Assembly: GCA_013388455.1 (NCBI GenBank)
Contig: JACAFF010000003.1
Coordinates: 77,675-141,674 of the forward strand
Length of the DNA stretch: 64,000 nt
Direction of reading: 5' to 3'
Source of the DNA: Nitrospirota bacterium
GTDB taxonomy: Bacteria > Nitrospirota > Thermodesulfovibrionia > Thermodesulfovibrionales > SM23-35
The stretch's first letter is position 1. Each line of letters starts with the position of its first letter. The position numbers and the translations under genes were made by a program. The notes below the pieces were generated by a model, which searched no databases, was not told the DNA's origin, and worked only from the letters and a program-made list of their open reading frames with translations. Below, piece by piece: positions 1-64,000 of this stretch.

Positions 1-76
1 TTTGCATAACAAAAAGTTAATAATATAAGATTCCATAAAACTTTCATATGTAACTTTTGGTTTCTAAGGGGAAGCT

Positions 77-619
77 TTGGTAGTTGTATTTAATATTCCA
101 AATACACTAACTATTACGAGAATCCTGATCATACCTATTTTTGTTACATCAATTATTTATAAGTGGTATGATTACTCTCTGTATCTTTTTGTAATCGCTG
201 CAATAACAGATGTTTTTGATGGTTTGTTTGCCCGTCTCAGAAATCAGAAAACTATATTAGGAACTTTTCTTGATCCACTTGCGGATAAGTTCCTACTTGT
301 TACATCATTCATAATTTTATCCTCTTATGGATGGATGCCTAAATGGATTACTATAACTGTACTAAGTAGAGATATCATTGTTATAACAGGATGGTTCCTT
401 ATTTATTTTGTGGCAGGATATTCAAAGGTTGAACCATCAGTGCTTGGTAAAATTACGATGTGGGTTCAGAGCCTTCTAATCGCATATATTCTTCTTGACA
501 TAAATCTTCTTTTTTTGCCAGATAATCCAAAATTTCTTCTTTTAACGACAACGGCTTTCACTATTTCTTCAGGACTTCATTATATCTATAAAGGATTGAA
601 AATAACGCATGCACGGTGA
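77..619 (+). CDS. pgsA: CDP-diacylglycerol--glycerol-3-phosphate 3-phosphatidyltransferase
   Basis: Integral membrane enzyme making phosphatidylglycerol phosphate from CDP-diacylglycerol and glycerol 3-phosphate. The CDP-alcohol phosphotransferase signature is complete: D45, D48-G49, A52-R53, G62, D66 and D70. Hydrophobic membrane segments run along the whole 180 residues, the usual length for PgsA. The start is TTG at 77, preceded by the ribosome-binding sequence AAGGGGA at 67-73; there is no better ATG. The 3' end overlaps the next gene by 11 bases, so the two are probably co-translated. Another CDP-alcohol transferase such as phosphatidylserine synthase is possible but less likely at this size. 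Confidence 0.88.
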   Translation: MVVVFNIPNTLTITRILIIPIFVTSIIYKWYDYSLYLFVIAAITDVFDGLFARLRNQKTILGTFLDPLADKFLLVTSFIILSSYGWMPKWITITVLSRDIIVITGWFLIYFVAGYSKVEPSVLGKITMWVQSLLIAYILLDINLLFLPDNPKFLLLTTTAFTISSGLHYIYKGLKITHAR

Positions 620-1898
620 ACACGGTATAAAAGTGGCTTATGTACATCCGGAAAGTCCGGCTGAGAAATCAGGCATCATGCCAGGAGATATTTTGCTCAC
701 TATTAATTCTTACAAGCTTCGCGACCCAATCGACTTGATGTTCTATGGTGACGAAGATCGTTTAAATATTGAACTGAAAAGAAAAAACAGGATAATGAAT
801 GTCCAAATACTCATGACAAATAGTAAAGGAATCGGAATAGATTTTATGCCATTTAAGGTAAAGACCTGCCGAAACAATTGTCTTTTCTGTTTTGTAAAAC
901 AACTTCCAAAGGGAATGAGAAAAAATCTTTATATAAAAGATGAAGATTATAGACTATCATTTCTCTATGGAAATTATATTACGATGTCCAATCTCAGTAA
1001 AGAGGACAAAAAACGAATAGTAGAACAGCATCTCAGTCCACTATACATCTCTGTTCATACAACCAATAAAATTTTACGAAATAAACTTCTCGGAAATCCA
1101 AAGGCACCAGATATTCTTAAGGAACTAAAATTTCTTTCAAATAATAAGTTGCGATTTAATGTTCAGATAGTACTTTGTCCTGGATACAATGATGGGAAGG
1201 AACTTCAGCAGACATTAAACAATCTTTACAAATTTTATCCTTATTTGCTTTCCATAGCTGTCGTCCCAGTTGGTTTAACAATACACAGGGAACACCCTCT
1301 TAACCCTGTAAAGAAAGAAGATGCATTAAATGCTATTAATATTATAGAAACATTCCAGAAGAGATTTATAAAAAAACATGGCAATCCAATTGTTTACTGT
1401 GCGGATGAGCTTTATATATTAGCTGAGCGCCCTTTGCCTCCACTAAAAGAATATGGCGAATTATATCAAATAGAAAATGGTGTTGGAATGGTGTCATATT
1501 TCATGAATCAAGCTAAAAAAGTGAAGTTGACAAAGAAAATTAAAATAAAAAAAAGATTCCTGACATTTACAGGAATTTCATTTTATCCTTTTTTGAAAAA
1601 ATATCTTGATAAATTATCAGAAGATGACATTGTTCAAATCGATGTATTACCTGTTGAAAATACTTTTTTTGGATCATCTATTACTGTAACAGGTCTTTTA
1701 ACAGGCAGGGATGTTATGAAAACAGTGCTCGACAAGGTTGAAGATCACGACATATTGCTTATTCCCGATGTAGTTCTTAATGAAGAAGATAAATTTCTGG
1801 ATGATATAACACTTACTGATATCGAAGAAGCTCTAAAAATCAAAGTAAAGAAAATACAATCTACACCCTTCGGACTGATTCAGGGTATTTTGGATTAA
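609..1898 (+). CDS. DUF512 family PDZ / Fe-S (radical SAM-like) protein
   Basis: Predicted cytoplasmic iron-sulfur protein of the DUF512 family. An N-terminal PDZ-like segment (about residues 5-65) is followed by a Cys cluster C87-x3-C91-x2-C94 of radical SAM spacing, then the DUF512 body (about 250-420). The family is widespread in anaerobes; its reaction is unknown to me. The ATG lies inside the last codons of pgsA, giving an 11-base overlap and likely translational coupling. Assignment to the family is firm, function is not. Confidence 0.85.
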   Translation: MHGEHGIKVAYVHPESPAEKSGIMPGDILLTINSYKLRDPIDLMFYGDEDRLNIELKRKNRIMNVQILMTNSKGIGIDFMPFKVKTCRNNCLFCFVKQLPKGMRKNLYIKDEDYRLSFLYGNYITMSNLSKEDKKRIVEQHLSPLYISVHTTNKILRNKLLGNPKAPDILKELKFLSNNKLRFNVQIVLCPGYNDGKELQQTLNNLYKFYPYLLSIAVVPVGLTIHREHPLNPVKKEDALNAINIIETFQKRFIKKHGNPIVYCADELYILAERPLPPLKEYGELYQIENGVGMVSYFMNQAKKVKLTKKIKIKKRFLTFTGISFYPFLKKYLDKLSEDDIVQIDVLPVENTFFGSSITVTGLLTGRDVMKTVLDKVEDHDILLIPDVVLNEEDKFLDDITLTDIEEALKIKVKKIQSTPFGLIQGILD

Positions 1899-1951
1899 AC
1901 CAAAAATTCAAAATTATTGACAGATAAACCCTTTAATGCTATGATTTTATT

Positions 1952-2671
1952 ATGAAAATTTTATTTTTGATCAGTATTTCAATTCTTCTTATGTTTAATT
2001 TTGTCTATGCCGATATTTATAGATATGTTGATGAAAATGGGGTAACATGTTATACAGATACTCCTTTCAATAAGAAAGCAAACAGGATTATCAAGGAAAA
2101 AAAATATTCTTCTTTTTCTGAATCTACTAAAAAATTCAAAACTTCTTCTGAAGATCCTTCAATGTATTCTGATATCATCATTGAAAAAGCTACAGCATAT
2201 GATATTGATCCAACCCTTATAAAAGCTGTTATAAAAACTGAATCTAACTGGAACAGTAGAGCTGTTTCAAGGAAAGGAGCAATGGGGCTTATGCAGTTAA
2301 TGCCATCGACAGCTAACGAAATGAATGTCACTAACCCTTTTGATCCTGAAGATAATATCGAAGGAGGAACTAAATATCTTAAATATCTACTCGAAAGATT
2401 TAATGGAGATCTGACACTTGCCTTAGCTGCATATAATGCAGGCCCAGGCGCTGTTGAAAAATATGGATATATTCCTCCGATTACAGAGACAAAACAATAT
2501 GTTAAAAAAGTGCTCTCGCATTACAATGGAAAAACGGTTTATCCTTTAACAGGGAGCAAGACAGGGAAAACAGATAAAAAGTCAGAACCTATATATAAAA
2601 TAGTGCTCGAGGATGGTACCATCCTCTTTACGAATTCTTATCTATTTGGAAAAAATCTTGCCAGGTATTGA
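1952..2671 (+). CDS. lytic transglycosylase (SLT domain) with DUF4124-like N-terminus
   Basis: Exported peptidoglycan-cleaving enzyme. A signal peptide covers residues 1-20 (cut after VYA). It is followed by a short DUF4124-like segment (21-45) containing D-x-x-G and Y-T-D, a low-complexity Ser/Lys linker, and a goose-lysozyme-like SLT domain (about 72-190). The catalytic Glu is E97 in the TESNW motif, followed by GLMQLMP and AYNAGPGAV, both hallmarks of SLT enzymes. The C-terminal tail (about 200-239) is uncharacterised. The end overlaps the longest reading of nadA, so the two may be co-transcribed. Confidence 0.87.
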   Translation: MKILFLISISILLMFNFVYADIYRYVDENGVTCYTDTPFNKKANRIIKEKKYSSFSESTKKFKTSSEDPSMYSDIIIEKATAYDIDPTLIKAVIKTESNWNSRAVSRKGAMGLMQLMPSTANEMNVTNPFDPEDNIEGGTKYLKYLLERFNGDLTLALAAYNAGPGAVEKYGYIPPITETKQYVKKVLSHYNGKTVYPLTGSKTGKTDKKSEPIYKIVLEDGTILFTNSYLFGKNLARY

Positions 2672-3656
2672 TGACCTCGAAGAAAATCGACTTCAGGAAG
2701 AAATTTCTGAACTGAAAAAAAAGAGACGTGCTATAATCCTCGCGCACAATTATCAGAGGGATGAAGTTCAGGAGATAGCAGATTTTGTAGGTGATTCGCT
2801 TGAACTTTCACGTACCGCTTCAACAATAGATTGTGATGTTATTGTTTTCGCAGGTGTAAACTTCATGGCAGAAAGCGCTTCAATTCTCTCTCCTGATAAA
2901 ACAGTGCTTCTTCCAGAGATTAAAGCTGGATGTCCAATGGCAGATATGATACATTTAGACTCACCAAGAATGAAGATAAAACGTTTTCCTGGATTCGAAA
3001 ATCCTCCATCTTTTATATTTCCAATAGAATTTTCATTAAGAGATATAAAGACACGATATCCTGATGTTCCGGTTGTTGCCTATGTTAATACTACAGCCGA
3101 TATTAAAGCAGAAAGTTTTATTTGTTGCACATCAGCAAACATTGTTAAGGTTATAGAGTCTTTACCGGACGAAACAGTCATAAGCGTTCCTGATAGGAAT
3201 CTTTCAATGTGGGCTCAGAGGAATACAAAAAAAAATATAATAGCATGGGATGGTTATTGCCATGTTCATGAAAGGGCGAAACCGGAAGATGTTAATAAAG
3301 CAAGAAAAGAACACCCTAAAGCTTTGTTCATGGCACATCCTGAATGCAGACTCGATGTGCTTGAGATGGCAGACCATGTCACAAGCACATCAGGTATGTT
3401 AAGGTTTGCTAAGTCATCCTCTTCAAAAGAGTTTATTGTTGGTACAGAGTTAGGTCTAATGCACCGTTTGAGAAAAGAAAATCCTGATAAGGAGTTTCAT
3501 CCTTTAAGGAATGACATGATTTGTCCAAATATGAAGATGACGTCTTTAAAAAGCATTCTAAGGGCACTTAAAGAAAATACATATCTCATCAAGGTACCTG
3601 ATAACATAAGGATTCCTGCTAAAAAGTCTCTGGACAGAATGCTTGATATTAAGTGA
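2613..3656 (+). CDS. nadA: quinolinate synthase A
   Basis: Condenses iminoaspartate with dihydroxyacetone phosphate to quinolinate for NAD synthesis, using a [4Fe-4S] cluster. The three cluster cysteines expected in NadA are visible: C107 in GCPMAD, C171/C172 in CCTSAN and C304 in CPNMK. The substrate motif AHNYQ is at 44-48. The ATG at 2613 overlaps the transglycosylase gene by 59 bases. TTG codons at 2646 and 2658 lie closer to where family proteins usually begin, so the true start is uncertain. No nadB or nadC is in the window. Confidence 0.92.
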   Translation: MVPSSLRILIYLEKILPGIDDLEENRLQEEISELKKKRRAIILAHNYQRDEVQEIADFVGDSLELSRTASTIDCDVIVFAGVNFMAESASILSPDKTVLLPEIKAGCPMADMIHLDSPRMKIKRFPGFENPPSFIFPIEFSLRDIKTRYPDVPVVAYVNTTADIKAESFICCTSANIVKVIESLPDETVISVPDRNLSMWAQRNTKKNIIAWDGYCHVHERAKPEDVNKARKEHPKALFMAHPECRLDVLEMADHVTSTSGMLRFAKSSSSKEFIVGTELGLMHRLRKENPDKEFHPLRNDMICPNMKMTSLKSILRALKENTYLIKVPDNIRIPAKKSLDRMLDIK

Positions 3657-3662
3657 TATAAA

Positions 3663-4046
3663 ATGGAATTTTTAGCAAAAATAGCTGAAAGAAAAATTAT
3701 AGAAGCTATTGAGAACGGAGAATTTGATAATCTCGAAGGCAGGGGAAAACCCATAATATTCGAAGATGACACATGGATTCCTGAAGATCTGAGAATGGCT
3801 TACCGATTTCTTAAAAATGCTGGCTGTACACCTCCAGAGCTTGAATTGAGAAAAGAAATAATGAACCTGTGTTCATTGATGAATAATATAGATGATGATA
3901 AAGAAAGGCTGAAAAAATTTAGAGAATTGAACTTCATGATTCTTAAACTGAACCTGACCCGCAAAAAACCTTTTGATCTAGAAGATTTTCCTGAATATGA
4001 AGCGAAGATAATGGATAAAATGCTTAAGGAAAAAAATCCTCGGTGA
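3663..4046 (+). CDS. DUF1992 (DnaJ-homologue C28-like) protein
   Basis: Small soluble protein of 127 residues that consists of the conserved DUF1992 domain also found in eukaryotic DNAJC28. Visible family features are the N-terminal A-E-R-K-I-x-E-A-I segment, the E-G-x-G-K-P-I motif (about 25-32) and M-A-Y-R-x-L-K-N-A-G (about 44-54). It lacks a J domain. Molecular role is unknown. It starts 6 bases after nadA and its stop overlaps the GTG of the next gene (GTGA), so it sits in the same operon. Confidence 0.85.
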   Translation: MEFLAKIAERKIIEAIENGEFDNLEGRGKPIIFEDDTWIPEDLRMAYRFLKNAGCTPPELELRKEIMNLCSLMNNIDDDKERLKKFRELNFMILKLNLTRKKPFDLEDFPEYEAKIMDKMLKEKNPR

Positions 4047-4888
4047 ATGTTCAAAGGTTATTTTATTTAACTTTCCTATTTTTTCTTTTTCATCCTCTTC
4101 CTTTCCACTTTCTTTATGCTGAACCTCCAAAGAGAATTATATCTTTAGCCCCAAATCTTACAGAAATTCTTTTCGAATCAGGACTCGGCAATAGGGTTAT
4201 AGGAGTAACAACCTTCTGTGATTATCCTGAAGAGGCAAAAAAAATAGCAAAAATTGGCGGCATGTCCAATCCTTCTCTTGAGGCTGTCGTTAGATTAAAA
4301 CCTGATATAGTAGTAATGACTACTGATGGAAATACAAAAGATTTCGCTAATAGAATACAATCATTGAATATAAAAACATATGTGTTTAAAGCACGTCGCC
4401 TATCGGAGTTGCCTGGAGCTATTCGCGACATGTGTTCAGTTTTAAATTGTGCTCCTGAAGGGTATTCACTTGCAGAAAAAATAGAAAATTACATAAACAA
4501 TGCCAGCCTGGAAATGAGGAATAAAAATAAATCATCGTTACAAAAAAATGTTCTTTTTATAGTCTGGCCTGAACCTCTTATAGTTGCAGGGCCAGGAACA
4601 GCTATTAACGAGGCAATTAACCTTTTAGGTAGTAAGAACATTGCTGAGAAAGCGAAAACTGCATATCCAAAATATTCTGTTGAAGAGATTATTCGTCAAT
4701 CACCTGATGTTATTATTATTGGCAAGGGTCATGAAAATATGAAAGTTGTGTCAACAAAACTCATCATGAGGTTAAAAAATATTCCAGCAGTAAAAAATAA
4801 TAAGGTTTTTTATATTAGCGATAGTTTATATAGACTTGGCCCACGAGTCATCAACGGGATTGAAGAACTCAAGACTTGTCTGCAATAA
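4043..4888 (+). CDS. btuF: cobalamin-type ABC transporter substrate-binding protein
   Basis: Periplasmic binding protein of the BtuF/helical-backbone family. A hydrophobic signal segment covers residues 1-26, followed by RIISLAPNLTEILFE, typical of BtuF, then the GVT-x-FCDYP motif and a second lobe ending near residue 275. It starts at GTG 4043 in a 4-base overlap with the DUF1992 gene. BtuC and BtuD are absent nearby. The cobalamin riboswitch and BtuB-like receptor immediately downstream support B12 as substrate; ferric siderophore or haem binding is the alternative. There is no Cys at the signal cleavage site, so it is probably soluble. Confidence 0.8.
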   Translation: MNVQRLFYLTFLFFLFHPLPFHFLYAEPPKRIISLAPNLTEILFESGLGNRVIGVTTFCDYPEEAKKIAKIGGMSNPSLEAVVRLKPDIVVMTTDGNTKDFANRIQSLNIKTYVFKARRLSELPGAIRDMCSVLNCAPEGYSLAEKIENYINNASLEMRNKNKSSLQKNVLFIVWPEPLIVAGPGTAINEAINLLGSKNIAEKAKTAYPKYSVEEIIRQSPDVIIIGKGHENMKVVSTKLIMRLKNIPAVKNNKVFYISDSLYRLGPRVINGIEELKTCLQ

Positions 4889-4891
4889 CTC

Positions 4892-4921
4892 TTGATAATT
4901 TTCTTTAATTTATGATATAAA
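4892..4921 (+). promoter_or_regulatory. candidate sigma-70 promoter for the riboswitch-btuB transcript
   Basis: TTGATA (4892-4897), an 18-base spacer and TATAAA (4916-4921) with an upstream TG (extended -10). It lies 4 bases past the btuF stop and about 85 bases before the riboswitch. It would let btuB be transcribed independently of the upstream operon. Confidence 0.5.
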
Positions 4922-5004
4922 CTAACACCTTTGACAAAACGTTTAAAAAACCAAAATAAAAAGGAGGTGATGGTTAGACAATAAGTAGCATAAAATTTAC
5001 TCAC

Positions 5005-5189
5005 TGTCTGGATTCAAGGGAAGAGAGGTAAAAAATCCTCCGCTGCCCCGCAGCCGTAAGGGGAACAAAAGCCCTGAAACAAACCACTGTCAAAAGAATC
5101 GATTTAAACTTACGAACGTTTGAATCGTTAAGTTGATGGGAAGGTGGGCGAGTAGGTTAAAGCCCTGAGCCGGAAGACCTATCCAGACA
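5005..5189 (+). ncRNA. cobalamin riboswitch
   Basis: The conserved cobalamin-aptamer landmarks are present in order: an AAGGGAAG segment near 5016, the GCTGCCCCGCAGCCGTAAGG core around 5043-5062, a GGGAAGGTGGGCGAG segment near 5138-5153, and a B12-box-like GAGCCGGAAGACCT at 5167-5180. The outer stem P1 closes perfectly: TGTCTGGA (5005-5012) pairs with TCCAGACA (5182-5189). It ends 37 bases before the btuB start codon, so regulation is probably translational or by a short expression platform hiding the GAGGGAGG ribosome-binding site. No run of T follows, which argues against an intrinsic terminator. Confidence 0.93.
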
Positions 5190-5226
5190 TGGTTCTTAAA
5201 ATTTAACTTTCTCGAGGGAGGAAAAA

Positions 5227-7077
5227 ATGAGATCATTTTTAAAACTTTTCAATATTTTGTTATCATCTGCTTTTTGTCTATCACTTTTCACTTTATCATT
5301 TGCAGAAGAAAATACTATCTCAATGGAAGAGATCATCGTAACAGCTTCAAAAATTAATGAAGAAATCGAAGAAACAACAAGCACTGTTATTGTTATCAAA
5401 AATGATGATATAGAAAAAATGAACGTTCAATTTATTCCAGACATTTTAAGGAAGATTCATGAATTAAATCTTACACAATCCGGAAGCACAGGAACACTTG
5501 CAACTGTAATCATGCGTGGTGGAGATTCCACACATACAATCGTCATGATCGATGGCATAAAAGTTAACAGTACATTAACAGGATCATTTGATTTTTCAGG
5601 AATAACTATCAATGATATCGATAGGATAGAGATAGTTAAAGGGCCACAAAGTACGATGTATGGTTCAGAAGCAATGGCTGGGGTCATCAATATTATCACA
5701 AAAAAAGGGAGCGGTAAACCAAAGGTTGTATTATCTCTTGAAGGTGGTTCATATGGAACATATAATCCATCGGTTAATATTTCAGGGGGAGATGAAAAAT
5801 TTGACTACAGGCTTACAGTCAACCATTTTTATACAAATGGCATCTCGATTGCAAAAACAGGCGAGGAAGAAGATAGTTATATGCATTCCTCTGTTTCCAG
5901 TAGTTTTGGTCTTAGAGCCTCAGAAACAATACAGTTTGAACTCATGGGAAGATATTCATACAATCGTTCTGAACTTGATGGATTCGACTTTCTGCAGATG
6001 GAGGCTTCTGATGATCTGAATTTTATTCAACGTGGAAATCATTATCTTGTCTCAGGAAAAGGAAAGATTCATATTTCTGATATCTGGAATCAGTTTATTA
6101 CTATCTCAACAACTCAGGATTCCCTTAAATTCACAGATCCTGATACATATTTCAATAATTATCAGATAATCTCAAATATTGACACAATTGACTGGCAGAA
6201 TAACATTTACTTATTGCAGATACTTACAGTAACTGGAGGTATAGAATATAGAATAGAAAAAGGAGAGAATGTAGATAACTTTGATGAATCTATCAAAAAT
6301 AAAGCATTTTACCTTAATAACAAACTGAAACTCCTGAACGACGATATAGTATTTAATGCTGGCCTGCGATATGATGATCATGAGACCTTCGGTAATAAAA
6401 CAACATATAGAATCGGGGTAATGTATCTTGTCAGTCCTTTGAATTTGAGAATAAAAAGCAGTTATGGAACAGGATTTAGGGCACCAACTCTAAATGAACT
6501 TTTCTTTCCTTTTTATGGCAATACGAAGCTGAAATCTGAAGAGAGTTCTTCATGGGAGTTATCGATAGAGGGGAATTACTTGCAAAAAAAAGTAATGGTT
6601 TCTGTCACATACTTTATTCAGGAATATAAAAACCTGATACAGACAGATCCTATCACATACACTGCTGCTAATATTTCAAAAGCAGCAATAAAAGGAATTG
6701 AAGCAACGGCTTCTTATCACATGACAGACTATCTATCTCTCAAAGGTGGTTATACATATCTTGATACAGAAGATAAAACTACCGGTGAAAATCTCACGAG
6801 AAGGCCTGAAAATAAATTTCTTGCATCTCTGGAATTTTCTAAAAAAGGGCTATCCTTGCTTGCTGATTATCTATATGTAGATCAATGTTTAGATTCATCT
6901 GTAAACAGAAAACTTTCATCGTATTGGCTTGTCAATTTATCAGGAACATATCAGGCAACAAAATCGCTTAGCCTTTTTGGAAGAATCAACAACCTTTTCG
7001 ATGAGGATTACGAAGAAGTTGGAGGCTATAATACTCCTGGATTTTCAGCTTACGCCGGGCTAAAAATATTTTTTTAG
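5227..7077 (+). CDS. btuB: TonB-dependent outer-membrane receptor, BtuB-like
   Basis: Outer-membrane uptake channel, most likely for cobalamin. It has a signal peptide (1-26), then a TonB-box-like stretch EEIIVTAS (about 36-43), a plug domain (about 50-150, including GPQSTMYGSEAMAGVINI) and a C-terminal beta-barrel ending in Phe (GLKIFF). Length 616 is typical for BtuB. A strong ribosome-binding site GAGGGAGG precedes the ATG. Control by the cobalamin riboswitch immediately upstream is the main reason to prefer cobalamin over siderophores. Confidence 0.9.
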   Translation: MRSFLKLFNILLSSAFCLSLFTLSFAEENTISMEEIIVTASKINEEIEETTSTVIVIKNDDIEKMNVQFIPDILRKIHELNLTQSGSTGTLATVIMRGGDSTHTIVMIDGIKVNSTLTGSFDFSGITINDIDRIEIVKGPQSTMYGSEAMAGVINIITKKGSGKPKVVLSLEGGSYGTYNPSVNISGGDEKFDYRLTVNHFYTNGISIAKTGEEEDSYMHSSVSSSFGLRASETIQFELMGRYSYNRSELDGFDFLQMEASDDLNFIQRGNHYLVSGKGKIHISDIWNQFITISTTQDSLKFTDPDTYFNNYQIISNIDTIDWQNNIYLLQILTVTGGIEYRIEKGENVDNFDESIKNKAFYLNNKLKLLNDDIVFNAGLRYDDHETFGNKTTYRIGVMYLVSPLNLRIKSSYGTGFRAPTLNELFFPFYGNTKLKSEESSSWELSIEGNYLQKKVMVSVTYFIQEYKNLIQTDPITYTAANISKAAIKGIEATASYHMTDYLSLKGGYTYLDTEDKTTGENLTRRPENKFLASLEFSKKGLSLLADYLYVDQCLDSSVNRKLSSYWLVNLSGTYQATKSLSLFGRINNLFDEDYEEVGGYNTPGFSAYAGLKIFF

Positions 7078-7144
7078 AACTATTTCTTTCTTGTTTTCTC
7101 TTTTTTAAAAATATTAAAATAAATACTCGGAGTGTTTTAAATAA

Positions 7145-8581
7145 TTGGAAAAAGAAAATAACAAGAAATTAACGGACAAAATCTGGAACTTTTTTGCATC
7201 AATAAAACTCGCCATTACCGTTTTTGCTCTCATAGCTCTTACATCAATAATAGGGACTATTATCGAACAACGTGCTGATCCGGAAAAAAACATTCAGATA
7301 CTTTCGAAACTCTTTGGAGAATCTCTCGGTCCAACTATGTTTAGCATATTCGATAAACTCGGATTTATGGATATGTATCATTCATGGTGGTTCACTGCTC
7401 TATTGATACTTTTCTCTGTCAATCTTATCATCTGCTCACTTGAAAGGCTACCAAAAACATTGAAAATTATTAAGGACCCAATAGCCCCTGTCTCCGATGA
7501 ACAAATCAAAAATTTCCTCATAAACAAAGAAGTTATTTTGAAGGCAAAACCGGACAAGATAAAAGACAAGGTTGCCTTGGCAATGAGTTCCGTTGGATTC
7601 AAAAATTTTCAGGAGATAAAAGAAGACAAAGGATACCAATTATTCTTGCAGAAGGGACGTTATGGAAGACTCGGAGTATACGTTACCCATTTCAGCATAC
7701 TCATTATACTTATAGGAGCGATTTTAGGAATGAGGTTTGGTTTCAATGGATATTTGAATATTCCAGAAGGTGTGGTATCAAACATAGCTTTCTCCACAAA
7801 CGGCAAAGAAATCCCATTAGGATTTGAAATTCGATGTGACAATTTCGATGTGGAATTCTATGGTGCGTCAGATATGCCAAAAGAATATAGAAGCTGGCTG
7901 AGTATAATAAAAGACGGGCAAATTGTTGTTCAAAAATCCATTGTGGTAAACAATCCCCTTGTTTATAAAGGCATAACCTTTTATCAGTCAAGTTATGGTT
8001 TTATTCCTGAAAATGCTGGAAGAGGTATTCTTTTATTAGGTATCACTTCTCGCGAAGGAAAAACATCTGAGTTTCAATTAAGACTTGGGGATACTTTTCA
8101 CATACCAGGGAGTACTATTTCTGGTAAGATTCTTGACTTCAGTCCTGCACTTAAGGTCGATGAACATGGACACGCCTTTACGTATACAAACCAGATGAAT
8201 AATCCTGCAGTTCTTATCGCATTTTTTGATTCTGATAAACACAAATATACAGGATGGATATTACGAAGATATCCTGAAACCGGCCAGTTACCAGAAGGTC
8301 ACAGGATAGTTTTCAAGGATTACTGGGGTGTTGAATACACAGGGCTTCAAGTAAGAAAAGACCCTGGTGTATGGGTGGTATATTTAGGTTGTATTGCAAT
8401 GAGTATAGGATTGTTTATAGCTTTTTTTATAAGCCACAGAAAGGTCTGGATAAAAATAATTGAAGATAAGAATAACAGTAAGATACTAATAGGAGCGTTA
8501 GCAAATAAAAACAGGGTTACTCTGGAAAAAAAGATAGATAAATTGATCTCTATTCTCAGGAAGAATCATGAAGGGAGATAA
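7145..8581 (+). CDS. resB: System II cytochrome c biogenesis protein ResB/Ccs1
   Basis: Membrane subunit of the ResB-CcsA haem lyase, which carries haem across the membrane and attaches it to CXXCH apocytochromes. Hydrophobic segments at about 18-45, 78-100 and 170-195 and a final one near 410-432 flank a large periplasmic domain, the ResB architecture. The start is TTG at 7145 with GGAG 12 bases upstream. ccsA follows after 3 bases, so they form one operon. The large number of c-type cytochromes in the window makes this pair a plausible supplier of their haem. Confidence 0.9.
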   Translation: MEKENNKKLTDKIWNFFASIKLAITVFALIALTSIIGTIIEQRADPEKNIQILSKLFGESLGPTMFSIFDKLGFMDMYHSWWFTALLILFSVNLIICSLERLPKTLKIIKDPIAPVSDEQIKNFLINKEVILKAKPDKIKDKVALAMSSVGFKNFQEIKEDKGYQLFLQKGRYGRLGVYVTHFSILIILIGAILGMRFGFNGYLNIPEGVVSNIAFSTNGKEIPLGFEIRCDNFDVEFYGASDMPKEYRSWLSIIKDGQIVVQKSIVVNNPLVYKGITFYQSSYGFIPENAGRGILLLGITSREGKTSEFQLRLGDTFHIPGSTISGKILDFSPALKVDEHGHAFTYTNQMNNPAVLIAFFDSDKHKYTGWILRRYPETGQLPEGHRIVFKDYWGVEYTGLQVRKDPGVWVVYLGCIAMSIGLFIAFFISHRKVWIKIIEDKNNSKILIGALANKNRVTLEKKIDKLISILRKNHEGR

Positions 8582-8584
8582 TAG

Positions 8585-9667
8585 ATGAACAGTTCTTTTT
8601 TATTTGGTCTATCAACAATGGCTTATATTTTTGCAATGATGATATATATAACTTATCTTGCTTTCAGAAAGAGTTCTGTTGGAATTTTTGCAACAATAAT
8701 AACTGTTATTGGCTTTGTCTCCCAGACCTTTGCTATTTTTCTTAGATGGAAAGAATTTGCTGATCTCAGCGGGTTAGGTCTTATACGTTCTGCACCTCTT
8801 ACAAATCTATATGAATCGCTCATATTTTTTGTATGGTGCCTGATACTAGGATATCTGATTATTGAATTCAAATTCAAAAACCGTTCATTCGGCGCATTTA
8901 TAACTCCTATTGCTGGTCTTGCACTGGCATTCATCGATCTCACCGGTGTTACAAAGGAAATTCAACCTCTTGTCCCTGCATTGAAAAGCAACTGGTTGTT
9001 AGCTCATGTAACGATGAGTTTTCTTTCATATGCTGCATTTGCTTTATCATTTAGTACAAGCATTATGTATCTGATTTTCACAACTGAAAAAGGGAAAGAT
9101 TTATCGTATGTATTCTGGACAATAACATTCGGATGTTTTGTTGTAATCCTTATTGCAATGGGCATTGATTTTCTCACTTTTAAAGTTGCGGTAAAGCCGG
9201 ATATCTTCATTAAAAGTTATCTGTTTAAATCTTCATTTATGAATCCATCGGGTATTATTAAAATAATCAGCTGGATTGTAACAATTGCCGTTCTTTTTCT
9301 TGTGTGGAAATATGGCTATATCCTGAAAACAGCTATCATGAAATTCAATATAAGTTCTGAAATACTTGATGAAATAACATATAAGAGTATTGCTGTAGGA
9401 TTTCCAATCTTTACTCTCGGAGGACTTATTTTTGGTGCTGTATGGGCAGATCAGGCATGGGGTAGATACTGGAGCTGGGATCCAAAAGAAACCTGGTCAC
9501 TGATAACATGGTTTATATATGCATTCTATTTACACGGCAGGATGATAAGGGGATGGAGGGGTAAAAAAATAGCGATTGTTGCAGTTATCGGTTTCACTGC
9601 AGTGATGTTCACATATCTCGGAGTTAATTTACTCCTTTCTGGACTTCATGCATATGGCTCAAAATAG
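8585..9667 (+). CDS. ccsA: System II cytochrome c assembly protein CcsA/ResC
   Basis: Polytopic haem-handling protein that works with ResB. About eight hydrophobic helices are visible over 360 residues. The tryptophan-rich WWD-type haem motif is clear near residue 295 (W-G-R-Y-W-S-W-D-P-K-E-T), and conserved histidines follow (Y-L-H-G-R, and G-L-H near the C-terminus). ATG at 8585 has a GGGAGA ribosome-binding site. Organisms with unusual haem-attachment motifs sometimes have dedicated CcsA isoforms; whether this one handles the CX5CH sites seen further on is unknown. Confidence 0.92.
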   Translation: MNSSFLFGLSTMAYIFAMMIYITYLAFRKSSVGIFATIITVIGFVSQTFAIFLRWKEFADLSGLGLIRSAPLTNLYESLIFFVWCLILGYLIIEFKFKNRSFGAFITPIAGLALAFIDLTGVTKEIQPLVPALKSNWLLAHVTMSFLSYAAFALSFSTSIMYLIFTTEKGKDLSYVFWTITFGCFVVILIAMGIDFLTFKVAVKPDIFIKSYLFKSSFMNPSGIIKIISWIVTIAVLFLVWKYGYILKTAIMKFNISSEILDEITYKSIAVGFPIFTLGGLIFGAVWADQAWGRYWSWDPKETWSLITWFIYAFYLHGRMIRGWRGKKIAIVAVIGFTAVMFTYLGVNLLLSGLHAYGSK

Positions 9668-9917
9668 AAACCAAACGCCTAACAGAAAACGTTGAACGCT
9701 TTCCTCCACAACTAAATATTGATCTACATTGTTGAAACAATAGATTATAGCTTCAGAAACCCAACTCAGTAAATACAGATATTAGGGCAGTTCAACAATA
9801 AGTGTATATATGTTTGGCTTGCAGCCGCAAAAGACACCTATTCTTGAAAATATAAATATTTTTAAGATAACATATTATTAGCAGTAATTAGACTTCAACG
9901 GAGGTAGATAAAAAACT

Positions 9918-10760
9918 ATGAATAACATAAAAACAATGGTTCTTCTTGTAGCGTTAACTCTCATCCTTGTATGGGCTGGGGGTGCGCTTGGCGGCAAGCA
10001 GGGAATGACCATAGCTCTGATCTTTGCTATTGGAATGAACTTTTTTGCATACTGGTTCAGTGACAAAATAGTATTGAAAATGTATGGAGCAAAAGAAGTA
10101 ACAGAGTCAGAAGCTCCTGAGCTTTTCGCAATGGTAAGAAGACTTGCTCAGAAAGCAGAAATACCCATGCCCAGAGTCTATATTATTGATGCAGACCAGC
10201 CAAATGCATTTGCAACTGGAAGAAACCCGAAACATGCTGCTGTTGCAGTAACAACGGGTATTATGCGTATTTTGACAAATGAAGAACTTCAGGGAGTAAT
10301 AGGGCATGAACTTGCACACGTAAAACATCGTGATATTCTTATCAGCACAATAGCTGCAACTATTGCAGGAGCAATAAGTTATCTTGCACAAATGGCACAA
10401 TGGGCAATGATCTTCGGTGGTCATAGGGGAGATGATGACGAAGGTGGAAATCCGATTGCCGCTATTATTATGATGATTGTTGGTCCTATAGCAGCAATGA
10501 TTGTTCAGATGGCTATCTCGAGATCAAGGGAGTATGCAGCAGATGCAGGTGGTGCAAAGATTGTAGGTAATCCAAGATATCTTGCAGGTGCACTCAAAAA
10601 ACTTCATATGGCATCTCAGAAAATACATATGCAGGCAAATCCAGCAACATCCCATATGTTTATTGTTAATCCATTATCAGGAGGTGGTCTGTTAAAACTT
10701 TTCAGTACACATCCTCCTATTGAGGAACGTATAGCAAGACTAAATTCTATGAGCCTTTAA
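9918..10760 (+). CDS. htpX: membrane zinc metalloprotease HtpX
   Basis: Stress-related membrane endopeptidase (M48) that degrades misfolded membrane proteins. Two N-terminal membrane helices (about 6-24 and 28-47) precede the catalytic HELAH motif (H130, E131, H134). Two more hydrophobic segments follow, then the third zinc ligand region S-R-E-Y-A-A-D. Length 280 matches HtpX. A good ribosome-binding site GGAGGT lies 13 bases before the ATG. The 250 bases upstream contain no gene, and I see no convincing heat-shock promoter there. Confidence 0.93.
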
Positions 10761-10837
10761 GTCAATATAATATCGTAATATCGGCTCTATTTATGCTTGA
10801 CTCTACAAATCTCCTTTGTCCAAAATATTGTTAAATT

Positions 10838-11800
10838 ATGAAAGCTCTGGTGACAGGAGCTACAGGATTTATTGGTAGCCATCTTTGTGAGGAACTTATT
10901 AAGAGAGGCTATAAGGTTACGTGTCTCTCAAGAAAAACATCTAACTTAAAATGGATAGAAAACCTTAACATAAATGTTGTTAACGGTGATTGCACAATAT
11001 CAGAATCTTTAATTAATATAGTTTCAAATTTTGATTATGTTTTCCATATTGCAGGACTTACGAAATCTATAACAAGTAATGATTTTTATAACATAAATAC
11101 AAAAGGCACGGAAAATCTATTAAAAGCCACTGTCAAAAGAAATCCGAATATACAAAGGTTTATCTATCTTAGCAGTCTTGCTGCTGTGGGGCCCAGTAAA
11201 AATGGAAACCCTGTAAACGAATATTCGCATCCGTCACCTGTATCTGATTACGGGAAAAGCAAACTCGAAGGTGAAAAAGCTGTTTTGAAATATAAAGATA
11301 TAATACCGGTAACTATAATAAGGCCTCCCGCTGTTTATGGCCCAAGAGATAAAGATATGCTGTTAATATTCAAGATGATCAAAAAGGGTTTTTTCTTTGA
11401 TCTCGGGAAATGTTATTATTCACTATTATACGTAGAAGACCTCGTTCGTGGCATTATATCATGTGCTGAAAACAAGCAAGCTGATGGGAAGATATATTTT
11501 ATATCAGATGATAAAGCATATAGTGGCGAGGAAATAGCCATATATATATCATCTGCATTAAATGTAAAGCCACGTCATTTAAAGGTTCCGAAATTTTTTA
11601 TGCCCTTTTTCGCATTTATGAATGAAAGAATAAATAAATATGGTATCATCAATAGAGACAGGATAAAGGATTTCAGATATTCACATTGGATTTGTGATGC
11701 AAAACTGGTACGTGAAGAAATAAATTTCATACCAGAAGTCACAATTAAGGAAGGTATAAAATGGACAGCAGACTGGTACAGAATTCACAGATGGCTATAA
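10838..11800 (+). CDS. NAD-dependent epimerase/dehydratase (possible ceramide-reductase-type)
   Basis: Extended short-chain dehydrogenase. It has an N-terminal Rossmann glycine motif G-A-T-G-F-I-G (about 7-13) and a catalytic Y-x3-K in S-D-Y-G-K-S-K (about 144). On its own only an NAD(P)-linked sugar epimerase or 3-beta-HSD-like reductase can be called. The next gene overlaps it by 10 bases and encodes a serine palmitoyltransferase-type enzyme, with an acyltransferase-like gene after that. Such a reductase (CerR) belongs to the bacterial ceramide pathway described in Caulobacter, so a ceramide or long-chain-base reductase role is inferred from context. Confidence 0.75.
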
Positions 11801-12987
11801 AAAAATCATCAGATATATTTGATAAGTGTTACCGTTTTGATAAGGCAAAGTTTTTTATAGCTCAAGGATTATATCCATATTTCAGGGTCATAGAGAGTGC
11901 ACAGGATCCTGAGATTATAATGAATGGCCGCAGAATGATTATGGTTGGTTCAAATAATTATCTTGGACTTACAAACCATCCAAAAGTTAAAGAGGCAGCA
12001 ATAGAAGCTATCAAAAAGTATGGTACAGGTTGTGCAGGTTCAAGGTTTCTTAATGGCACTCTTGATATACATGTGAAACTCGAGGAAAAACTTGCACGCT
12101 TCATGAGAAAAGAAGCAGCTTTAGTCTTCTCTACTGGATTTCAGGTAAACTTAGGGGTAATATCTTCACTCGTGAGTAAAGAGGATGTTGTATTAATAGA
12201 TAAGATGGATCATGCAAGCATAATCGATGGGTGCAGACTTTCCTTCGGCGATATAAGAAAATTTAAGCATAATGACATTTTAGATCTTGAAAGAGTTTTA
12301 AAGGAATATGATGAAAAAGGAAAACTCATAGTAGTTGATGGGGTTTTCAGTATGGAGGGAGATATTGTTAAACTTCCAGAAATTTTACAGCTCGCAAAAA
12401 AATATAGTGCACGCTTGATGGTTGATGATGCACATGGCATTGGAGTACTTGGGAACACAGGGCGTGGGACGGCAGAACATTTTAATCTTGAAAATGAAGT
12501 AGATATAATAATGGGTACTTACAGCAAATCCCTTGCTTCTATTGGTGGATTCATTGCGGGGGATGAAGATATTATACACTATGTTAAACATCATGCTCGT
12601 TCTCTTATCTTCAGTGCAAGTCCACCTCCTGCGTCAGTAGCTTCTGTTAGTGCAGCTTTAGATATTATTGAGAATGAACCGGAAAGAAGAGAAAATCTCT
12701 GGAAAAATACAAGAAAAATGTTACAGGGGTTCAAAGATCTTGGTTTTGAAATTGGACCCAGTCAAACCCCGATAATCCCTATTATAGTTGGTGAAGATGA
12801 AAAGGCATTTTCAATGGCAATGATGCTTCAGGATGAAGGTGTCTTTGCAAATGTTGCTGTAACACCAGCAGTCCCTTTTGGAAAGTCTTTGATAAGAACA
12901 AGCTATATGGCAACCCATACGGATGAACACCTTGATATTGTACTTTCAGCGTTTAAAAAAGTAGGCAAGACGCTGGGAATAATATAA
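11791..12987 (+). CDS. alpha-oxoamine synthase, serine palmitoyltransferase-type
   Basis: PLP enzyme condensing an amino acid with an acyl thioester. Visible are the substrate segment [18 protein letters not shown], the PLP-ring Asp/His in D-D-A-H-G-I-G and the Schiff-base Lys in T-Y-S-K-S-L. The wording around GSRFLNGT and the Lys site looks more like bacterial serine palmitoyltransferase than BioF or Kbl, but this is a judgement by eye. I start it at ATG 11791, which overlaps the upstream stop by 10 bases; an in-frame ATG at 11761 would overlap by 40. No bio genes are adjacent, which weighs against 8-amino-7-oxononanoate synthase. Confidence 0.75.
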
Positions 12988-12999
12988 ATGGCACTATTT

Positions 13000-13030
13000 A
13001 GTCATTAGTCATTGGTCACTGGTCAATGGT
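13000..13030. repeat. degenerate 7-bp tandem repeat, copy 1
   Basis: Four consecutive heptamers AGTCATT, AGTCATT, GGTCACT, GGTCAAT followed by GGT. The same degenerate unit recurs near 25100, 27988 and 33839, each time between two genes. Confidence 0.75.
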
Positions 13031-13060
13031 AAAGAAGTTTAGAATAATGACTTATAACCA

Positions 13061-14182
13061 ATGATTGCTGAAGGTATAAGAATAATCGAGGTTAAAACCC
13101 AAAAAGAACTCGATGATTTCATAAAATTTCCATATTTTCTTTATTCTGATAATTTATTTTACATCCCACCTCTAATAAGAGAAATGAAAAAAAAGTTTTG
13201 CCGCACAAAAAACCCTTTTTTTAAGCATGCAGATGTGAGATTCTTTCTTGCTTTTAAAAATGGTAAGACCGCAGGAAGAATAACTTCAATTATTAATTAT
13301 AAACATATCGAATTTCATAATGAAAAAGCAGGGTTCTTTGGTTTTTTTGAATCGATAAATGATCAAAAAGTTGCCTTTGCCCTTTTCGATACTGTGTCTG
13401 AATCACTAAAAAATGCCGGGATGAAAATCATGCGGGGGCCAATGAGCTTTTCAACAAACGATGAGTGCGGTCTTCTAATAGAAGGTTTTGAAACTTATCC
13501 TATGATTATGACTTCTTATAATCCCACCTATTATCGCGAAATTATAGAAACATACGGAATGGAAAAAGCAAAAGATCTTTTCAGTTATATAATTGATATT
13601 CCTGACAAACTACCCGAAAAAATAGAAAGGGCTGCTGAAATAGCTACAAAACGTGGGATACATGTCAGACCGATAAATATAAAGAAGTTTGATGAGGACA
13701 TGGAAAAATTCAGAACTGTATATAATTCTGCATGGGAAAAGAACTGGGGTTTTATCCCTTTGACAGATGAGGAACTTACATATCTCGGGAATGATTTGAA
13801 ACCGTTATTGGTGCCCGATATTACACTTATTGCTGAAAAAGGTAATGAGCCTGTTGGATTTATGGGAATATTACCGGATTATAACTTTGTCCTAAAACAG
13901 ATGAAAGGCAGATTCAACCTTATTAGTATAATGAAGGGTATATATTATTCTAAAAAGATTAAGGATCTAAGACTTTTACTTCTCGGCATAAGAACTGAAT
14001 TCAGGCAGAAGGGTGTTGATGCCCTCTTATTCAGAGAAGGATTTAAAGGAGCAAAAAAAAGAGGTTATAAGAGGGCAGAATTTTCATGGATACTTGAAGA
14101 TAATATTCCTGTTCAGAAGCTTGTTGAAATGATAAAAGGAAGATTGTATAAAAAATATAGAATTTATGAAAAAATACTTTAG
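13061..14182 (+). CDS. GNAT-like N-acyltransferase (possible bacterial ceramide synthase)
   Basis: Soluble 373-residue protein. The C-terminal half has the look of a GNAT acyltransferase fold (about 215-370: P-V-G-F-M-G-I-L-P-D, then I-R-T-E-F-R-Q-K-G-V-D acting as the acyl-CoA or acyl-ACP loop). The N-terminal half contains the conserved-looking stretch G-P-M-S-F-S-T-N-D-E-C-G (about 127-138). It follows the serine palmitoyltransferase-type gene after 73 bases that carry a 7-bp repeat. Context suggests N-acylation of a sphingoid base, as in the Caulobacter pathway. Sequence alone supports only an acyltransferase-like protein. No ribosome-binding site is obvious, so the start is uncertain. 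Confidence 0.6.
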   Translation: MIAEGIRIIEVKTQKELDDFIKFPYFLYSDNLFYIPPLIREMKKKFCRTKNPFFKHADVRFFLAFKNGKTAGRITSIINYKHIEFHNEKAGFFGFFESINDQKVAFALFDTVSESLKNAGMKIMRGPMSFSTNDECGLLIEGFETYPMIMTSYNPTYYREIIETYGMEKAKDLFSYIIDIPDKLPEKIERAAEIATKRGIHVRPINIKKFDEDMEKFRTVYNSAWEKNWGFIPLTDEELTYLGNDLKPLLVPDITLIAEKGNEPVGFMGILPDYNFVLKQMKGRFNLISIMKGIYYSKKIKDLRLLLLGIRTEFRQKGVDALLFREGFKGAKKRGYKRAEFSWILEDNIPVQKLVEMIKGRLYKKYRIYEKIL

Positions 14183-14252
14183 AGAATAATTGAAAATTTC
14201 GATTATTTAATTAATGAAATCTATGAAATGTTAAAATCTTGAAATGTGTTTT

Positions 14253-15632
14253 TCATGGCATAGAATTTGACCTATAATCTTCTATAACATATACCCTATC
14301 TCTTCCCTCCCCTTTTGCAACATATAAAGCATTATCTGATCTTTTAATAAAACTTTCTATATCCTCACTTTCTGGATTATATTCAGCAATACCGAGACTG
14401 AGCGTAACTCTAACTTCTCTTTTTATATTTATTTTAAATGGATAATTTTTTACCATTAAACGAATCCTTTCTGCAATCTCCATTGCTGCTTCCATTGAGG
14501 TCTCTGGCAGAATTATAAAAAATTCATCTCCTCCATATCTACCGATTACATCGATATTACGTAGTGATTCTCTCATCAATAAAGAAACTTCTCTTAGTAT
14601 TCTATCTCCAACATCATGTCCATAAGTATCATTGATTCCTTTAAAATAATCAACATCAATTATTATCAAAGACAACTTAGAACCATATCTTTTAGCCCTG
14701 TTAATCTCCTCTTCTAATTTTTCTATAAGAGCCCTTCTATTAAGAAGTCCTGTCAGATCATCTGTACGTGAAAGGTGTTGCAATTTATCTAACATAAAAT
14801 CTCTTTCAGCTTCGATCATTTTACGATTTGTAACATCCCTTGTATATTCAATGACATGAGATATTTTTCCACCTTTAATAATAGGATATGTATAAATCTC
14901 TAACCAGATATTCATTTCTGGAGGAAAATTTATCTTTTTTTCTTTTGTCTGAGGTTTGCCTGTATCAAAAGTTTCCTTAACTGCACAATTATCACAAATT
15001 GTATTTCTTTGATATAGAACCTTGTAACACAAATTCCCTATCAACTGTTCAATACTTTTTCCTCTAAGCCGGGCATATGATTCGTTTGCCTTAACTATTC
15101 GATAATTATTATCAATAATATTAAACGGATCATTAATGCTTTCAAATATCATCTTGTGAAATATTTCAGATTCACGTAGAGCTAATTCAGAATTTTTAAG
15201 CTCTGTTATGTCAATCGCAATTTCCATTCGAACATAGCGCTTATCAGGCCAAAGAATTGCCTTGTCAATGCAATGATACCATCGCCCTGTTTTCTTATTC
15301 TGAAAACACCAGGTAACTGGTGGTGCTGGTTTGCCATTTATGAGTATACGATTGTTTGTACAAAATTCACAAGGCTTATTTTGTCCATCTTGAAATACTT
15401 CAAAGCATTTTTTACCTATAATATCATTACCATAATGATCTTTTATATATTTATTGACACGCAGGATATTATAATTCTCAATATCAGAAATATATACTAT
15501 CCCGTCAATTCCATCCAAGATTGAAAACATTTCATCCACTATCTCCTTCGCAGCTTCGATTTCTAGCCTTCTAATCCTATCTCTTGAATTTTTCTTATCT
15601 AATATATTTTTTGAACTTTTATATTTAACCAC
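14253..15632 (-). CDS. diguanylate cyclase with two PAS domains
   Basis: Predicted cytoplasmic signalling enzyme making c-di-GMP. PAS 1 spans about residues 35-145 and PAS 2 about 155-270. Both contain paired cysteines (C88/C91 and C213/C216) like the Cys-containing PAS domains common in sulfate and metal reducers. The GGDEF domain (about 285-450) has an intact GGDEF at 367-371 and an RxxD inhibition site at 358-361, so it should be active and product-inhibited. There is no membrane segment. It begins 21 bases after the stop of the octahaem cytochrome and is probably the last gene of that transcription unit. Confidence 0.9.
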   Translation of the reverse strand: MVKYKSSKNILDKKNSRDRIRRLEIEAAKEIVDEMFSILDGIDGIVYISDIENYNILRVNKYIKDHYGNDIIGKKCFEVFQDGQNKPCEFCTNNRILINGKPAPPVTWCFQNKKTGRWYHCIDKAILWPDKRYVRMEIAIDITELKNSELALRESEIFHKMIFESINDPFNIIDNNYRIVKANESYARLRGKSIEQLIGNLCYKVLYQRNTICDNCAVKETFDTGKPQTKEKKINFPPEMNIWLEIYTYPIIKGGKISHVIEYTRDVTNRKMIEAERDFMLDKLQHLSRTDDLTGLLNRRALIEKLEEEINRAKRYGSKLSLIIIDVDYFKGINDTYGHDVGDRILREVSLLMRESLRNIDVIGRYGGDEFFIILPETSMEAAMEIAERIRLMVKNYPFKINIKREVRVTLSLGIAEYNPESEDIESFIKRSDNALYVAKGEGRDRVYVIEDYRSNSMP

Positions 15633-15653
15633 TATATATCATCCTCTCAAAAA

Positions 15654-17045
15654 TCAAAACGAATCTCTGCCATATGAAAAAGAACCATGGTAATGGCAAC
15701 AATTGCAATTTATTGCCTCCCATAGTCTGTTACACGGTTGTAAGCCTCCTCCTCCACTTGACCCCCCATGGCAAGTATTACAACTGCCTCCTGTATAAAA
15801 CGGATCCGTAGAATTTCCGTGATGGATATGGTAATACCTATTTGGAGTACAATTTGTATCAAACTCATAATCATCTTTATGGCACCTATTGCATAGATAA
15901 GCCATCTCTTTATTTGTATCATTAAATGGTGGTATTTGGCCTGAAGTATAACAATTATCTGTTGATTGAATATTCGTTATAATACCGTTTAGTAATCCAC
16001 CATTTACTTCTCTCCTTATTAATACTCTGTTAGGTGAACCATGTGGTTCATGACAATCTGTGCATGCAAGCACCTTACCCATAATAGACCCATAAGGATT
16101 ATCCATACTTATTGCTATATCAGCATCTTTTTTACCATGTTTGTCACCAGAGGCACCCCAGTTAATAATTCTTAGATTTCTCCCGAGTGTAGAACTATAT
16201 ATAGTTGAAGTACTATGACAATCAGTGCAAAAAGTGACATAGTCTGTCAAGTTAGAACCATCTGTTGTAGTAGAACCGTCTGGTTCATAGGTGGTGGTAG
16301 AATAACGATAAGGAGCCTGATAATTTGCTGTATAATAACTCATCCTCTCTGTTGAATCGTCTCCCCAGAGACCCCATGCATTATTATCTGTACTATGCTG
16401 GCTTGGTCGAGAAACAGGCCATCCCCTATTGCCAGAAGTATGAAGGTCTCTCTGTGCCCTGTGAGGATTATGACAGGCATTACACGGATTTGAATCAGCA
16501 GTATATCCCCAGGATTTGCTGGTTATTAGAGTCTTAATATTATTAAGGTTATGAGAACTACCTGGATAAGTAAAAGAAAATGCCTCTAAAATATCATTTA
16601 ACGTGTCAGAGGTCCAGCCACCAGCACGATAACTATAACTACGGTTGACAATTCCACCAGACTGAAAAGAACTCAGATCTGTATGACATTTAAAACAAAA
16701 ATTATCCGTCTGGCTTACATGATTAATGTAAAATAATGCATAAGCATTAGGTCCGCCTGTAGGATTTGGTTCACTGCCACCAATCATCGCATGCTGTTCA
16801 TGGCAGTGTGCACAGTTGCCTTTTGAATAACCAAGTGCAGACAAACTCGTCCTGTCCACTCCGAAAGAAGTATCACCGTGAGCAGACTCGAGATAAGGAC
16901 CAGAACTTGCACTGTCAGGCAGAATAAAGCATAGAGATAAGAGCATAGAACATAAAACTAAGAACATTGAGCGAAGAGTAAATCTGCTCTTAATGTTCCA
17001 ATAGTTTCTAATGTAACAGTTTAGTTTCCAGAAACCCTTTTGCAT
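15654..17045 (-). CDS. octahaem c-type cytochrome
   Basis: Secreted or periplasmic electron carrier with eight CXXCH haem sites (CAHCH, CFKCH, CNACH, CTDCH twice, CNRCH, CNTCH, CNCCH) in 463 residues. A hydrophobic signal segment (about 23-45) ends in a D-S-A-S-S-G region. The C-terminus has a Gly-rich stretch (G-G-S-S-G-G-G-G) between the last two haems. Spacing between haems 2, 3 and 4 is wide, unlike the closely packed cytochromes further upstream in the unit. The signal peptide is partly encoded by a degenerate 7-bp repeat. Redox partner is unknown; the neighbours suggest extracellular electron transfer. Confidence 0.88.
   Translation of the reverse strand: MQKGFWKLNCYIRNYWNIKSRFTLRSMFLVLCSMLLSLCFILPDSASSGPYLESAHGDTSFGVDRTSLSALGYSKGNCAHCHEQHAMIGGSEPNPTGGPNAYALFYINHVSQTDNFCFKCHTDLSSFQSGGIVNRSYSYRAGGWTSDTLNDILEAFSFTYPGSSHNLNNIKTLITSKSWGYTADSNPCNACHNPHRAQRDLHTSGNRGWPVSRPSQHSTDNNAWGLWGDDSTERMSYYTANYQAPYRYSTTTYEPDGSTTTDGSNLTDYVTFCTDCHSTSTIYSSTLGRNLRIINWGASGDKHGKKDADIAISMDNPYGSIMGKVLACTDCHEPHGSPNRVLIRREVNGGLLNGIITNIQSTDNCYTSGQIPPFNDTNKEMAYLCNRCHKDDYEFDTNCTPNRYYHIHHGNSTDPFYTGGSCNTCHGGSSGGGGLQPCNRLWEAINCNCCHYHGSFSYGRDSF
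16921..16980 (-). repeat. 7-bp periodic repeat inside the octahaem cytochrome signal-peptide codons
   Basis: Read on the - strand the segment falls into heptamers such as TGTTCTT, AGTTTTA, TGTTCTA, TGCTCTT, ATCTCTA and TGCTTTA. They encode the hydrophobic core of the signal peptide (residues about 23-42). Confidence 0.65.
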
Positions 17046-17077
17046 CCCTAATTCTCCTAACTCTTACATGCCCCTAA

Positions 17078-17170
17078 CCCCTCTTTTTAGAGGGGAATTT
17101 TTGAAAAACCTCTCTATCAAGATGGGAACTATCGGAAAACCCCTCTTAATAAAGAGAAACTTTCGGAAAG
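17078..17170. repeat. three tandem 31-bp hairpin-forming repeats
   Basis: Three contiguous units (17078-17108, 17109-17139, 17140-17170), each an 18-base hairpin-like part followed by a 13-base tail with a TTTTGAAAA or CGGAAA core. Unit 1 forms a perfect 7-bp stem (CCCCTCT / AGAGGGG, loop TTTT); units 2 and 3 are decayed. The array fills most of the space between two cytochrome genes. Confidence 0.8.
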
Positions 17171-17266
17171 AATTGCCTATTACTTTCTCATAAACTTTTT
17201 CCTTTACATTTGTCATTTAATGCCCTGTTATAAATGTTTAATGGCTTCTTTCTCTGACTAATGACT

Positions 17267-18511
17267 TTAGTCTTTTGACGTATGGCATACAATACATCCA
17301 TTCGTACCGCCGTTTCCCGGCCAGCCCTTATAATCCCATCGTAGTATTTTAAAATAAGGCGATGCATGTGCATGGTGACAAGAAAGGCACATGATCATGT
17401 CTGAGTTAAGAGTTACGACGCCACTCGGTGCTGTCCATCCGCTAAGACTCTGCCGTGCAACAGGAACAAGTGGGTCATAAGTCCCTGTACCACCGACCGC
17501 ATTAAATGCACTCGAATATTCTCCTGAGTTAGGGATAATCAAATCTGATGGATGTCTGATCCACGGACTACCAGTTGAAACATCATCCTCTATATGAAAA
17601 TTTCCATGGCAGCCAGTACAATATGCTGTCATAGTATTTCCCAAAGTTGAAAAACCTCCAGTGGATGTTTTAGTACCACTATACCCAAGATATTCGTTAT
17701 GATCTGTTGAGTCTGCATTATATTGCCAATCATCATCCTCAATCCCGGTTACACCACATCCGGAACCCAATTGATGACCATCTAAAAATCGATACCAGCC
17801 TTCATCAGCACTGTCAATTACAGGACCTGTATCATCAAGATGATGATAGCCTTTTGCGTAAGTGCCACTACCTATCATATGGCACTTTGTACATCCCTGC
17901 CTACCATCAAAACCAGCACCTACGACTGTTCCATGAATGTTGGCATGACAGCTTTCTGTCCCGCATGAACTATTTCCTGTATCACCGGGTGCAACAACTG
18001 GATTTAAAGTATCTTCCGGGTTCGAAGCTAAAACATTATGTCCTTTTGTGTCATCTGTTTGTATCCAATAAAAATTTCCTGCGGCAAGACCCTTAAAAGT
18101 ATTATAGGTAGGCTCTACAGTGTTGAATACAATTGGAGCCTTTGTAATATTATCCTGCCAAGTTATAGAATCTGTCTTTGAATGACACCCTAAACAGCTA
18201 TGAATTAGCATATTCCCTCTGGGGACATCAGTTTTTACGAAAGACGTGCCATCAAAGTCATAAGCTACAGCAACCCCATTCTGGCTGTTATGCATAGTAT
18301 GACAATTGTTACATGCACCAGTTACTTTTGCCTCCAATTGGTCAGTAAAAAGCAGAGCGCAAATAAGGATAAGCAAACAAAAAAATGCATTTTTTGAGTA
18401 TGCAGCCTTAATAAGGTCTATTGAGCTTTCCGTCTTCCAAAACTTCAAAAACTGTGTAAACCCAGTACACCTTGTAAGCACAGCAATTTTTACCAGCTTC
18501 CTTTTTTGCAT
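17267..18511 (-). CDS. OmcS-like multihaem cytochrome, six CXXCH plus one CX4CH
   Basis: Paralogue of the three hexahaem cytochromes at 31.1-34.9 kb. Shared order: CNNCHTMH, CLGCH, a G-N-F-Y-W and K-G-H-N-V block, an irregular Cys pair followed by CH, C-T-G-C-H-G-N-F-H, W-I-R-H-P, C-L-S-C-H-H-A-H-A-S, I-L-R-W-D-Y, C-I-V-C-H at the C-terminus. Here the irregular site is CX4CH (17945-17965), and one extra haem site, CTKCH, follows it. I start at ATG 18511; the reading can be extended to TTG 18532. The N-terminus is longer than usual before the hydrophobic signal core. Predicted secreted or extracellular. Confidence 0.85.
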   Translation of the reverse strand: MQKRKLVKIAVLTRCTGFTQFLKFWKTESSIDLIKAAYSKNAFFCLLILICALLFTDQLEAKVTGACNNCHTMHNSQNGVAVAYDFDGTSFVKTDVPRGNMLIHSCLGCHSKTDSITWQDNITKAPIVFNTVEPTYNTFKGLAAGNFYWIQTDDTKGHNVLASNPEDTLNPVVAPGDTGNSSCGTESCHANIHGTVVGAGFDGRQGCTKCHMIGSGTYAKGYHHLDDTGPVIDSADEGWYRFLDGHQLGSGCGVTGIEDDDWQYNADSTDHNEYLGYSGTKTSTGGFSTLGNTMTAYCTGCHGNFHIEDDVSTGSPWIRHPSDLIIPNSGEYSSAFNAVGGTGTYDPLVPVARQSLSGWTAPSGVVTLNSDMIMCLSCHHAHASPYFKILRWDYKGWPGNGGTNGCIVCHTSKD

Positions 18512-18561
18512 ATGCTTTTCTCTTAGTCCCAAGTTCTTTGCAATCTTCTAATCGCACTTTA

Positions 18562-19872
18562 CTACGACTTTTTATGGCACTGAATACACAACTGTCTTTT
18601 CCTGTCAAAATATAACATGAATTCAGCCTTTGCAGAATGCATACTGTGGCATGTGATACAGGTTATCGGTTTTCCATCTCTCGGATCTTTCACATTTTCG
18701 CCAAGTGGATGAGCAACTTTATGTTGTGCTACATGGCATCTTGCACATGTTTGAATCTCATCAACCTTAAAATATAGCTTATTGTTAGAATGTGGCGGTA
18801 CATGACATTCAAAACATTTTCTCTCTTTTATAGGGGTGCATCTGACAGGACTTGCTCTTAGTGCCTTTTCCATTGTGATAATTCTTCTTTCGGTAGTTTC
18901 ATGGCAAGTAAAGCATAGTAACGACTCTTTTACTGTAAGGGTTTTATTCTTTGAAGCATGAGGATTATGACACATTACACAAGCACCTTTTGCATCATTA
19001 ATATGAACATCTTTTTCTTTTAGCTTTGCTGGATCTACTTTGTGACAGTTAAAACATAAATTCTTACCAGACGATTTTGTTGTTATCTTTCTGTCAGTCA
19101 GAATAGGTTCATGACATTGTTCACACTTCTTTTCTAAAAATGCTGTATGTCCATAAGGTCCCAGAAGACTAATAGTATTAGATGCATGACCACCGTGACA
19201 TGAAGTGCAATCCATATTTTCTGTGGCAAATGTTATAGACACTTCACCAGCCTTACACTTCGCTGTATGGCATTTTTTACACATTCTATCTGGTTTATCA
19301 AGAAGCTGATTTTCTTCTGAAGATGCATGAGGATTATGACAGGATGCACATTCTCCTTCTTTAAAAGGCAAATGAGCATATGTCCTTTTGAGTTGCTCTT
19401 TTAACGTCTCGTGACAACCCCAGCAGAGGTTTTTCTCATCTCTTATCAGAAGATGTTTATTTTGTCCACCATGAGGATAATGACAATCAGTACAAATTCC
19501 TTTCTTCAGTGCCTGATGCACATAATTATTTTTGAGAGTCTTCTTAATGCCGTCATGACAACTTAGACAGAGGAAGTTAATATCTTCCTTTATCAAATCC
19601 TTCATGTTACTTGCATGCGTATCATGACAGACAATGCATTTCCCATCCTTAAATGGAAAATGTAGATTGTTACTTAACAGGCTTTCTTTAAGTTTTGTAT
19701 GACATTGATAACAAAGATCAGGTATCTTTGCTTTGAGCTCTCCCTCTGCGAAAGCAGATGCTGTGAATAATAAGAAGTAAATAGTAATCATTGTAATAAA
19801 CATAAGATTAGTTAACTTAACAAGCTTTTTATTATTTATTAATGACTTTTGATCATAGACTTTTTTATTCAT
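18562..19872 (-). CDS. 16-haem doubled-CXXCH cytochrome
   Basis: Periplasmic or secreted electron wire with 16 CXXCH motifs in about 436 residues. They come in pairs of the doubled-CXXCH type: H-x-P-F, then C-x-x-C-H-x-P-H-A-S, then about 15 residues, then L-C-x-x-C-H. A signal peptide (about 20-42) ends A-S-A-F-A. I choose ATG 19872, within ATGAATAA, so the start overlaps the stop of the 26-haem gene by 8 bases; the longer reading from 19899 is unlikely. The repeated unit resembles the 26-haem neighbour, so the two probably arose by duplication. Confidence 0.9.
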   Translation of the reverse strand: MNKKVYDQKSLINNKKLVKLTNLMFITMITIYFLLFTASAFAEGELKAKIPDLCYQCHTKLKESLLSNNLHFPFKDGKCIVCHDTHASNMKDLIKEDINFLCLSCHDGIKKTLKNNYVHQALKKGICTDCHYPHGGQNKHLLIRDEKNLCWGCHETLKEQLKRTYAHLPFKEGECASCHNPHASSEENQLLDKPDRMCKKCHTAKCKAGEVSITFATENMDCTSCHGGHASNTISLLGPYGHTAFLEKKCEQCHEPILTDRKITTKSSGKNLCFNCHKVDPAKLKEKDVHINDAKGACVMCHNPHASKNKTLTVKESLLCFTCHETTERRIITMEKALRASPVRCTPIKERKCFECHVPPHSNNKLYFKVDEIQTCARCHVAQHKVAHPLGENVKDPRDGKPITCITCHSMHSAKAEFMLYFDRKRQLCIQCHKKS

Positions 19873-21805
19873 GGCAATAGGAACAGTCTCCTTTGGCAAA
19901 AGGACTATGTTTCATCTGTTTAAGCAGACCGGGCCTTTCTGTTACATGAGGGACATGACAGCTCAAGCATCGATTGATTTTAGCTAATGGTTTTATATGT
20001 GCTTTAGACATCGTGTCTTTATCAGTTGAATGACATGTAATACATAATGCCGGGTCTTTAGCATTTAATAATTTCTTCAAATCAGATGAATGAGGTATGT
20101 GACAACTTATACAATCTCCTATCTCCATGGTTATATGCCCTTTTCTGACAGTTGTAGTAACAATTCTTTCATGGCATGAAAGGCATAGTTCTTTTGGATT
20201 ATTGAAAAGAAGATTTGTGATCATAGTTCCATGAGGACTGTGGCAAGAAGTACATTTCCCCTCTTCAACCGGTAAATGTATATATTCCTTTTCTTTAATA
20301 TTGTTCTGAACAGTCTTATGGCAATCATGACACAATTCAGGCATCGTCCGCACTGTGCTTGCTACATAATCACTTGCATGGGGGTCATGACAGATTCTGC
20401 ATGACTTTTCCCTGAATGGTTTGTGCTTTTTGTCTTCCGTAAGTTCATTAAGCATACTTCCGTGACAACTCATGCAAATCTGTTCAGGAGGATTATTTAA
20501 TAGGGTTCTATACGAGGAACTATGTGGTTTATGACAGGAAATGCATTTTCTCTCATTCACTGGTGTATGAATATAAGTCTTGAAGAAATTTTTCTCCTCC
20601 TTTTTGTGACATGAATAGCAAAGAGTAGCCATTGAAAATTTTAACAATGCAGGATTGTTGCTACCATGCGAGTCATGGCATTTTTTACATTCAAGTTTTA
20701 CAAATGGCTGATGCAGATATTTTTCTTTTGTTTCCTTATCAGTTTTATCATGACATGTAAAACATATCTTTTTTTCAGAGACCTCAAGATAATAAAGGTT
20801 TTCAGATGCGTGGGGATTATGACAGCTTGTACACCCTTTATCCTTTATTGGAGCATGCATCTTCGATTGCTTCATAATATCTGATTTTTTCTCATGGCAA
20901 TGAGTGCAGAGTGCTATCTTATCCCTGAAAGTAGCTCCGGGATAATCCGTCGCATGGGGATTGTGACATTCAAGACATTTACCTTCATCAACAGGGCGAT
21001 GTCTATGGGTCTGTTTGAAATTTTTCTCTTCTTTAATGTGGCAGCTATAACAGAGTTTACTACCTTGAGCAACAGGTTCAAGAGGTTTCGGATCTGTTAT
21101 TGGCTTATGACATGAAGAACACATACCCTCCTTTAGAGGCGTATGAACTGATTCACGGAGCAATTTGTCATTGGTTGAGCTGTGTGGTGTATGGCACTCT
21201 GTACATCTTCCTTTTTCAACAGGGTATTGTCTGTGAGCTTTTCTAAAATCATTCGATGAAATATTGTGGCATGACTGGCAAATGTCCAATTCTGCTTTGA
21301 TAAGATTATTCTTGTAGTTTGAACCATGTGCCGAGTGACATGTCGGACATCCTTCTAAAACTGGCTTATGTAGGGTTGGCCGGTTGAATGTGTCTTGCTT
21401 ATGGCATATAAAGCACTGTTCATTACCTACGTTTCTCTGAAGGGCTTTATTATCTGATGAATGCGGATAATGACAGGGAAGGCATTTACTCTGTTTTATT
21501 GCGGTATGTAAAAATGGCATTTTTTCAATTTCAGTCACTAATTCTTTATGACAAAGGAAACAGAGTTTTTTCTCATCACGCTCTTTGAGGGTAAGCACTG
21601 CGATCTTTCCATGTCTCAGATGGCAGGCTTCACAATCTTTCTTTTCCATCGGAGAATGGATATACTTCTTCTGAAAATCACTTAATGTTTTTTTATGACA
21701 ATCAAGGCATGGTTTTGCTTCAAATCCTCTTCTTTTTACCATTGGTTCAGATGCACATGTACATAAAAAACAAAAAGTAAATAGTATTATTATAAATTTA
21801 TACAT
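19865..21805 (-). CDS. 26-haem doubled-CXXCH cytochrome, possible lipoprotein
   Basis: Very haem-dense protein: 26 CXXCH motifs in about 646 residues, one per 25 residues. It is built from repeats of a unit with H-x-P, C-x-x-C-H-x-P-H-S/A-S and L-C-x-x-C-H. The final motif C-S-Y-C-H-E ends at the stop codon. The N-terminus is a short hydrophobic signal followed by C17 in an L-C-T-C context, which could be a lipidation site. ATG 21805 is preferred over GTG 21817. There is no membrane anchor otherwise. It may span the periplasm or the outer-membrane barrel as an electron conduit, by analogy with other large multihaem proteins. Confidence 0.9.
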   Translation of the reverse strand: MYKFIIILFTFCFLCTCASEPMVKRRGFEAKPCLDCHKKTLSDFQKKYIHSPMEKKDCEACHLRHGKIAVLTLKERDEKKLCFLCHKELVTEIEKMPFLHTAIKQSKCLPCHYPHSSDNKALQRNVGNEQCFICHKQDTFNRPTLHKPVLEGCPTCHSAHGSNYKNNLIKAELDICQSCHNISSNDFRKAHRQYPVEKGRCTECHTPHSSTNDKLLRESVHTPLKEGMCSSCHKPITDPKPLEPVAQGSKLCYSCHIKEEKNFKQTHRHRPVDEGKCLECHNPHATDYPGATFRDKIALCTHCHEKKSDIMKQSKMHAPIKDKGCTSCHNPHASENLYYLEVSEKKICFTCHDKTDKETKEKYLHQPFVKLECKKCHDSHGSNNPALLKFSMATLCYSCHKKEEKNFFKTYIHTPVNERKCISCHKPHSSSYRTLLNNPPEQICMSCHGSMLNELTEDKKHKPFREKSCRICHDPHASDYVASTVRTMPELCHDCHKTVQNNIKEKEYIHLPVEEGKCTSCHSPHGTMITNLLFNNPKELCLSCHERIVTTTVRKGHITMEIGDCISCHIPHSSDLKKLLNAKDPALCITCHSTDKDTMSKAHIKPLAKINRCLSCHVPHVTERPGLLKQMKHSPFAKGDCSYCHE

Positions 21806-21857
21806 TTTATACACCACAGTAATTATTTATAAGCAATTGCTATAAAGTCAAACAATT

Positions 21858-23480
21858 TCATCTTTGTAGTTTCACTTCAAGTGATTTGATAACATCTTCA
21901 TATACCAATATCTCAGCATCTTTCTTCAGTTGATTCACATATTTTTCAACAATTTCTTTAAATTTCTTATCATAAACTGCTTTGGAAACATCATTTTTTA
22001 CTTTTTCGAATTCTTCAATTGCTTCTTCTTGCTTTTCCAGAATTTTTATTATTTTATATTGAGAATTTGCTTGGATTACCGGGCTTAGCTCTCCAGTATT
22101 TAAGTTCTCTACAATATTTCTTAGAGGTTCAGATAATTCTCTTTTTGTAAACCAACCTGCTTCTCCACCCTTTGAAGATTCTGAGTCTATAGATTTTCTT
22201 TTTGCTATCCATGAAAAGTCTGCTCCATTACGAAGATTTTTTTCTACCTCTGTTGCTTCTTCAATCGTTTTTACTGTAATCTGCTGAATCCTATATTTAG
22301 CAGGGCTGAGAAATTCTGTTTGATTATTTTGATAATATTCTTCCAAATCAACTTCAGTAATAGTAATCTGTGGTTTGATAACTCTTTCAGTAAAAGTTTT
22401 TTTAAGGAGCTGGTTTTCATAACGATGAATCATTCGCTGAAGGTCTTTACCTTTTTCATAGTGTCTGCTTAAGGCTTCAATATCTATTAGTTTTCTCTCA
22501 ATCCAGCTATTCAATAAATCATCAGTTGATTTAATTCGAGACGACTTAATTAACTTCATAAATTCTTCTACAGATAAAACTTTTTCTCCATTGATTTCTA
22601 CTAACACTTCTTTATCTATTAATGATGAATCCTTTTCCTCTTTTTCAGTAATCTCTTTAATCTCTGCTAAAAGTTCACGATTTATCTTCACCTTCATTTT
22701 TTCACGTAGATATTGAAGGTATTTATCACTTAGTTCTTTCTCCTTTTTCTTTCTGATCTCTTTTTCTATACTTTTTTGTAATTTTTTGAATTCGTCCTCT
22801 GGTGCTGCTTTTCTCTCAATAAGTTTGACAATATAATATTTGTCTTTATTGTTTATAACGTCGCTGATTTCTCCTGGTTTTAGATTTACTATTACATTTT
22901 TTAATAACGGATTCAGCGTCCCTTTTAGTAAGATAATCTCGCCTCCTTTCTCTTGTGAAGAATGCAAGGAATATGCCACTGCTATCTGCTTAAAATCTAC
23001 GTTATTTTTTAACTGCCCTAAAGCCTCTTTTGCCTTTTCTTCCGAATCAGTTTCTATATAACCTATGGTGAAACGTTCATAATTACACTTGTAATATTCC
23101 TTAATTTCCTCTTCTGTCACAGAAACCTTTCTAACAATTTCTTCATCATGAAGTCTTACCACAGATTCCCTGAGTATATAAGCATCAATAGCCTGTTTAA
23201 TTTCAGGAAGTTTATCCATACCCGATTTTCGTGCTTCCTGAATTATCAATTCATCATCTATCAGTTTCTGAATGTAATTTTTTAAATCTATCGAGCCAGC
23301 TGATGATAGATCTTCTCTTCTATGTGATATTGTCAACACATATTTTAAATCTTCCTCAGTCATAGGTTCACCATCTACAATTGCCAGAACCAGATCATCT
23401 CCTGTTTTCATTGACGCACAACCAAGCAGGAGAGTGAACATTAAGCAATAAACTACAAGCAATAATTTTTTCATCGCCAT
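21858..23480 (-). CDS. parvulin-type peptidyl-prolyl isomerase lipoprotein (two PpiC domains)
   Basis: SurA/PrsA-like folding factor of 540 residues. A lipoprotein signal ends in L-L-L-G-C (lipidated Cys at 21). Then come a helical chaperone part, a first parvulin domain (about 130-240, with S-S-Q-E-K-G-G-E-I) and a second (about 370-480, with S-S-K-G-G-E-A-G-W-F). The start may be ATG 23480 or the ATG two codons on (23474); both overlap or abut the upstream gene. The position directly before two giant cytochromes suggests it helps fold or export them. Parvulins also accompany omcS-like loci in Geobacter as I recall. Confidence 0.88.
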   Translation of the reverse strand: MAMKKLLLVVYCLMFTLLLGCASMKTGDDLVLAIVDGEPMTEEDLKYVLTISHRREDLSSAGSIDLKNYIQKLIDDELIIQEARKSGMDKLPEIKQAIDAYILRESVVRLHDEEIVRKVSVTEEEIKEYYKCNYERFTIGYIETDSEEKAKEALGQLKNNVDFKQIAVAYSLHSSQEKGGEIILLKGTLNPLLKNVIVNLKPGEISDVINNKDKYYIVKLIERKAAPEDEFKKLQKSIEKEIRKKKEKELSDKYLQYLREKMKVKINRELLAEIKEITEKEEKDSSLIDKEVLVEINGEKVLSVEEFMKLIKSSRIKSTDDLLNSWIERKLIDIEALSRHYEKGKDLQRMIHRYENQLLKKTFTERVIKPQITITEVDLEEYYQNNQTEFLSPAKYRIQQITVKTIEEATEVEKNLRNGADFSWIAKRKSIDSESSKGGEAGWFTKRELSEPLRNIVENLNTGELSPVIQANSQYKIIKILEKQEEAIEEFEKVKNDVSKAVYDKKFKEIVEKYVNQLKKDAEILVYEDVIKSLEVKLQR

Positions 23481-24511
23481 TTTATTTTTCCCATTTTATT
23501 AACAAGCTTCCAGACTGTCTTGTATGCAATATTCTCTGCTGATCTCACTTTTCCAAAATCAAGGATTAAAATGTCATCTCCACCAGTGCAATGCATTGTT
23601 TCAGACCATAATATTTTTTTGTTTCTTGCATTTATCAGTCGAATACTGATAATAGATTCAGGAGGATTGTTTCCCTGTGATTCCTGATAATTTTCAACAG
23701 TTCCTAAGATTATTCCATCAACCCCTAAGTTGTCTGCTATTGCATCAATATTCGTATAATCTATTTCTCCTTTATCTTTAACTCTGCGATCTACAATAAG
23801 CTTCTGCACATCACCATATTCAAGTGGCTCAAATTTTTCACTCTTCAGAAGCTCAACAATAAACATATTCGTTACTATCATCCCAGCATCTTTTATTTTT
23901 GATTTGTTCTGAAAAGGCATAACTGCAATCTTAAACGTTGCTTCCTTTTCTTTTACAGGAGGCGATGTGCTAAAAGAATCAAACATCTTTTTAATAACTT
24001 TTACAGAAAGCTCTTCAATATTTTTTATTGTTCCAAGACCAAAAATTGTTGTAAAATCCTCGCCTGTGGCAGATGCATGTTCTGCCCAGAGAATCATATT
24101 ATCTGTAGCATTAATAAGACGTGCTGAAATACCAAAAATCGGATTATCATTTATTAAAAATGTATTTATAGAACCAACCATTATACTATCGACTTTTAAT
24201 TCTTCAGTAGCTTTAGCGGCAAGCTCCTTTGATATGTATCCTGTAGACCTGACTCTTTCTTTTAATAAAAAAGCATTAAGAATCTCTTCGTATAGCACTT
24301 CTAATCCCTTTTCTTCAAGCATTTTTTTCATTTCTGGCATTACAATATCCAGCGCTCTTTTATCTTCACTGAAGTTGTCAAACGGAAATAAAGCTACTCT
24401 ATATTTACCTTCATTAATTCCAGCAAAGGACTCAAATACTGGAAATATTAAACTCAGTAAAATAACTATGATTGCCTTTGCAACACCTGTTTTAATAGCT
24501 TTAATATTCAT
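23471..24511 (-). CDS. exported protein with two CsgG/GNA1162-like domains
   Basis: A signal peptide (about 1-30) is followed by two similar halves, each starting with a K-I/V-A-V-x-P-F-x-N beta-strand (about residues 36-46 and 200-210). Each half carries a V-D-x-I-x-x-G-x-x central strand and ends with R-L-I-N-A-x-x-x-x-I-L-W. This is the fold signature shared by CsgG, TolB N-terminal and GNA1162-like proteins. There is no Cys at the cleavage site, so it is probably soluble in the periplasm. It overlaps both neighbours by about 10 bases. CsgG itself is the outer-membrane secretion pore for curli; a secretion or assembly role is inference. Confidence 0.7.
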   Translation of the reverse strand: MNIKAIKTGVAKAIIVILLSLIFPVFESFAGINEGKYRVALFPFDNFSEDKRALDIVMPEMKKMLEEKGLEVLYEEILNAFLLKERVRSTGYISKELAAKATEELKVDSIMVGSINTFLINDNPIFGISARLINATDNMILWAEHASATGEDFTTIFGLGTIKNIEELSVKVIKKMFDSFSTSPPVKEKEATFKIAVMPFQNKSKIKDAGMIVTNMFIVELLKSEKFEPLEYGDVQKLIVDRRVKDKGEIDYTNIDAIADNLGVDGIILGTVENYQESQGNNPPESIISIRLINARNKKILWSETMHCTGGDDILILDFGKVRSAENIAYKTVWKLVNKMGKIKWR

Positions 24512-25085
24512 AGAGTGTCTGTATAGCTTCTCTAACCACTTTTAATACTGTCTCGCTCATAGTGTCTGCTCTTGCACCAAAATGTTTTGACCAGAAACTG
24601 GCACCTCCGCGTATCTTTGTCACAGACCATATAATACTGCCAGAATTTGCATCAGCCATCATCAAGGTAATATTTACTTCAGGTGCAGTAACATTTCCCT
24701 CTCTTATCTCTCCATATTTATTTACCGCACCCAGAATAACTGCCTGAACCTTCAAATTTTTGCCTATTGTTTTAATCTGTTCTGCATTTGGAGATTGACA
24801 TTGTTTTAACTTTATAGCTTCGCATGCAGTGACAACATCGCCGGGACATACTACATCGACAAGTCCTGATGCCAATAGCTCACTAATTACAACCTGCCTT
24901 ACTGCTTCACCAGCAAACTTTTCATTTGTCAGATTTTCCAGAGGCAAAACAGCTACTCTCTTAATAAAGCTAAAGTCTATGTCCTGGTTTATATAAAAAG
25001 AAGGAGACCCTCTTCCCCCGCAGCCTGCACAAAAGAGTAATAAAAAGATTGCGAACAATATAAAGATTTGCTTTAACAGTTTCAT
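24501..25085 (-). CDS. GNA1162/CsgG-like lipoprotein A
   Basis: Outer-membrane lipoprotein with lipobox F-C-A-G-C-G, then the strand V-A-V-L-P-L-E-N-L-T, the G-E-A-V-R-Q-x-V-I-S-E-L helix, the Q-A-V-I-L-G-A-V strand and S-G-S-I-I-W-S-V, ending in a helix. It is a clear paralogue of the lipoprotein just upstream. I start at ATG 25085 with GAGAGG upstream. The longer reading from 25109 runs into the 7-bp repeat and is probably false. It overlaps the double-domain CsgG-like gene by 11 bases. Confidence 0.78.
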   Translation of the reverse strand: MKLLKQIFILFAIFLLLFCAGCGGRGSPSFYINQDIDFSFIKRVAVLPLENLTNEKFAGEAVRQVVISELLASGLVDVVCPGDVVTACEAIKLKQCQSPNAEQIKTIGKNLKVQAVILGAVNKYGEIREGNVTAPEVNITLMMADANSGSIIWSVTKIRGGASFWSKHFGARADTMSETVLKVVREAIQTLYEY

Positions 25086-25099
25086 ATATAAATACCTCT

Positions 25100-25127
25100 C
25101 ATTAGTCATCAGTCATTTGTCATTAGT
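25100..25127. repeat. degenerate 7-bp tandem repeat, copy 2
   Basis: Heptamers CATTAGT, CATCAGT, CATTTGT, CATTAGT in a row, followed by a CCAGTGACT tail to about 25146. It separates two lipoprotein genes. Confidence 0.75.
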
Positions 25128-25150
25128 CATTTCAATAACCAGTGACTTTT

Positions 25151-25729
25151 TTAAAATAATGTTCCAATTGCCTCTTTCACAACCTTTTTTGCAGTTTCAC
25201 TCAGAGAAGGGCCCTCAGATCCGAAATGCCTTGTCCAGAAATCAGGACCCCCTGATGTTTGTCTTATTGACCAGATTACAGAACCCGTTGAAGTTTCAAT
25301 CATTCTAAGAATTATAGTTACCTCGGGATATTTAACTGAAATTCCATCGCTTATTCCGAAATTCTCGACGACACCAATAATTACAGCATCAGCCCCGAGC
25401 GTCTTTCCAATCTCTTGCAACTGCGAACCCTGTATTGAACTAATGTATTTAATTTTTAATTCACGAAAAAGTTTACTTATTTCACCAGGCTCCACTACAT
25501 CCATTTCTTGTGAAATTAGTTCTGTTATAACAATCCTTCTAACTTTTTCTCCTGCATGCTCATCAGATGTAAAGTTTTCAAATGGTAAAACAACTATCTT
25601 TTTGATATTTTTAATATCAGCTTCTGTTCTTAGATAATACTTCTCTGTCCCACAACCACTTATAAAAATCAGCAAAAAACACATAGCTATTAGTGTTTTA
25701 CTCTTCGCTCTTCTTACCAGAATCTGCAC
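25151..25729 (-). CDS. GNA1162/CsgG-like lipoprotein B
   Basis: Paralogue of lipoprotein A. Lipobox F-I-S-G-C-G, then I-V-V-L-P-F-E-N-F-T, G-E-K-V-R-R-I-V-I-T-E-L, A-D-A-V-I-I-G-V-V and S-G-S-V-I-W-S-I, with the shared F-W-x-x-H-F-G motif near the end. The start overlaps the beta-barrel gene by 16 bases, so the two are likely co-translated. It probably sits in the inner leaflet of the outer membrane close to the barrel. Confidence 0.78.
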   Translation of the reverse strand: MQILVRRAKSKTLIAMCFLLIFISGCGTEKYYLRTEADIKNIKKIVVLPFENFTSDEHAGEKVRRIVITELISQEMDVVEPGEISKLFRELKIKYISSIQGSQLQEIGKTLGADAVIIGVVENFGISDGISVKYPEVTIILRMIETSTGSVIWSIRQTSGGPDFWTRHFGSEGPSLSETAKKVVKEAIGTLF

Positions 25730-27990
25730 GTTAGATTTCCTCCAAAAGTAAATGTCTCTGTTTGTATTTCATCTTCATCACGTTTGTAATTAAAATTTAG
25801 TTGCAAATCCAGGAATTTTGTTATGTACCAGAGCACATATCCACTCAATATGTGAGACGTTGTCAATTGTGGTTCTGTTTTCATATATTGATATTGTGCA
25901 TTTAATCTTATTGCTGGTAACAGAAGCCAGTCATACAAGAAGCCGCCTGAAATTGTTGTATCTCCATCAGAATTTAATATCTTCAAGTTAGTTGAGAGGC
26001 TAATAAATCTTCCTGGCCTGTAAGTCAAGATTAAAGAACCGTCATGTAATCTATTTGCTTCCTTTCCTGATGTCTGCGAATACCCATATGACATATTCCC
26101 GGACCATTTATCTGTTAAGCGTGCATCAAGAATTGCTCTTATGTATTTTGATGTAATATCACCAGGCATATCTTCATATGTAGTCGTCTTTGTATATCCG
26201 ATATCAGTTATCATATTTACATCTCTGTGAAAACGTAAACCCATAGCTAACAGGTAAATGTCGCCTGTCGATTGTTTTTCCTGGAAACTATAATGATATG
26301 TCCTTATAATCGAAAAATTTGCATTGAGTGTTGGTAGTGGGGTTGAATTTAAAGTAAGTGAATATGTATCAGTCTTTAGATCTGTCTCAAATTTATTATC
26401 AAATGACTCATTTCTCTGGTACCTGACTGTTGTGTCAAGTTTTCTGTGTATAAGCCAGGCTGCACTTGCCCCATACGTTCTCGTTACATTACTTTTCAGC
26501 TCAGTATTATTTCCATTAAAGGATTTAGTGAATATGCTTTTGAAAGCATCTCCGACAGAATCAATAAATGATTTTGGTTCCTGATCAGTTCTGTTTAAAA
26601 AATAATTAAGTGTAAAGGTTAAACGCTTAAAAGGCTTTAGATTTGTATTGAAATTAATACCATGTGTAAAGAATGTTGAAACATCGGTAAGCTTACCCGA
26701 AGCTGGTATTATATCTGTTCCAAATGCCTCAATCTCTGTTACAAAAACATCATTGGTTGTTGAATTTTCGATATTGACAGCTTTATAAAACAGACTTGTT
26801 TGTGGTTCTAAGAAATGCAGTTCATACCTGTATATATTATTCAGAGGATCATAAAGAGATGTTGTTATATTCTCTAATGATATCTCTATCCATGTACCAG
26901 GCTGATTAAAATCACTTCTATAAATTCGCCAGTTAACAGGATTTATGAGATTTGTATCTGGTGTTATGTCTTTATTTACATAGATAATTAGAGTATCAAC
27001 AGCTATATCTGAAGAAAATAATTGAATCCCGATATTATTAAATTTACTACCATTCTGTCCTATATTGATATTGCCGATAGCAGTGGTAACAGGTGCAGTA
27101 TAGATATTATCACTCAGCGATAAAACTAATCCCAATATCTCTACATCTGGCTTCAGTTCAGTTCCAATCCCATATAATCCTGAAGAAGGTGTCCTTTCAA
27201 AGGATACTTCACCTGTTTGTGTTGCATATTGTTCGATTTTAGTACGAGAATAATTACCTTGATATCCTGCTGCTATGTTTATAAAATCCTTTAACAATGA
27301 TTTTGTATAACTTAGATTGTATAAAGCGTTAAAATTTCCAGTCACCGTCTTAGAAATCATACTTACAGGTGTTCTATTTTCGTTATAAATGTATGTAATG
27401 TTATATGCTGCTTTTAACCCTCTATACTGAAGGTCATACCATGAGCTTCCTGTATATTTATCATTTGTTGTGTCTGTTTGTTTTGGAGAAAGATAATCGT
27501 AATCTTTTTGTTTATCATATTGTAAAGATAAGGAAGGTAATTTATATGGGATAATGTTTAACCTTGAATAATAGAACTCTGTAGTTTTTCTGCTGTCATT
27601 ATGTAAATTTGCAGTTGACCACTGTTCAAGTCGCCGTATTCCTGCATCAAGACCATATACAGGATGCCTGAAATTAATATCAAAAGCAGGTTCTATTGCA
27701 CGCTGATATTTTGTTGTCTGTATATCATTTTCAGCGGTTACATGAGAATTAATCAAAGTCGTCCTGAGATATAAATGATAGGAAATAATTGCAGTAATTG
27801 ATTTATCCAGATTAAAATAACAATTTTGTGAAAAACTATCAGAGTTTTGAATTCTTTCTCCCTCTTCATATTGACTTGTATCAATATAATTCATATTTAG
27901 TAATGCACCCATCCCTTCAGCAAATGCATTTGAATAAAATAAAAAGGTTACTACTGTTATAAATATAAATTTCCATATCGTATACTTCAT
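25714..27990 (-). CDS. large outer-membrane beta-barrel protein
   Basis: 758 residues with a signal peptide (1-24, cut after A-F-A). Long amphipathic beta-strand patterns follow, with many alternating aromatic residues, and the C-terminus ends in F-W as outer-membrane barrels do. A central insertion (about 300-425) has a discoidin- or carbohydrate-module-like look (T-L-I-I-Y-V-N, W-R-I-Y-R-S-D, V-T-E-I-E-A-F-G) and may face outside or form a plug. No N-terminal CXXC of MtrB type is present. No family name recognised. As the only barrel in the cytochrome block it is the candidate channel for cytochromes or electrons. Confidence 0.8.
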   Translation of the reverse strand: MKYTIWKFIFITVVTFLFYSNAFAEGMGALLNMNYIDTSQYEEGERIQNSDSFSQNCYFNLDKSITAIISYHLYLRTTLINSHVTAENDIQTTKYQRAIEPAFDINFRHPVYGLDAGIRRLEQWSTANLHNDSRKTTEFYYSRLNIIPYKLPSLSLQYDKQKDYDYLSPKQTDTTNDKYTGSSWYDLQYRGLKAAYNITYIYNENRTPVSMISKTVTGNFNALYNLSYTKSLLKDFINIAAGYQGNYSRTKIEQYATQTGEVSFERTPSSGLYGIGTELKPDVEILGLVLSLSDNIYTAPVTTAIGNINIGQNGSKFNNIGIQLFSSDIAVDTLIIYVNKDITPDTNLINPVNWRIYRSDFNQPGTWIEISLENITTSLYDPLNNIYRYELHFLEPQTSLFYKAVNIENSTTNDVFVTEIEAFGTDIIPASGKLTDVSTFFTHGINFNTNLKPFKRLTFTLNYFLNRTDQEPKSFIDSVGDAFKSIFTKSFNGNNTELKSNVTRTYGASAAWLIHRKLDTTVRYQRNESFDNKFETDLKTDTYSLTLNSTPLPTLNANFSIIRTYHYSFQEKQSTGDIYLLAMGLRFHRDVNMITDIGYTKTTTYEDMPGDITSKYIRAILDARLTDKWSGNMSYGYSQTSGKEANRLHDGSLILTYRPGRFISLSTNLKILNSDGDTTISGGFLYDWLLLPAIRLNAQYQYMKTEPQLTTSHILSGYVLWYITKFLDLQLNFNYKRDEDEIQTETFTFGGNLTCRFW

Positions 27991-28060
27991 TAGTCAATTT
28001 TTCATCAGTCATCAGTTATCAGTCATCAGTCATTAATATTCATCGACCGGTGACTATTGA
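27988..28060. repeat. degenerate 7-bp tandem repeat, copy 3
   Basis: CATTAGT, a slipped unit, CATCAGT twice, TATCAGT, CATCAGT, then a diverged tail with CCGGTGACT. It lies between the beta-propeller and beta-barrel genes. Confidence 0.72.
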
Positions 28061-28068
28061 CATTTCAT

Positions 28069-29694
28069 TTAAGGGAACATTGTTACTCCATAAGGTTTTT
28101 TACCAACAGGAATTATCCTTTCCTCTTTCATTGTTGTTTTGTTTATAACAGAGACATTATCAGAACCCCTGTTTACGACATAAATATTTCTACCTTCTGG
28201 ATCCATTATGAATGTTCTCGGTGAGATGCCTACAGCTATAGTGTTAATAACAGGTGATAGGGCTATCCCTACGCCAAAGGTTTCTGAGTATGGCCTTATA
28301 ACAAGAATTTCACCTGGATATTCTCTTAAGAGATACAATCTATCAAATTCTGGATCAGCTATGATTCCCACTAAAGATGTACCTACACCAGTAAGGTCAT
28401 AGACAGTAGAAGTTTTATTACCTTTAATTAGTTGAAGAATGTCTATAATTGTCAGATTATCGTAAGCGTTATTAGCTACATAAACCTTTGCTTTCTGATA
28501 ATCAACAGCAAGTGATATGGGATTCCACTGGACATTAATATCTATAATCTCATATGGTCTTCCTGTATTTAAGTCCATCTTGATTACAGAAACATTCTTT
28601 GAATTCCTGTTTGCAACATACACGTTGAAGTATTTTTCCCTGTATTTATGCATAAGATTAATCGAATTAAAATTTAAATATCTTGAACCTGATAAACTTG
28701 TAACAGGTGGGTCTACTGCTATGGCTATAGGTCCATCTCCAACTTCTATTTTATCTATCTCCTGATATGTTGATGCATCAATAAGCGATATGTTTTGAGA
28801 ACGATAGTTCGCAACAAATACAATCTCTCTATCATGCAAAATTTTTGCAACCGCAATCCCCTCTGGTTCTCTTCCGAATCTCACTGGTATTTCTATTTCA
28901 ACCTTATGTGTAGTCGGATCAATAACTGATACACTGTTTGACCCTGAATTAGCGACATATATTCTCGGACGTTCTTTACTCTGGCTTGATGCAATACCCC
29001 TTGGATTTTTACCAACCTTTACAGTTGCTACTACATCACCTGATTGCCTGTTTATGACCGAAACATTATCTGAATGTTCATTGGTCACATATATCAACAT
29101 TGAGCTCAATTCTGGAATCTGCTTTTCGATAGTAAAAAAAGGATTGAAAAGATATCCGTCTTTAATTGATAAATCTGGATTCCATGTTATAAAAAGTGAA
29201 GTATTCTGGTTTTTCTGTATTTCGAAATTGATATCTACGTCGATGTTCTCAGATGGAAGAGCCAAATGAGCTTTTTGTTTATCTCTTTTTAAAAACGCCT
29301 CTTTAACTGTAAAACTTAGTTTCTTAAATCTGCCTTCAGGAATCATCTTCTCACAGAGACGTATTTGCTTGCCGCTAATATCATGTGAATTAAAAGTAAC
29401 GGTGGTGTCTATCATCTCCCTCGAAATATTATCTTCTGTGATAGCTTTTATTTTTGTAATAATAAAAGTAATGTTCGTTGAGGTTCGTGAAGGTGTTTTC
29501 AAATAGACTGTTACTTGACCATCAGCTTCTTTCGTAACATCAATATCCTGTTGAAGTGTTGCACAACCACATATTAAAAGCGAAGTGCAAAGCATGAAGA
29601 ACGTGCAGAAAGCAGATGTTCGCAATGACAATTTAGACAGACATTTAGCCATGTTATTGCTATATTTGAAAATATATTTTCTATATTTTGTCAT
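28069..29694 (-). CDS. YVTN-type beta-propeller lipoprotein
   Basis: Lipobox near residue 44 (L-L-I-C-G-C). An N-terminal beta-sandwich-like part (about 50-200) is followed by seven or so YVTN-type blades beginning with L-I-Y-V-T-N-E-H-S-D-N-V-S-V-I and ending with I-Y-V-V-N-R-G-S-D-N-V-S-V-I. Such propellers serve as surface binding scaffolds and sometimes bind cofactors. The first codons may be over-called: an in-frame ATG at codon 15 sits closer to the signal. It lies upstream of the barrel gene on the same strand. Confidence 0.82.
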   Translation of the reverse strand: MTKYRKYIFKYSNNMAKCLSKLSLRTSAFCTFFMLCTSLLICGCATLQQDIDVTKEADGQVTVYLKTPSRTSTNITFIITKIKAITEDNISREMIDTTVTFNSHDISGKQIRLCEKMIPEGRFKKLSFTVKEAFLKRDKQKAHLALPSENIDVDINFEIQKNQNTSLFITWNPDLSIKDGYLFNPFFTIEKQIPELSSMLIYVTNEHSDNVSVINRQSGDVVATVKVGKNPRGIASSQSKERPRIYVANSGSNSVSVIDPTTHKVEIEIPVRFGREPEGIAVAKILHDREIVFVANYRSQNISLIDASTYQEIDKIEVGDGPIAIAVDPPVTSLSGSRYLNFNSINLMHKYREKYFNVYVANRNSKNVSVIKMDLNTGRPYEIIDINVQWNPISLAVDYQKAKVYVANNAYDNLTIIDILQLIKGNKTSTVYDLTGVGTSLVGIIADPEFDRLYLLREYPGEILVIRPYSETFGVGIALSPVINTIAVGISPRTFIMDPEGRNIYVVNRGSDNVSVINKTTMKEERIIPVGKKPYGVTMFP

Positions 29695-30041
29695 ATCACT
29701 ACATCAAACCATTTTTTCAATGTTATCCACCGCATTACACTAAAAATATTGCTAAAACAATTTCAATGCCAGCAAACTATTTTAATCATTAGCTAAATTA
29801 TTTTCCAGTCATTATTTAGAAAAAAATACAATTTTTAAAAATGATTTCTTATTAATTATTTAAAATTTTAGAATAATATCAATTTGTTTTAATGAATTAG
29901 TAATACTTTAATTTAATTTTTAACTGTAACTCATAAACATATTTCTTGATATTATTATTTAATCAAAATATAAAAAAAATGAGAATGAAATTATTTAAAA
30001 ATGAGAACAAAGATTTTTATGGCTCTTTTGGAAATCTCAAT
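29695..30041. other. AT-rich intergenic gap, no gene seen
   Basis: 347 bases between the NHL and YVTN propeller genes, extremely AT-rich. No convincing reading frame, RNA or hairpin. It probably holds a promoter for the downstream - strand unit, but no motif stands out. Confidence 0.6.
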
Positions 30042-30989
30042 TTACCCTTCAGGTTTAAAAACTTGTATCCTGTCATTGTATGTATCAGCTACAAAAATTC
30101 TGCCTTTATTATCAACAGCAATATTTGTCGGATACTGAAACCAGCCTTCACCCCACCCAAGTCCACCAAATTCGAATAAGTATTTGCCATTTGCGTCATA
30201 TGCAAGAACAGTATGTCGCATATAATCTACGACATATTTCATTCCAGTTCGCTCATCTACTGAAACTGCCTGCGGACGACTTAATTTCCCAGCACATCCT
30301 CCCTTATCGCCAAATCTATACAGGAACTTTCTGTTTTTATCATAAACATAAATATGTCCTTTTTCTTCACTTACAAGATATATATTTCCAGTTTTATCGA
30401 TTGTTGCATAATCTAATTTTACTTTTTCACCCTCTTCTTCAACGATCATAATATCTAAAATCTTACCTTGATTATTAATCACTATAACTCCTGGAAAGTA
30501 AGACCCTGTTACATATATATTCCCGTTTGAATCAATTGCAAGATTATTAGGAATAAACAAATCAGATCCATCAAAATTCTCTAAATATATATCGCGCTCC
30601 CATTTAAGTCGGGCATTAAAAACAGATATCCTGTGCTTTGGATAATGCTGGGTGTCTCCTTGTGCAATGTAAAGATTACCTCTGTCATCAACTGTTAAAC
30701 CATATGGATTTTCGATACCATCCTTTTTAGTAAGAGTAAATACAGGAAAAAAATCAGATGTATATAAAATAATTTTATTTTGACTTATTACATATATTTC
30801 ATCTCTTATAGGTTCTATAAAAACTAAAGAAGGAAATAACAATCTATCGTTATTTTCATCTTCTGTTATACTGTCCAGATACTTTACAGGAAAATCCTGT
30901 TGTGCAGAGATATCTGAATGAAAAAAAATTGTAAGTGATAATATGATAATTTTGCAGAAGCAATTAATAATTTTTTCACAAATTTTCAT
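30042..30989 (-). CDS. NHL-repeat beta-propeller protein
   Basis: A signal peptide (about 1-29) is followed by NHL blades with the usual I-A-V-D-x-x-G-x-I-Y/F-V-A-D pattern, for example P-Y-G-L-T-V-D-D-R-G-N-L-Y, N-L-A-I-D-S-N-G-N-I-Y-V and N-I-A-V-D-N-K-G-R-I-F-V-A-D-T-Y-N-D-R. Length 315 suits a six-bladed propeller. NHL-repeat proteins occur next to omcS-type genes in Geobacter as far as I recall. It lies 3' of the strongly expressed-looking cytochrome, separated by a terminator hairpin. Confidence 0.87.
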   Translation of the reverse strand: MKICEKIINCFCKIIILSLTIFFHSDISAQQDFPVKYLDSITEDENNDRLLFPSLVFIEPIRDEIYVISQNKIILYTSDFFPVFTLTKKDGIENPYGLTVDDRGNLYIAQGDTQHYPKHRISVFNARLKWERDIYLENFDGSDLFIPNNLAIDSNGNIYVTGSYFPGVIVINNQGKILDIMIVEEEGEKVKLDYATIDKTGNIYLVSEEKGHIYVYDKNRKFLYRFGDKGGCAGKLSRPQAVSVDERTGMKYVVDYMRHTVLAYDANGKYLFEFGGLGWGEGWFQYPTNIAVDNKGRIFVADTYNDRIQVFKPEG

Positions 30990-31020
30990 ATTAAAACTTT
31001 TAAAACCTAATTAAATTCAA

Positions 31021-31056
31021 TTAAAAGGGAGGGTATAGAATATCTATTGCCCTCCC
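31021..31056 (-). terminator. intrinsic terminator after the hexahaem cytochrome
   Basis: Stem GGGAGGG (31027-31033) pairs with CCCTCCC (31050-31056), extended by ATAGA/TCTAT. On the - strand it is followed by TTTTAATT. It lies 25 bases past the cytochrome stop and would partly insulate it from the NHL gene. Confidence 0.75.
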
Positions 31057-31081
31057 CTAAACACACTATAACTTTAAAAGT

Positions 31082-32236
31082 TTAACTTCCGGTATCTTTC
31101 GTCGTATGGCATATAAAGCAACGTGTCGCATCCGCGCCAGTGCCTGCACTAATATCCTCATAATTCCATCTTAGAATATCGGCATTAGCAGATCCATGAA
31201 CCATATGGCAGGAGAGACACATTACGATAGCGTCATTGGTACCAGGAGTTGCTGTATTTTTTGGTAATGGATAATTTGCACTATTGATAGTATCAGCTCT
31301 TGCAACTGGTGCATTAACACTATACGTGGATGCAGCACCACCACCAACTCCACCATTATAGTATTGGTATTCAGAACTATTAGGCAGAATTATGTCTGTG
31401 GGGTGCCTGAGCCATGGAGAACCAGTCGCGGTATTGGTAATATCGCTTCCAACAGCCCGTGGTCCATGGAAGTTGCCATGACATTCTGCGCAAAGCCCAC
31501 TAATAGTTCCACCGCCAGGAGTTGTTGCACTTCCAGCCTCTACCCCATCGGTAGCACCTTTATACTCATTGTGGTTGTTCGAGTCTGTATTCTGCCAGTT
31601 TGAAGCTTCTGCGCCTTTAACTCCTTTTAGAAACCTGTAACTGAGTGCTGTTGTACCACCCTGTGCTGTTTCATCAAGAGATGCTCCGAATTTTAAAACA
31701 GTATCGTTTACATGGTGTGATCCTTTTACAGCTGCATAACTGTCAGCAGCGGTGCGATCACCATGACAGCCATATAATCCACCACAGGTAAAATTCGCTG
31801 CGGTAATTGCCTGCGCATATTCATCACCTGGGGGAGGGAACATTGCATCGTATCCTTCTGGATTGCCAAGTTCTGATACATTGTGTCCAACTGTATCTGG
31901 ATTTGCAACGGCTACAGAGTCATTAAGATCAACATTTTTACTACCGATAATATATGCAAAGTTTCCGCCTGCAAGATCTGTTGCATTAGTATGAGCAACC
32001 TGAGGAGTATTATTTACTATATTTTGTCCTGTTGTTAGACCCTGTGAATGACATCCGTAACAGCTTCCTTTTAGTAGAACTCCGTAAGGACCACCAGCAG
32101 CTACAACCTGACCATTTTGCATATTGTGCATGGTATGACAGTTTGAACATGCACCTTGTGCTACTGCACCAGCTACACCACAGGTCAAAAATACGCAAAA
32201 TGCAGCTAAAATTCCTATTACTGTCATCTTTTTCAT
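31082..32236 (-). CDS. OmcS-like hexahaem cytochrome, main paralogue (five CXXCH plus one CX5CH)
   Basis: Secreted cytochrome of 384 residues with a signal peptide (1-27, cut after A-V-A-Q or G-A-V-A). Haem sites: C30-H34 (CSNCHTMH), C59-H63, an irregular C151-x5-C157-H158, C249-H253, C340-H344 (CLSCHMVH) and C373-H377. Spare histidines such as H37, H118 (G-H-N-V), H174/H175 and H279 could be distal ligands. The order matches OmcS-type filament cytochromes. A perfect ribosome-binding site AAGGAGGTGA and its own promoter and terminator suggest high, separate expression. Filament formation is inference. Confidence 0.88.
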   Translation of the reverse strand: MKKMTVIGILAAFCVFLTCGVAGAVAQGACSNCHTMHNMQNGQVVAAGGPYGVLLKGSCYGCHSQGLTTGQNIVNNTPQVAHTNATDLAGGNFAYIIGSKNVDLNDSVAVANPDTVGHNVSELGNPEGYDAMFPPPGDEYAQAITAANFTCGGLYGCHGDRTAADSYAAVKGSHHVNDTVLKFGASLDETAQGGTTALSYRFLKGVKGAEASNWQNTDSNNHNEYKGATDGVEAGSATTPGGGTISGLCAECHGNFHGPRAVGSDITNTATGSPWLRHPTDIILPNSSEYQYYNGGVGGGAASTYSVNAPVARADTINSANYPLPKNTATPGTNDAIVMCLSCHMVHGSANADILRWNYEDISAGTGADATRCFICHTTKDTGS

Positions 32237-32737
32237 CCTTATTCACCTCCTTTCTTTAAATAAATCTTCTTAAAACTCATTACGTATCTCTCATAACTAA
32301 TCAAATAATAATTATTTTTTGATTAAATCCTGTTACCATCTCTCAATCTTCTTCATATGCTTCTCTTACAACAAAAAGTTAGTAATCTTCTTTATTGACA
32401 GCAATATTTATGCCATCTGTTTGTTTGGAATTTAGTTGAAATATAGTTTATGAAATATATCATTTGCTTATATTATTAACCTTTTTAGGAATATTTTGTC
32501 AATATTTTTTAATCTTATGCTAATTATAATACTTATAAATTAACCCTAAAAATGGGATTAAAATCATGAAGATATTACGTGAAAATTTATTTAATCTGGT
32601 TAACAAACTTCTGAGACACTTATCGATGGATCTGGGTTGAAAAAGGCAAGTAAATGATGAGTTATATTATGAGGTATGATGTCTCAAATGTGCATAAATA
32701 TTCTCACTTTGAGACTCTATGATTTATTGGGATAGCT
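32237..32737. other. 500-bp regulatory gap before the main hexahaem cytochrome
   Basis: No gene seen. It holds a candidate - strand promoter (32474-32502), a roughly 230-base leader, the AAGGAGGTGA ribosome-binding site at 32243-32254, and a hairpin (32681-32715: GTCTCAAA / TTTGAGAC) after the upstream cytochrome gene. The hairpin has no T-run. Confidence 0.65.
32474..32502 (-). promoter_or_regulatory. sigma-70-type promoter for the main hexahaem cytochrome
   Basis: On the - strand TTGACA (32497-32502), a 17-base spacer and TTAATA (32474-32479). It is a consensus -35 element, about 240 bases upstream of the start codon, implying a long untranslated leader. Confidence 0.55.
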
Positions 32738-33823
32738 TTAATGACCTTTTCTTGTATGACATTTAAGACATCCCTGTCCTGATAAATCATTTTGTATCGT
32801 AATCTTTGTATAATCCCATCTGAGAATATCAGGGAAAGGGCTTGCGTGTGCACGGTGACATGAGAGGCACATAACTATGCTGTTTTCATCAACTTTTTGC
32901 TCTTTACCTGTAGGGTTTTCATAAGCAACAGGCACTTCAAGACTGTAAACAGTGTAATCTTGATATTCAGAATAGGCATAATTTCCATGAATAGCCCCAA
33001 ATGCAATATCAGTAGGATGTTTATACCAGATGGAATTATAAGCTTGTCCAACTTCTGTTTCTCCCCCAAGTTTTGGATGAGGATGAAATTTTACATGGCA
33101 CTCACCACAAAGATAACTGATTGTATTCATAGTATCATGGCTAATATCTCCGCTATAACCATTATGATCATCAACTGTAGCCATATATTCCCAATTTTTA
33201 TGCTCTTTCCCATTTATACCATAAAGAAACCGATAGCTCTTTCCTGTTGTTGATCCATCAATTACTGAATCGTCTTCGTGATGTGCTCCATAAATCGAGA
33301 TATAAGGGTCTTCAAATGTTCTATTTCCATGACACCCCCATGTTCCAGAACACGTAAGTTGCTTATCTTCTAACCAATATGTAGGACCAAGTCCTCCTGG
33401 GATAGTTACATTTTCTTTGAAGCCAGGAGGCATATTCATCGGAGTATTTTCTTTTATGGATATCGCACGAACATTGTGTCCTTTTGAATAATCAGGATTA
33501 AAACCATCTGCAACATAATAGTAATTGCCTCCTGCAAGATCTGCTTTATCCATTTTATGTATTATTTGAGGTATTCTTGTCTTGCCCTTTGTAATAATAT
33601 TCAATTGGCCTTCAGGTTCTTGTCCATGACAACCAATACAACCACCTTTTGTTAGAACAGGGAATGGTCCTTCACGACTACCAAACGTTACTTCTTTTCC
33701 CTCATAGCTATAATGCATTGTGTGACAATCCTTGCATTTACCTTTTACACGGGCTTCAGAAATACCAGAGACCAGAACATTAAACAACAAGATAAAAATA
33801 TTTATGATTATTACTTTTCTCAT
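32738..33823 (-). CDS. OmcS-like hexahaem cytochrome, second paralogue (five CXXCH plus one CX5CH)
   Basis: Secreted cytochrome with sites CKDCHTMH, CIGCH, the irregular CX5CH (33329-33352), CGECH, CLSCHRAHAS and CLKCH at the C-terminus. It also has L-A-G-G-N-Y-Y-Y-V, K-G-H-N-V and Y-K-H-P-T-D landmarks shared with its paralogues. I start at ATG 33823, which puts the signal peptide (M-R-K-V-I-I-I-N...) at the N-terminus. A 25-residue longer reading from 33898 is only translated 7-bp repeat. It is probably co-transcribed with the paralogue ending at 33908. Confidence 0.87.
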   Translation of the reverse strand: MRKVIIINIFILLFNVLVSGISEARVKGKCKDCHTMHYSYEGKEVTFGSREGPFPVLTKGGCIGCHGQEPEGQLNIITKGKTRIPQIIHKMDKADLAGGNYYYVADGFNPDYSKGHNVRAISIKENTPMNMPPGFKENVTIPGGLGPTYWLEDKQLTCSGTWGCHGNRTFEDPYISIYGAHHEDDSVIDGSTTGKSYRFLYGINGKEHKNWEYMATVDDHNGYSGDISHDTMNTISYLCGECHVKFHPHPKLGGETEVGQAYNSIWYKHPTDIAFGAIHGNYAYSEYQDYTVYSLEVPVAYENPTGKEQKVDENSIVMCLSCHRAHASPFPDILRWDYTKITIQNDLSGQGCLKCHTRKGH

Positions 33824-33838
33824 CTCTATCGACTTACA

Positions 33839-33893
33839 GTCAATGGTCATTGACTGCTGATTGTTGTCCAGTGACTGGTGACTGTCTTTTAGT
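33839..33893. repeat. degenerate 7-bp tandem repeat, copy 4
   Basis: A run of diverged units around GTCAATG, GTCATTG, and the opposite orientation CAGTGACT and GGTGACT, between two hexahaem cytochrome genes. It extends the downstream reading frame by 25 false codons. Confidence 0.7.
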
Positions 33894-33907
33894 GCCAAAT
33901 GACTTTT

Positions 33908-34930
33908 TTATTTCTCTGTATGACAAATCAAACAGCCTCCCTTCCCTTCTTCTCCTGTAAATATAGCGTCATAATCCCACCGCAATATAGAATCATATGG
34001 ACTTGAATGGGCTACATGACACGAAAGACATAGCACAACATCTTCCCCTAATTTCACCTCATCACTTGATATCTGAACAGGATTTGTTCTTCCAACCGGA
34101 GCATCAGTGTTGTAAATTCTTAAATTTGGTCTCTCTAATAGCGGTGGATTTTCAGGATTATAATTTACATACTCTCCATGATCAGGTAATAAAATACCAG
34201 TTGGATGTCTGAACCAAGGACTCTTTTTTGAGTCTGTATCTTTCAAATGAAAAGAACCATGACAGCTTGCACACAATATATCTATTGAAACTGCATATTC
34301 ATTATGCTTCTTTGAAGTGCAATTCTTATTCCATTCTTCATCTTCAAAACCAATCACTCCATTTACCTTATCTGTATTTTTTAAATATCGATAGCTTTTA
34401 GCTGTTGTAGTTCCATCAAGAGGTTTATCAGGAGCGTGATGCGTTCCTAAGATTGCACGGAATGGATCTTCAATGTTTCTGTTTCCATGACAGCCGTTAG
34501 AACCTGAACATTTCAATGTATTTTTATTATTGTATCCAACTATAGAAGGATCATATCCTCTTTTATAGCCTGGAGGGGTATTCATAAATTTTGAGTCTGT
34601 TAAAGCAATTCCATCGACATTATGTCCCTTTCTATCACCATATTTTTTTGTAACATAGTAGAAATTTCCTCCTGCAAGGGGATAATCTGGTTTTACAGTG
34701 TTATTGACTATTGGGACTTTACTATTTCCAAGTATTTTAATGGTTTCAGCGTTAGAATTTGAATGACAAACTATACATAAAGTATATGGTAAATCCTCTT
34801 TTGGTACACCAGGAAATAAGACATGACAGTTTTCACAATCCCCAGAAACTGAAGCAATTGAATAATTTAAAAGCATAAGGTTAATAAAAATATTAATCAG
34901 AAATATTAACAAGATATTATGTCTTTCCAT
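33908..34930 (-). CDS. OmcS-like hexahaem cytochrome, third paralogue (five CXXCH plus one CX5CH)
   Basis: 340 residues with a signal peptide (1-27, V-S-G near the cut). Haem sites: CENCH (without the TMH that follows in the others), CIVCH, the irregular C141-x5-C147-H148 (34487-34510), CASCHGSFH, CLSCHVAHSS and CLICH. It shares L-A-G-G-N-F-Y-Y-V, K-G-H-N-V and W-F-R-H-P-T-G with its paralogues. It is the shortest of the four and the first gene of the block. There is little sign of a ribosome-binding site before the ATG. Confidence 0.86.
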   Translation of the reverse strand: MERHNILLIFLINIFINLMLLNYSIASVSGDCENCHVLFPGVPKEDLPYTLCIVCHSNSNAETIKILGNSKVPIVNNTVKPDYPLAGGNFYYVTKKYGDRKGHNVDGIALTDSKFMNTPPGYKRGYDPSIVGYNNKNTLKCSGSNGCHGNRNIEDPFRAILGTHHAPDKPLDGTTTAKSYRYLKNTDKVNGVIGFEDEEWNKNCTSKKHNEYAVSIDILCASCHGSFHLKDTDSKKSPWFRHPTGILLPDHGEYVNYNPENPPLLERPNLRIYNTDAPVGRTNPVQISSDEVKLGEDVVLCLSCHVAHSSPYDSILRWDYDAIFTGEEGKGGCLICHTEK

Positions 34931-34993
34931 TTTATTTTAATTATTTATGCAAAAATAATGCTAATTCTATAAATTTTATTTAATCAATAGCTT

Positions 34994-35022
34994 AATTTAA
35001 AAAATTAACACTAATAAGTCAA
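34994..35022 (-). promoter_or_regulatory. candidate promoter for the cytochrome block
   Basis: On the - strand TTGACT (35017-35022), a 17-base spacer and TAAATT (34994-34999), about 65 bases before the first cytochrome start. It abuts the insertion-sequence relic, 3 bases from its stop codon. Confidence 0.45.
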
Positions 35023-35024
35023 TA

Positions 35025-35147
35025 CTATGTATAAGTTAAAGACATTTGCGACATTTCTCCATTTTCGATTAAATACTGAGTAGGGCTTTTTAATCCCAGA
35101 GATTTATATGCTCTATGAATATTATAAAAGATCATATAATCAGCAAG
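35025..35147 (-). pseudogene. relic of a DDE transposase C-terminus
   Basis: On the - strand the frame reads L-A-D-Y-M-I-F-Y-N-I-H-R-A-Y-K-S-L-G-L, then K-S-P-T-Q-Y-L, to a stop at 35025-35027. Y-N-x-x-R-x-x-x-S-L-G-x-x-x-P-x-x-Y is the typical C-terminal end of integrase-core transposases (IS3/IS481 type). Only about 40 codons remain, with a stop just upstream, so it is a dead fragment. Confidence 0.75.
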
Positions 35148-35247
35148 TCTTTAGTTAAACAGTAGGTTATAAAGAAGAGATAGATTGTAAAGATGATTGA
35201 TTTTATATATATAGTAACTACTTATCAGTAGAATTAATATATCCAAA

Positions 35248-36564
35248 ATGTTATACAATAATATGCGTTGTATCTTAATAATTCTGGACGGTATTGGTGA
35301 CAGAGGACAAGAGTGTTTTGATTGGAAGACCCCACTCCAAGCAGCATACACACCTAATCTGGATTACCTCTCATCAATAGGTATGAATGGTTTATATCAC
35401 AGCACTTATCAGGGTATTCCCATGTCAAGTGAGGAAGCACATTTCCTGATCTTTGGTTACACTTTAGAAGATTTCCCTGGCAGGGGATATATTGAAGCAA
35501 GGGGAAAAGGAATAAATGTTAAAGATAACGAGATTGCAATCCTCTGTCATATATGCTGTGCAGACCATAGAAACAACCATCTTATTTTGACATTGGGCAG
35601 GCCAGAAATTTCTAAAGAGGAAGCTCAAATCCTTATGAATGAAATAAAAATTTTTGAATTGAATACAGTAAAGATTAACCTCATACCTTCTCAGGGAATA
35701 GATGGATTTATTATTCTTAATGGCGATGTAAACGAATACATAACTGATTCAGACCCCATCTATGAAGGGAAGGCTATCATGGAAATTCTGCCTTTTAATC
35801 AGAAGAAAAAAGACAGCTCATCAAAAAAAACTGCTTCAGCTTTGAATCAATACCTCATATGGTGCCATCAGAAACTTTCCAGCCATCATATAAATAAATC
35901 ACGAATTGCATCAAATTTACCGCCTGTGAATGCTCTCGTAACACAGAGGCCTGGCAGAAAGAAAAAGTTAACACCCTTCAGAGAAAAATGGGGGCTTCGT
36001 GGATTGTCAATTTCCTCTGGCTCAATTTACTGGGGGCTCTGTACTGAATTGGGGATGGATGTAGTAAGGGTTAAAGATACAGGAGATATAGAGGGAGATT
36101 TAAAATACCGTATTCGCTTAGCAAAGGAAGCAGTTGATTATGATTTTATTCATGTTCATACGAAGATGCCTGATGAGGCAGGTCATACAAAAAATCCTTG
36201 GTATAAAAAGGAGGTAATAGAGGCAATAGACCGTGCTATGTCTGTTGCAGTCAATGAAATCATAACAGACAAAGAATTCTTGTTGGTTATTACAGCAGAC
36301 CATTCCACAGCAAGTTCAGGCACAATGATCCACACTGGCGAGACAGTGCCTCTCACTATAACAGGTAAATATGTGCGAAGGGACAAAGTGCAAGAATTCA
36401 ATGAAATAACCTGTCCGAGAGGTGGGTTAGGGGTTGTAAGAGGAAAAGAATTAATGTATCTGATACTTAATTTTCTTGATAAGGCTAAGATGCACGGACT
36501 TATGGATACACCTTTTGATCAGCCTTATTATCCCGGAGATTATAAACCTTTAACATTATTATGA
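35248..36564 (+). CDS. apgM: cofactor-independent phosphoglycerate mutase, archaeal type
   Basis: Alkaline-phosphatase-superfamily metalloenzyme interconverting 2- and 3-phosphoglycerate. Family marks: I-L-D-G-I-G-D-R-G near the N-terminus (metal Asp), the S-S-E-E-A-H segment, F-P-G-R-G-Y-I-E-A-R-G, the K-D-T-G-D-I-E-G-D-L region, H-V-H-T-K-M-P-D-E-A-G-H and T-A-D-H-S-T near the C-terminus (metal ligands). Length 438 fits. Either ATG 35248 or ATG 35263 may be the start; neither has a clear ribosome-binding site. It is divergent from the cytochrome block, with the transposase relic between. Confidence 0.85.
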   Translation: MLYNNMRCILIILDGIGDRGQECFDWKTPLQAAYTPNLDYLSSIGMNGLYHSTYQGIPMSSEEAHFLIFGYTLEDFPGRGYIEARGKGINVKDNEIAILCHICCADHRNNHLILTLGRPEISKEEAQILMNEIKIFELNTVKINLIPSQGIDGFIILNGDVNEYITDSDPIYEGKAIMEILPFNQKKKDSSSKKTASALNQYLIWCHQKLSSHHINKSRIASNLPPVNALVTQRPGRKKKLTPFREKWGLRGLSISSGSIYWGLCTELGMDVVRVKDTGDIEGDLKYRIRLAKEAVDYDFIHVHTKMPDEAGHTKNPWYKKEVIEAIDRAMSVAVNEIITDKEFLLVITADHSTASSGTMIHTGETVPLTITGKYVRRDKVQEFNEITCPRGGLGVVRGKELMYLILNFLDKAKMHGLMDTPFDQPYYPGDYKPLTLL

Positions 36565-36568
36565 ATAG

Positions 36569-36961
36569 ATGAATATAAGCGGGCGTTTACTTGAGATTTT
36601 AGCCAACAAGCCTGACCACGTCACAGATTTTCCAGAATGGATGCTCTCCAATTCAACAATACAGGAAATAAGAAATACTGAGAATACTGCTATTGCAGAG
36701 ATCGTGGGCAGGGATAGTATTGCAGCAACGATACGTGCATGTGAAACGCGTCCGATTAGGTCAATTGTTCCAACTATAGCCTATGCAGGAACTGAATATG
36801 GAAATTGGACATTCCCTTTTTAGAAGGTAAAGGTCTTACATGTTAAATTACAATCAAACAATATTAAGGTCTTCGAACCAATTATTATAGGTTCACCAAA
36901 ATTCGCTTTTAAAAAAGCTGATGATATTATCAATGGTTATCTTTTGAATAAAGAGCTTTAG
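36569..36961 (+). pseudogene. amber-interrupted, probably truncated gene
   Basis: The frame runs 84 codons from ATG 36569 to TAG 36821-36823. It then continues in the same frame for 45 codons (K-V-K-V-L-H-V ... I-I-I-G-S-P-K-F ... D-D-I-I-N-G-Y-L) to TAG 36959-36961. Sequence character does not change across the first TAG, so it looks like a nonsense mutation. The abrupt join after G-S-P-K-F suggests an internal deletion as well. I do not recognise the family. The end overlaps the convergent glycosyltransferase gene. Confidence 0.6.
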
Positions 36962-37592
36962 TCTGACCATTTTTGCTTGTTTTGCTCAATCTCCATCGAT
37001 TCAGGGTATCAAGGTCATCTATGTCATACCATTCAGGAAGAAGAAAATAATTTATTCCTGCATTCATGGCATTAGAAATGGTGTCTTTTAGAACCATATC
37101 TCTCCCCCATTCAATATTTTTAAAAACATCCTCAAGAGGTTTCTTCATACCGATAAGATAATAACCACCGTCTTCTGATGGACCGATAACAAGTTCATAA
37201 ATGTCAAGCTTTTGAAATGCCATTTCTATGAAAGAAATTGGTAGATCTGGAGAATCAGTCCCGATGAGTGAAACCTTCAGATATCCATTGTCAAAAAGCC
37301 ATTGAAAAGCATTACACATCTTTTCGCCAAGGTTATGACCTTTCTGTGGATGAAAAGATATATTCTTTTTTCCTAAAAATGGGATCTGGTAATTTGGAGA
37401 TGTTATTTCTCCTTCATAAAAACCATAGATATCTATGCCCTGAATTCTCAGGACGTTTGCAACAGTTGCATCAAGCATAGATATATATGCTTTCAATGCT
37501 TCATCTTTTCCTATTTTATTAGCAATTCTTTTCTTAACCTTACCAGATTGAGGTGCTCGGAAAAATATTCCGAGTGCTGATCTGCTCTTCAT
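36930..37592 (-). CDS. TIGR04282-type (DUF2064) glycosyltransferase-like protein
   Basis: 220-residue nucleotide-sugar-transferase-like protein of the family placed with arsenosugar biosynthesis genes. Marks are F-x-R-A-P-Q-x-G-K-V-K-x-R at the N-terminus, the G-T-D-S-P-D-L-P motif (about 118-125) and G-P-S-E-D-G-G-Y-Y-L-I-G (about 150-161). It is next but two to a TIGR04283-type glycosyltransferase, the usual partner. Real substrate is unknown. Confidence 0.82.
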   Translation of the reverse strand: MKSRSALGIFFRAPQSGKVKKRIANKIGKDEALKAYISMLDATVANVLRIQGIDIYGFYEGEITSPNYQIPFLGKKNISFHPQKGHNLGEKMCNAFQWLFDNGYLKVSLIGTDSPDLPISFIEMAFQKLDIYELVIGPSEDGGYYLIGMKKPLEDVFKNIEWGRDMVLKDTISNAMNAGINYFLLPEWYDIDDLDTLNRWRLSKTSKNGQTKALYSKDNH

Positions 37593-37595
37593 TTT

Positions 37596-39287
37596 TTAAT
37601 TATCTTTATGTGATGATACCTTTTTAACAAGTGGTTTTAAAGCAAAGGGTAATAGGAATGCTACAGAAGCAATGATAATACCGATAATTAAACCTTTTAC
37701 ATTGCCTTTTAAAATCAATTCACCCATTGAACTTCCAAATGCTACATATGCAATACAAGCAGGCAGCATAAAAACAAATGTTGCCCATAGATAATGTAAG
37801 AATGATATAGGAGTTACCCCGAACATGTAATTTAAGACCGGGAATGGTAGAACTGGTAATAATCTTGCAAATGCTACAGCCTTCCAGCCATGTTTTTCAA
37901 CCTTTTCCTTTAGCCATTTTGATCTGTCATAGCCAAAGCGTTTTTTAATAGTGTCACCTATAAGATAACGAGAGATTAAAAATGCAACAGAGGCACCTGT
38001 AGTAGCACCAGTTATAGAAAAAATAACACCCCAGAATGGTCCCCAGAGGAAACCCGCACCAAGTGTGAGAGGGAGGCTTGGAATAAAGAGGCTTGGTCCA
38101 ATGGCATAAATAAGGATAAAAAGAAGCGGTGCTAAAACCTTATATTGTTTTATAAAATTTAAAATTCCCTCTGTTGATATATAACCTTTATTTCTTAGAT
38201 ATGTAGTAAGAATTATTAAAAAGATTACGTTTATCCCGAAAAGTAATTTTTTAAGATTAAACCTTTGAGTAGATGCGAATATAAATCTATTAACCCATTT
38301 TTTACCAGAGGTAACAGGTTTTTCAATCAGTTTAACCCCGGTCATAAGTTCAAGTAGATGATATGCCTTCTTTCCATTTTCAAGAAACTTTCCTTTACAG
38401 CCCATACAATAGGTAACGATAGGATTATCCTTTGATGCGTTAATAACTTTATCGGTAAATTTCTTTGATAGTTCTGGCGATAATGAACTGACCCCTCCTC
38501 CATGACCACAGCATGTAGGTCTTGAATTCTCACTATCAGTTAATTGCATTATTGTTTTTGCATTTTGTCTTATATTCTCTGAGCTAAAAGATGGACATGG
38601 ATGATGGAGAAAAAATTTTTGGAAATTGGAGTTCGGAGTTCGGAGTTCAAAACTTTTATCTAAAACCTCAAATATATGTTCAACTTCAATATCTGGAAGA
38701 TGGATAGAAAGTGATTTTCTGCAATTTGTGCAACCTGTTATTACATTAGTTATCTTATTATTCTTCAATCTTTCTTGTATTCTTTCTGCAGCCTCCTTTA
38801 CTGAATCAATATCTCCAAGCTGATATAAGGGATCAAAACAGCAATCAAGAACCAATCCAACCCTTTTATTTAGACTTTTGCTAAGTAGCCTGATAGTTTT
38901 CTTGACTATCTCAGGATTTGTTCCTGCTAAACCGCAACCCGGCCAGAAGACTGTATCAGTAGAAGAAGAATAATATACAAATGGAAAATTATGTCCTCTC
39001 ATAGCATAAGCACTTGCTGAATTCAAAGCATTTTTTATCTCTGGAGGATAATTACCACTCCTTAATAACATGGTTTTCATTTCAAATAATGCTTCTGAAG
39101 GGTTTAATCTCTCTTTGCAGACTGTATCACATGCCTTGCAATTCGAACAAAAAAAAACCTTTTCTGGAGTTTCTGAGATTATCTTGTCAGGTGTGCCATA
39201 AGTATAAAGAAATGGGCATACTCTTTTACACCTTCCGCAATTCTCACAGCTTTTTAAAAATTCATTAATTCTTGATGGAAGTTCCAT
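37596..39287 (-). CDS. fusion: 4Fe-4S / CCG heterodisulfide-reductase-like domain + VTT (DedA-like) membrane domain
   Basis: The N-terminal part has two ferredoxin-like clusters (C-E-N-C-G-R-C-K-R-V-C-P and C-S-N-C-K-A-C-D-T-V-C) and two CCG domains: CX30CC...CXXC, then CX27CC...CXXC. These cysteine-rich modules carry non-cubane clusters in HdrB/GlpC-type electron transfer proteins. The C-terminal part (about 230 residues) is a TVP38/TMEM64-type VTT domain with several helices and G-A-x-x-G-A-S-V-A-F-L-I-x-R-Y. ATG 39287 is chosen because it begins just before the first cluster; a reading from 39404 would overlap the upstream gene by 140 bases. Confidence 0.8.
   Translation of the reverse strand: MELPSRINEFLKSCENCGRCKRVCPFLYTYGTPDKIISETPEKVFFCSNCKACDTVCKERLNPSEALFEMKTMLLRSGNYPPEIKNALNSASAYAMRGHNFPFVYYSSSTDTVFWPGCGLAGTNPEIVKKTIRLLSKSLNKRVGLVLDCCFDPLYQLGDIDSVKEAAERIQERLKNNKITNVITGCTNCRKSLSIHLPDIEVEHIFEVLDKSFELRTPNSNFQKFFLHHPCPSFSSENIRQNAKTIMQLTDSENSRPTCCGHGGGVSSLSPELSKKFTDKVINASKDNPIVTYCMGCKGKFLENGKKAYHLLELMTGVKLIEKPVTSGKKWVNRFIFASTQRFNLKKLLFGINVIFLIILTTYLRNKGYISTEGILNFIKQYKVLAPLLFILIYAIGPSLFIPSLPLTLGAGFLWGPFWGVIFSITGATTGASVAFLISRYLIGDTIKKRFGYDRSKWLKEKVEKHGWKAVAFARLLPVLPFPVLNYMFGVTPISFLHYLWATFVFMLPACIAYVAFGSSMGELILKGNVKGLIIGIIIASVAFLLPFALKPLVKKVSSHKDN
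38628..38648. repeat. short 7-bp repeat inside the Fe-S/VTT fusion gene
   Basis: Two exact GTTCGGA heptamers flanked by TTGGA and GTTC. It encodes F-E-L-R-T-P-N-S-N-F between the two CCG domains, where an extra loop is tolerated. Confidence 0.7.
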
Positions 39288-40338
39288 AAGCAAGGTCCGA
39301 TTTTTCGAAGAATGTGTTAGTGCTATCAGGGTTAAAGAATTTTGAAGGACCTGATAGCACATTCCATTCAGCCTCTTTAAATATCTGCCTACACTGTTGA
39401 ACACTCAATCCCCTCTTACCTTCTGTTTCTTTTACTGTGTCACGGGGATTCGATCCTGTCTCTGCCCATATCAGGTTAGAACCTGCAGCTACACTTATAA
39501 CATTTGGCTCGTGAGTACAATTTCCTGCGATGTTATACCCAGTTGCTAATCTCACAACTGCTACGATATGTGCCATTTTTGCCTCACTCACGATTCCGTG
39601 TTTTGATAGATCAGTTTTAGGTATTGGAATTCTCCTCATAGCTCCGCTAAAGACGGGCTGGATATCTCTGGTAATAAGGGTTTTTTCTACTAATTCCTCA
39701 ATGCTATGTTCAGGACCTATTGGTTCTACACAGGTTCCAACAAGTAAACCAACCTCCTTTGCATTTCTAATCGTTCTTAGTCTTTTTTCGGTTGGAATAT
39801 TTGTATCCCTACCCTCTCCCATCCTTACAGCATGGTATACTCCTGAAAAACCCGCATCCTTTAACTTCAATGCCTGTTTTTCAGAGAAATCATCTATATT
39901 AGCCACAAGTATAGTATCTTCTTTCAACGATCTTTTAACTTCCTGTGCTACCTCAATGAACTTTTCAAAAGGGTATCTTGAAGTGGTCATAAGGTATATT
40001 GCATTGGCTCCATCTGACTCAAATTCACGTGCACGATTGACTACTTCCTCTATCGCCAGTTCGATATTTTCTGAGAAAACCCCATTACAGGAAGCGAAAG
40101 AACAAAAACGGCAATTTCGCGGACAAGGAGCGATATCAAGACCAATCTGTGCGTGAACCTCAGCAAGACCATTAGATGCCTTCTCACATATCTGCCGTGC
40201 TGCAGACTGGATTAAAGCTGATTGATAGGTAAATAAAGGGACTTGAAATAAAAGAGCAATATCTTCTGCATTAAGTATTTCTCCGGATAATGATTTGTCA
40301 ATAATATTTTTTACCATATTCACCTCATAATCTTTCAC
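39265..40338 (-). CDS. BioB-like radical SAM protein
   Basis: 357-residue radical SAM enzyme. The cluster motif is C-P-R-N-C-R-F-C-S-F-A (CX3CX2C), followed by another Cys in S-C-N-G. The C-terminal part has the G-N-C-T-H-E-P and W-A-E-T-G-S-N-P-R-D landmarks of BioB/ThiH-like proteins. It is not a clear match to biotin synthase, since the auxiliary-cluster cysteines are not obvious. It overlaps the glycosyltransferase gene by 4 bases and the Fe-S/VTT gene by 23. Product unknown; the neighbours suggest a modified sugar or sulfur/selenium compound. Confidence 0.8.
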   Translation of the reverse strand: MKDYEVNMVKNIIDKSLSGEILNAEDIALLFQVPLFTYQSALIQSAARQICEKASNGLAEVHAQIGLDIAPCPRNCRFCSFASCNGVFSENIELAIEEVVNRAREFESDGANAIYLMTTSRYPFEKFIEVAQEVKRSLKEDTILVANIDDFSEKQALKLKDAGFSGVYHAVRMGEGRDTNIPTEKRLRTIRNAKEVGLLVGTCVEPIGPEHSIEELVEKTLITRDIQPVFSGAMRRIPIPKTDLSKHGIVSEAKMAHIVAVVRLATGYNIAGNCTHEPNVISVAAGSNLIWAETGSNPRDTVKETEGKRGLSVQQCRQIFKEAEWNVLSGPSKFFNPDSTNTFFEKSDLAYGTSIKN

Positions 40339-41096
40339 TTATAAAGTTTAACAAGCTTTGAAGGTTCAACTCCTAAAATGAAAAGTAAAGCTATAAGGAC
40401 ATTTCTCAAACTTACAAGAATTGGAGAAAAAGGAAACTCCTTTTTTATACGTCTTGAAGATGCTATAACACTGTGAGGAATATATTTTAGCTTTCCAAAC
40501 TTTCTGAGACGAATTACTAAATCAATATCCTCAAGAAATGGATATTCCCTGAAGCCTCCAATTTTTACAAATGCATCTCTTTTAATAAAGATTGCCTGAT
40601 CACCGTAAGGTAAAGATAGTAATCTTGCCCTTAAATTTGCAAAAAATTCTACAAGCTTTGTTGAGAGAGAGTTGTCATCGAATTTGAGTTTAAAAAAACC
40701 ACCGACATATTTATCAGAAATATTCAAAATGTGATGCTGTATATTAAAAGTGTCATGCTGAACCTTTTTCAGCATACCCTGAGAACCTGTAAATATTTCA
40801 GGGTGCCATGAAGAAATTGTTTCATTTGAAATGATGGTATCTGCATGTAGGAAGAAAAGAATTTCTCCTTCTGCTAAGGAGGCGCCTTTATTCATTTGAT
40901 TACCTCTTCCTTTTCTTGTTTGAATAACAATTGCTCCATTCTCGCGAGCAATTTCTTTAGTCCTGTCAGTGCTTCCTCCATCAACTACAATAATTTCAAA
41001 TGGGTTCAATAGTCTTGCTGATTCAATACAACCCTTAATTACCTTTTCTTCATTGAATGTAGGGATTATGACAGATATACGAGCGTCCTGCCTCAT
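40335..41096 (-). CDS. TIGR04283-type family 2 glycosyltransferase with a repeat-derived insertion
   Basis: GT-A fold enzyme: I-S-V-I-I-P-T-F-N-E-E at the N-terminus, V-V-D-G-G-S-T-D, F-L-H-A-D-T (DxD-like metal site) and F-L-E-D-I-D-L. Compared with the compact family layout, an extra stretch of about 28 residues follows H-A-D-T. It includes G-M-L-K-K-V-Q-H-D, which looks like a translated dispersed repeat. The frame is kept, so the enzyme may still work. It is the expected companion of the TIGR04282-type gene. Confidence 0.82.
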   Translation of the reverse strand: MRQDARISVIIPTFNEEKVIKGCIESARLLNPFEIIVVDGGSTDRTKEIARENGAIVIQTRKGRGNQMNKGASLAEGEILFFLHADTIISNETISSWHPEIFTGSQGMLKKVQHDTFNIQHHILNISDKYVGGFFKLKFDDNSLSTKLVEFFANLRARLLSLPYGDQAIFIKRDAFVKIGGFREYPFLEDIDLVIRLRKFGKLKYIPHSVIASSRRIKKEFPFSPILVSLRNVLIALLFILGVEPSKLVKLYK

Positions 41097-41114
41097 AAAA
41101 ATTAACTGTTTTGG

Positions 41115-41237
41115 TCATTCCGAAAGAAGCAAAAAAGAACCGAAGCCAGCGAGTAAAACACCTGCACCGATTGTTTTTAGAAATTCTCCTCTACTAATTC
41201 GATTATTAAATTCTTTTTTTATTTTCTTTTCATCCAT
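41115..41237 (-). CDS. small 40-residue membrane-anchor-like protein
   Basis: ATG 41237 has a strong GGAGG ribosome-binding site 5 bases upstream and starts 10 bases after the yedF stop. The product begins M-D-E-K-K-I-K-K-E-F, followed by S-R-G-E-F-L-K-T-I-G-A-G and a hydrophobic helix. It resembles a Tat signal that has lost its second arginine (SRGEFLK instead of SRREFLK). It could be a small membrane protein or the relic of a longer Tat substrate. Confidence 0.5.
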   Translation of the reverse strand: MDEKKIKKEFNNRISRGEFLKTIGAGVLLAGFGSFLLLSE

Positions 41238-41247
41238 ATTTACCTCC

Positions 41248-41838
41248 TTACCCAATCCAGACAGTCTTCTTATAGTCTTTAACACCTTCTACAAGGTGAT
41301 TTGTTGTGCCTCTAAAACCAACCTTTAGCTCTGATTCAAGATTGAAGAACTTAAGGCATGTGCCACAGGTAAATATTTCTACTCCCATTTCTTCAATCTC
41401 TTTAAGAATAGGAACCATTTCGTCGTCCACTGTAGTAAGTTTCACACCTGTGTTCAAAAAGAATATTGCATCAGGTAGCTCTTTATATGCTTTAATCGTC
41501 TCAAAATATGCCTTCATAAGGATTCTGCCAAGCTCTTCCTCTTTGCCCATTGTATTAGTACCTATTATGAGAAATAGATCTTTGCCGGGTTTCTTTTCTT
41601 TAGTTTCTTCAGCAGGAACCTCACAGACATATCCCTTAACTATCTTGACACGCCAGTAATTTTCTTCCTTTATTACGTCTGAATAGAAATTGTTCTTTGC
41701 TGCAAACCTCTTAAGATTAATCGCGGATGCCTCGTTATCAACGAGTACTTCTATACCGCCCTCTGTTATTTTTGATAATGCCTCCTCTGCCATAAGAACA
41801 GGCTTTGGACATCCATAACCTCTTGCATCAACAATCAT
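41248..41838 (-). CDS. yedF: YedF-type selenium/sulfur metabolism protein (TusA + DsrE domains)
   Basis: The N-terminal TusA-like domain has the sulfur-carrier motif G-Y-G-C-P-K-P (C9). The C-terminal DsrE-like domain (about 88-195) has L-I-I-G-T-N-T-M-G and F-T-C-G-T-C-L. This is the architecture of the selenium metabolism protein YedF, often encoded beside selD. Here selD is present only as a decayed fragment 37 bases upstream. Role in selenium or sulfur relay is from family context. Confidence 0.85.
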   Translation of the reverse strand: MIVDARGYGCPKPVLMAEEALSKITEGGIEVLVDNEASAINLKRFAAKNNFYSDVIKEENYWRVKIVKGYVCEVPAEETKEKKPGKDLFLIIGTNTMGKEEELGRILMKAYFETIKAYKELPDAIFFLNTGVKLTTVDDEMVPILKEIEEMGVEIFTCGTCLKFFNLESELKVGFRGTTNHLVEGVKDYKKTVWIG

Positions 41839-41875
41839 CTCATTCAGCCTCCTGATTAATTATGAAAAAAGAGTA

Positions 41876-42436
41876 TCATCTTATCTGAATAATCCCTTTT
41901 GGTTCGTTGAAAACCTCCCCTATTACACTTGCAGAAGGCGTATTTCGCTCTATGAGCCCATTTAAAAGTTGTATGGACTTTTCCTCAGGGACATATATCA
42001 AGAGACCACCTGAAGTCTGTGCATCAGCCAGAATATCTGCAATAACTGGGTCTAATTCAAGAAAAATATCCAGGTATTGACTGCAGAATTTCTGGTTCAA
42101 GTGGCTACCTTCTGGTATCATTCCCATAGACGCAAATTCTAAGGCATCAGAAATCACAGGAACCTTATCAGAATAAATACGGATACAGACATTACTTGCC
42201 TTTGCCATTTCTATGGCATGACCAGAAGTCCAAAACCTGTGATATCAGTGCATGCATTGACTCCTATCTCGGTCATCACCTCAGCAGCATCTTTATTCAA
42301 TGTAGCCATCAATTCTGTAAGCTCAAGTGTCTGCTTTTCATTTAGTTTTCCACTTTTTAAAGCAGTTGATAAAAACCAGTATTGAAAGGTTTTGTCAGAA
42401 TCAAAAGTATGAATTACATCAAGTCCTCCCTTAATT
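41876..42436 (-). pseudogene. selD: decayed selenide, water dikinase (selD)
   Basis: The last 110 codons (41876-42208) are open and contain the SelD C-terminal mark D-A-Q-T-S-G-G-L-L. Upstream, C-T-D-I-T-G-F-G-L-L continues in another frame and hits a stop. Adding one G near 42223 restores G-F-G-L-L-G-H-A-I-E-M. A second break by one T lies in a T-run near 42380. The N-terminal half with the catalytic Cys/Sec and ATP loop is missing, replaced by the rhodanese gene. Functional SelD must be encoded elsewhere, if at all. Confidence 0.85.
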
Positions 42437-42946
42437 TCATTTCACCTTTTCTACTGGATAATCAGCCTCCATCCATGCCTTAATTCCACCAGGATACCTA
42501 TAAACATTTTTATAACCTAACTTTACAGCCCACATAGCACCGTTATGGCTACGGGTGCATTTTGTAAAACCACAGTAAATTACAATAAGTCTTTTTTTGT
42601 CAGGTCCAAGTAGTTTTTCAAAAGCTGCCTTGGTTTTCTCATCAAGAGTTGTAACTTCAGGTATAGGGAATTCAAACTGAACAGCACCAGGTATATGTTG
42701 TTTCTTATAGCTGTCCTCATAAGGCATGGTATCAACGATGAGCACATTTTTCTTCTGGTCAAGCCAGCTTTTGAGTTCCTCAGTTGATACAAATTTATAG
42801 CCACCTCTTTCTACTTCCTTTGCAAAATTCACAGCTATCTTTTCTGTCTCAATCTCTTTCTCTCCCCATCCAGCAACACATTTGTTCATCAAAGCAAATA
42901 CAAAGAAACTACATACCAATAAACCTAAAAACATTTTTTTATACAT
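42437..42946 (-). CDS. exported rhodanese-domain protein
   Basis: 169 residues with a signal peptide (about 1-24) and a single rhodanese domain (about 55-165). The active-site loop is Y-C-G-F-T-K-C. D-T-M-P-Y-E-D-S-Y-K-K-Q-H-I-P-G-A precedes it, and Y-P-G-G-I-K-A-W closes the fold. Probably periplasmic sulfur-transfer or sensing. It overlaps the DoxX/MauE-like gene by 8 bases, so they form a pair. Confidence 0.87.
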   Translation of the reverse strand: MYKKMFLGLLVCSFFVFALMNKCVAGWGEKEIETEKIAVNFAKEVERGGYKFVSTEELKSWLDQKKNVLIVDTMPYEDSYKKQHIPGAVQFEFPIPEVTTLDEKTKAAFEKLLGPDKKRLIVIYCGFTKCTRSHNGAMWAVKLGYKNVYRYPGGIKAWMEADYPVEKVK

Positions 42947-43490
42947 TTTCCTGTTCCTCCTTTTTTATGAGTTTTAAAGATTTTGTTCTATTAAGTAATC
43001 TGTCTGATATAAATAGATAAATCACCGCAACAATCATCGAAATATCTCTATAAAAGGCATGCCATAGACTTGCATGGCTCTTTAGTTCTTCAGGAGAGAA
43101 ACATCCACAATCAATATCAAGGTTTCTCAATATCCCATACCACAGGACAAAGACAAATATAATTAATAGACCGAAAATTATACTCAGACTGCCTCTAATA
43201 GAAAATATCAAGCCTACTCCAGCTAATACTTCTATGGCTGGCAGACCTATAGCTATAGGAGCTAATAGTACTTCAGGCACTAATTCATATTGAGAGATTG
43301 CCTTTGCAAATGCCTTTGGGTCGACCAACTTAATAAAACCCGCATAGATAAATATCAGGCTTATAGAAAACCTGATTATGTGATAAAAGAATGGTGAGAT
43401 AAGGATTTTTCTTAAATAAGAGAAAAATCTCTTATCTTTAAATAAAGAACTGACTTTTGTGTCAGGAATTTTAACAATTTTTTCATTCAT
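42939..43490 (-). CDS. DoxX/MauE-like redox-associated membrane protein
   Basis: 183 residues with four or five membrane helices (about 40-60, 83-105, 110-130, 150-165). F-I-Y-A-G-F-I-K-L-V-D-P and L-P-A-I-E-V-L-A-G-V-G-L are typical of the MauE/DoxX group, and a D-C-G-C-F-S-P-E motif faces one side. Such proteins are linked to thiol or disulfide chemistry in the envelope. Pairing with a rhodanese suggests sulfur handling. Confidence 0.8.
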   Translation of the reverse strand: MNEKIVKIPDTKVSSLFKDKRFFSYLRKILISPFFYHIIRFSISLIFIYAGFIKLVDPKAFAKAISQYELVPEVLLAPIAIGLPAIEVLAGVGLIFSIRGSLSIIFGLLIIFVFVLWYGILRNLDIDCGCFSPEELKSHASLWHAFYRDISMIVAVIYLFISDRLLNRTKSLKLIKKEEQENV

Positions 43491-43721
43491 TTATTTAAAT
43501 AATAAAAAATAGAAAAACTATAATTCAAATTGATATTATCTATTGTAATAAATAAAATCATAGATTTTTTCTTTCTAAAATTGGACTGGAAAGGTAGCAA
43601 CTGAAGAAATAAAGTAAAAATTTTTATATTATTAAAATATTTAATTAGTGAGGGTTAAATAGGAAATATTTTATTGAGAGTTTACTACTATCTTGGAAAG
43701 CTTAAAAAGGAGGGGTGCTAT

Positions 43722-44063
43722 TCAAACTTCTTTTTTGACACTTTTCAGTATAGCAATCTCTTGCCCGAGCTCTTTTATTTGCCTGCTAAGTTTCGTAATC
43801 TTTACAGAAAAATGCAGGTTTATCAATACTAAAATCATAAGTCCAAAGATAAAGATAGTTGTTGTATGAGCAACAGCACCTACTATATGTGTCAACTTTT
43901 CAAGCAAATCTTCCCACAGGACAAGAATAACGATTCCAATTCCTATAACAATCCATAAAAATGAATACTCTTCATCGAGTTTTCTTCTTCTGACCATTTC
44001 GATAATAACTACAAAAATACTTATCCCTATAATTAAAGCAAATATTTTTTGATGCAATGTCAT
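43722..44063 (-). CDS. DUF2304 membrane protein
   Basis: 113 residues with three hydrophobic helices (about 7-24, 33-52, 70-90) and a coiled-coil-like charged tail. The R-R-R-K-L-D-E-E-Y-S-F-L-W motif between helices 1 and 2 is typical of DUF2304, commonly encoded beside dolichyl-phosphate-mannose-synthase-like glycosyltransferases, as here. It lies 6 bases after that gene and is probably its membrane partner. About 230 AT-rich bases without a gene follow it. Confidence 0.83.
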   Translation of the reverse strand: MTLHQKIFALIIGISIFVVIIEMVRRRKLDEEYSFLWIVIGIGIVILVLWEDLLEKLTHIVGAVAHTTTIFIFGLMILVLINLHFSVKITKLSRQIKELGQEIAILKSVKKEV

Positions 44064-44069
44064 CTCTTA

Positions 44070-44786
44070 TTATCCCCTTTTTTTTCTTAACAAATTTAAA
44101 AAAATTGAAAATAACATTTTATATACATAATAAAAAGGTTTCAATCCGCTATGCATGGAGCGTTTCCCTGACATTCTTTCCATCCTTACAGGAATCTCCC
44201 TGAATCTCATTCCATTCCTGTGAAGCATTACGATAACATCTGCGTCAGGATAGTCTGATGGATATGCATCGCTTGTATAAAGCTCCATTACTTTTCTGTT
44301 CAGCGCTTGGAAACCTGATGTCGGATCAGTAACCTTCTTTTGTGTAACTATGCATACTATGCGGGCAAAAAAGAAAGCCCCAACTCGTTTTATGATCGAA
44401 GGCATGTAATCACCTTCATTTAAATATCTCGACCCTATAACTAAATCAACTTCATTATTAAGAACTGGTTTTATAAGGGATTTTATAAATGAAGGATCGT
44501 GCTGACCATCTGCATCAATCTGAACTGCATATTGATATCCTTTTTTTAGAGCATATTTAAATCCAGTCTGGAGGGCGGCGCCATATCCGAGATTAAATGG
44601 AAGCTCAATGACCTCTGCGCCTGCTTCCTTCGCTTCCTGAACTGTGTTATCTGTACAGCCGTCACTTACGACAATAATATCTGCATCACTGAATTTCCTT
44701 ATCTTAGCAATTGTTGAAGCAATCCTCCCAGCTTCATTATAGGCGGGAATTATGATTGAAAGGTTATTTTTTGATTCAATGCTCAT
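44070..44786 (-). CDS. family 2 glycosyltransferase, dolichyl-phosphate mannose synthase-like
   Basis: GT-A enzyme of 238 residues: L-S-I-I-I-P-A-Y-N-E-A, V-V-S-D-G-C-T-D-N-T, Q-I-D-A-D-G-Q-H-D-P (metal-binding DxD) and G-S-R-Y-L-N-E-G-D. No C-terminal helices, consistent with reliance on the neighbouring DUF2304 protein. It overlaps the next upstream gene by 4 bases (ATGA). It likely charges a polyprenyl-phosphate with a sugar for surface glycan assembly. Confidence 0.87.
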   Translation of the reverse strand: MSIESKNNLSIIIPAYNEAGRIASTIAKIRKFSDADIIVVSDGCTDNTVQEAKEAGAEVIELPFNLGYGAALQTGFKYALKKGYQYAVQIDADGQHDPSFIKSLIKPVLNNEVDLVIGSRYLNEGDYMPSIIKRVGAFFFARIVCIVTQKKVTDPTSGFQALNRKVMELYTSDAYPSDYPDADVIVMLHRNGMRFREIPVRMERMSGKRSMHSGLKPFYYVYKMLFSIFLNLLRKKRG

Positions 44787-45982
44787 AGATTTTTATAAAG
44801 ATTAATATACTCTTCTACTACTCTTTCGATCGAAAATTTTTCAACTATTATCTTAACTGCTTCAGCTTTTATTTTATCTCTTAAATCATCATCTTTTAAT
44901 AATTTCCTGATTGCATTAGCTAAATCAGATATATTGCCTGGTTCAAAAAGGATTCCTGATTTGCCATCCTCAATAACATCTACAACTCCACCTATTTTTG
45001 ATGCTATAACAGGAATTCCACAGGCCATTGCTTCTAAAAGAGAATTAGGAAGTCCTTCTTGCAGTGATGGTAAAACAAAAATATCAGCGCTATGAAGATA
45101 ATCAACAACATTTTCAACCCATCCTTTAAATGTAATTTTATTCGAAATATTTAAATTATGTGCAATCTTTTGAAGATAAATTTTTTCCGAACCATCCCCA
45201 AGAATAATCAGGTGAACATCTGAAAATTCCCTTTGAATAATATTCAATGCTTCCAACAGAATATGCACTCCCTTGCGTTTTTCAAGAGCACCTGAAAAAA
45301 CAATAGTCTTATTAAGATTTTTCTTTGCAAAAATAGGATGAAAAAGCTTAAGATCAACAAAATTTGGAATTCGATAGATTCTCTCCTTTTCATACCCTTC
45401 ATAAATTAATCCATCTTTGATCTCATTACTGATAGCAATAAAGCAATCAACCTTTTTCAAGAGAGAAATAATAAATTTGCTTAAAAACCCATATCTTCCT
45501 TTGAAAGACCCTGCCTCGATCCCCAATTTTGCAGAAGAGACTTTTGCAATAACCTTCTTTTTAAAAATTTTCAAAAAAAAGATTGTAGTTATAAGCGGGA
45601 TACTCGCTCCATGAAAATGAACTATATTATAATCTTTCTTTCTTTTAATTAACGTATAAAGTAGATTAATTGAAAAAGTTACTGAAGTTAGAACATTTAG
45701 AAAATTTATTGTTTCTATTCTATGTTCAAATGGTCTGGCTGCCCATATTCTTATACACTTAACCTCTGAAAAAAAATATGGTACATGTTTTAATTTTCTT
45801 GTAATTACGAAAATATTTAAACCTCTCTTATGTAATTCTGTTGTGAGAGTAACAGCCTGTTTTCCTATACCTCCCAATCCAGAATGATATACAGGACACA
45901 CAACACAAATTTTTAATTTCTCGCTGTCTATAATTTCCTCGCTACCATCAAACAGTGAAGACTGATTAACCAAATATGACAA
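44783..45982 (-). CDS. GT4-family glycosyltransferase
   Basis: GT-B enzyme with V-V-C-P-V-Y-H-S-G-L-G-G-I-G near the N-terminus, V-F-S-G-A-L-E-K-R-K-G (about 235), and the donor-binding segment P-S-L-Q-E-G-L-P-N-S-L-L-E-A-M-A-C-G-I-P-V. The E-x7-E motif is intact. The reading starts inside the end of the methyltransferase gene (55-base overlap), so the true start is probably some codons later. Acceptor and sugar unknown. Confidence 0.86.
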   Translation of the reverse strand: MSYLVNQSSLFDGSEEIIDSEKLKICVVCPVYHSGLGGIGKQAVTLTTELHKRGLNIFVITRKLKHVPYFFSEVKCIRIWAARPFEHRIETINFLNVLTSVTFSINLLYTLIKRKKDYNIVHFHGASIPLITTIFFLKIFKKKVIAKVSSAKLGIEAGSFKGRYGFLSKFIISLLKKVDCFIAISNEIKDGLIYEGYEKERIYRIPNFVDLKLFHPIFAKKNLNKTIVFSGALEKRKGVHILLEALNIIQREFSDVHLIILGDGSEKIYLQKIAHNLNISNKITFKGWVENVVDYLHSADIFVLPSLQEGLPNSLLEAMACGIPVIASKIGGVVDVIEDGKSGILFEPGNISDLANAIRKLLKDDDLRDKIKAEAVKIIVEKFSIERVVEEYINLYKNL

Positions 45983-46599
45983 GGTAGATTCTTTCTTGAA
46001 ATAATTTCAAACCCATTTAGAACTAAAAATTTATGCATTTCTTTAGGGGTCCATTGTTTGACATGACCTGAGTCATAAAAAGCCTCTTTTAACTTGAAAG
46101 TTATAATTCGTGAGTATTTAAAAATAATATCATGGGGGAAAAGTATTATAAAAAAGGCATTTTTTTTCAGGATTCTTTTTATCTCTGATATTGCTTTATC
46201 AGGATGGTCAAGATGCTCTATGACTTCAATGAGAAGAACACAATCGACAGATAGATCATTAAAAGGCAAGGAATATACACTACCGTGATAAACTTTTAAA
46301 TTATGAGCTTTACAAATCTCTATGTTTTCTTTAGAAGGGTCTATTCCAATAATCTCCTTTTCAGGAAACATCTGCAAAATCTTCTCAATCAAAATTCCTT
46401 CTCCGCAACCAATATCAATAATTCTCTTATTAACTTCTGTACATTTACTATCTACTAAATATTTAATAATTTTCCTATCTCTGTAATCCCAATACCATCG
46501 GCCTATACCACCTTTCTGATACTGTTCTCTTTGATAAATCATTCCTTCTTTGGGTAAATTCACATCAACAGGCATAATAATCTTTTCCTTAGTTATCAA
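45928..46599 (-). CDS. SAM-dependent methyltransferase
   Basis: Class I methyltransferase of 223 residues. Motif I is I-I-D-I-G-C-G-E-G (about 71-79), the acidic post-I strand follows (I-G-I-D-P-S), and motif IV-like D-C-V-L-L-I-E-V-I-E-H-L is at about 124-135. The N-terminal W-Y-W-D-Y-R-D segment is common in glycan-locus methyltransferases. It probably methylates a sugar or lipid-linked glycan. Confidence 0.83.
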   Translation of the reverse strand: MITKEKIIMPVDVNLPKEGMIYQREQYQKGGIGRWYWDYRDRKIIKYLVDSKCTEVNKRIIDIGCGEGILIEKILQMFPEKEIIGIDPSKENIEICKAHNLKVYHGSVYSLPFNDLSVDCVLLIEVIEHLDHPDKAISEIKRILKKNAFFIILFPHDIIFKYSRIITFKLKEAFYDSGHVKQWTPKEMHKFLVLNGFEIISRKNLPCHIWLISLHCLMVARKL

Positions 46600-46608
46600 A
46601 ATAAAAAA

Positions 46609-48495
46609 CTATATATCTATAAACATCCTGTGCCAGAGTTCTAGCATTAATAGATTCCATATATGGTTGTGCCAATTCCATTTATTAGACATATGTTCAT
46701 CAAGTATTCTTTTTATAGTTTCTTTTTTAAAATAACCTCTCGAGATAGCTTTTTCGCTCAATATAATATCATAAGCCATATCTCTTAATTCGTTTCTAAA
46801 CCAATGGTCTATTGGAACACCAAAACCCATTTTCTCCCTATAAAGCAACTCATCTGGCAAAATTCCTTTGAGCGTCTCTTTTAGAATATACTTTGTTATA
46901 CTACCATTAAGTTTTAAATCTGATGGAATTCTTGCTACAAACTCCATGAACTCATGATCAAGGAATGGAGATCGAGCCTCAAGCGAATTTGCCATAGAGG
47001 CAATATCAACTTTTACAAGTAAATCATCAGGTAAATACATCATCACATCAGCATAAAGAGTCTTATCAAGAAAACTGTTAGCTTCAGCTTCTCTATATTT
47101 ATTAAAAATGAGATCAAAAGAATCCGTTGATGAAACCTGTCTGAAAAAATCATCTGTATATAGCTCCTTTTTCATATCTGAAGTAAAATGACATAACCAG
47201 TGTGCATTTCTCATCTCAGGAGATTTGATATACTCGCCAAGAAACCTTTTCAACCTCCAGAAAAAATTATTCGGCGTTTTTCCATGTGGCATTAAAGAAA
47301 TAACTGGCAAAATTAATTTAGCAATAGATGAAGGCAAAATTTTGTGCATCCATATAGAAATCTGATTTGCTACATATCTTCCATACCCTGCAAAGTTTTC
47401 GTCACCTCCGTCACCATTCAGAATTACAGTCACATGTTCCCTCGCTAGTTTGGAGACATAATAAGTCGGGATAGCTGAAGAATCTGCAAATGGTTCGTTA
47501 TAATGCCATATCAATTTATCAATAATATCAAGAGCTTTTGGTTCTATAATAAACTCTGTATGCTCTGTTCTGAATTTTTTTGCAATTACTTGTGCATATT
47601 TGAGCTCGTTGTATGTATCTTCTTTAAACCCGATAGAAAATGTCTTCACCGGTTTATTCATCACTTCTGACATCATGGCAACTACTGCACTGGAATCAAT
47701 TCCTCCACTTAAAAATGCACCAAGCGGCACATCGCTGATAAGCCTGATCCTTACGGCTTCCTTCAGCCTTTCGAGGATTTCTTTTTTTAATTCATTCACA
47801 GGCATTGTATGTTTCGGTAGATAAGATATTTTCCAGTATCTCTTTATAGTAACTTTTCCATTCTTGTATATGAGGTAATGCGAAGGCGGCAATTTCTTTA
47901 TATTTTTAAATGCAGTCCAGGGAGATGGCACATCCTGATAGGTCAGATAATGGTGTATCGCAGTAAAATCAGGAATCTTTTCGAATGTCTTGTCCTGAAG
48001 AATCGATTTTATTTCAGAGGCAAAGCAAAAGGTATCTGAAGAATGCAAATAATACAATGGTTTTTTACCGATCCTATCTCTAGCAAGAAAAAGAGACTGA
48101 ACTTTTTCATCCCATATCGCGAAGGCAAACATTCCCCTTAAATATCTTAAACATTCTGTACCATAATCTTCATAAAGATGTAGAATCGTTTCTGTATCAC
48201 TCCTAGACCTGAAAAGATGTCCTCTCCCGATTAAATCCTTTCTCAATTCAAGAAAGTTATAAATTTCTCCGTTAAAAACAATCCATATAGTCTCGTCCTC
48301 ATTTGACATAGGTTGGTGGGCAAACGGTGAAAGATCTATTATTGAAAGTCTCCTGTGACCTAGACCAATATTATTTTTAATATAAATACCCTCATCATCT
48401 GGCCCGCGATGCGAAAGAGATGAGGTCATTTTCTTAAGGATGATTTCATCAATAGGTTCATTATTAAAATTTATTTTTCCGCAAATACCGCACAT
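46609..48495 (-). CDS. asnB: asparagine synthetase (glutamine-hydrolysing)
   Basis: 628 residues. The glutaminase domain begins M-C-G-I-C-G, with C2 as nucleophile, and the synthetase domain has the ATP-binding S-G-G-I-D-S-S-A-V motif (about 263-271). Enzymes of this type in surface polysaccharide loci often amidate uronic acids or peptides rather than make free asparagine; both remain possible. It abuts the next methyltransferase gene (1-base overlap). Confidence 0.9.
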   Translation of the reverse strand: MCGICGKINFNNEPIDEIILKKMTSSLSHRGPDDEGIYIKNNIGLGHRRLSIIDLSPFAHQPMSNEDETIWIVFNGEIYNFLELRKDLIGRGHLFRSRSDTETILHLYEDYGTECLRYLRGMFAFAIWDEKVQSLFLARDRIGKKPLYYLHSSDTFCFASEIKSILQDKTFEKIPDFTAIHHYLTYQDVPSPWTAFKNIKKLPPSHYLIYKNGKVTIKRYWKISYLPKHTMPVNELKKEILERLKEAVRIRLISDVPLGAFLSGGIDSSAVVAMMSEVMNKPVKTFSIGFKEDTYNELKYAQVIAKKFRTEHTEFIIEPKALDIIDKLIWHYNEPFADSSAIPTYYVSKLAREHVTVILNGDGGDENFAGYGRYVANQISIWMHKILPSSIAKLILPVISLMPHGKTPNNFFWRLKRFLGEYIKSPEMRNAHWLCHFTSDMKKELYTDDFFRQVSSTDSFDLIFNKYREAEANSFLDKTLYADVMMYLPDDLLVKVDIASMANSLEARSPFLDHEFMEFVARIPSDLKLNGSITKYILKETLKGILPDELLYREKMGFGVPIDHWFRNELRDMAYDIILSEKAISRGYFKKETIKRILDEHMSNKWNWHNHIWNLLMLELWHRMFIDI

Positions 48496-49385
48496 TATTC
48501 TTTAATGGCAATTATTCTAATTGACATTCCTATTTTTAAAAAATTAGATAATCTACATAAAATTCTATATGGCACAAACAAAATATTTTTTAAAAATATA
48601 TTTGATAACGCTCTCCTATTAAAAAAAATCTGAAGCATTGACTGATTGAATCCAGAATAAATAGATATTGGGGAAAAACCTGCTGACTGGACGATCTTTT
48701 TTAGTGTCATAGAAGTAAAATAATAAAGATGTGCTGTTGGATCAAATGTATGTGATCTGTCCCTTGTGTTCAAAAATCTATTGCTCAAGCAATAGATATT
48801 ACTTAGATTAGGCACTTCAATAAAAATCATGCCCTTTTTTTTCAATATCTTGTTTGATCTCTTTAAGGCTCCCAAAGGGTCGGGGACATGCTCAAGAGTC
48901 TGGATAATGGTTATAAGATCAAATGATTCGGGTGTAAAGGTCGCTTCCTGCAAATGTCCCTGGATTATATTCAATCCGTATGTTTCTTTTGCATATGTAA
49001 CAGATTGCACATTTGGTTCAAGTCCGGTCACATGGAATCCCTTTGATTTTGCAGTCTTCAGAAAGGTTCCGATACCACATCCGATATCCAGTAATCTCAT
49101 ACCGGGCTCAAATTTTAAATACTGCAATACTTCTTTAATAAGATAACAAAAAATAATTTTATCTGTTTCTTCTTTTTCTTTAAAATAAAATACCGTATTT
49201 TCATTATCCCTGTATTGATCGATAAGATCCTTATGGCTTATTTCATTCGATACACAAACTAAACCACATACCCGGCATCTAATAAGATCATACCAATCGT
49301 CAGAGTATAGGGATTTAACTCTCTTGTAAAGTCTAAAAGATATACTGCCACAAAGGTTACAAATCTTTTTGTTTTTTAACAGCAT
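48495..49385 (-). CDS. SAM-dependent methyltransferase with N-terminal zinc-binding cysteines
   Basis: 296 residues. Two CXXC pairs (C-N-L-C at about 10 and C-R-V-C at about 37) form a probable zinc knuckle. The SAM-binding D-I-G-C-G-I-G-T-F follows at about 98-106, and T-I-I-Q-T-L-E-H-V-P-D-P at about 160-171. The C-terminal hydrophobic helices could associate with the membrane. Typical glycan-locus enzyme. Confidence 0.83.
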   Translation of the reverse strand: MLLKNKKICNLCGSISFRLYKRVKSLYSDDWYDLIRCRVCGLVCVSNEISHKDLIDQYRDNENTVFYFKEKEETDKIIFCYLIKEVLQYLKFEPGMRLLDIGCGIGTFLKTAKSKGFHVTGLEPNVQSVTYAKETYGLNIIQGHLQEATFTPESFDLITIIQTLEHVPDPLGALKRSNKILKKKGMIFIEVPNLSNIYCLSNRFLNTRDRSHTFDPTAHLYYFTSMTLKKIVQSAGFSPISIYSGFNQSMLQIFFNRRALSNIFLKNILFVPYRILCRLSNFLKIGMSIRIIAIKE

Positions 49386-49484
49386 TGCATTCTAATAAAA
49401 CTGACTTAAATACTTTTTAAAAAGGTTTTTATCAAAAAATTCGCTTTTCCGATATGGCCTGTGTTGGCTTTAGAAAAAGTGAGT

Positions 49485-50417
49485 TTAACTCTTGAATCCC
49501 TTCATGCAAACCGGATAATCGAAAAGCTCTATATCTTTAAAACCACTTTCCTTAAACCATCTATAAACTTCAGGATATGTATGCTTCCACTGATATTTGG
49601 GTGTATACCAATCAAATGTATCAAGCCATCTCCATTTCCACTTTGGCCAGTTAGCAGTGGGGAAGGCGAATTGAAGCGCTGGTCCTAAAAAAGGGATTTT
49701 ATGGATGTAGTAAAGGGGAATAGCAATAGCGGAAATAATATACATTAAACGTAAAGGCAATCGGACAGTTATCTTTCTCCATAAATCACTGTATCTATGA
49801 TAAACCCCTTTTTCATATATAAAAACAGCAAAAGCACCACCCTTCTTTAATAAAGGGACAAGACTCTCAAAAGCTTTTTTAGTATCTGGAGTATGGTGTA
49901 AGACACCAATAGAATACATATGGTCAAAAGATTCCCTCTTAAAAGGCGGTTTGAAAATATCTGCCTGCACAATATGGACATTCTTTCTTTGTCCTATATT
50001 TTTTTGGGCAGCATCAACAGCATAACTTAAATCAAAGCCAATAACTTCCCCTTCCCACCGTGATACAATATCAGCAAATCTTCCTGCTCCGATACCAGCA
50101 TCAAGAAATACTTTTCCCACAACATCTTCTTTCATGAATCCGGTTTTATAAATAAATGTTTCTTCTGATTCGCGTGTATTGTTTAATATATCCATCTGCA
50201 CATCATGAAAAACATTCCATTCAAAACTAAAGCTATCGGTATAACTATCCAGCTTGACAAATCTTGGTATAAAGTCTTTTACAGGAAATATCTTGTGACA
50301 TTTCTGGCAAGATAAAGTTCCTTTCTTTATTTCGGAGTTTTCAATTATCTCTATCTTTAAATTCAATGTGTTTTGGCATTCAGGACAAGCAAGAAATTCG
50401 AGTAATCTCTCCTTCAA
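49485..50417 (-). CDS. SAM-dependent methyltransferase with Trm112-like zinc ribbon
   Basis: 310 residues. The N-terminal Trm112-like ribbon has CPEC (about 11-14) and CQKC (about 37-40). The methyltransferase core carries D-A-G-I-G-A-G-R-F (about 106-114) and S-I-G-V-L-H-H-T-P-D. The C-terminal part is rich in Trp and Tyr (W-K-W-R-W-L-D-T-F-D-W-Y), seen in surface-glycan enzymes. The stop region overlaps nothing; the start overlaps the next upstream GT4 gene by 4 bases. Confidence 0.83.
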   Translation of the reverse strand: MKERLLEFLACPECQNTLNLKIEIIENSEIKKGTLSCQKCHKIFPVKDFIPRFVKLDSYTDSFSFEWNVFHDVQMDILNNTRESEETFIYKTGFMKEDVVGKVFLDAGIGAGRFADIVSRWEGEVIGFDLSYAVDAAQKNIGQRKNVHIVQADIFKPPFKRESFDHMYSIGVLHHTPDTKKAFESLVPLLKKGGAFAVFIYEKGVYHRYSDLWRKITVRLPLRLMYIISAIAIPLYYIHKIPFLGPALQFAFPTANWPKWKWRWLDTFDWYTPKYQWKHTYPEVYRWFKESGFKDIELFDYPVCMKGFKS

Positions 50418-51604
50418 AATTTCCTCCAGTTAACAAGTTTTTCAAAGATTTCTCTGTATTTTTCAGCGATATGCTCTATCGAGAATTGTTGCAATATTTT
50501 CTTTCGAGCATTTTGACCAATTTTTTGAGCAAAAGTTTCATTCAATATTAATTTTATTATTTTTTCTTGCAAGCCTTTTTTATCTTCAACCTCCAGCAAA
50601 ATTCCGTCAATTCCATCTTCAATTATTTCCGGATTAGAGCTTACATTTGTCGATATCACTGGAAGTCCTGTTGCCATAGCTTCAAGTATAACATTAGACA
50701 TACCTTCTGAAAGAGTTGGTAGAACAAGCATATCCGAAGCTCTGAGATATTCATCCACATTATTAACTGTGCCTATATAAGAAATATTATCATCCAAATA
50801 CGATAATACTTTTTCTTTTTCAGGACCATCGCCTATTATAATAAGATATGCTGATTTACAGACATCATGGACATTTTTGAATATGTTAATTAACATATCT
50901 ACTCTTTTTTGAGGATCAAGTCTTCCTACAAATAAAATTATTTTCTTATCAGGTAGCGATAATTTAGTTCTTAGGTGTTTCTTTTCCTCAATTCCTTTAA
51001 CAGGATAAAATATCCCTGTATCTACTCCGTTAGGGATATGTACTATTTTGTTTTTTTCAAATCCTGCTTTGATAAGTTCTTGCTCAATTTCATTACTAAG
51101 ACTCACATATGTATCTGCCCATCGAACAAATCTCTTTGTGAGCCAACCAAAAGGCAGCTTTTCAAACATTGCAACATCACCGCAATACCCTCCGCAAGCA
51201 ATCTTTACAATAACAGGTTTATGAAACAGCTTTCCCGCAAGACAAGCAATAGCGCCGTAACTATATAATTGCACACCATAGATCACATCAAAGGATCTTC
51301 TTATATTTAACATTAGAAAAAGAGCAGCTATATAAAAAATGATTGAAGCTATGTATCTTGATTTCTTAAGGGGTATTCTGTATATAGTCACCTTATCCTT
51401 TACTTCCGTGTGCCAGGGCACCTTGTGAAGAATACTTTTCTCTGCGAAATAACTTGTTATTATTGTAACCTTCATTCCCTTCTCTGCAAGTTCTCTTGCA
51501 AGTCTCCATGCCTGTTTTTCCATACCTCCAGGTGTATCAATGTCCCAGACAATAAAACATACACCTAAATTGTTATTACTAAGTCTACATCTCATTCTTT
51601 TCAA
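50414..51604 (-). CDS. GT4-family glycosyltransferase
   Basis: GT-B enzyme of 396 residues with D-T-P-G-G-M-E-K-Q near the N-terminus, I-L-F-V-G-R-L-D-P-Q-K-R (about 235-246) and S-E-G-M-S-N-V-I-L-E-A-M-A-T-G-L-P-V (donor site with E-x7-E). It overlaps both neighbouring methyltransferase genes by 4 bases, so the three are translationally coupled. Confidence 0.87.
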   Translation of the reverse strand: MKRMRCRLSNNNLGVCFIVWDIDTPGGMEKQAWRLARELAEKGMKVTIITSYFAEKSILHKVPWHTEVKDKVTIYRIPLKKSRYIASIIFYIAALFLMLNIRRSFDVIYGVQLYSYGAIACLAGKLFHKPVIVKIACGGYCGDVAMFEKLPFGWLTKRFVRWADTYVSLSNEIEQELIKAGFEKNKIVHIPNGVDTGIFYPVKGIEEKKHLRTKLSLPDKKIILFVGRLDPQKRVDMLINIFKNVHDVCKSAYLIIIGDGPEKEKVLSYLDDNISYIGTVNNVDEYLRASDMLVLPTLSEGMSNVILEAMATGLPVISTNVSSNPEIIEDGIDGILLEVEDKKGLQEKIIKLILNETFAQKIGQNARKKILQQFSIEHIAEKYREIFEKLVNWRKF

Positions 51605-52278
51605 AAAATTGTAGATTTTCCTAAACAGCCTAAGCTCATTGCGTAAGAGAAGTAATTCTGTAGGATTCTATATATACCAAATGGCAAACAGTATCTTATA
51701 AACATGTGCAGACTTGTTGGAATATCTCCATAACCAAAAGTAGATATGTCAATAAGACCTGCCTCAATACATATTCGCTTTAACTGCCATATATTATATA
51801 TTCTTTCATCTGTAATCTTTCCTGTATATTTTGTGTATCTACTTGGTATTACTGCAATAATAAACTTGGCACATTTAGCTTGCTCTTGCAGTAATTTAAC
51901 CGTTACATCCTTATCAAAATGTTCAATTACTCCAACAGAAAAACACAGATCAAATCGCCTGTAATATTTATTGAGATTAAATGCGTCAGCATGTTCTATT
52001 GTAAGATTTGAGCCAAGAGTTTCAGCACTGTTTTTAGCTCTATTTACAATCTCCAAATCGCTATCTATAGCAGTAACTTTATAACCACAAGCTTGTAGAT
52101 ATATTGACGATAGCCCATAGCCGCACCCTACTTCGAGTATCTTGGAAGGAGGATTTATATATTTTTTTATCTGATAATATAATTGGGCGTTAAAACTACA
52201 ATGTTCTATAGCATAATTAAAAATATTTTTATCTTTCAGTATTTTATCAAAATATTCAATCCAGCGATTATCATTCAT
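51601..52278 (-). CDS. SAM-dependent methyltransferase
   Basis: 225 residues. Motif I is L-E-V-G-C-G-Y-G-L-S (about 46-55), then A-I-D-S-D as acidic loop and C-F-S-V-G-V-I-E-H-F as motif IV. The fourth methyltransferase of the glycan locus; target unknown. Confidence 0.82.
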   Translation of the reverse strand: MNDNRWIEYFDKILKDKNIFNYAIEHCSFNAQLYYQIKKYINPPSKILEVGCGYGLSSIYLQACGYKVTAIDSDLEIVNRAKNSAETLGSNLTIEHADAFNLNKYYRRFDLCFSVGVIEHFDKDVTVKLLQEQAKCAKFIIAVIPSRYTKYTGKITDERIYNIWQLKRICIEAGLIDISTFGYGDIPTSLHMFIRYCLPFGIYRILQNYFSYAMSLGCLGKSTIF

Positions 52279-52288
52279 CTTAATATAT

Positions 52289-53206
52289 TTAATTCTTAAC
52301 CCAATGGGTCAGGTCTCTTCCGACAAGTTCGCTTAACTGCTCAACTTCATGACTAAATTCCTTTTGAAGTTGAATTCTTAGTATATGATCCATCGGTGGT
52401 CTCTTTTTGTATATAGTATTCATTTTAGTAAGCATCTTGATTATCCAATTTTGTAAATTTTTTGGTATTTTCAAATATTTACCATAGTGGATAAAACTCT
52501 GTGGCGGTCTGATTAACAATCTTTGCAGTTTTGGACTGATTAATTTTTTATTAGGGTTTATTGTATTAAAATCTATCTCAAAATCCTCTTTTACTCCAAG
52601 AAAATGTAGTATAGCACGATAGACCTCTCGTGGTTCTCTAAGAAGGTCATCAAAAATAATAAAATGTATATTCTTCCTTCCAAAAAGATTCAGATATCTT
52701 GTTATTTGCCCAGAAAATTTAACAACCTCCCGATAAAATAACGTCTTCGGTAAATACGCTGTAGGTGGAATTTTTTTCCCCTGTTTCCTATATTCTTCTG
52801 CATTTAAAGCCTCTTTAAAATCCAGTATATCTTCATTCCCTTCGTATACAAATTGACTATGCAGTGAATAAAGCAAATCTACAGGATTTCTCAGCATAAT
52901 AATAATACTCGCGGAAGGAGCAAAAGCCTTAATCTCCTTAGCAGCAGATTTTGAATATAGATACCATACTGAAGTTTCTCCAATTCTTTTTTCATTATGT
53001 GCTTTTGAAAATAAAGAAATATACTGGTTCAAATTAATTCTTTCACTACGAAACTTGAAATCAAGATCAGTTCCAAAATAATGAATTTCCTTTACTTCTG
53101 GCATAAATATTTCAGGATGCTGTTTAAGGTAATAGTTCATAGCTGTGGTACCACACTTTGGTGCTCCTACTATGAAAAAATCTGGTTTTTTCAATCTCTT
53201 TTCCAT
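52289..53206 (-). CDS. PAPS-dependent sulfotransferase
   Basis: 305 residues. The 5'-phosphosulfate-binding loop is F-I-V-G-A-P-K-C-G-T-T-A-M (about 12-24). A 3'-phosphate-binding segment I-I-M-L-R-N-P-V-D-L-L-Y-S (about 102-114) follows. This is the heparan-sulfate-type sulfotransferase family. In a glycan locus it implies a sulfated surface polysaccharide. PAPS-making genes are not in the window. Confidence 0.87.
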   Translation of the reverse strand: MEKRLKKPDFFIVGAPKCGTTAMNYYLKQHPEIFMPEVKEIHYFGTDLDFKFRSERINLNQYISLFSKAHNEKRIGETSVWYLYSKSAAKEIKAFAPSASIIIMLRNPVDLLYSLHSQFVYEGNEDILDFKEALNAEEYRKQGKKIPPTAYLPKTLFYREVVKFSGQITRYLNLFGRKNIHFIIFDDLLREPREVYRAILHFLGVKEDFEIDFNTINPNKKLISPKLQRLLIRPPQSFIHYGKYLKIPKNLQNWIIKMLTKMNTIYKKRPPMDHILRIQLQKEFSHEVEQLSELVGRDLTHWVKN

Positions 53207-54573
53207 AATTTTATTATTCCAAAAGCTGTTGTGTGTATTTTTAGTCTTCTATAGACCCAGATTGCAAGCAGAATATTCCATACTATAATACTTGATGCTG
53301 TAGCTATGGCAGCCCCTTCAATTCCCCACGAGGGTATCAAAATAGCATTTAAAAATATGTTAATAATGGCACTGATGCCAATACCTGTAGCAGCATCTTT
53401 TTCATGCCCCGTCATTATCAGGAGATAGCCAACAGAACCCGTCGCGACATTAAAGAATTGTGCGACACTGAGAATCTTCAAAGCTAAATTTGCGCTTAAA
53501 AATTCATTACCATACAACATTAAAAAAAATTTTCCAAAAAAAATTAATACAAATGCTATAGGAATCGAAAAAATTAAAATAATTCTTGCAGTTGATGTAA
53601 CAGCATACTGTAGTTCTTCAATTTGCCCAGTTGTATATAATCTTGCAATTGTTGGAGCAAAAACAGTATTGACTGAAACTAATATAAAGGTTATAAACTC
53701 TGCTCCACGATTAGCAATATTATAAACACCTGCGAATTCCGTTCCTTTTAGTAAACCAAGCATAATTACATCAGCCCATGCATTAATAACATACAAACTG
53801 TTGAAGATTAGTAAGGGAAGGCTACTTTTTAACCAGAGTTTCATTTCGTATATAGGAGTAATATCTTTAATATACTGACTAATAGATTTCTTTAACATAT
53901 ATCTTAAGGCTATTAAAATTAAAATTGAGGCTATTATAAATTCAATAATTGCTAAAGGTGCAGACAATTTTTTGTTAATAATGAAGAACGTTATCAAAAT
54001 GAACAAAATGAATAAAATTGGTTGTATGATCATTTCTGGAACTTGTCCACTCATAATTCTATGAAGACCTTGCAATGTTGATTGGTGTAATCTGATTAAG
54101 GTAAATATTGGTAACAATAAGAGAGAAAGTAAGAATGAACTTAAGACATTTAAATCATGAGATTTCTGGACAACTAATGCTATAATAGCGACTAAGAACA
54201 TCAATATAATTGATACAACAATCGCTATCACATAAGTTCTGCGGACAATTCCATAAATTAATTCCCATTTAAATTTAGCATGATAAGTTGAAACATATCT
54301 CAATAAAAGTTTATCAAATCCCATAATAGAAACCATCATCAGAACCGAAACCCATGCAAAAGAATAGGTAAAAATTCCATAATCAACAACACCTAGTAAA
54401 CGTGCTAAAATAATACTTGTAACAAAGGAAAGTACTATTGAAATAATTCTAATGACAAATATTCCAGAGGCCCTTTTAAATAAGGCAAAACTTATTTCAA
54501 CATCCTTTTTACGATTCGATTTTTTTAATATAACCAATAATTTACCAATCAAAACTGAACAGGCTACCGCCAT
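53191..54573 (-). CDS. polysaccharide flippase (Wzx/MATE-like)
   Basis: About 460 residues with 12-14 membrane helices spread along the chain, of the oligosaccharide flippase type. Marks are R-A-S-G-I-F-V-I-R-I-I-S near the N-terminus and L-L-G-V-V-D-Y-G-I-F-T-Y. It would move lipid-linked glycan units to the periplasmic side. The end overlaps the sulfotransferase start by 16 bases. The first 30 codons may be over-called. No Wzy polymerase was recognised nearby. Confidence 0.86.
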   Translation of the reverse strand: MAVACSVLIGKLLVILKKSNRKKDVEISFALFKRASGIFVIRIISIVLSFVTSIILARLLGVVDYGIFTYSFAWVSVLMMVSIMGFDKLLLRYVSTYHAKFKWELIYGIVRRTYVIAIVVSIILMFLVAIIALVVQKSHDLNVLSSFLLSLLLLPIFTLIRLHQSTLQGLHRIMSGQVPEMIIQPILFILFILITFFIINKKLSAPLAIIEFIIASILILIALRYMLKKSISQYIKDITPIYEMKLWLKSSLPLLIFNSLYVINAWADVIMLGLLKGTEFAGVYNIANRGAEFITFILVSVNTVFAPTIARLYTTGQIEELQYAVTSTARIILIFSIPIAFVLIFFGKFFLMLYGNEFLSANLALKILSVAQFFNVATGSVGYLLIMTGHEKDAATGIGISAIINIFLNAILIPSWGIEGAAIATASSIIVWNILLAIWVYRRLKIHTTAFGIIKLWKRD

Positions 54574-54626
54574 TCAGTATTTTTTTCCTATAGATAAAAA
54601 TACTCCTCATTTTGGATAAACTTTAT

Positions 54627-55262
54627 CTAACCACTCTTAAGTGATAAAGGGAATATGTTCTTTATCTTTTCAGATGGTATATCAGCCTCTATAAGTTTTT
54701 TATAAACCGCTTCTCTCCTCAAAAAAGTACTCACAATTACATAATCAGCTTCAATACATTTAATTTTTTCAAAAGGCAATATTTTATATTTAAAAAAATC
54801 CTTACCAACAACTTCATCATCCACAATACCTGCAAATTTTATTTCAAACTCCTGTAGTGAAAGATAGGCTATTTCAGCAGCCTCGTCAGCTCCAGCAAAA
54901 ACAACACTTTTTACACCTTCTCCTGCCAAATTAGCAAAAAGTTCTTTGAAATCTTTTCTCGCTACTCTGTATAAGGTCGTAAAATTTTGAAGATGATGGT
55001 AGGTTAATCTTGTTTTTTCAGTAAAGCCTTTTGGTGTGAGATAATATGCATATCTTCTTGCAGGTATTGCCTTGATTGTAATATAGCCTTTTGAAACGAG
55101 GTTTTTGATGTATGAGTTTACAAGACCAAGTGCAATATTTAGCTTTTTACTAAGGTCTCTCTGAGAAAGCTGTTCCCCTTTTGAAATCTCATCGAGTAAT
55201 AATAAAGACTTGTAGGTGTCGTGGAACTCATACTTTTCATCGTTCACTTTTTGAACGTTCAT
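54627..55262 (-). CDS. winged-helix regulator with a Rossmann-like sensor domain
   Basis: The N-terminal winged helix (about 13-75) has a helix-turn-helix L-S-Q-R-D-L-S-K-K-L-N-I-A-L-G-L-V-N-S-Y. The C-terminal half (about 105-205) has V-V-F-A-G-A-D-E-A-A-E-I-A and resembles the nucleotide-sugar or NAD-binding sensor found in other polysaccharide-locus regulators. It is read toward the flippase gene 54 bases downstream. Tandem inverted repeats cover its start codon and first codons (55242-55271), a probable site of self-control. Confidence 0.8.
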   Translation of the reverse strand: MNVQKVNDEKYEFHDTYKSLLLLDEISKGEQLSQRDLSKKLNIALGLVNSYIKNLVSKGYITIKAIPARRYAYYLTPKGFTEKTRLTYHHLQNFTTLYRVARKDFKELFANLAGEGVKSVVFAGADEAAEIAYLSLQEFEIKFAGIVDDEVVGKDFFKYKILPFEKIKCIEADYVIVSTFLRREAVYKKLIEADIPSEKIKNIFPLSLKSG

Positions 55263-55271
55263 ATTATGAAC
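55242..55271. promoter_or_regulatory. two tandem perfect operators GTTCA-N5-TGAAC
   Basis: GTTCA-CTTTT-TGAAC (55242-55256) and GTTCA-TATTA-TGAAC (55257-55271) abut directly at a 15-base period. The pair covers the start codon and first seven codons of the regulator gene. Perfect symmetry in both and exact phasing suggest two bound dimers. Confidence 0.7.
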
Positions 55272-55440
55272 ATATCACATAAAAGATACTATGTCAATTA
55301 ATTTAATCAAAAATACATTAAAATAATGCAGATGTTGTGAGAAAATTTATTTTTCGATACCTTAGTGTACTTTTAATTAATGGTTTTACAAATATTTTTA
55401 TTCATTGAACAAATCTGTATATTTTAATAAATTCATCGAG

Positions 55441-56082
55441 TTAAAGAAATTTTCGAGCAATGTCTGCTGAAAAATTTACATTATCTTTAATGCCAAATAT
55501 CCAGAGCCAGATGAATTTGGAATACTCATCTAAAACCATCGCCCTGTCTCTTCTTCTTTCCCACCATTTACTAAAATTAAACCAGCTTGCTTCAACAGGA
55601 GTACTTATCAGCTTTATTTCGTTACCCATAATCTTCCTGAATATTTTGGCGGCTCTTTTGCTGTGATAAGGTGAAGTGACAAGGATACATGACCTGTATT
55701 TATATCTATTTAGAATCTCTTTTGTAAATATAGCATCTTCTTCTGTACTTTTAGATTTATCTTCAAGCAAAATAGCATCTTTTGGCACACCGAGAGATAT
55801 TGCATGTTCTTTCATGAGAGAAGCCCATGTATATTTCCAGACAATCGGACCACCTGCCATTATTATTTTATCTTTCCTTGACCAACCTTCTTTAAAAAGT
55901 TTGACTCCATGTTCAACCCGCTCTGTCTCCTCACCTGCCAGAATAACTATCACATCAGCAGGTTTTAATTCATCTCTGCAATACAGATATCTCCCTGCCT
56001 TTTCTAATAAAAAACTATGACCGACATACAGAAGAACCATTATAAGAATAAAAGTTATTACTATCTTAATTAATTTAAACAT
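55441..56082 (-). CDS. YdcF/ElyC-type DUF218 protein
   Basis: 213 residues with one N-terminal membrane anchor (about 7-27), then the DUF218 fold: V-I-V-I-L-A-G-E-E (about 45-53), I-I-M-A-G-G-P, S-K-S-T-E-E-D-A and L-V-T-S-P-Y-H-S-K-R-A. The active-site-like S/T-E-D and H residues are retained. Linked to envelope carbohydrate metabolism in other bacteria. Preceded by 178 AT-rich bases without a gene on its downstream side. Confidence 0.84.
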   Translation of the reverse strand: MFKLIKIVITFILIMVLLYVGHSFLLEKAGRYLYCRDELKPADVIVILAGEETERVEHGVKLFKEGWSRKDKIIMAGGPIVWKYTWASLMKEHAISLGVPKDAILLEDKSKSTEEDAIFTKEILNRYKYRSCILVTSPYHSKRAAKIFRKIMGNEIKLISTPVEASWFNFSKWWERRRDRAMVLDEYSKFIWLWIFGIKDNVNFSADIARKFL

Positions 56083-57453
56083 TTACTGAAAATACCATTT
56101 CATCAACTTAAAGCCTGCATTTGCTTTTCTGATTAATTCTTTTAAGCTCCTGACCTCTCTCAATCTTTCACCTATATACCATGGACTCAAATAAAATCTC
56201 CTGTGCGCCTCTTTTAAAATCCTGTTTAATTTATATTCATCCCAATTTTCATTAATTATAGCCGGCCTCTTGATATCTCTATCCATTGGATTTTTTGCAT
56301 TTACCTCTCTATACCATCCCCTTTCGATTGTATCGTCATAAAGTTTTGTGCCAGGGGTTGGCGAAAGAATGCTGAATTGTGCATATGCGGGTTTTATTTC
56401 TTTTGCAAACTCTATTGTCCTCAATTCATCTTCGAATGTTTCAACAGGAATACCAAGTATAAAATATGCCATGGGCTTTATGCCGGCTTTCCTTGTCAAT
56501 TCAAATGCCCTTCTAATTTGTTCTATAGTTGTACCTTTTTTAAGATAATCAAGTCCTTTTTGATTTCCACTCTCAACTCCATAAGCTATCATTGAACAGC
56601 CTGCTTTTTTCATCAGATTGAGAGTTTCTTTATCTATTAAATTTACTCTTCCTTCACATTTCCATTCGAATTCGAGTTTTCTTGAAAGTATTCCATCGCA
56701 TATTTCTTCAACTCTTTCTTTTTTAAGTGTAAAAAGATCATCATAAAAAATTATAGATTTAATTTTGAAATCTTTCACAACATGTTCAATTTCATCAAGG
56801 ACATTTGACGCACTTCTGCCTCTCCATTTTGAACCAAAAACAGCTTTGTCACAAAATATGCAATTATACGGGCATCCTCTTGAAGTAAACATAGTTGTGA
56901 CTTTCCCTGAAGACAATATGTATTTGTATTTATCATTTGGCAATAGTTCTCTTGCAGGGAAAGGTATGTCATCAAGTTGATTAGTAAAAAGAGCAGGTTG
57001 ATTTTCAAAATCTCTTGTTATAAGACCCGGAACATCTTTAATGTCTTTATTCCTATCGATAGCATCAAGTAACAATATAAAACTATTTTCCCCCTCGCCC
57101 TGTATTGCAAAATCTATATCAGTAAACTGTTCAAATATCTTTTTGCCGACAACTGAAACATGAGGGCCACCAATAACTATGTACTTCGCATGTTTTCTCG
57201 ATATAATAGCAGTCCTTAAAGCATTGTCAACAACAGGAGTCATACCCGTTATCCCTATAAGATCAGGAGATAAGTCCTTGATACGTGCCTCAAGTGAAGA
57301 CATATCAAGTGAATCTGCAAAGGCGTCTATGATTGATACCCTGTATCCATGATTTTTTACAACAGAAGCAAGGTAAGCAATACCAAGCGGCGGGACAACA
57401 ATATCTTCATTAACTTTTTTTCTGGGAGGAGGTTGTATTAACAGTATCTTCAA
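56083..57453 (-). CDS. B12-binding-domain radical SAM protein
   Basis: 456 residues. The N-terminal cobalamin-binding-like domain (about 1-130) begins M-K-I-L-L-I-Q-P-P and contains D-A-F-A-D-S. The radical SAM core follows, with R-G-C-P-Y-N-C-I-F-C (CX3CX2C, about 191-200). Such BchE-like enzymes methylate or rearrange lipids, sugars or peptides. Its position among glycan genes hints at a modified lipid or sugar, but the substrate is not known. It is the gene in the window most likely to need the imported cobalamin. Confidence 0.85.
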   Translation of the reverse strand: MKILLIQPPPRKKVNEDIVVPPLGIAYLASVVKNHGYRVSIIDAFADSLDMSSLEARIKDLSPDLIGITGMTPVVDNALRTAIISRKHAKYIVIGGPHVSVVGKKIFEQFTDIDFAIQGEGENSFILLLDAIDRNKDIKDVPGLITRDFENQPALFTNQLDDIPFPARELLPNDKYKYILSSGKVTTMFTSRGCPYNCIFCDKAVFGSKWRGRSASNVLDEIEHVVKDFKIKSIIFYDDLFTLKKERVEEICDGILSRKLEFEWKCEGRVNLIDKETLNLMKKAGCSMIAYGVESGNQKGLDYLKKGTTIEQIRRAFELTRKAGIKPMAYFILGIPVETFEDELRTIEFAKEIKPAYAQFSILSPTPGTKLYDDTIERGWYREVNAKNPMDRDIKRPAIINENWDEYKLNRILKEAHRRFYLSPWYIGERLREVRSLKELIRKANAGFKLMKWYFQ

Positions 57454-57465
57454 AAATACTCCTGC

Positions 57466-58491
57466 CTAATCCTTAAGCGCAATTTCTCTTGCACTGATAC
57501 CGAACTTTTTGAGCCATAGCGTAAAGTCATGCCGATCCGTTTTTTTAATTTTCTTTAAATCTGAGCGTTTTTTTATTATTTTACAAATTCCCTTCAGTGC
57601 ATCTAAATAAGCTCTTAATAATACAGCCACAAGTTTAAATTTTGAGTATTGTTCTGAGAATCTTCCGGCAGAACCTTTTCCTGAAAACGCCCCATAAGCC
57701 TGATATATAAATCTCGTAAATGTATAGAAAGGACTAATTAGTATCCTACTCAACGGGAAGTACTTAAATAAAATCCACAACCTGTTTCTCTCGACAAGAT
57801 ATGCTTTTAAGGGCGAATACCTTCCTGCTGTTGCAGATGATCTATGATAAACTATTGCTTCTGGGACAAAGATACATCTCCATCCTGCTATCCTTGCTTT
57901 CAGGCCGATATCCGTGTCATCTCCGTATGCGAAGAAGTCTGGATCAAATAGTCCGATCTGATCGAGCATTACCTTTGAATAAAGAGCTGCGCAGCCACTC
58001 GGGAAAAAAACTTCTTCCTCTTTATCGTACTGTTTGCTATCGAGTTCAGATTTTCCTCTCCCTCTGTTGAGACCATCAGGATATATAAGATGCCCTGCTG
58101 TATCAATAATGTTGTGATTATCATAAAAAAGTATCTTTGAAGCCCACATGCCTGTATTCTTATTTGACCTTCGTGCAGAATTAACTAATGAATTAAGCCA
58201 ATTGATATCAGCGACTGCATCATTGTTTAAAAGCGCTATATAATTACCACTTGCAGCGTTGATTCCAATATTGTTACCAAGAGCGAACCCTACATTTGTT
58301 TCATTTCTGATAATTTTAATTTTATCATGATACTTTTCTGTTATAAACTCAAAAGAACCATCTTGAGAACCGTTATCAACTATTATAATCTCCTTGTTTC
58401 TATAAGTCTGCATGAGGACAGATTCAATGCATTCTTCTATATATCCTCTTCCGTTATAATTAAGGATGATAACAGAAACAAAAAAATCCAT
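57466..58491 (-). CDS. family 2 glycosyltransferase, rhamnosyltransferase-like
   Basis: 341 residues: V-S-V-I-I-L-N-Y-N-G near the N-terminus, V-D-N-G-S-Q-D-G, L-L-N-N-D-A-V (metal site), and F-F-A-Y-G-D-D-T-D-I-G-L-K-A-R, typical of rhamnosyl-type GT2 enzymes. A basic C-terminal tail of about 100 residues follows. It starts 14 bases past the scpA stop and may belong to the same transcript. Confidence 0.86.
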   Translation of the reverse strand: MDFFVSVIILNYNGRGYIEECIESVLMQTYRNKEIIIVDNGSQDGSFEFITEKYHDKIKIIRNETNVGFALGNNIGINAASGNYIALLNNDAVADINWLNSLVNSARRSNKNTGMWASKILFYDNHNIIDTAGHLIYPDGLNRGRGKSELDSKQYDKEEEVFFPSGCAALYSKVMLDQIGLFDPDFFAYGDDTDIGLKARIAGWRCIFVPEAIVYHRSSATAGRYSPLKAYLVERNRLWILFKYFPLSRILISPFYTFTRFIYQAYGAFSGKGSAGRFSEQYSKFKLVAVLLRAYLDALKGICKIIKKRSDLKKIKKTDRHDFTLWLKKFGISAREIALKD

Positions 58492-58505
58492 AATTTTAAT
58501 CTATA

Positions 58506-59246
58506 TCACGTCTGATTTGAGATTGTGGTCTGTTTTGCAGGGTTTATTATCCATATATTCCCGAATGCTTTTTCCTGATACGCCTTAATCAGGCCGAGCC
58601 TTATCAGCTCAAGCAGTGCAATAAACGTTATGATGAGTTGCATGCGAGTTACTCTATCTCTAAAAAAATCTTCAAACCTTACAGCCTCCTGTCCTTCTAT
58701 AATCTCCATAATGAAAGCCATTCTGTCTTTTACTGTTAGAGTCTCTTTTGTTATAGAAATAACTTCAGGGGGTGCTTTATCAAGTATTTTTTTAAATGCA
58801 TCAAGGAGGTCGAACAAGCTCAGATCAAAAAGGTAAAGTTCTTCCTCTTCTGCATCTGATTCTGATAATGTTTCTTTACGAAAAATTTTCATCCACTCCT
58901 CTTCTCTGTTTCTAAGACTAATAGCTGCTTCCTTGAACTTCTGATATTCGAGTAATCTTTGCACGAGTTCAGTTCGCGGATCTTCAATTTCTTCAGAGGG
59001 AATTTCCTCATCAGGCGGAAGCAACATCCTTGATTTAATATGTATGAGAGTTGCAGCCATAACAATAAATTCTCCAGCAATCTCAAGATTCAATTCTTTC
59101 ATAATCTCAATATAGTTAAGATACTGGCTGGTTATAAGAGCAATGGGGATATCATAAATATCAAGCTTGTTTTCTTTAATCAAATGAAGTAGTAAATCAA
59201 AAGGCCCTTCAAATACTGGAATTTTTATTGTGTATGAATCATCCAT
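58506..59246 (-). CDS. scpA: segregation and condensation protein A
   Basis: 246-residue kleisin subunit of the SMC-ScpA-ScpB condensin. The N-terminal mark F-E-G-P-F-D-L-L-L-H-L-I (about 11-22) and the L-D-I-Y-D-I-P-I segment are clear. The C-terminal winged-helix part follows an acidic linker. No scpB lies adjacent. Confidence 0.92.
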   Translation of the reverse strand: MDDSYTIKIPVFEGPFDLLLHLIKENKLDIYDIPIALITSQYLNYIEIMKELNLEIAGEFIVMAATLIHIKSRMLLPPDEEIPSEEIEDPRTELVQRLLEYQKFKEAAISLRNREEEWMKIFRKETLSESDAEEEELYLFDLSLFDLLDAFKKILDKAPPEVISITKETLTVKDRMAFIMEIIEGQEAVRFEDFFRDRVTRMQLIITFIALLELIRLGLIKAYQEKAFGNIWIINPAKQTTISNQT

Positions 59247-59401
59247 AAAATAAGATATTTTAACAAATTATGAGATATAAAGTAGAAGGGTGCCCTTAGG
59301 TTATCAAAGACAGACATAAAGTTACTGTGATAGAATAGATAAATTTTTTTATGTTTGAAAAATCAATAGATAAATCTTGTTAAGTCTTTGAGGCATACTC
59401 T

Positions 59402-60433
59402 TTGAAAGTGGCAAAGCTATACAACTTCAACGATATCCGTGTAGAAGACATACCCATTCCTGAAGTCGGCACTGGAGATGCTCTAATAAAAACAAAAGCT
59501 TCAGGAATATGTTCGGGTGACGTTATGCAGTGGTATATTGAGAAAAAAGCTCCACTTGTTATAGGCCATGAACCCGCTGGTGATATAGTTGAAGTTGGCA
59601 AAGAAGTAAAATTTTTTAAGCAAGGGGACAGGGTTTTTGTCCACCATCATGCACCTTGTTTTACCTGTAGATATTGTATAAGAGGTGATTATGTCCAATG
59701 TGATACATGGAAGAAAACAAGGATAATCCCTGGTGGTATTTCTGAATATATCCTTGTGCCAGAAATAAACCTTAAAAATGATACTCTGAATTTACCTGAT
59801 AATATGAGTTATGAAGATGGGACTCTAATTGAACCAACCGCTTGTGTTATAAAATCATTAAAGAGGTCTAAAATAAAATCTGGGGATACTATACTTGTCA
59901 TCGGTCTTGGTGTTATGGGACAATTACATATTATTCTTTCAAGAAAATATGGTGCTGAAAAAATTATTGGTGCTGATAGAGTTCCTTTCAGGCTTGAAAA
60001 GGCTAAGGAGTTCGGAGCTGATGAAGTGATTGACGTTTCGAGTTCTAATCTCTATGAATATATTAAAGAACTTACAAATGGAGAAATGGCCGATCTTGTT
60101 ATTGTCGGGCCAAATAGTGTTGAAACAATGAAGCAAGGAATATCTTTAGTTGGAGCAGGAGGAAGAGTTTTATTTTTTACTCCTTCAAAACCGGGTGAAA
60201 TATTATCCATATATCCAAATGATTTATATTTTAAGGATATTAACATTATCACGAGTTACTCCTGTGGACCGGATGATACAAAAACTGCTCTTAAATTTAT
60301 TGAAGATGGCTTAATAAAATCTAAGGATCTCATTACACATAGATTCCCAATAGATAAAACAGAAAAGGCTTTCAGGCTAACAGCAACTGCAAAGGATTCT
60401 TTAAAAAGCGTGATAATATTTAATGATAACTAA
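59402..60433 (+). CDS. zinc-dependent alcohol dehydrogenase (threonine/sorbitol dehydrogenase-like)
   Basis: 343-residue MDR enzyme. The catalytic zinc region is S-G-I-C-S-G-D and G-H-E-P-A-G; structural zinc cysteines are in C-F-T-C-R-Y-C-x7-C. The NAD-binding motif G-L-G-V-M-G is at about 167-172. The start is TTG 59402 with GAGG 8 bases upstream. The stop overlaps the cupin gene by 11 bases. Substrate is probably a polyol or sugar-derived alcohol, not resolved. Confidence 0.87.
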   Translation: MKVAKLYNFNDIRVEDIPIPEVGTGDALIKTKASGICSGDVMQWYIEKKAPLVIGHEPAGDIVEVGKEVKFFKQGDRVFVHHHAPCFTCRYCIRGDYVQCDTWKKTRIIPGGISEYILVPEINLKNDTLNLPDNMSYEDGTLIEPTACVIKSLKRSKIKSGDTILVIGLGVMGQLHIILSRKYGAEKIIGADRVPFRLEKAKEFGADEVIDVSSSNLYEYIKELTNGEMADLVIVGPNSVETMKQGISLVGAGGRVLFFTPSKPGEILSIYPNDLYFKDINIITSYSCGPDDTKTALKFIEDGLIKSKDLITHRFPIDKTEKAFRLTATAKDSLKSVIIFNDN

Positions 60434-60887
60434 AAAGAATATGTTGCCAAACCTCTGTGAATGGAAGAAGATTCAAGAAAATTGCACTATCAGCAATATA
60501 TCAAGGCTCTACAAATATAAAGGTAATTTTAGCTGGAAAGGCATAAAGACTGAAAAATATAAAAACTCTGGTAATGATTGGGCTGGTATGATAAGAAAGA
60601 CATTAATCGGTGCTCATGGTGAATCAACAAGATTTCATGTAAGATATTTTGAAATCGCTCCCGGCGGATACAGCAGTTTTGAAATGCACAGGCATGAACA
60701 TGTTGTTATATGTGTAAAAGGGAAAGGCATCTGTATTGCTGGGAAGAAAAAACTTAAAATTGGATTTCTCGATATACTTTATATCTGTCCTGAAGAACCA
60801 CATCAATTACGAAATCCTAACAAAGAAACTTTTGGCTTTTTCTGTATTGTAAATGCAAAAAGAGACAAGCCACGATTAATACGCTAA
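60423..60887 (+). CDS. cupin-domain protein
   Basis: 154 residues. The cupin core (about 75-145) has F-E-M-H-R-H-E-H, G-K-G-I-C-I and P-E-E-P-H-Q-L-R-N, giving a metal site of three His and one Glu. Translationally coupled to the dehydrogenase gene, so it probably acts on the same metabolite as isomerase, dioxygenase or sensor. The stop overlaps the end of the convergent DUF763 gene by 4 bases. Confidence 0.83.
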   Translation: MITKKNMLPNLCEWKKIQENCTISNISRLYKYKGNFSWKGIKTEKYKNSGNDWAGMIRKTLIGAHGESTRFHVRYFEIAPGGYSSFEMHRHEHVVICVKGKGICIAGKKKLKIGFLDILYICPEEPHQLRNPNKETFGFFCIVNAKRDKPRLIR

Positions 60888-61957
60888 TCAAAATATTTCA
60901 TAAGCCTTTTTATCGCATGCATCTTCTCTTCATGCCCTATGCTTGCGGAATGAATGGCTCTTTTCATGATATCGATCGTCTTGTCATATGTCTTCCTGTC
61001 CACAGGGAAAGGGGTTCCATCCTTACCGCCATGAGCAAAACTGAACCTTGCAGGATCACGATAGCTCGGTGGAGTTCCATAAATTATCTCTGATATAAGA
61101 CTCAATGCACGTATTGTTTTTGGACCTACACCTCTAATCCCGAGAAGTTTCTCAAAGTCTTCTGGTTGGTTCTCGTATGTCTTTGTAAGTATCCGGTGAA
61201 GTTTTTTCGGATCGATGTCAGATACAGTCACAAAATGTCTTTCAGCAAGATTGAGTGTCTGAATCTTTTTAATTTCTCTAACAGTCTTTTCAGGTTTTTG
61301 TTTTGATAAATCAGCACATGTCTTTCGTGTATCTTCACTTTCAACCGCAACGAGATTTAATGTTTTCACCCTTTTATCGCAACAGACCGCAGTATGTGGT
61401 TCAACTACAAAATCTGTTTTAGGATTTCCAAGCCAGTGATAACGTCTTGCTGTTCTTTTATTTTCGTTCAAACCCTGCTGTATCACGGACCATTCACCAT
61501 TCCCTGTAAAAATAAATACATGATGATAAAGCTGGTATCCATCCTGAACAGCAATATTGTCTACTTTTGCTGACATTCTACTTGCATATATAAGTGGTTC
61601 TGGATTAATAAGAAACCTCTCTGAATATATCCTGATCTGCTCTGGTGTTTTACGTGATGTTTTACCTTTTCCACCTGCAATAAAAACTCTAAGATCATCT
61701 TCCATTCCTCTAAGGCCTTCTTTTAATGCCCCTGTCACTGTTGTAGTAAGTCCGCTCGAATGCCAGTCAAAACCGAGCACACATCCCAACGCCTGAAACC
61801 AGTAAGGATCAGCAAGCTTTTGAAGAAATGCCTTCTGACCAAATTCGCTCACAATTGCATAGATAATCTCTCTTGAAAGCGATACCATTCTTTCAAAAAG
61901 CCATTTTGGAGCTTTACCATAATGGAGTGGCAATGTTGCGATTCCAGTTTTTGGCAT
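60884..61957 (-). CDS. DUF763 protein
   Basis: 357-residue protein of the DUF763 family, found mostly in archaea and thermophilic bacteria. Family features: T-G-I-A-T-L-P-L-H-Y-G-K-A-P near the start and the helix-hairpin-helix-like G-I-R-G-V-G-P-K-T-I-R-A-L (about 277-289), suggesting nucleic-acid binding. Function is unknown. Confidence 0.87.
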   Translation of the reverse strand: MPKTGIATLPLHYGKAPKWLFERMVSLSREIIYAIVSEFGQKAFLQKLADPYWFQALGCVLGFDWHSSGLTTTVTGALKEGLRGMEDDLRVFIAGGKGKTSRKTPEQIRIYSERFLINPEPLIYASRMSAKVDNIAVQDGYQLYHHVFIFTGNGEWSVIQQGLNENKRTARRYHWLGNPKTDFVVEPHTAVCCDKRVKTLNLVAVESEDTRKTCADLSKQKPEKTVREIKKIQTLNLAERHFVTVSDIDPKKLHRILTKTYENQPEDFEKLLGIRGVGPKTIRALSLISEIIYGTPPSYRDPARFSFAHGGKDGTPFPVDRKTYDKTIDIMKRAIHSASIGHEEKMHAIKRLMKYFD

Positions 61958-62109
61958 TAATAAATTATAGTATTCTGTGAAATTATTTACATTTTATTTT
62001 AATTTGGCCTTTTATTTTTAATATAAACTTATTTTATCCATTGGTTATAATATAAAAGGTTTATTATTTTAAAATATTGTTTTTAACATTATATATTTTG
62101 CTTAGATAA

Positions 62110-62460
62110 ATGTCTGTTCGGTGTTCATATTGCGGCAGAGAGTATGATATAACCCTGTTTGAATTTAACAGGTCGGTTATATGTATATGTGGAAATCGAG
62201 TCACAATGAGACATGAACAAAAGAAAGATAAGTCAATTTTTGCAAAAATTGCTGAAGACAAGCAGATAAATGAGATTAGAAGCATGGCTGATAGGATTGC
62301 TTTCCTTATTGTTTGCAGTGACTATCCTTTGATAGATATTGAAATTGAAAAACAGAAACTCAAGGATAGAATTTCAGAACTTTTCCCGGATAAAGTCTAT
62401 CTATATGACCTCATTTACGAATCAAGATTCAAAAGATTAATAGACCAGTTCAGGAATTAA
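62110..62460 (+). CDS. small zinc-ribbon protein
   Basis: 116 residues. The N-terminal C-S-Y-C-G (5-9) and C-I-C-G (26-29) would bind one zinc. The rest is a charged helical region. It resembles small bacterial proteins of unknown function. Divergent from DUF763, with 150 AT-rich bases between. It has no clear ribosome-binding site. Confidence 0.65.
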   Translation: MSVRCSYCGREYDITLFEFNRSVICICGNRVTMRHEQKKDKSIFAKIAEDKQINEIRSMADRIAFLIVCSDYPLIDIEIEKQKLKDRISELFPDKVYLYDLIYESRFKRLIDQFRN

Positions 62461-62577
62461 GAACCTGAAGCTGGTGGGCTACGTCGTCGAGCGGATTTTG
62501 GAACGGATATTTTTATTTTCCCAGTCCATTGCAACTCCCGCCTTATATTTTTTCCCTTTAATATATTTTTTGCTTTT

Positions 62578-63744
62578 TCACAGCTTTCTTCTGAAAATTG
62601 TAAAAAACTTCTCCTTTATTTTTTCAATAAACGGCCTCTTTAACCAATGATCAAGGGTTATCTTTATAGAGTGTCTTAAATCCTCATAGAAAATATCAGT
62701 CATCTGTTTTCCAAAACTTTCATCTATAATGCCTACATTACCTTCATCATTTCTTCTAAGTGACTGGAAATCAAGGTTAGCTGAACCGATAATACTCCAA
62801 ACTCCATCGAAAATAGCAGTCTTTGCGTGAAGAATTTCACCTTGATAATTATATATCTCAACTCCTGCTTTAAGAAGCTTTGTGTAGAATGCTCTTCCAG
62901 CATAATGGGCAGGTAATACATCAGACTTGCCAGGTAAAAGTAACTTTACATCTACTCCTCTTAGAACAGCATTTTCAAGTAACTGAAGCATCCTTTTGCT
63001 CGGAGTGAAATAGGCTGTTGTTATATAAATACTTTTTAATGCCTTGTTAAAGCTGTAATATATTAGTTTCCGCATCTTCCTCCTGCCTTTTGCTGAACTT
63101 GCAAAAATAGGTAGTACTGGTAGTCCATCTACTGCTGGCTCTACATTTTTTTGAAACTTTATAGGTTCCCCTTTCCATAGTTCCCAGCTTTTTTTGAAAA
63201 TATCTAACAATGTTTTAGCTATTGGCCCCTCAAGGAATATTCCTGTATCTCTCCACCCTTCCCTTTTCTTCAATCTGTAATATCCTCTGTATTCATTAGC
63301 AATATTTAACCCGCCTGTAAAAGCCATCGTTCCGTCAATTATGATAAGTTTTTTATGGTCTCTGTAAATATACTGAAAAGGTGAAGTCCATTTGAAGGGC
63401 CTCGATGCCCTGATATGAACTCCAGCCTCTTTTAGACTCTTCCAGAATTTTCTTGAAGTCCCCATAGAACCATAATGGTCGTAGAGAATATATACACTGA
63501 CTCCTTCAGAGGCTTTCTGCTTAAGTATGTCCGCAAGTTCAGTTCCTGTCTCGTCACTTCTGAATATATAAAATTCAAGGCAGATCAGCTTTTTTGCCTT
63601 TCTTACAGTATCAAAAATGTTCTGAAATGTCTCAACACCTTTCCACAAAAGTTTTACTGTGTTCCCTTCGACAAATGAAACTCCATATCCGTAAACTTTT
63701 TGAAGCATTTTTTTTGAATATGAAGTGTTTATCCCGGAAGTCAT
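62578..63744 (-). CDS. phospholipase D-type cardiolipin synthase (ClsB/ClsC-like)
   Basis: 388 residues with two HKD catalytic motifs: H-K-K-L-I-I-I-D (about 130) and H-A-K-T-A-I-F-D (about 305), each followed by a G-G or G-S-A-N. No N-terminal membrane pair is present, so it is closer to ClsB/ClsC than ClsA. It makes cardiolipin from phosphatidylglycerol or related lipids, complementing PgsA at the other end of the window. Confidence 0.88.
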   Translation of the reverse strand: MTSGINTSYSKKMLQKVYGYGVSFVEGNTVKLLWKGVETFQNIFDTVRKAKKLICLEFYIFRSDETGTELADILKQKASEGVSVYILYDHYGSMGTSRKFWKSLKEAGVHIRASRPFKWTSPFQYIYRDHKKLIIIDGTMAFTGGLNIANEYRGYYRLKKREGWRDTGIFLEGPIAKTLLDIFKKSWELWKGEPIKFQKNVEPAVDGLPVLPIFASSAKGRRKMRKLIYYSFNKALKSIYITTAYFTPSKRMLQLLENAVLRGVDVKLLLPGKSDVLPAHYAGRAFYTKLLKAGVEIYNYQGEILHAKTAIFDGVWSIIGSANLDFQSLRRNDEGNVGIIDESFGKQMTDIFYEDLRHSIKITLDHWLKRPFIEKIKEKFFTIFRRKL

Positions 63745-63842
63745 AGTTTAATGATTACCTAAATGGAGTTTTATGTCAATAAATAGAAGTATAGATATTT
63801 TTATGTTAAATAGTCTAAAATTTATTAATTAAGAAGTAAATA

Positions 63843-64000
63843 ATGTTTTTTTATATAAAGAATATTAGAGAAGAAGATTGTGCCTGTGACGTTTTGATAT
63901 TGCCTTTTATAGAAGGTAATACGGAGTATTATAGTCATCTTAATTCCTCTATTCAAAAATTAATCATGAAAATTTTTTCTAAGGAATTCAACGGTAAACA
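63843..64000 (+). CDS. pepA: N-terminus of probable leucyl aminopeptidase, cut by the window end
   Basis: An open frame from ATG 63843 runs off the end: M-F-F-Y-I-K-N-I-R-E-E-D-C-A-C-D, then V-L-I-L-P-F-I-E-G, and ends S-K-E-F-N-G-K. The pattern of strand, I-L-P/F-I-E-G and K-E-F-N-G-K resembles the N-terminal domain of M17 aminopeptidases. Only 52 codons are visible, so the call is tentative. Confidence 0.5.
   Translation, partial: MFFYIKNIREEDCACDVLILPFIEGNTEYYSHLNSSIQKLIMKIFSKEFNGK

Follow-up and report, generated by a model that had tools for sequence, protein, structure and literature searches.

The fifteen genes at positions 14253-34930 of the window (the whole 64,000-nucleotide stretch of Nitrospirota DNA analysed here), taken together, are probably a divergent osc (OmcS-companion) operon, whose likely role, by analogy, is to export and charge an OmcS-like filament; polymerisation itself we infer. 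Profile and gene-order comparisons establish homology and collinearity with the osc loci of Desulfuromonadia and others, place the four smaller cytochromes in the OmcS family, and reveal tight co-occurrence of the gene set. A first-pass annotation had proposed an extracellular electron transfer locus of a combination not previously described. The link to extracellular electron transfer stands, the gene set being related to such a system, but the claim of an undescribed combination fails because order and components match the osc operon already known in Geobacter. As judged from sequence, the gene combination is known already; the Nitrospirota version stands apart by the genes it has in addition and by a haem-binding motif of an unusual kind.

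All 15 open reading frames found at the locus lie on the minus strand, as first annotated, and most of the gene calls hold, with several TTG or GTG start codons uncertain. The description of the genes as mostly overlapping applies to four of the fourteen junctions (16, 11, 10 and 35 bases); the other ten have gaps, seven of them 9-92 bases long and three of them 501, 347 and 221 bases. Upstream are the OmcS-like cytochromes A (33908-34930), B (32738-33898, with its true start probably inside the reading frame, at the ATG of MRKVII) and C (31082-32236). There follow an NHL beta-propeller (30042-30989), a YVTN beta-propeller that is a probable lipoprotein (LICGC; 28069-29694), a large outer-membrane beta-barrel (25714-27990), a GNA1162/LpoB/CsgG-like lipoprotein (25151-25729), an LpoB-like lipoprotein (24501-25109), a protein with two CsgG/LpoB-like domains (23471-24511), a lipoprotein (LLGC) with two parvulin stretches (21858-23480), a cytochrome with 26 CXXCH motifs (19865-21817) and one with 16 (18562-19899). 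The downstream end carries a fourth OmcS-like cytochrome, D (17267-18532), an octahaem cytochrome (8 CXXCH; 15654-17045) and a PAS-PAS-GGDEF protein with RxxD before GGDEF (14253-15632). Pfam recognises the GGDEF and PAS domains, the two-stretch parvulin and both propellers, and gives weak LpoB, GNA1162 and CsgG matches for both lipoproteins and the longer double-domain protein. A promoter and terminator scan returned signals no more frequent than in shuffles, and no c-di-GMP riboswitch is seen, since Rfam has no match up to E=1 in 9000-40000.

Two papers (PMC12977616, PMC13194489, both citing Shen 2025) describe the osc operon of G. sulfurreducens as GSU2504-GSU2493, that is OmcS, OmcT and OscC-OscJ, with GSU2500-GSU2493 downstream of OmcS-like genes in Geobacter; they assign OscH to folding, OscE, OscF and OscG to secretion and OscD to filament morphology, and identify GSU2495 as the 26-haem OscI. 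From 30989 down to 18562 the window has the osc order: NHL, YVTN propeller, barrel, lipoprotein, double CsgG-like protein, parvulin, 26-haem, 16-haem. In hhalign comparisons with Desulfuromonadia-type sets, for which the window-lineage alignments were made without the bridging Nitrospirota locus L027, seven of these genes reach probabilities of 99.9-100% (E from 5e-32 to 3e-144). The counterparts are the NHL gene that neighbours omcS in osc loci (99.9%, E=5e-32) and, all at 100%, OscD for the YVTN propeller (E=2e-54), OscE for the barrel (E=2e-57), OscF for the lipoprotein at 24501-25109 (E=1e-40), OscG for the double CsgG-like protein (E=1e-53), OscH for the parvulin lipoprotein (E=1.5e-55) and OscI for the 26-haem cytochrome (E=3e-144, 37% identity). 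The 16-haem gene was equated with its counterpart by order, OscJ (GSU2494), by HMM and position only. Aligned identity to the Desulfuromonadia-type profiles is 17-37%. The osc order is recovered in Geomonas, Citrifermentans, Geomobilimonas, Anaeromyxobacter and Nitrospira; six loci (L034, L035, L037, L040, L047, L077) share with the window the whole series from YVTN propeller to 16-haem gene, and two more (L052, L056) match as far as the 26-haem gene. The bridging locus, of the same gene order, carries inside that same operon an OmcS 53% identical to that of G. sulfurreducens.

The window thus shares with the operon of G. sulfurreducens the YVTN-to-16-haem order, homologous components, OmcS-family cytochromes and an NHL gene on the upstream side, and departs from it in several respects. 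Its NHL gene comes after, not before, the upstream OmcS-like genes, which is a variant order and not a loss: NHL-first is usual, not defining, and another locus (L067) also has OmcS before NHL. Inserted in the series is an additional OscF-like gene (25151-25729), a paralogue present, among the loci examined, in the Nitrospirota lineage only. Where some Geobacter-type loci have a downstream NHL copy, the window instead has a downstream OmcS-like gene, a copy typical of the Nitrospirota lineage, and the octahaem gene. Together with a CX5CH motif at haem 3, these features mark a separate lineage to which the window belongs with support of 1.0 in both the barrel and the CsgG comparisons, and which has so far been seen only in Nitrospirota, the one scan of genome contigs having used OmcS-type patterns.

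If the osc model carries over, the OmcS-like cytochromes would be exported unfolded to the periplasm and receive their haems there from a CcsBA-type system. Such a system is encoded at 7145-9667, about 5 kb from the locus, and is the only cytochrome-c maturation system recognised in the genome, which has one ResB gene and no CcmE. The third haem would be attached through CX5CH (CX4CH in D) rather than CXXCH, and the OscH-like parvulin lipoprotein would help the cytochromes fold. Exit would be through an outer-membrane platform of the OscE-like barrel, the OscF-like lipoproteins and the OscG-like double CsgG protein. Outside the cell the subunits would polymerise into a haem-stacked filament by way of a histidine given to the next subunit, with the OscD-like YVTN propeller affecting filament form, and electrons would reach the filament base from the 26-haem and 16-haem cytochromes, which are probably periplasmic. 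No inner-membrane or trans-membrane conduit is encoded within 14253-34930, so the earlier description of the locus as complete is not supported.

The relationship of the four cytochromes to OmcS is distant. A profile built from the OmcS-like proteins matches OmcS (6EF8, chain residues 8-406) at E=2.4e-35; single OmcS-like and octahaem sequences gave no matches to PDB sequences, and cytochrome C, modelled with AlphaFold2, reached a pLDDT of 49.5, too low for a fold search. The window proteins match the OmcS filament cytochrome (6EF8, 6NEF) in the order of their six haem motifs and are of similar length, but they form a separate clade, with an altered third haem motif and, downstream of haem 3, HH where OmcS has DPH. 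A, B and C have five CXXCH and one CX5CH (CSGSNGCH in A), and D has six CXXCH and one CX4CH; given these departures from the six CXXCH of OmcS, they are classed as OmcS-family relatives and not as OmcS. The distal histidines of OmcS, including that of CXXCHxxH, are conserved in three of the four. We take this CXXCHxxH histidine to be the ligand that one OmcS subunit gives to haem 5 of its neighbour. It is present in B, C and D and missing from A (CENCHVLF), as it is from all seven orthologues of A in other loci. In OmcS one haem 5 ligand is supplied by a neighbouring subunit (PMC6584659).

These sites bear on whether any filament is made. It is possible, though we think it the less probable case, that the machinery is used and that the exported cytochromes remain monomeric or form short surface complexes. 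Divergence from OmcS, the altered haem-3 motif, the several paralogues per locus and the missing histidine of A fit such a reading, as does PMC12977616, in which only OmcS itself is known as a wire and some loci have no more than a GSU2501-type protein. Two sources (PMC13194489, PMC11077965), which also weigh against the osc reading, report that some strains reduce Fe(III) oxide and grow on anodes without needing OmcS. Against a filament-free use of the machinery, 47 of the 55 clade members that could be scored retain the CXXCHxxH histidine, and the six-motif count is retained as well. On the filament reading, B, C and D, with the linking histidine, are candidate subunits, and A more plausibly serves as a cap or base or as a carrier of its own. 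We tentatively suggest that the Nitrospirota osc lineage, as a second and deeply separated line of this machinery, might build conductive filaments from three or four OmcS relatives per operon, with a CX5CH third haem, a dedicated non-polymerising cap or anchor (A), and an export platform that includes two lipoproteins of OscF type.

The CX5CH that replaces the haem-3 CXXCH in 52 proteins might instead hold no haem, its cysteines being disulfide-bonded or vestigial and each protein carrying five haems. The literature searched did not yield "CX5CH" and "heme" together, which leaves room for this idea, but we find it doubtful: the motif aligns with the haem-3 CXXCH of OmcS, in some members of the clade a sixth CXXCH stands in its place, most keep six or seven motifs overall, and an HH pair follows downstream in all 52.

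The barrel had been proposed as the outer-membrane channel; a role in carrying electrons is not supported, as in the osc model OscE, OscF and OscG serve secretion. It has no Pfam match at E<=0.1 and no PDB sequence match, and its AlphaFold2 model is a large beta-barrel predicted with confidence (pLDDT 85.7), with about 26-28 strands and an inserted beta domain near 280-430. An MtrB-type arrangement, in which the barrel sheathes one of the multihaem cytochromes (the 16-haem or the 26-haem one, say), electrons cross the outer membrane through it and the OmcS-like proteins act as reductases at the surface, appears improbable. The barrel is of MtrB-like size and MtrB (6r2q_B) is among its structural matches (VIA Z 14.7, rmsd 5.9 A over 373), with the lowest rmsd among the VIA matches listed and the highest Foldseek TM (0.35/0.39) among the matches listed, but the fold match is unspecific because many unrelated TonB-dependent barrels score equally. 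Against the DmsE decahaem model, whose cut-off is 192 bits, the 26-haem protein scores 272, a result that its many doubled CXXCH repeats probably explain. MtrCAB and porin-cytochrome conduits likewise combine, within one operon, multihaem cytochromes and a large outer-membrane barrel; the window barrel, unlike theirs, lacks a flanking MtrC/MtrA-type pair and a matching Pfam family. Its gene neighbours are a propeller and CsgG/LpoB-like lipoproteins, not periplasmic or outer-membrane cytochrome genes, which resembles a secretion module and bears out the earlier view that the layout is neither MtrCAB nor porin-cytochrome. OscE, the Geobacter counterpart by order, is likewise proposed for secretion in PMC13194489.

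Conservation across genomes had been named as the check on the locus as a coherent unit, and the gene set bears it out. The same order turns up at many Desulfuromonadia loci and, within Nitrospirota, at no fewer than 25 loci besides this one; among 61 genomes 19 have both OmcS-like and barrel genes, two OmcS-like only, none the barrel only and 40 neither, with OscF-like genes co-occurring with the two. The three gaps above 200 bases might suggest that secretion, propeller and cytochrome genes with no connection to one another lie together here by chance, but the recurrence of the order across phyla and the co-occurrence refute this. A barrel search of viral contigs gave no matches.

The Nitrospirota genome, which has a gene for dissimilatory sulfite reductase as well, thus holds a full nanowire-assembly gene set of a distinct lineage; bacteria unstudied for conductive filaments may therefore make them. 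The osc genes invariant between lineages are therefore probably the core machine. The comparison points to sharply defined features that experiments can address, namely the duplication of OscF, the CX5CH motif for haem attachment, and the linking histidine, which some paralogues keep and others lack.

The GGDEF regulator, first taken as a member of the set, was considered as a core part and set aside, being poorly conserved beside the locus in relatives: it is absent beside the octahaem gene in five loci compared (L014, L104, L106, L108, L113), adjacent in L102 and three genes off in L105. It is probably co-transcribed with the locus, yet accessory. The octahaem profile matched one borderline PDB chain (E=0.05), with no informative relative among solved structures; within the Nitrospirota lineage the gene itself is a conserved feature of the downstream end.

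The locus at 14253-34930 on the minus strand, which the first-pass annotation took for an undescribed combination, is a real, conserved operon that represents a divergent version of the already known osc system (the OmcS-companion operon of Geobacter sulfurreducens, GSU2504-GSU2493). A profile built from 34 OmcS-like proteins matches most of the length of G. sulfurreducens OmcS at E=2.4e-35, with nitrite reductases far behind, only at 1.7e-5. A distant Nitrospirota locus of the same order, L027, encodes an OmcS 53% identical to that of G. sulfurreducens in an operon of the same kind. A scan anchored on L027 OmcS finds osc-type loci in Geomonas, Citrifermentans bremense, Geomobilimonas luticola, Geobacter sp. 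L1geo and H2geo, Anaeromyxobacter, Nitrospira and Desulfobulbaceae, with the regular order (read from stop-to-stop frames) NHL-OmcS-YVTN-barrel-lipoprotein-CsgG-parvulin-26h-16h. When the window lineage, without L027, is compared profile to profile with Desulfuromonadia-type sets, matches are obtained for the NHL (E 5e-32), YVTN (2e-54), barrel (2e-57), OscF (1e-40), OscG (1e-53), parvulin (1.5e-55) and 26-haem (3e-144) families.

In G. sulfurreducens, an eight-gene block downstream of OmcS-like genes, GSU2500-GSU2493, has been linked to nanowire maturation and secretion, in a paper that also names several of the osc-type carriers recovered here (PMC12977616). A second paper supplies the name osc, roles in folding (OscH), secretion (OscE/F/G) and morphology (OscD), and the identities OscI = GSU2495 and OscJ = GSU2494 (PMC13194489). 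GSU2495 has 26 haem motifs (PMC2996986) and GSU2497 is described as a lipoprotein (PMC3495685). Counting back from GSU2495, we infer YVTN to be OscD, the barrel OscE, the lipoprotein OscF, the CsgG-like protein OscG and the parvulin OscH, from order and number only, since the loci compared came from organisms other than G. sulfurreducens itself. OmcS genes in Thermodesulfovibrionia were noted earlier by automated annotation (PMC8478452).

All fifteen genes first annotated are present, all on the minus strand, their families backed by Pfam and NCBIfam and the barrel by an AlphaFold2 model (pLDDT 85.7). The haem counts stand except in the OmcS-like proteins: by motif count, cytochromes A (33908-34930), B (32738-33898) and C (31082-32236) carry one CX5CH beside five CXXCH, and D (17267-18532) carries one CX4CH beside six CXXCH. 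Genes follow one another closely between the barrel and D; gaps of 501, 347 and 221 bases set other parts apart, so the locus may be transcribed as several units.

The gene series [A, B, C] NHL, YVTN, barrel, lipoprotein 1, lipoprotein 2, double CsgG-like, parvulin, 26-haem, 16-haem, D, octahaem is found again in 25 or more additional loci of Nitrospirota, some of which are truncated at contig ends or miss individual genes. The window genome (2.1 Mb, 44 contigs, completeness 99.4%, dsrA present) belongs to the same taxonomic order as Nitrospirae bacterium isolate DBS2-1.bin112. Co-occurrence in relatives, whose absence would have counted against the first-pass reading, is found: across 61 genomes OmcS-like and barrel genes are both present in 19, OmcS-like only in 2, barrel only in 0 and neither in 40, with identical counts for OmcS-like proteins and the OscF-like lipoprotein. 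In several relatives a further cytochrome, with 14-19 haems, is encoded upstream of the OmcS-like genes, ahead of the first one (L020:327-1775, L025:17506-18651, L021:18567-19732); the window lacks it.

The main novelty is that these loci make up a Nitrospirota lineage of their own, marked by a CX5CH haem site and by a linking histidine that is lost in a paralogue-specific way. Loci of the window type group in a single clade, with no intruders, in the barrel (support 1.0), CsgG-like (1.0), parvulin (0.83) and 26-haem (0.65) trees, and their OmcS-like proteins form a clade of 59 (support 1.0). The lineage departs from osc of Geobacter in carrying two OscF-like lipoproteins, in placing NHL after the OmcS genes, and in its downstream pair of OmcS-like and octahaem genes.

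CX5CH or CX4CH occurs in 54 of the 59 clade members, the other five having six CXXCH. CX5CH, usually in the form CxGxxGCHG, aligns with haem 3 of OmcS and is followed within 42 residues by HH in 52/52. Motif totals (CXXCH + altered) are 5+1 in 36, 6+0 in 5 and 6+1 in 11; because total motif number is kept across the clade, we think from the sequences that CX5CH holds a haem. In the paper library searched, none combined "CX5CH" with "heme". Some OmcS-like proteins of the lineage combine CX5CH with an additional motif, seven in all (L023:15894-17039, L025:14872-16053). CcsBA-type cytochrome c maturation genes (ResB and CcsA-like) lie at 7145-9667, ~5 kb from the locus. This system presumably matures the CX5CH sites too, since it includes the genome's only ResB and no CcmE was found in that genome.

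The 2019 Cell paper on the OmcS filament reportedly identifies the neighbour-supplied haem ligand as a histidine in CXXCHxxH, the first motif. Supply of one haem ligand by the neighbouring subunit is described in PMC6584659 and PMC9473688. This histidine is kept in 47 of 55 scorable clade members; the eight without it, bearing Phe or Tyr instead, are cytochrome A and its seven orthologues. On this basis B, C and D are candidates for the subunits of a polymer, and A probably is not. All four of the genome's OmcS-like genes lie in the window.

Homology to osc, a shared gene order and co-occurrence of the genes across genomes are established for the locus. By analogy with Geobacter, its OmcS-like cytochromes would be exported via the barrel platform and polymerise, and the 26- and 16-haem proteins would charge the filament. 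The barrel (25714-27990) could possibly be an MtrB-like conduit instead, MtrB being the lowest-rmsd fold match of its model among the matches listed, but many unrelated barrels score alike, and two other clusters in the genome, L135 (G000:C14:36000-50000) and L136 (G000:C3:36000-48000), are better candidates for trans-membrane conduits. The two clusters are similar and encode 7- and 4-haem cytochromes, NHL-propeller lipoproteins, 9-12-haem cytochromes and a 578-593 aa protein that has no Pfam hit and is barrel-like by eye; they are likely outer-membrane electron conduits. In the model of the osc-like locus's barrel, an inserted beta-rich domain (residues about 280-430) separates strands 12 and 13 (approximate numbering).

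Elsewhere in the window, 10838-14182 encodes an NAD-dependent epimerase, an enzyme resembling serine palmitoyltransferase (589 bits, below the cut-off of 640) and a GNAT protein. The three are neighbours in genome G014 (L102) as well and possibly serve sphingolipid-type lipid synthesis. At 36930-41096, a BioB-like radical SAM ORF and a 602-aa fusion of 4Fe-4S and CCG domains with a VTT (DedA-like) membrane domain lie between arsenosugar-type glycosyltransferases TIGR04282 and TIGR04283, adjoined by a YedF-type selenium metabolism sulfurtransferase-like protein (41248-41838).
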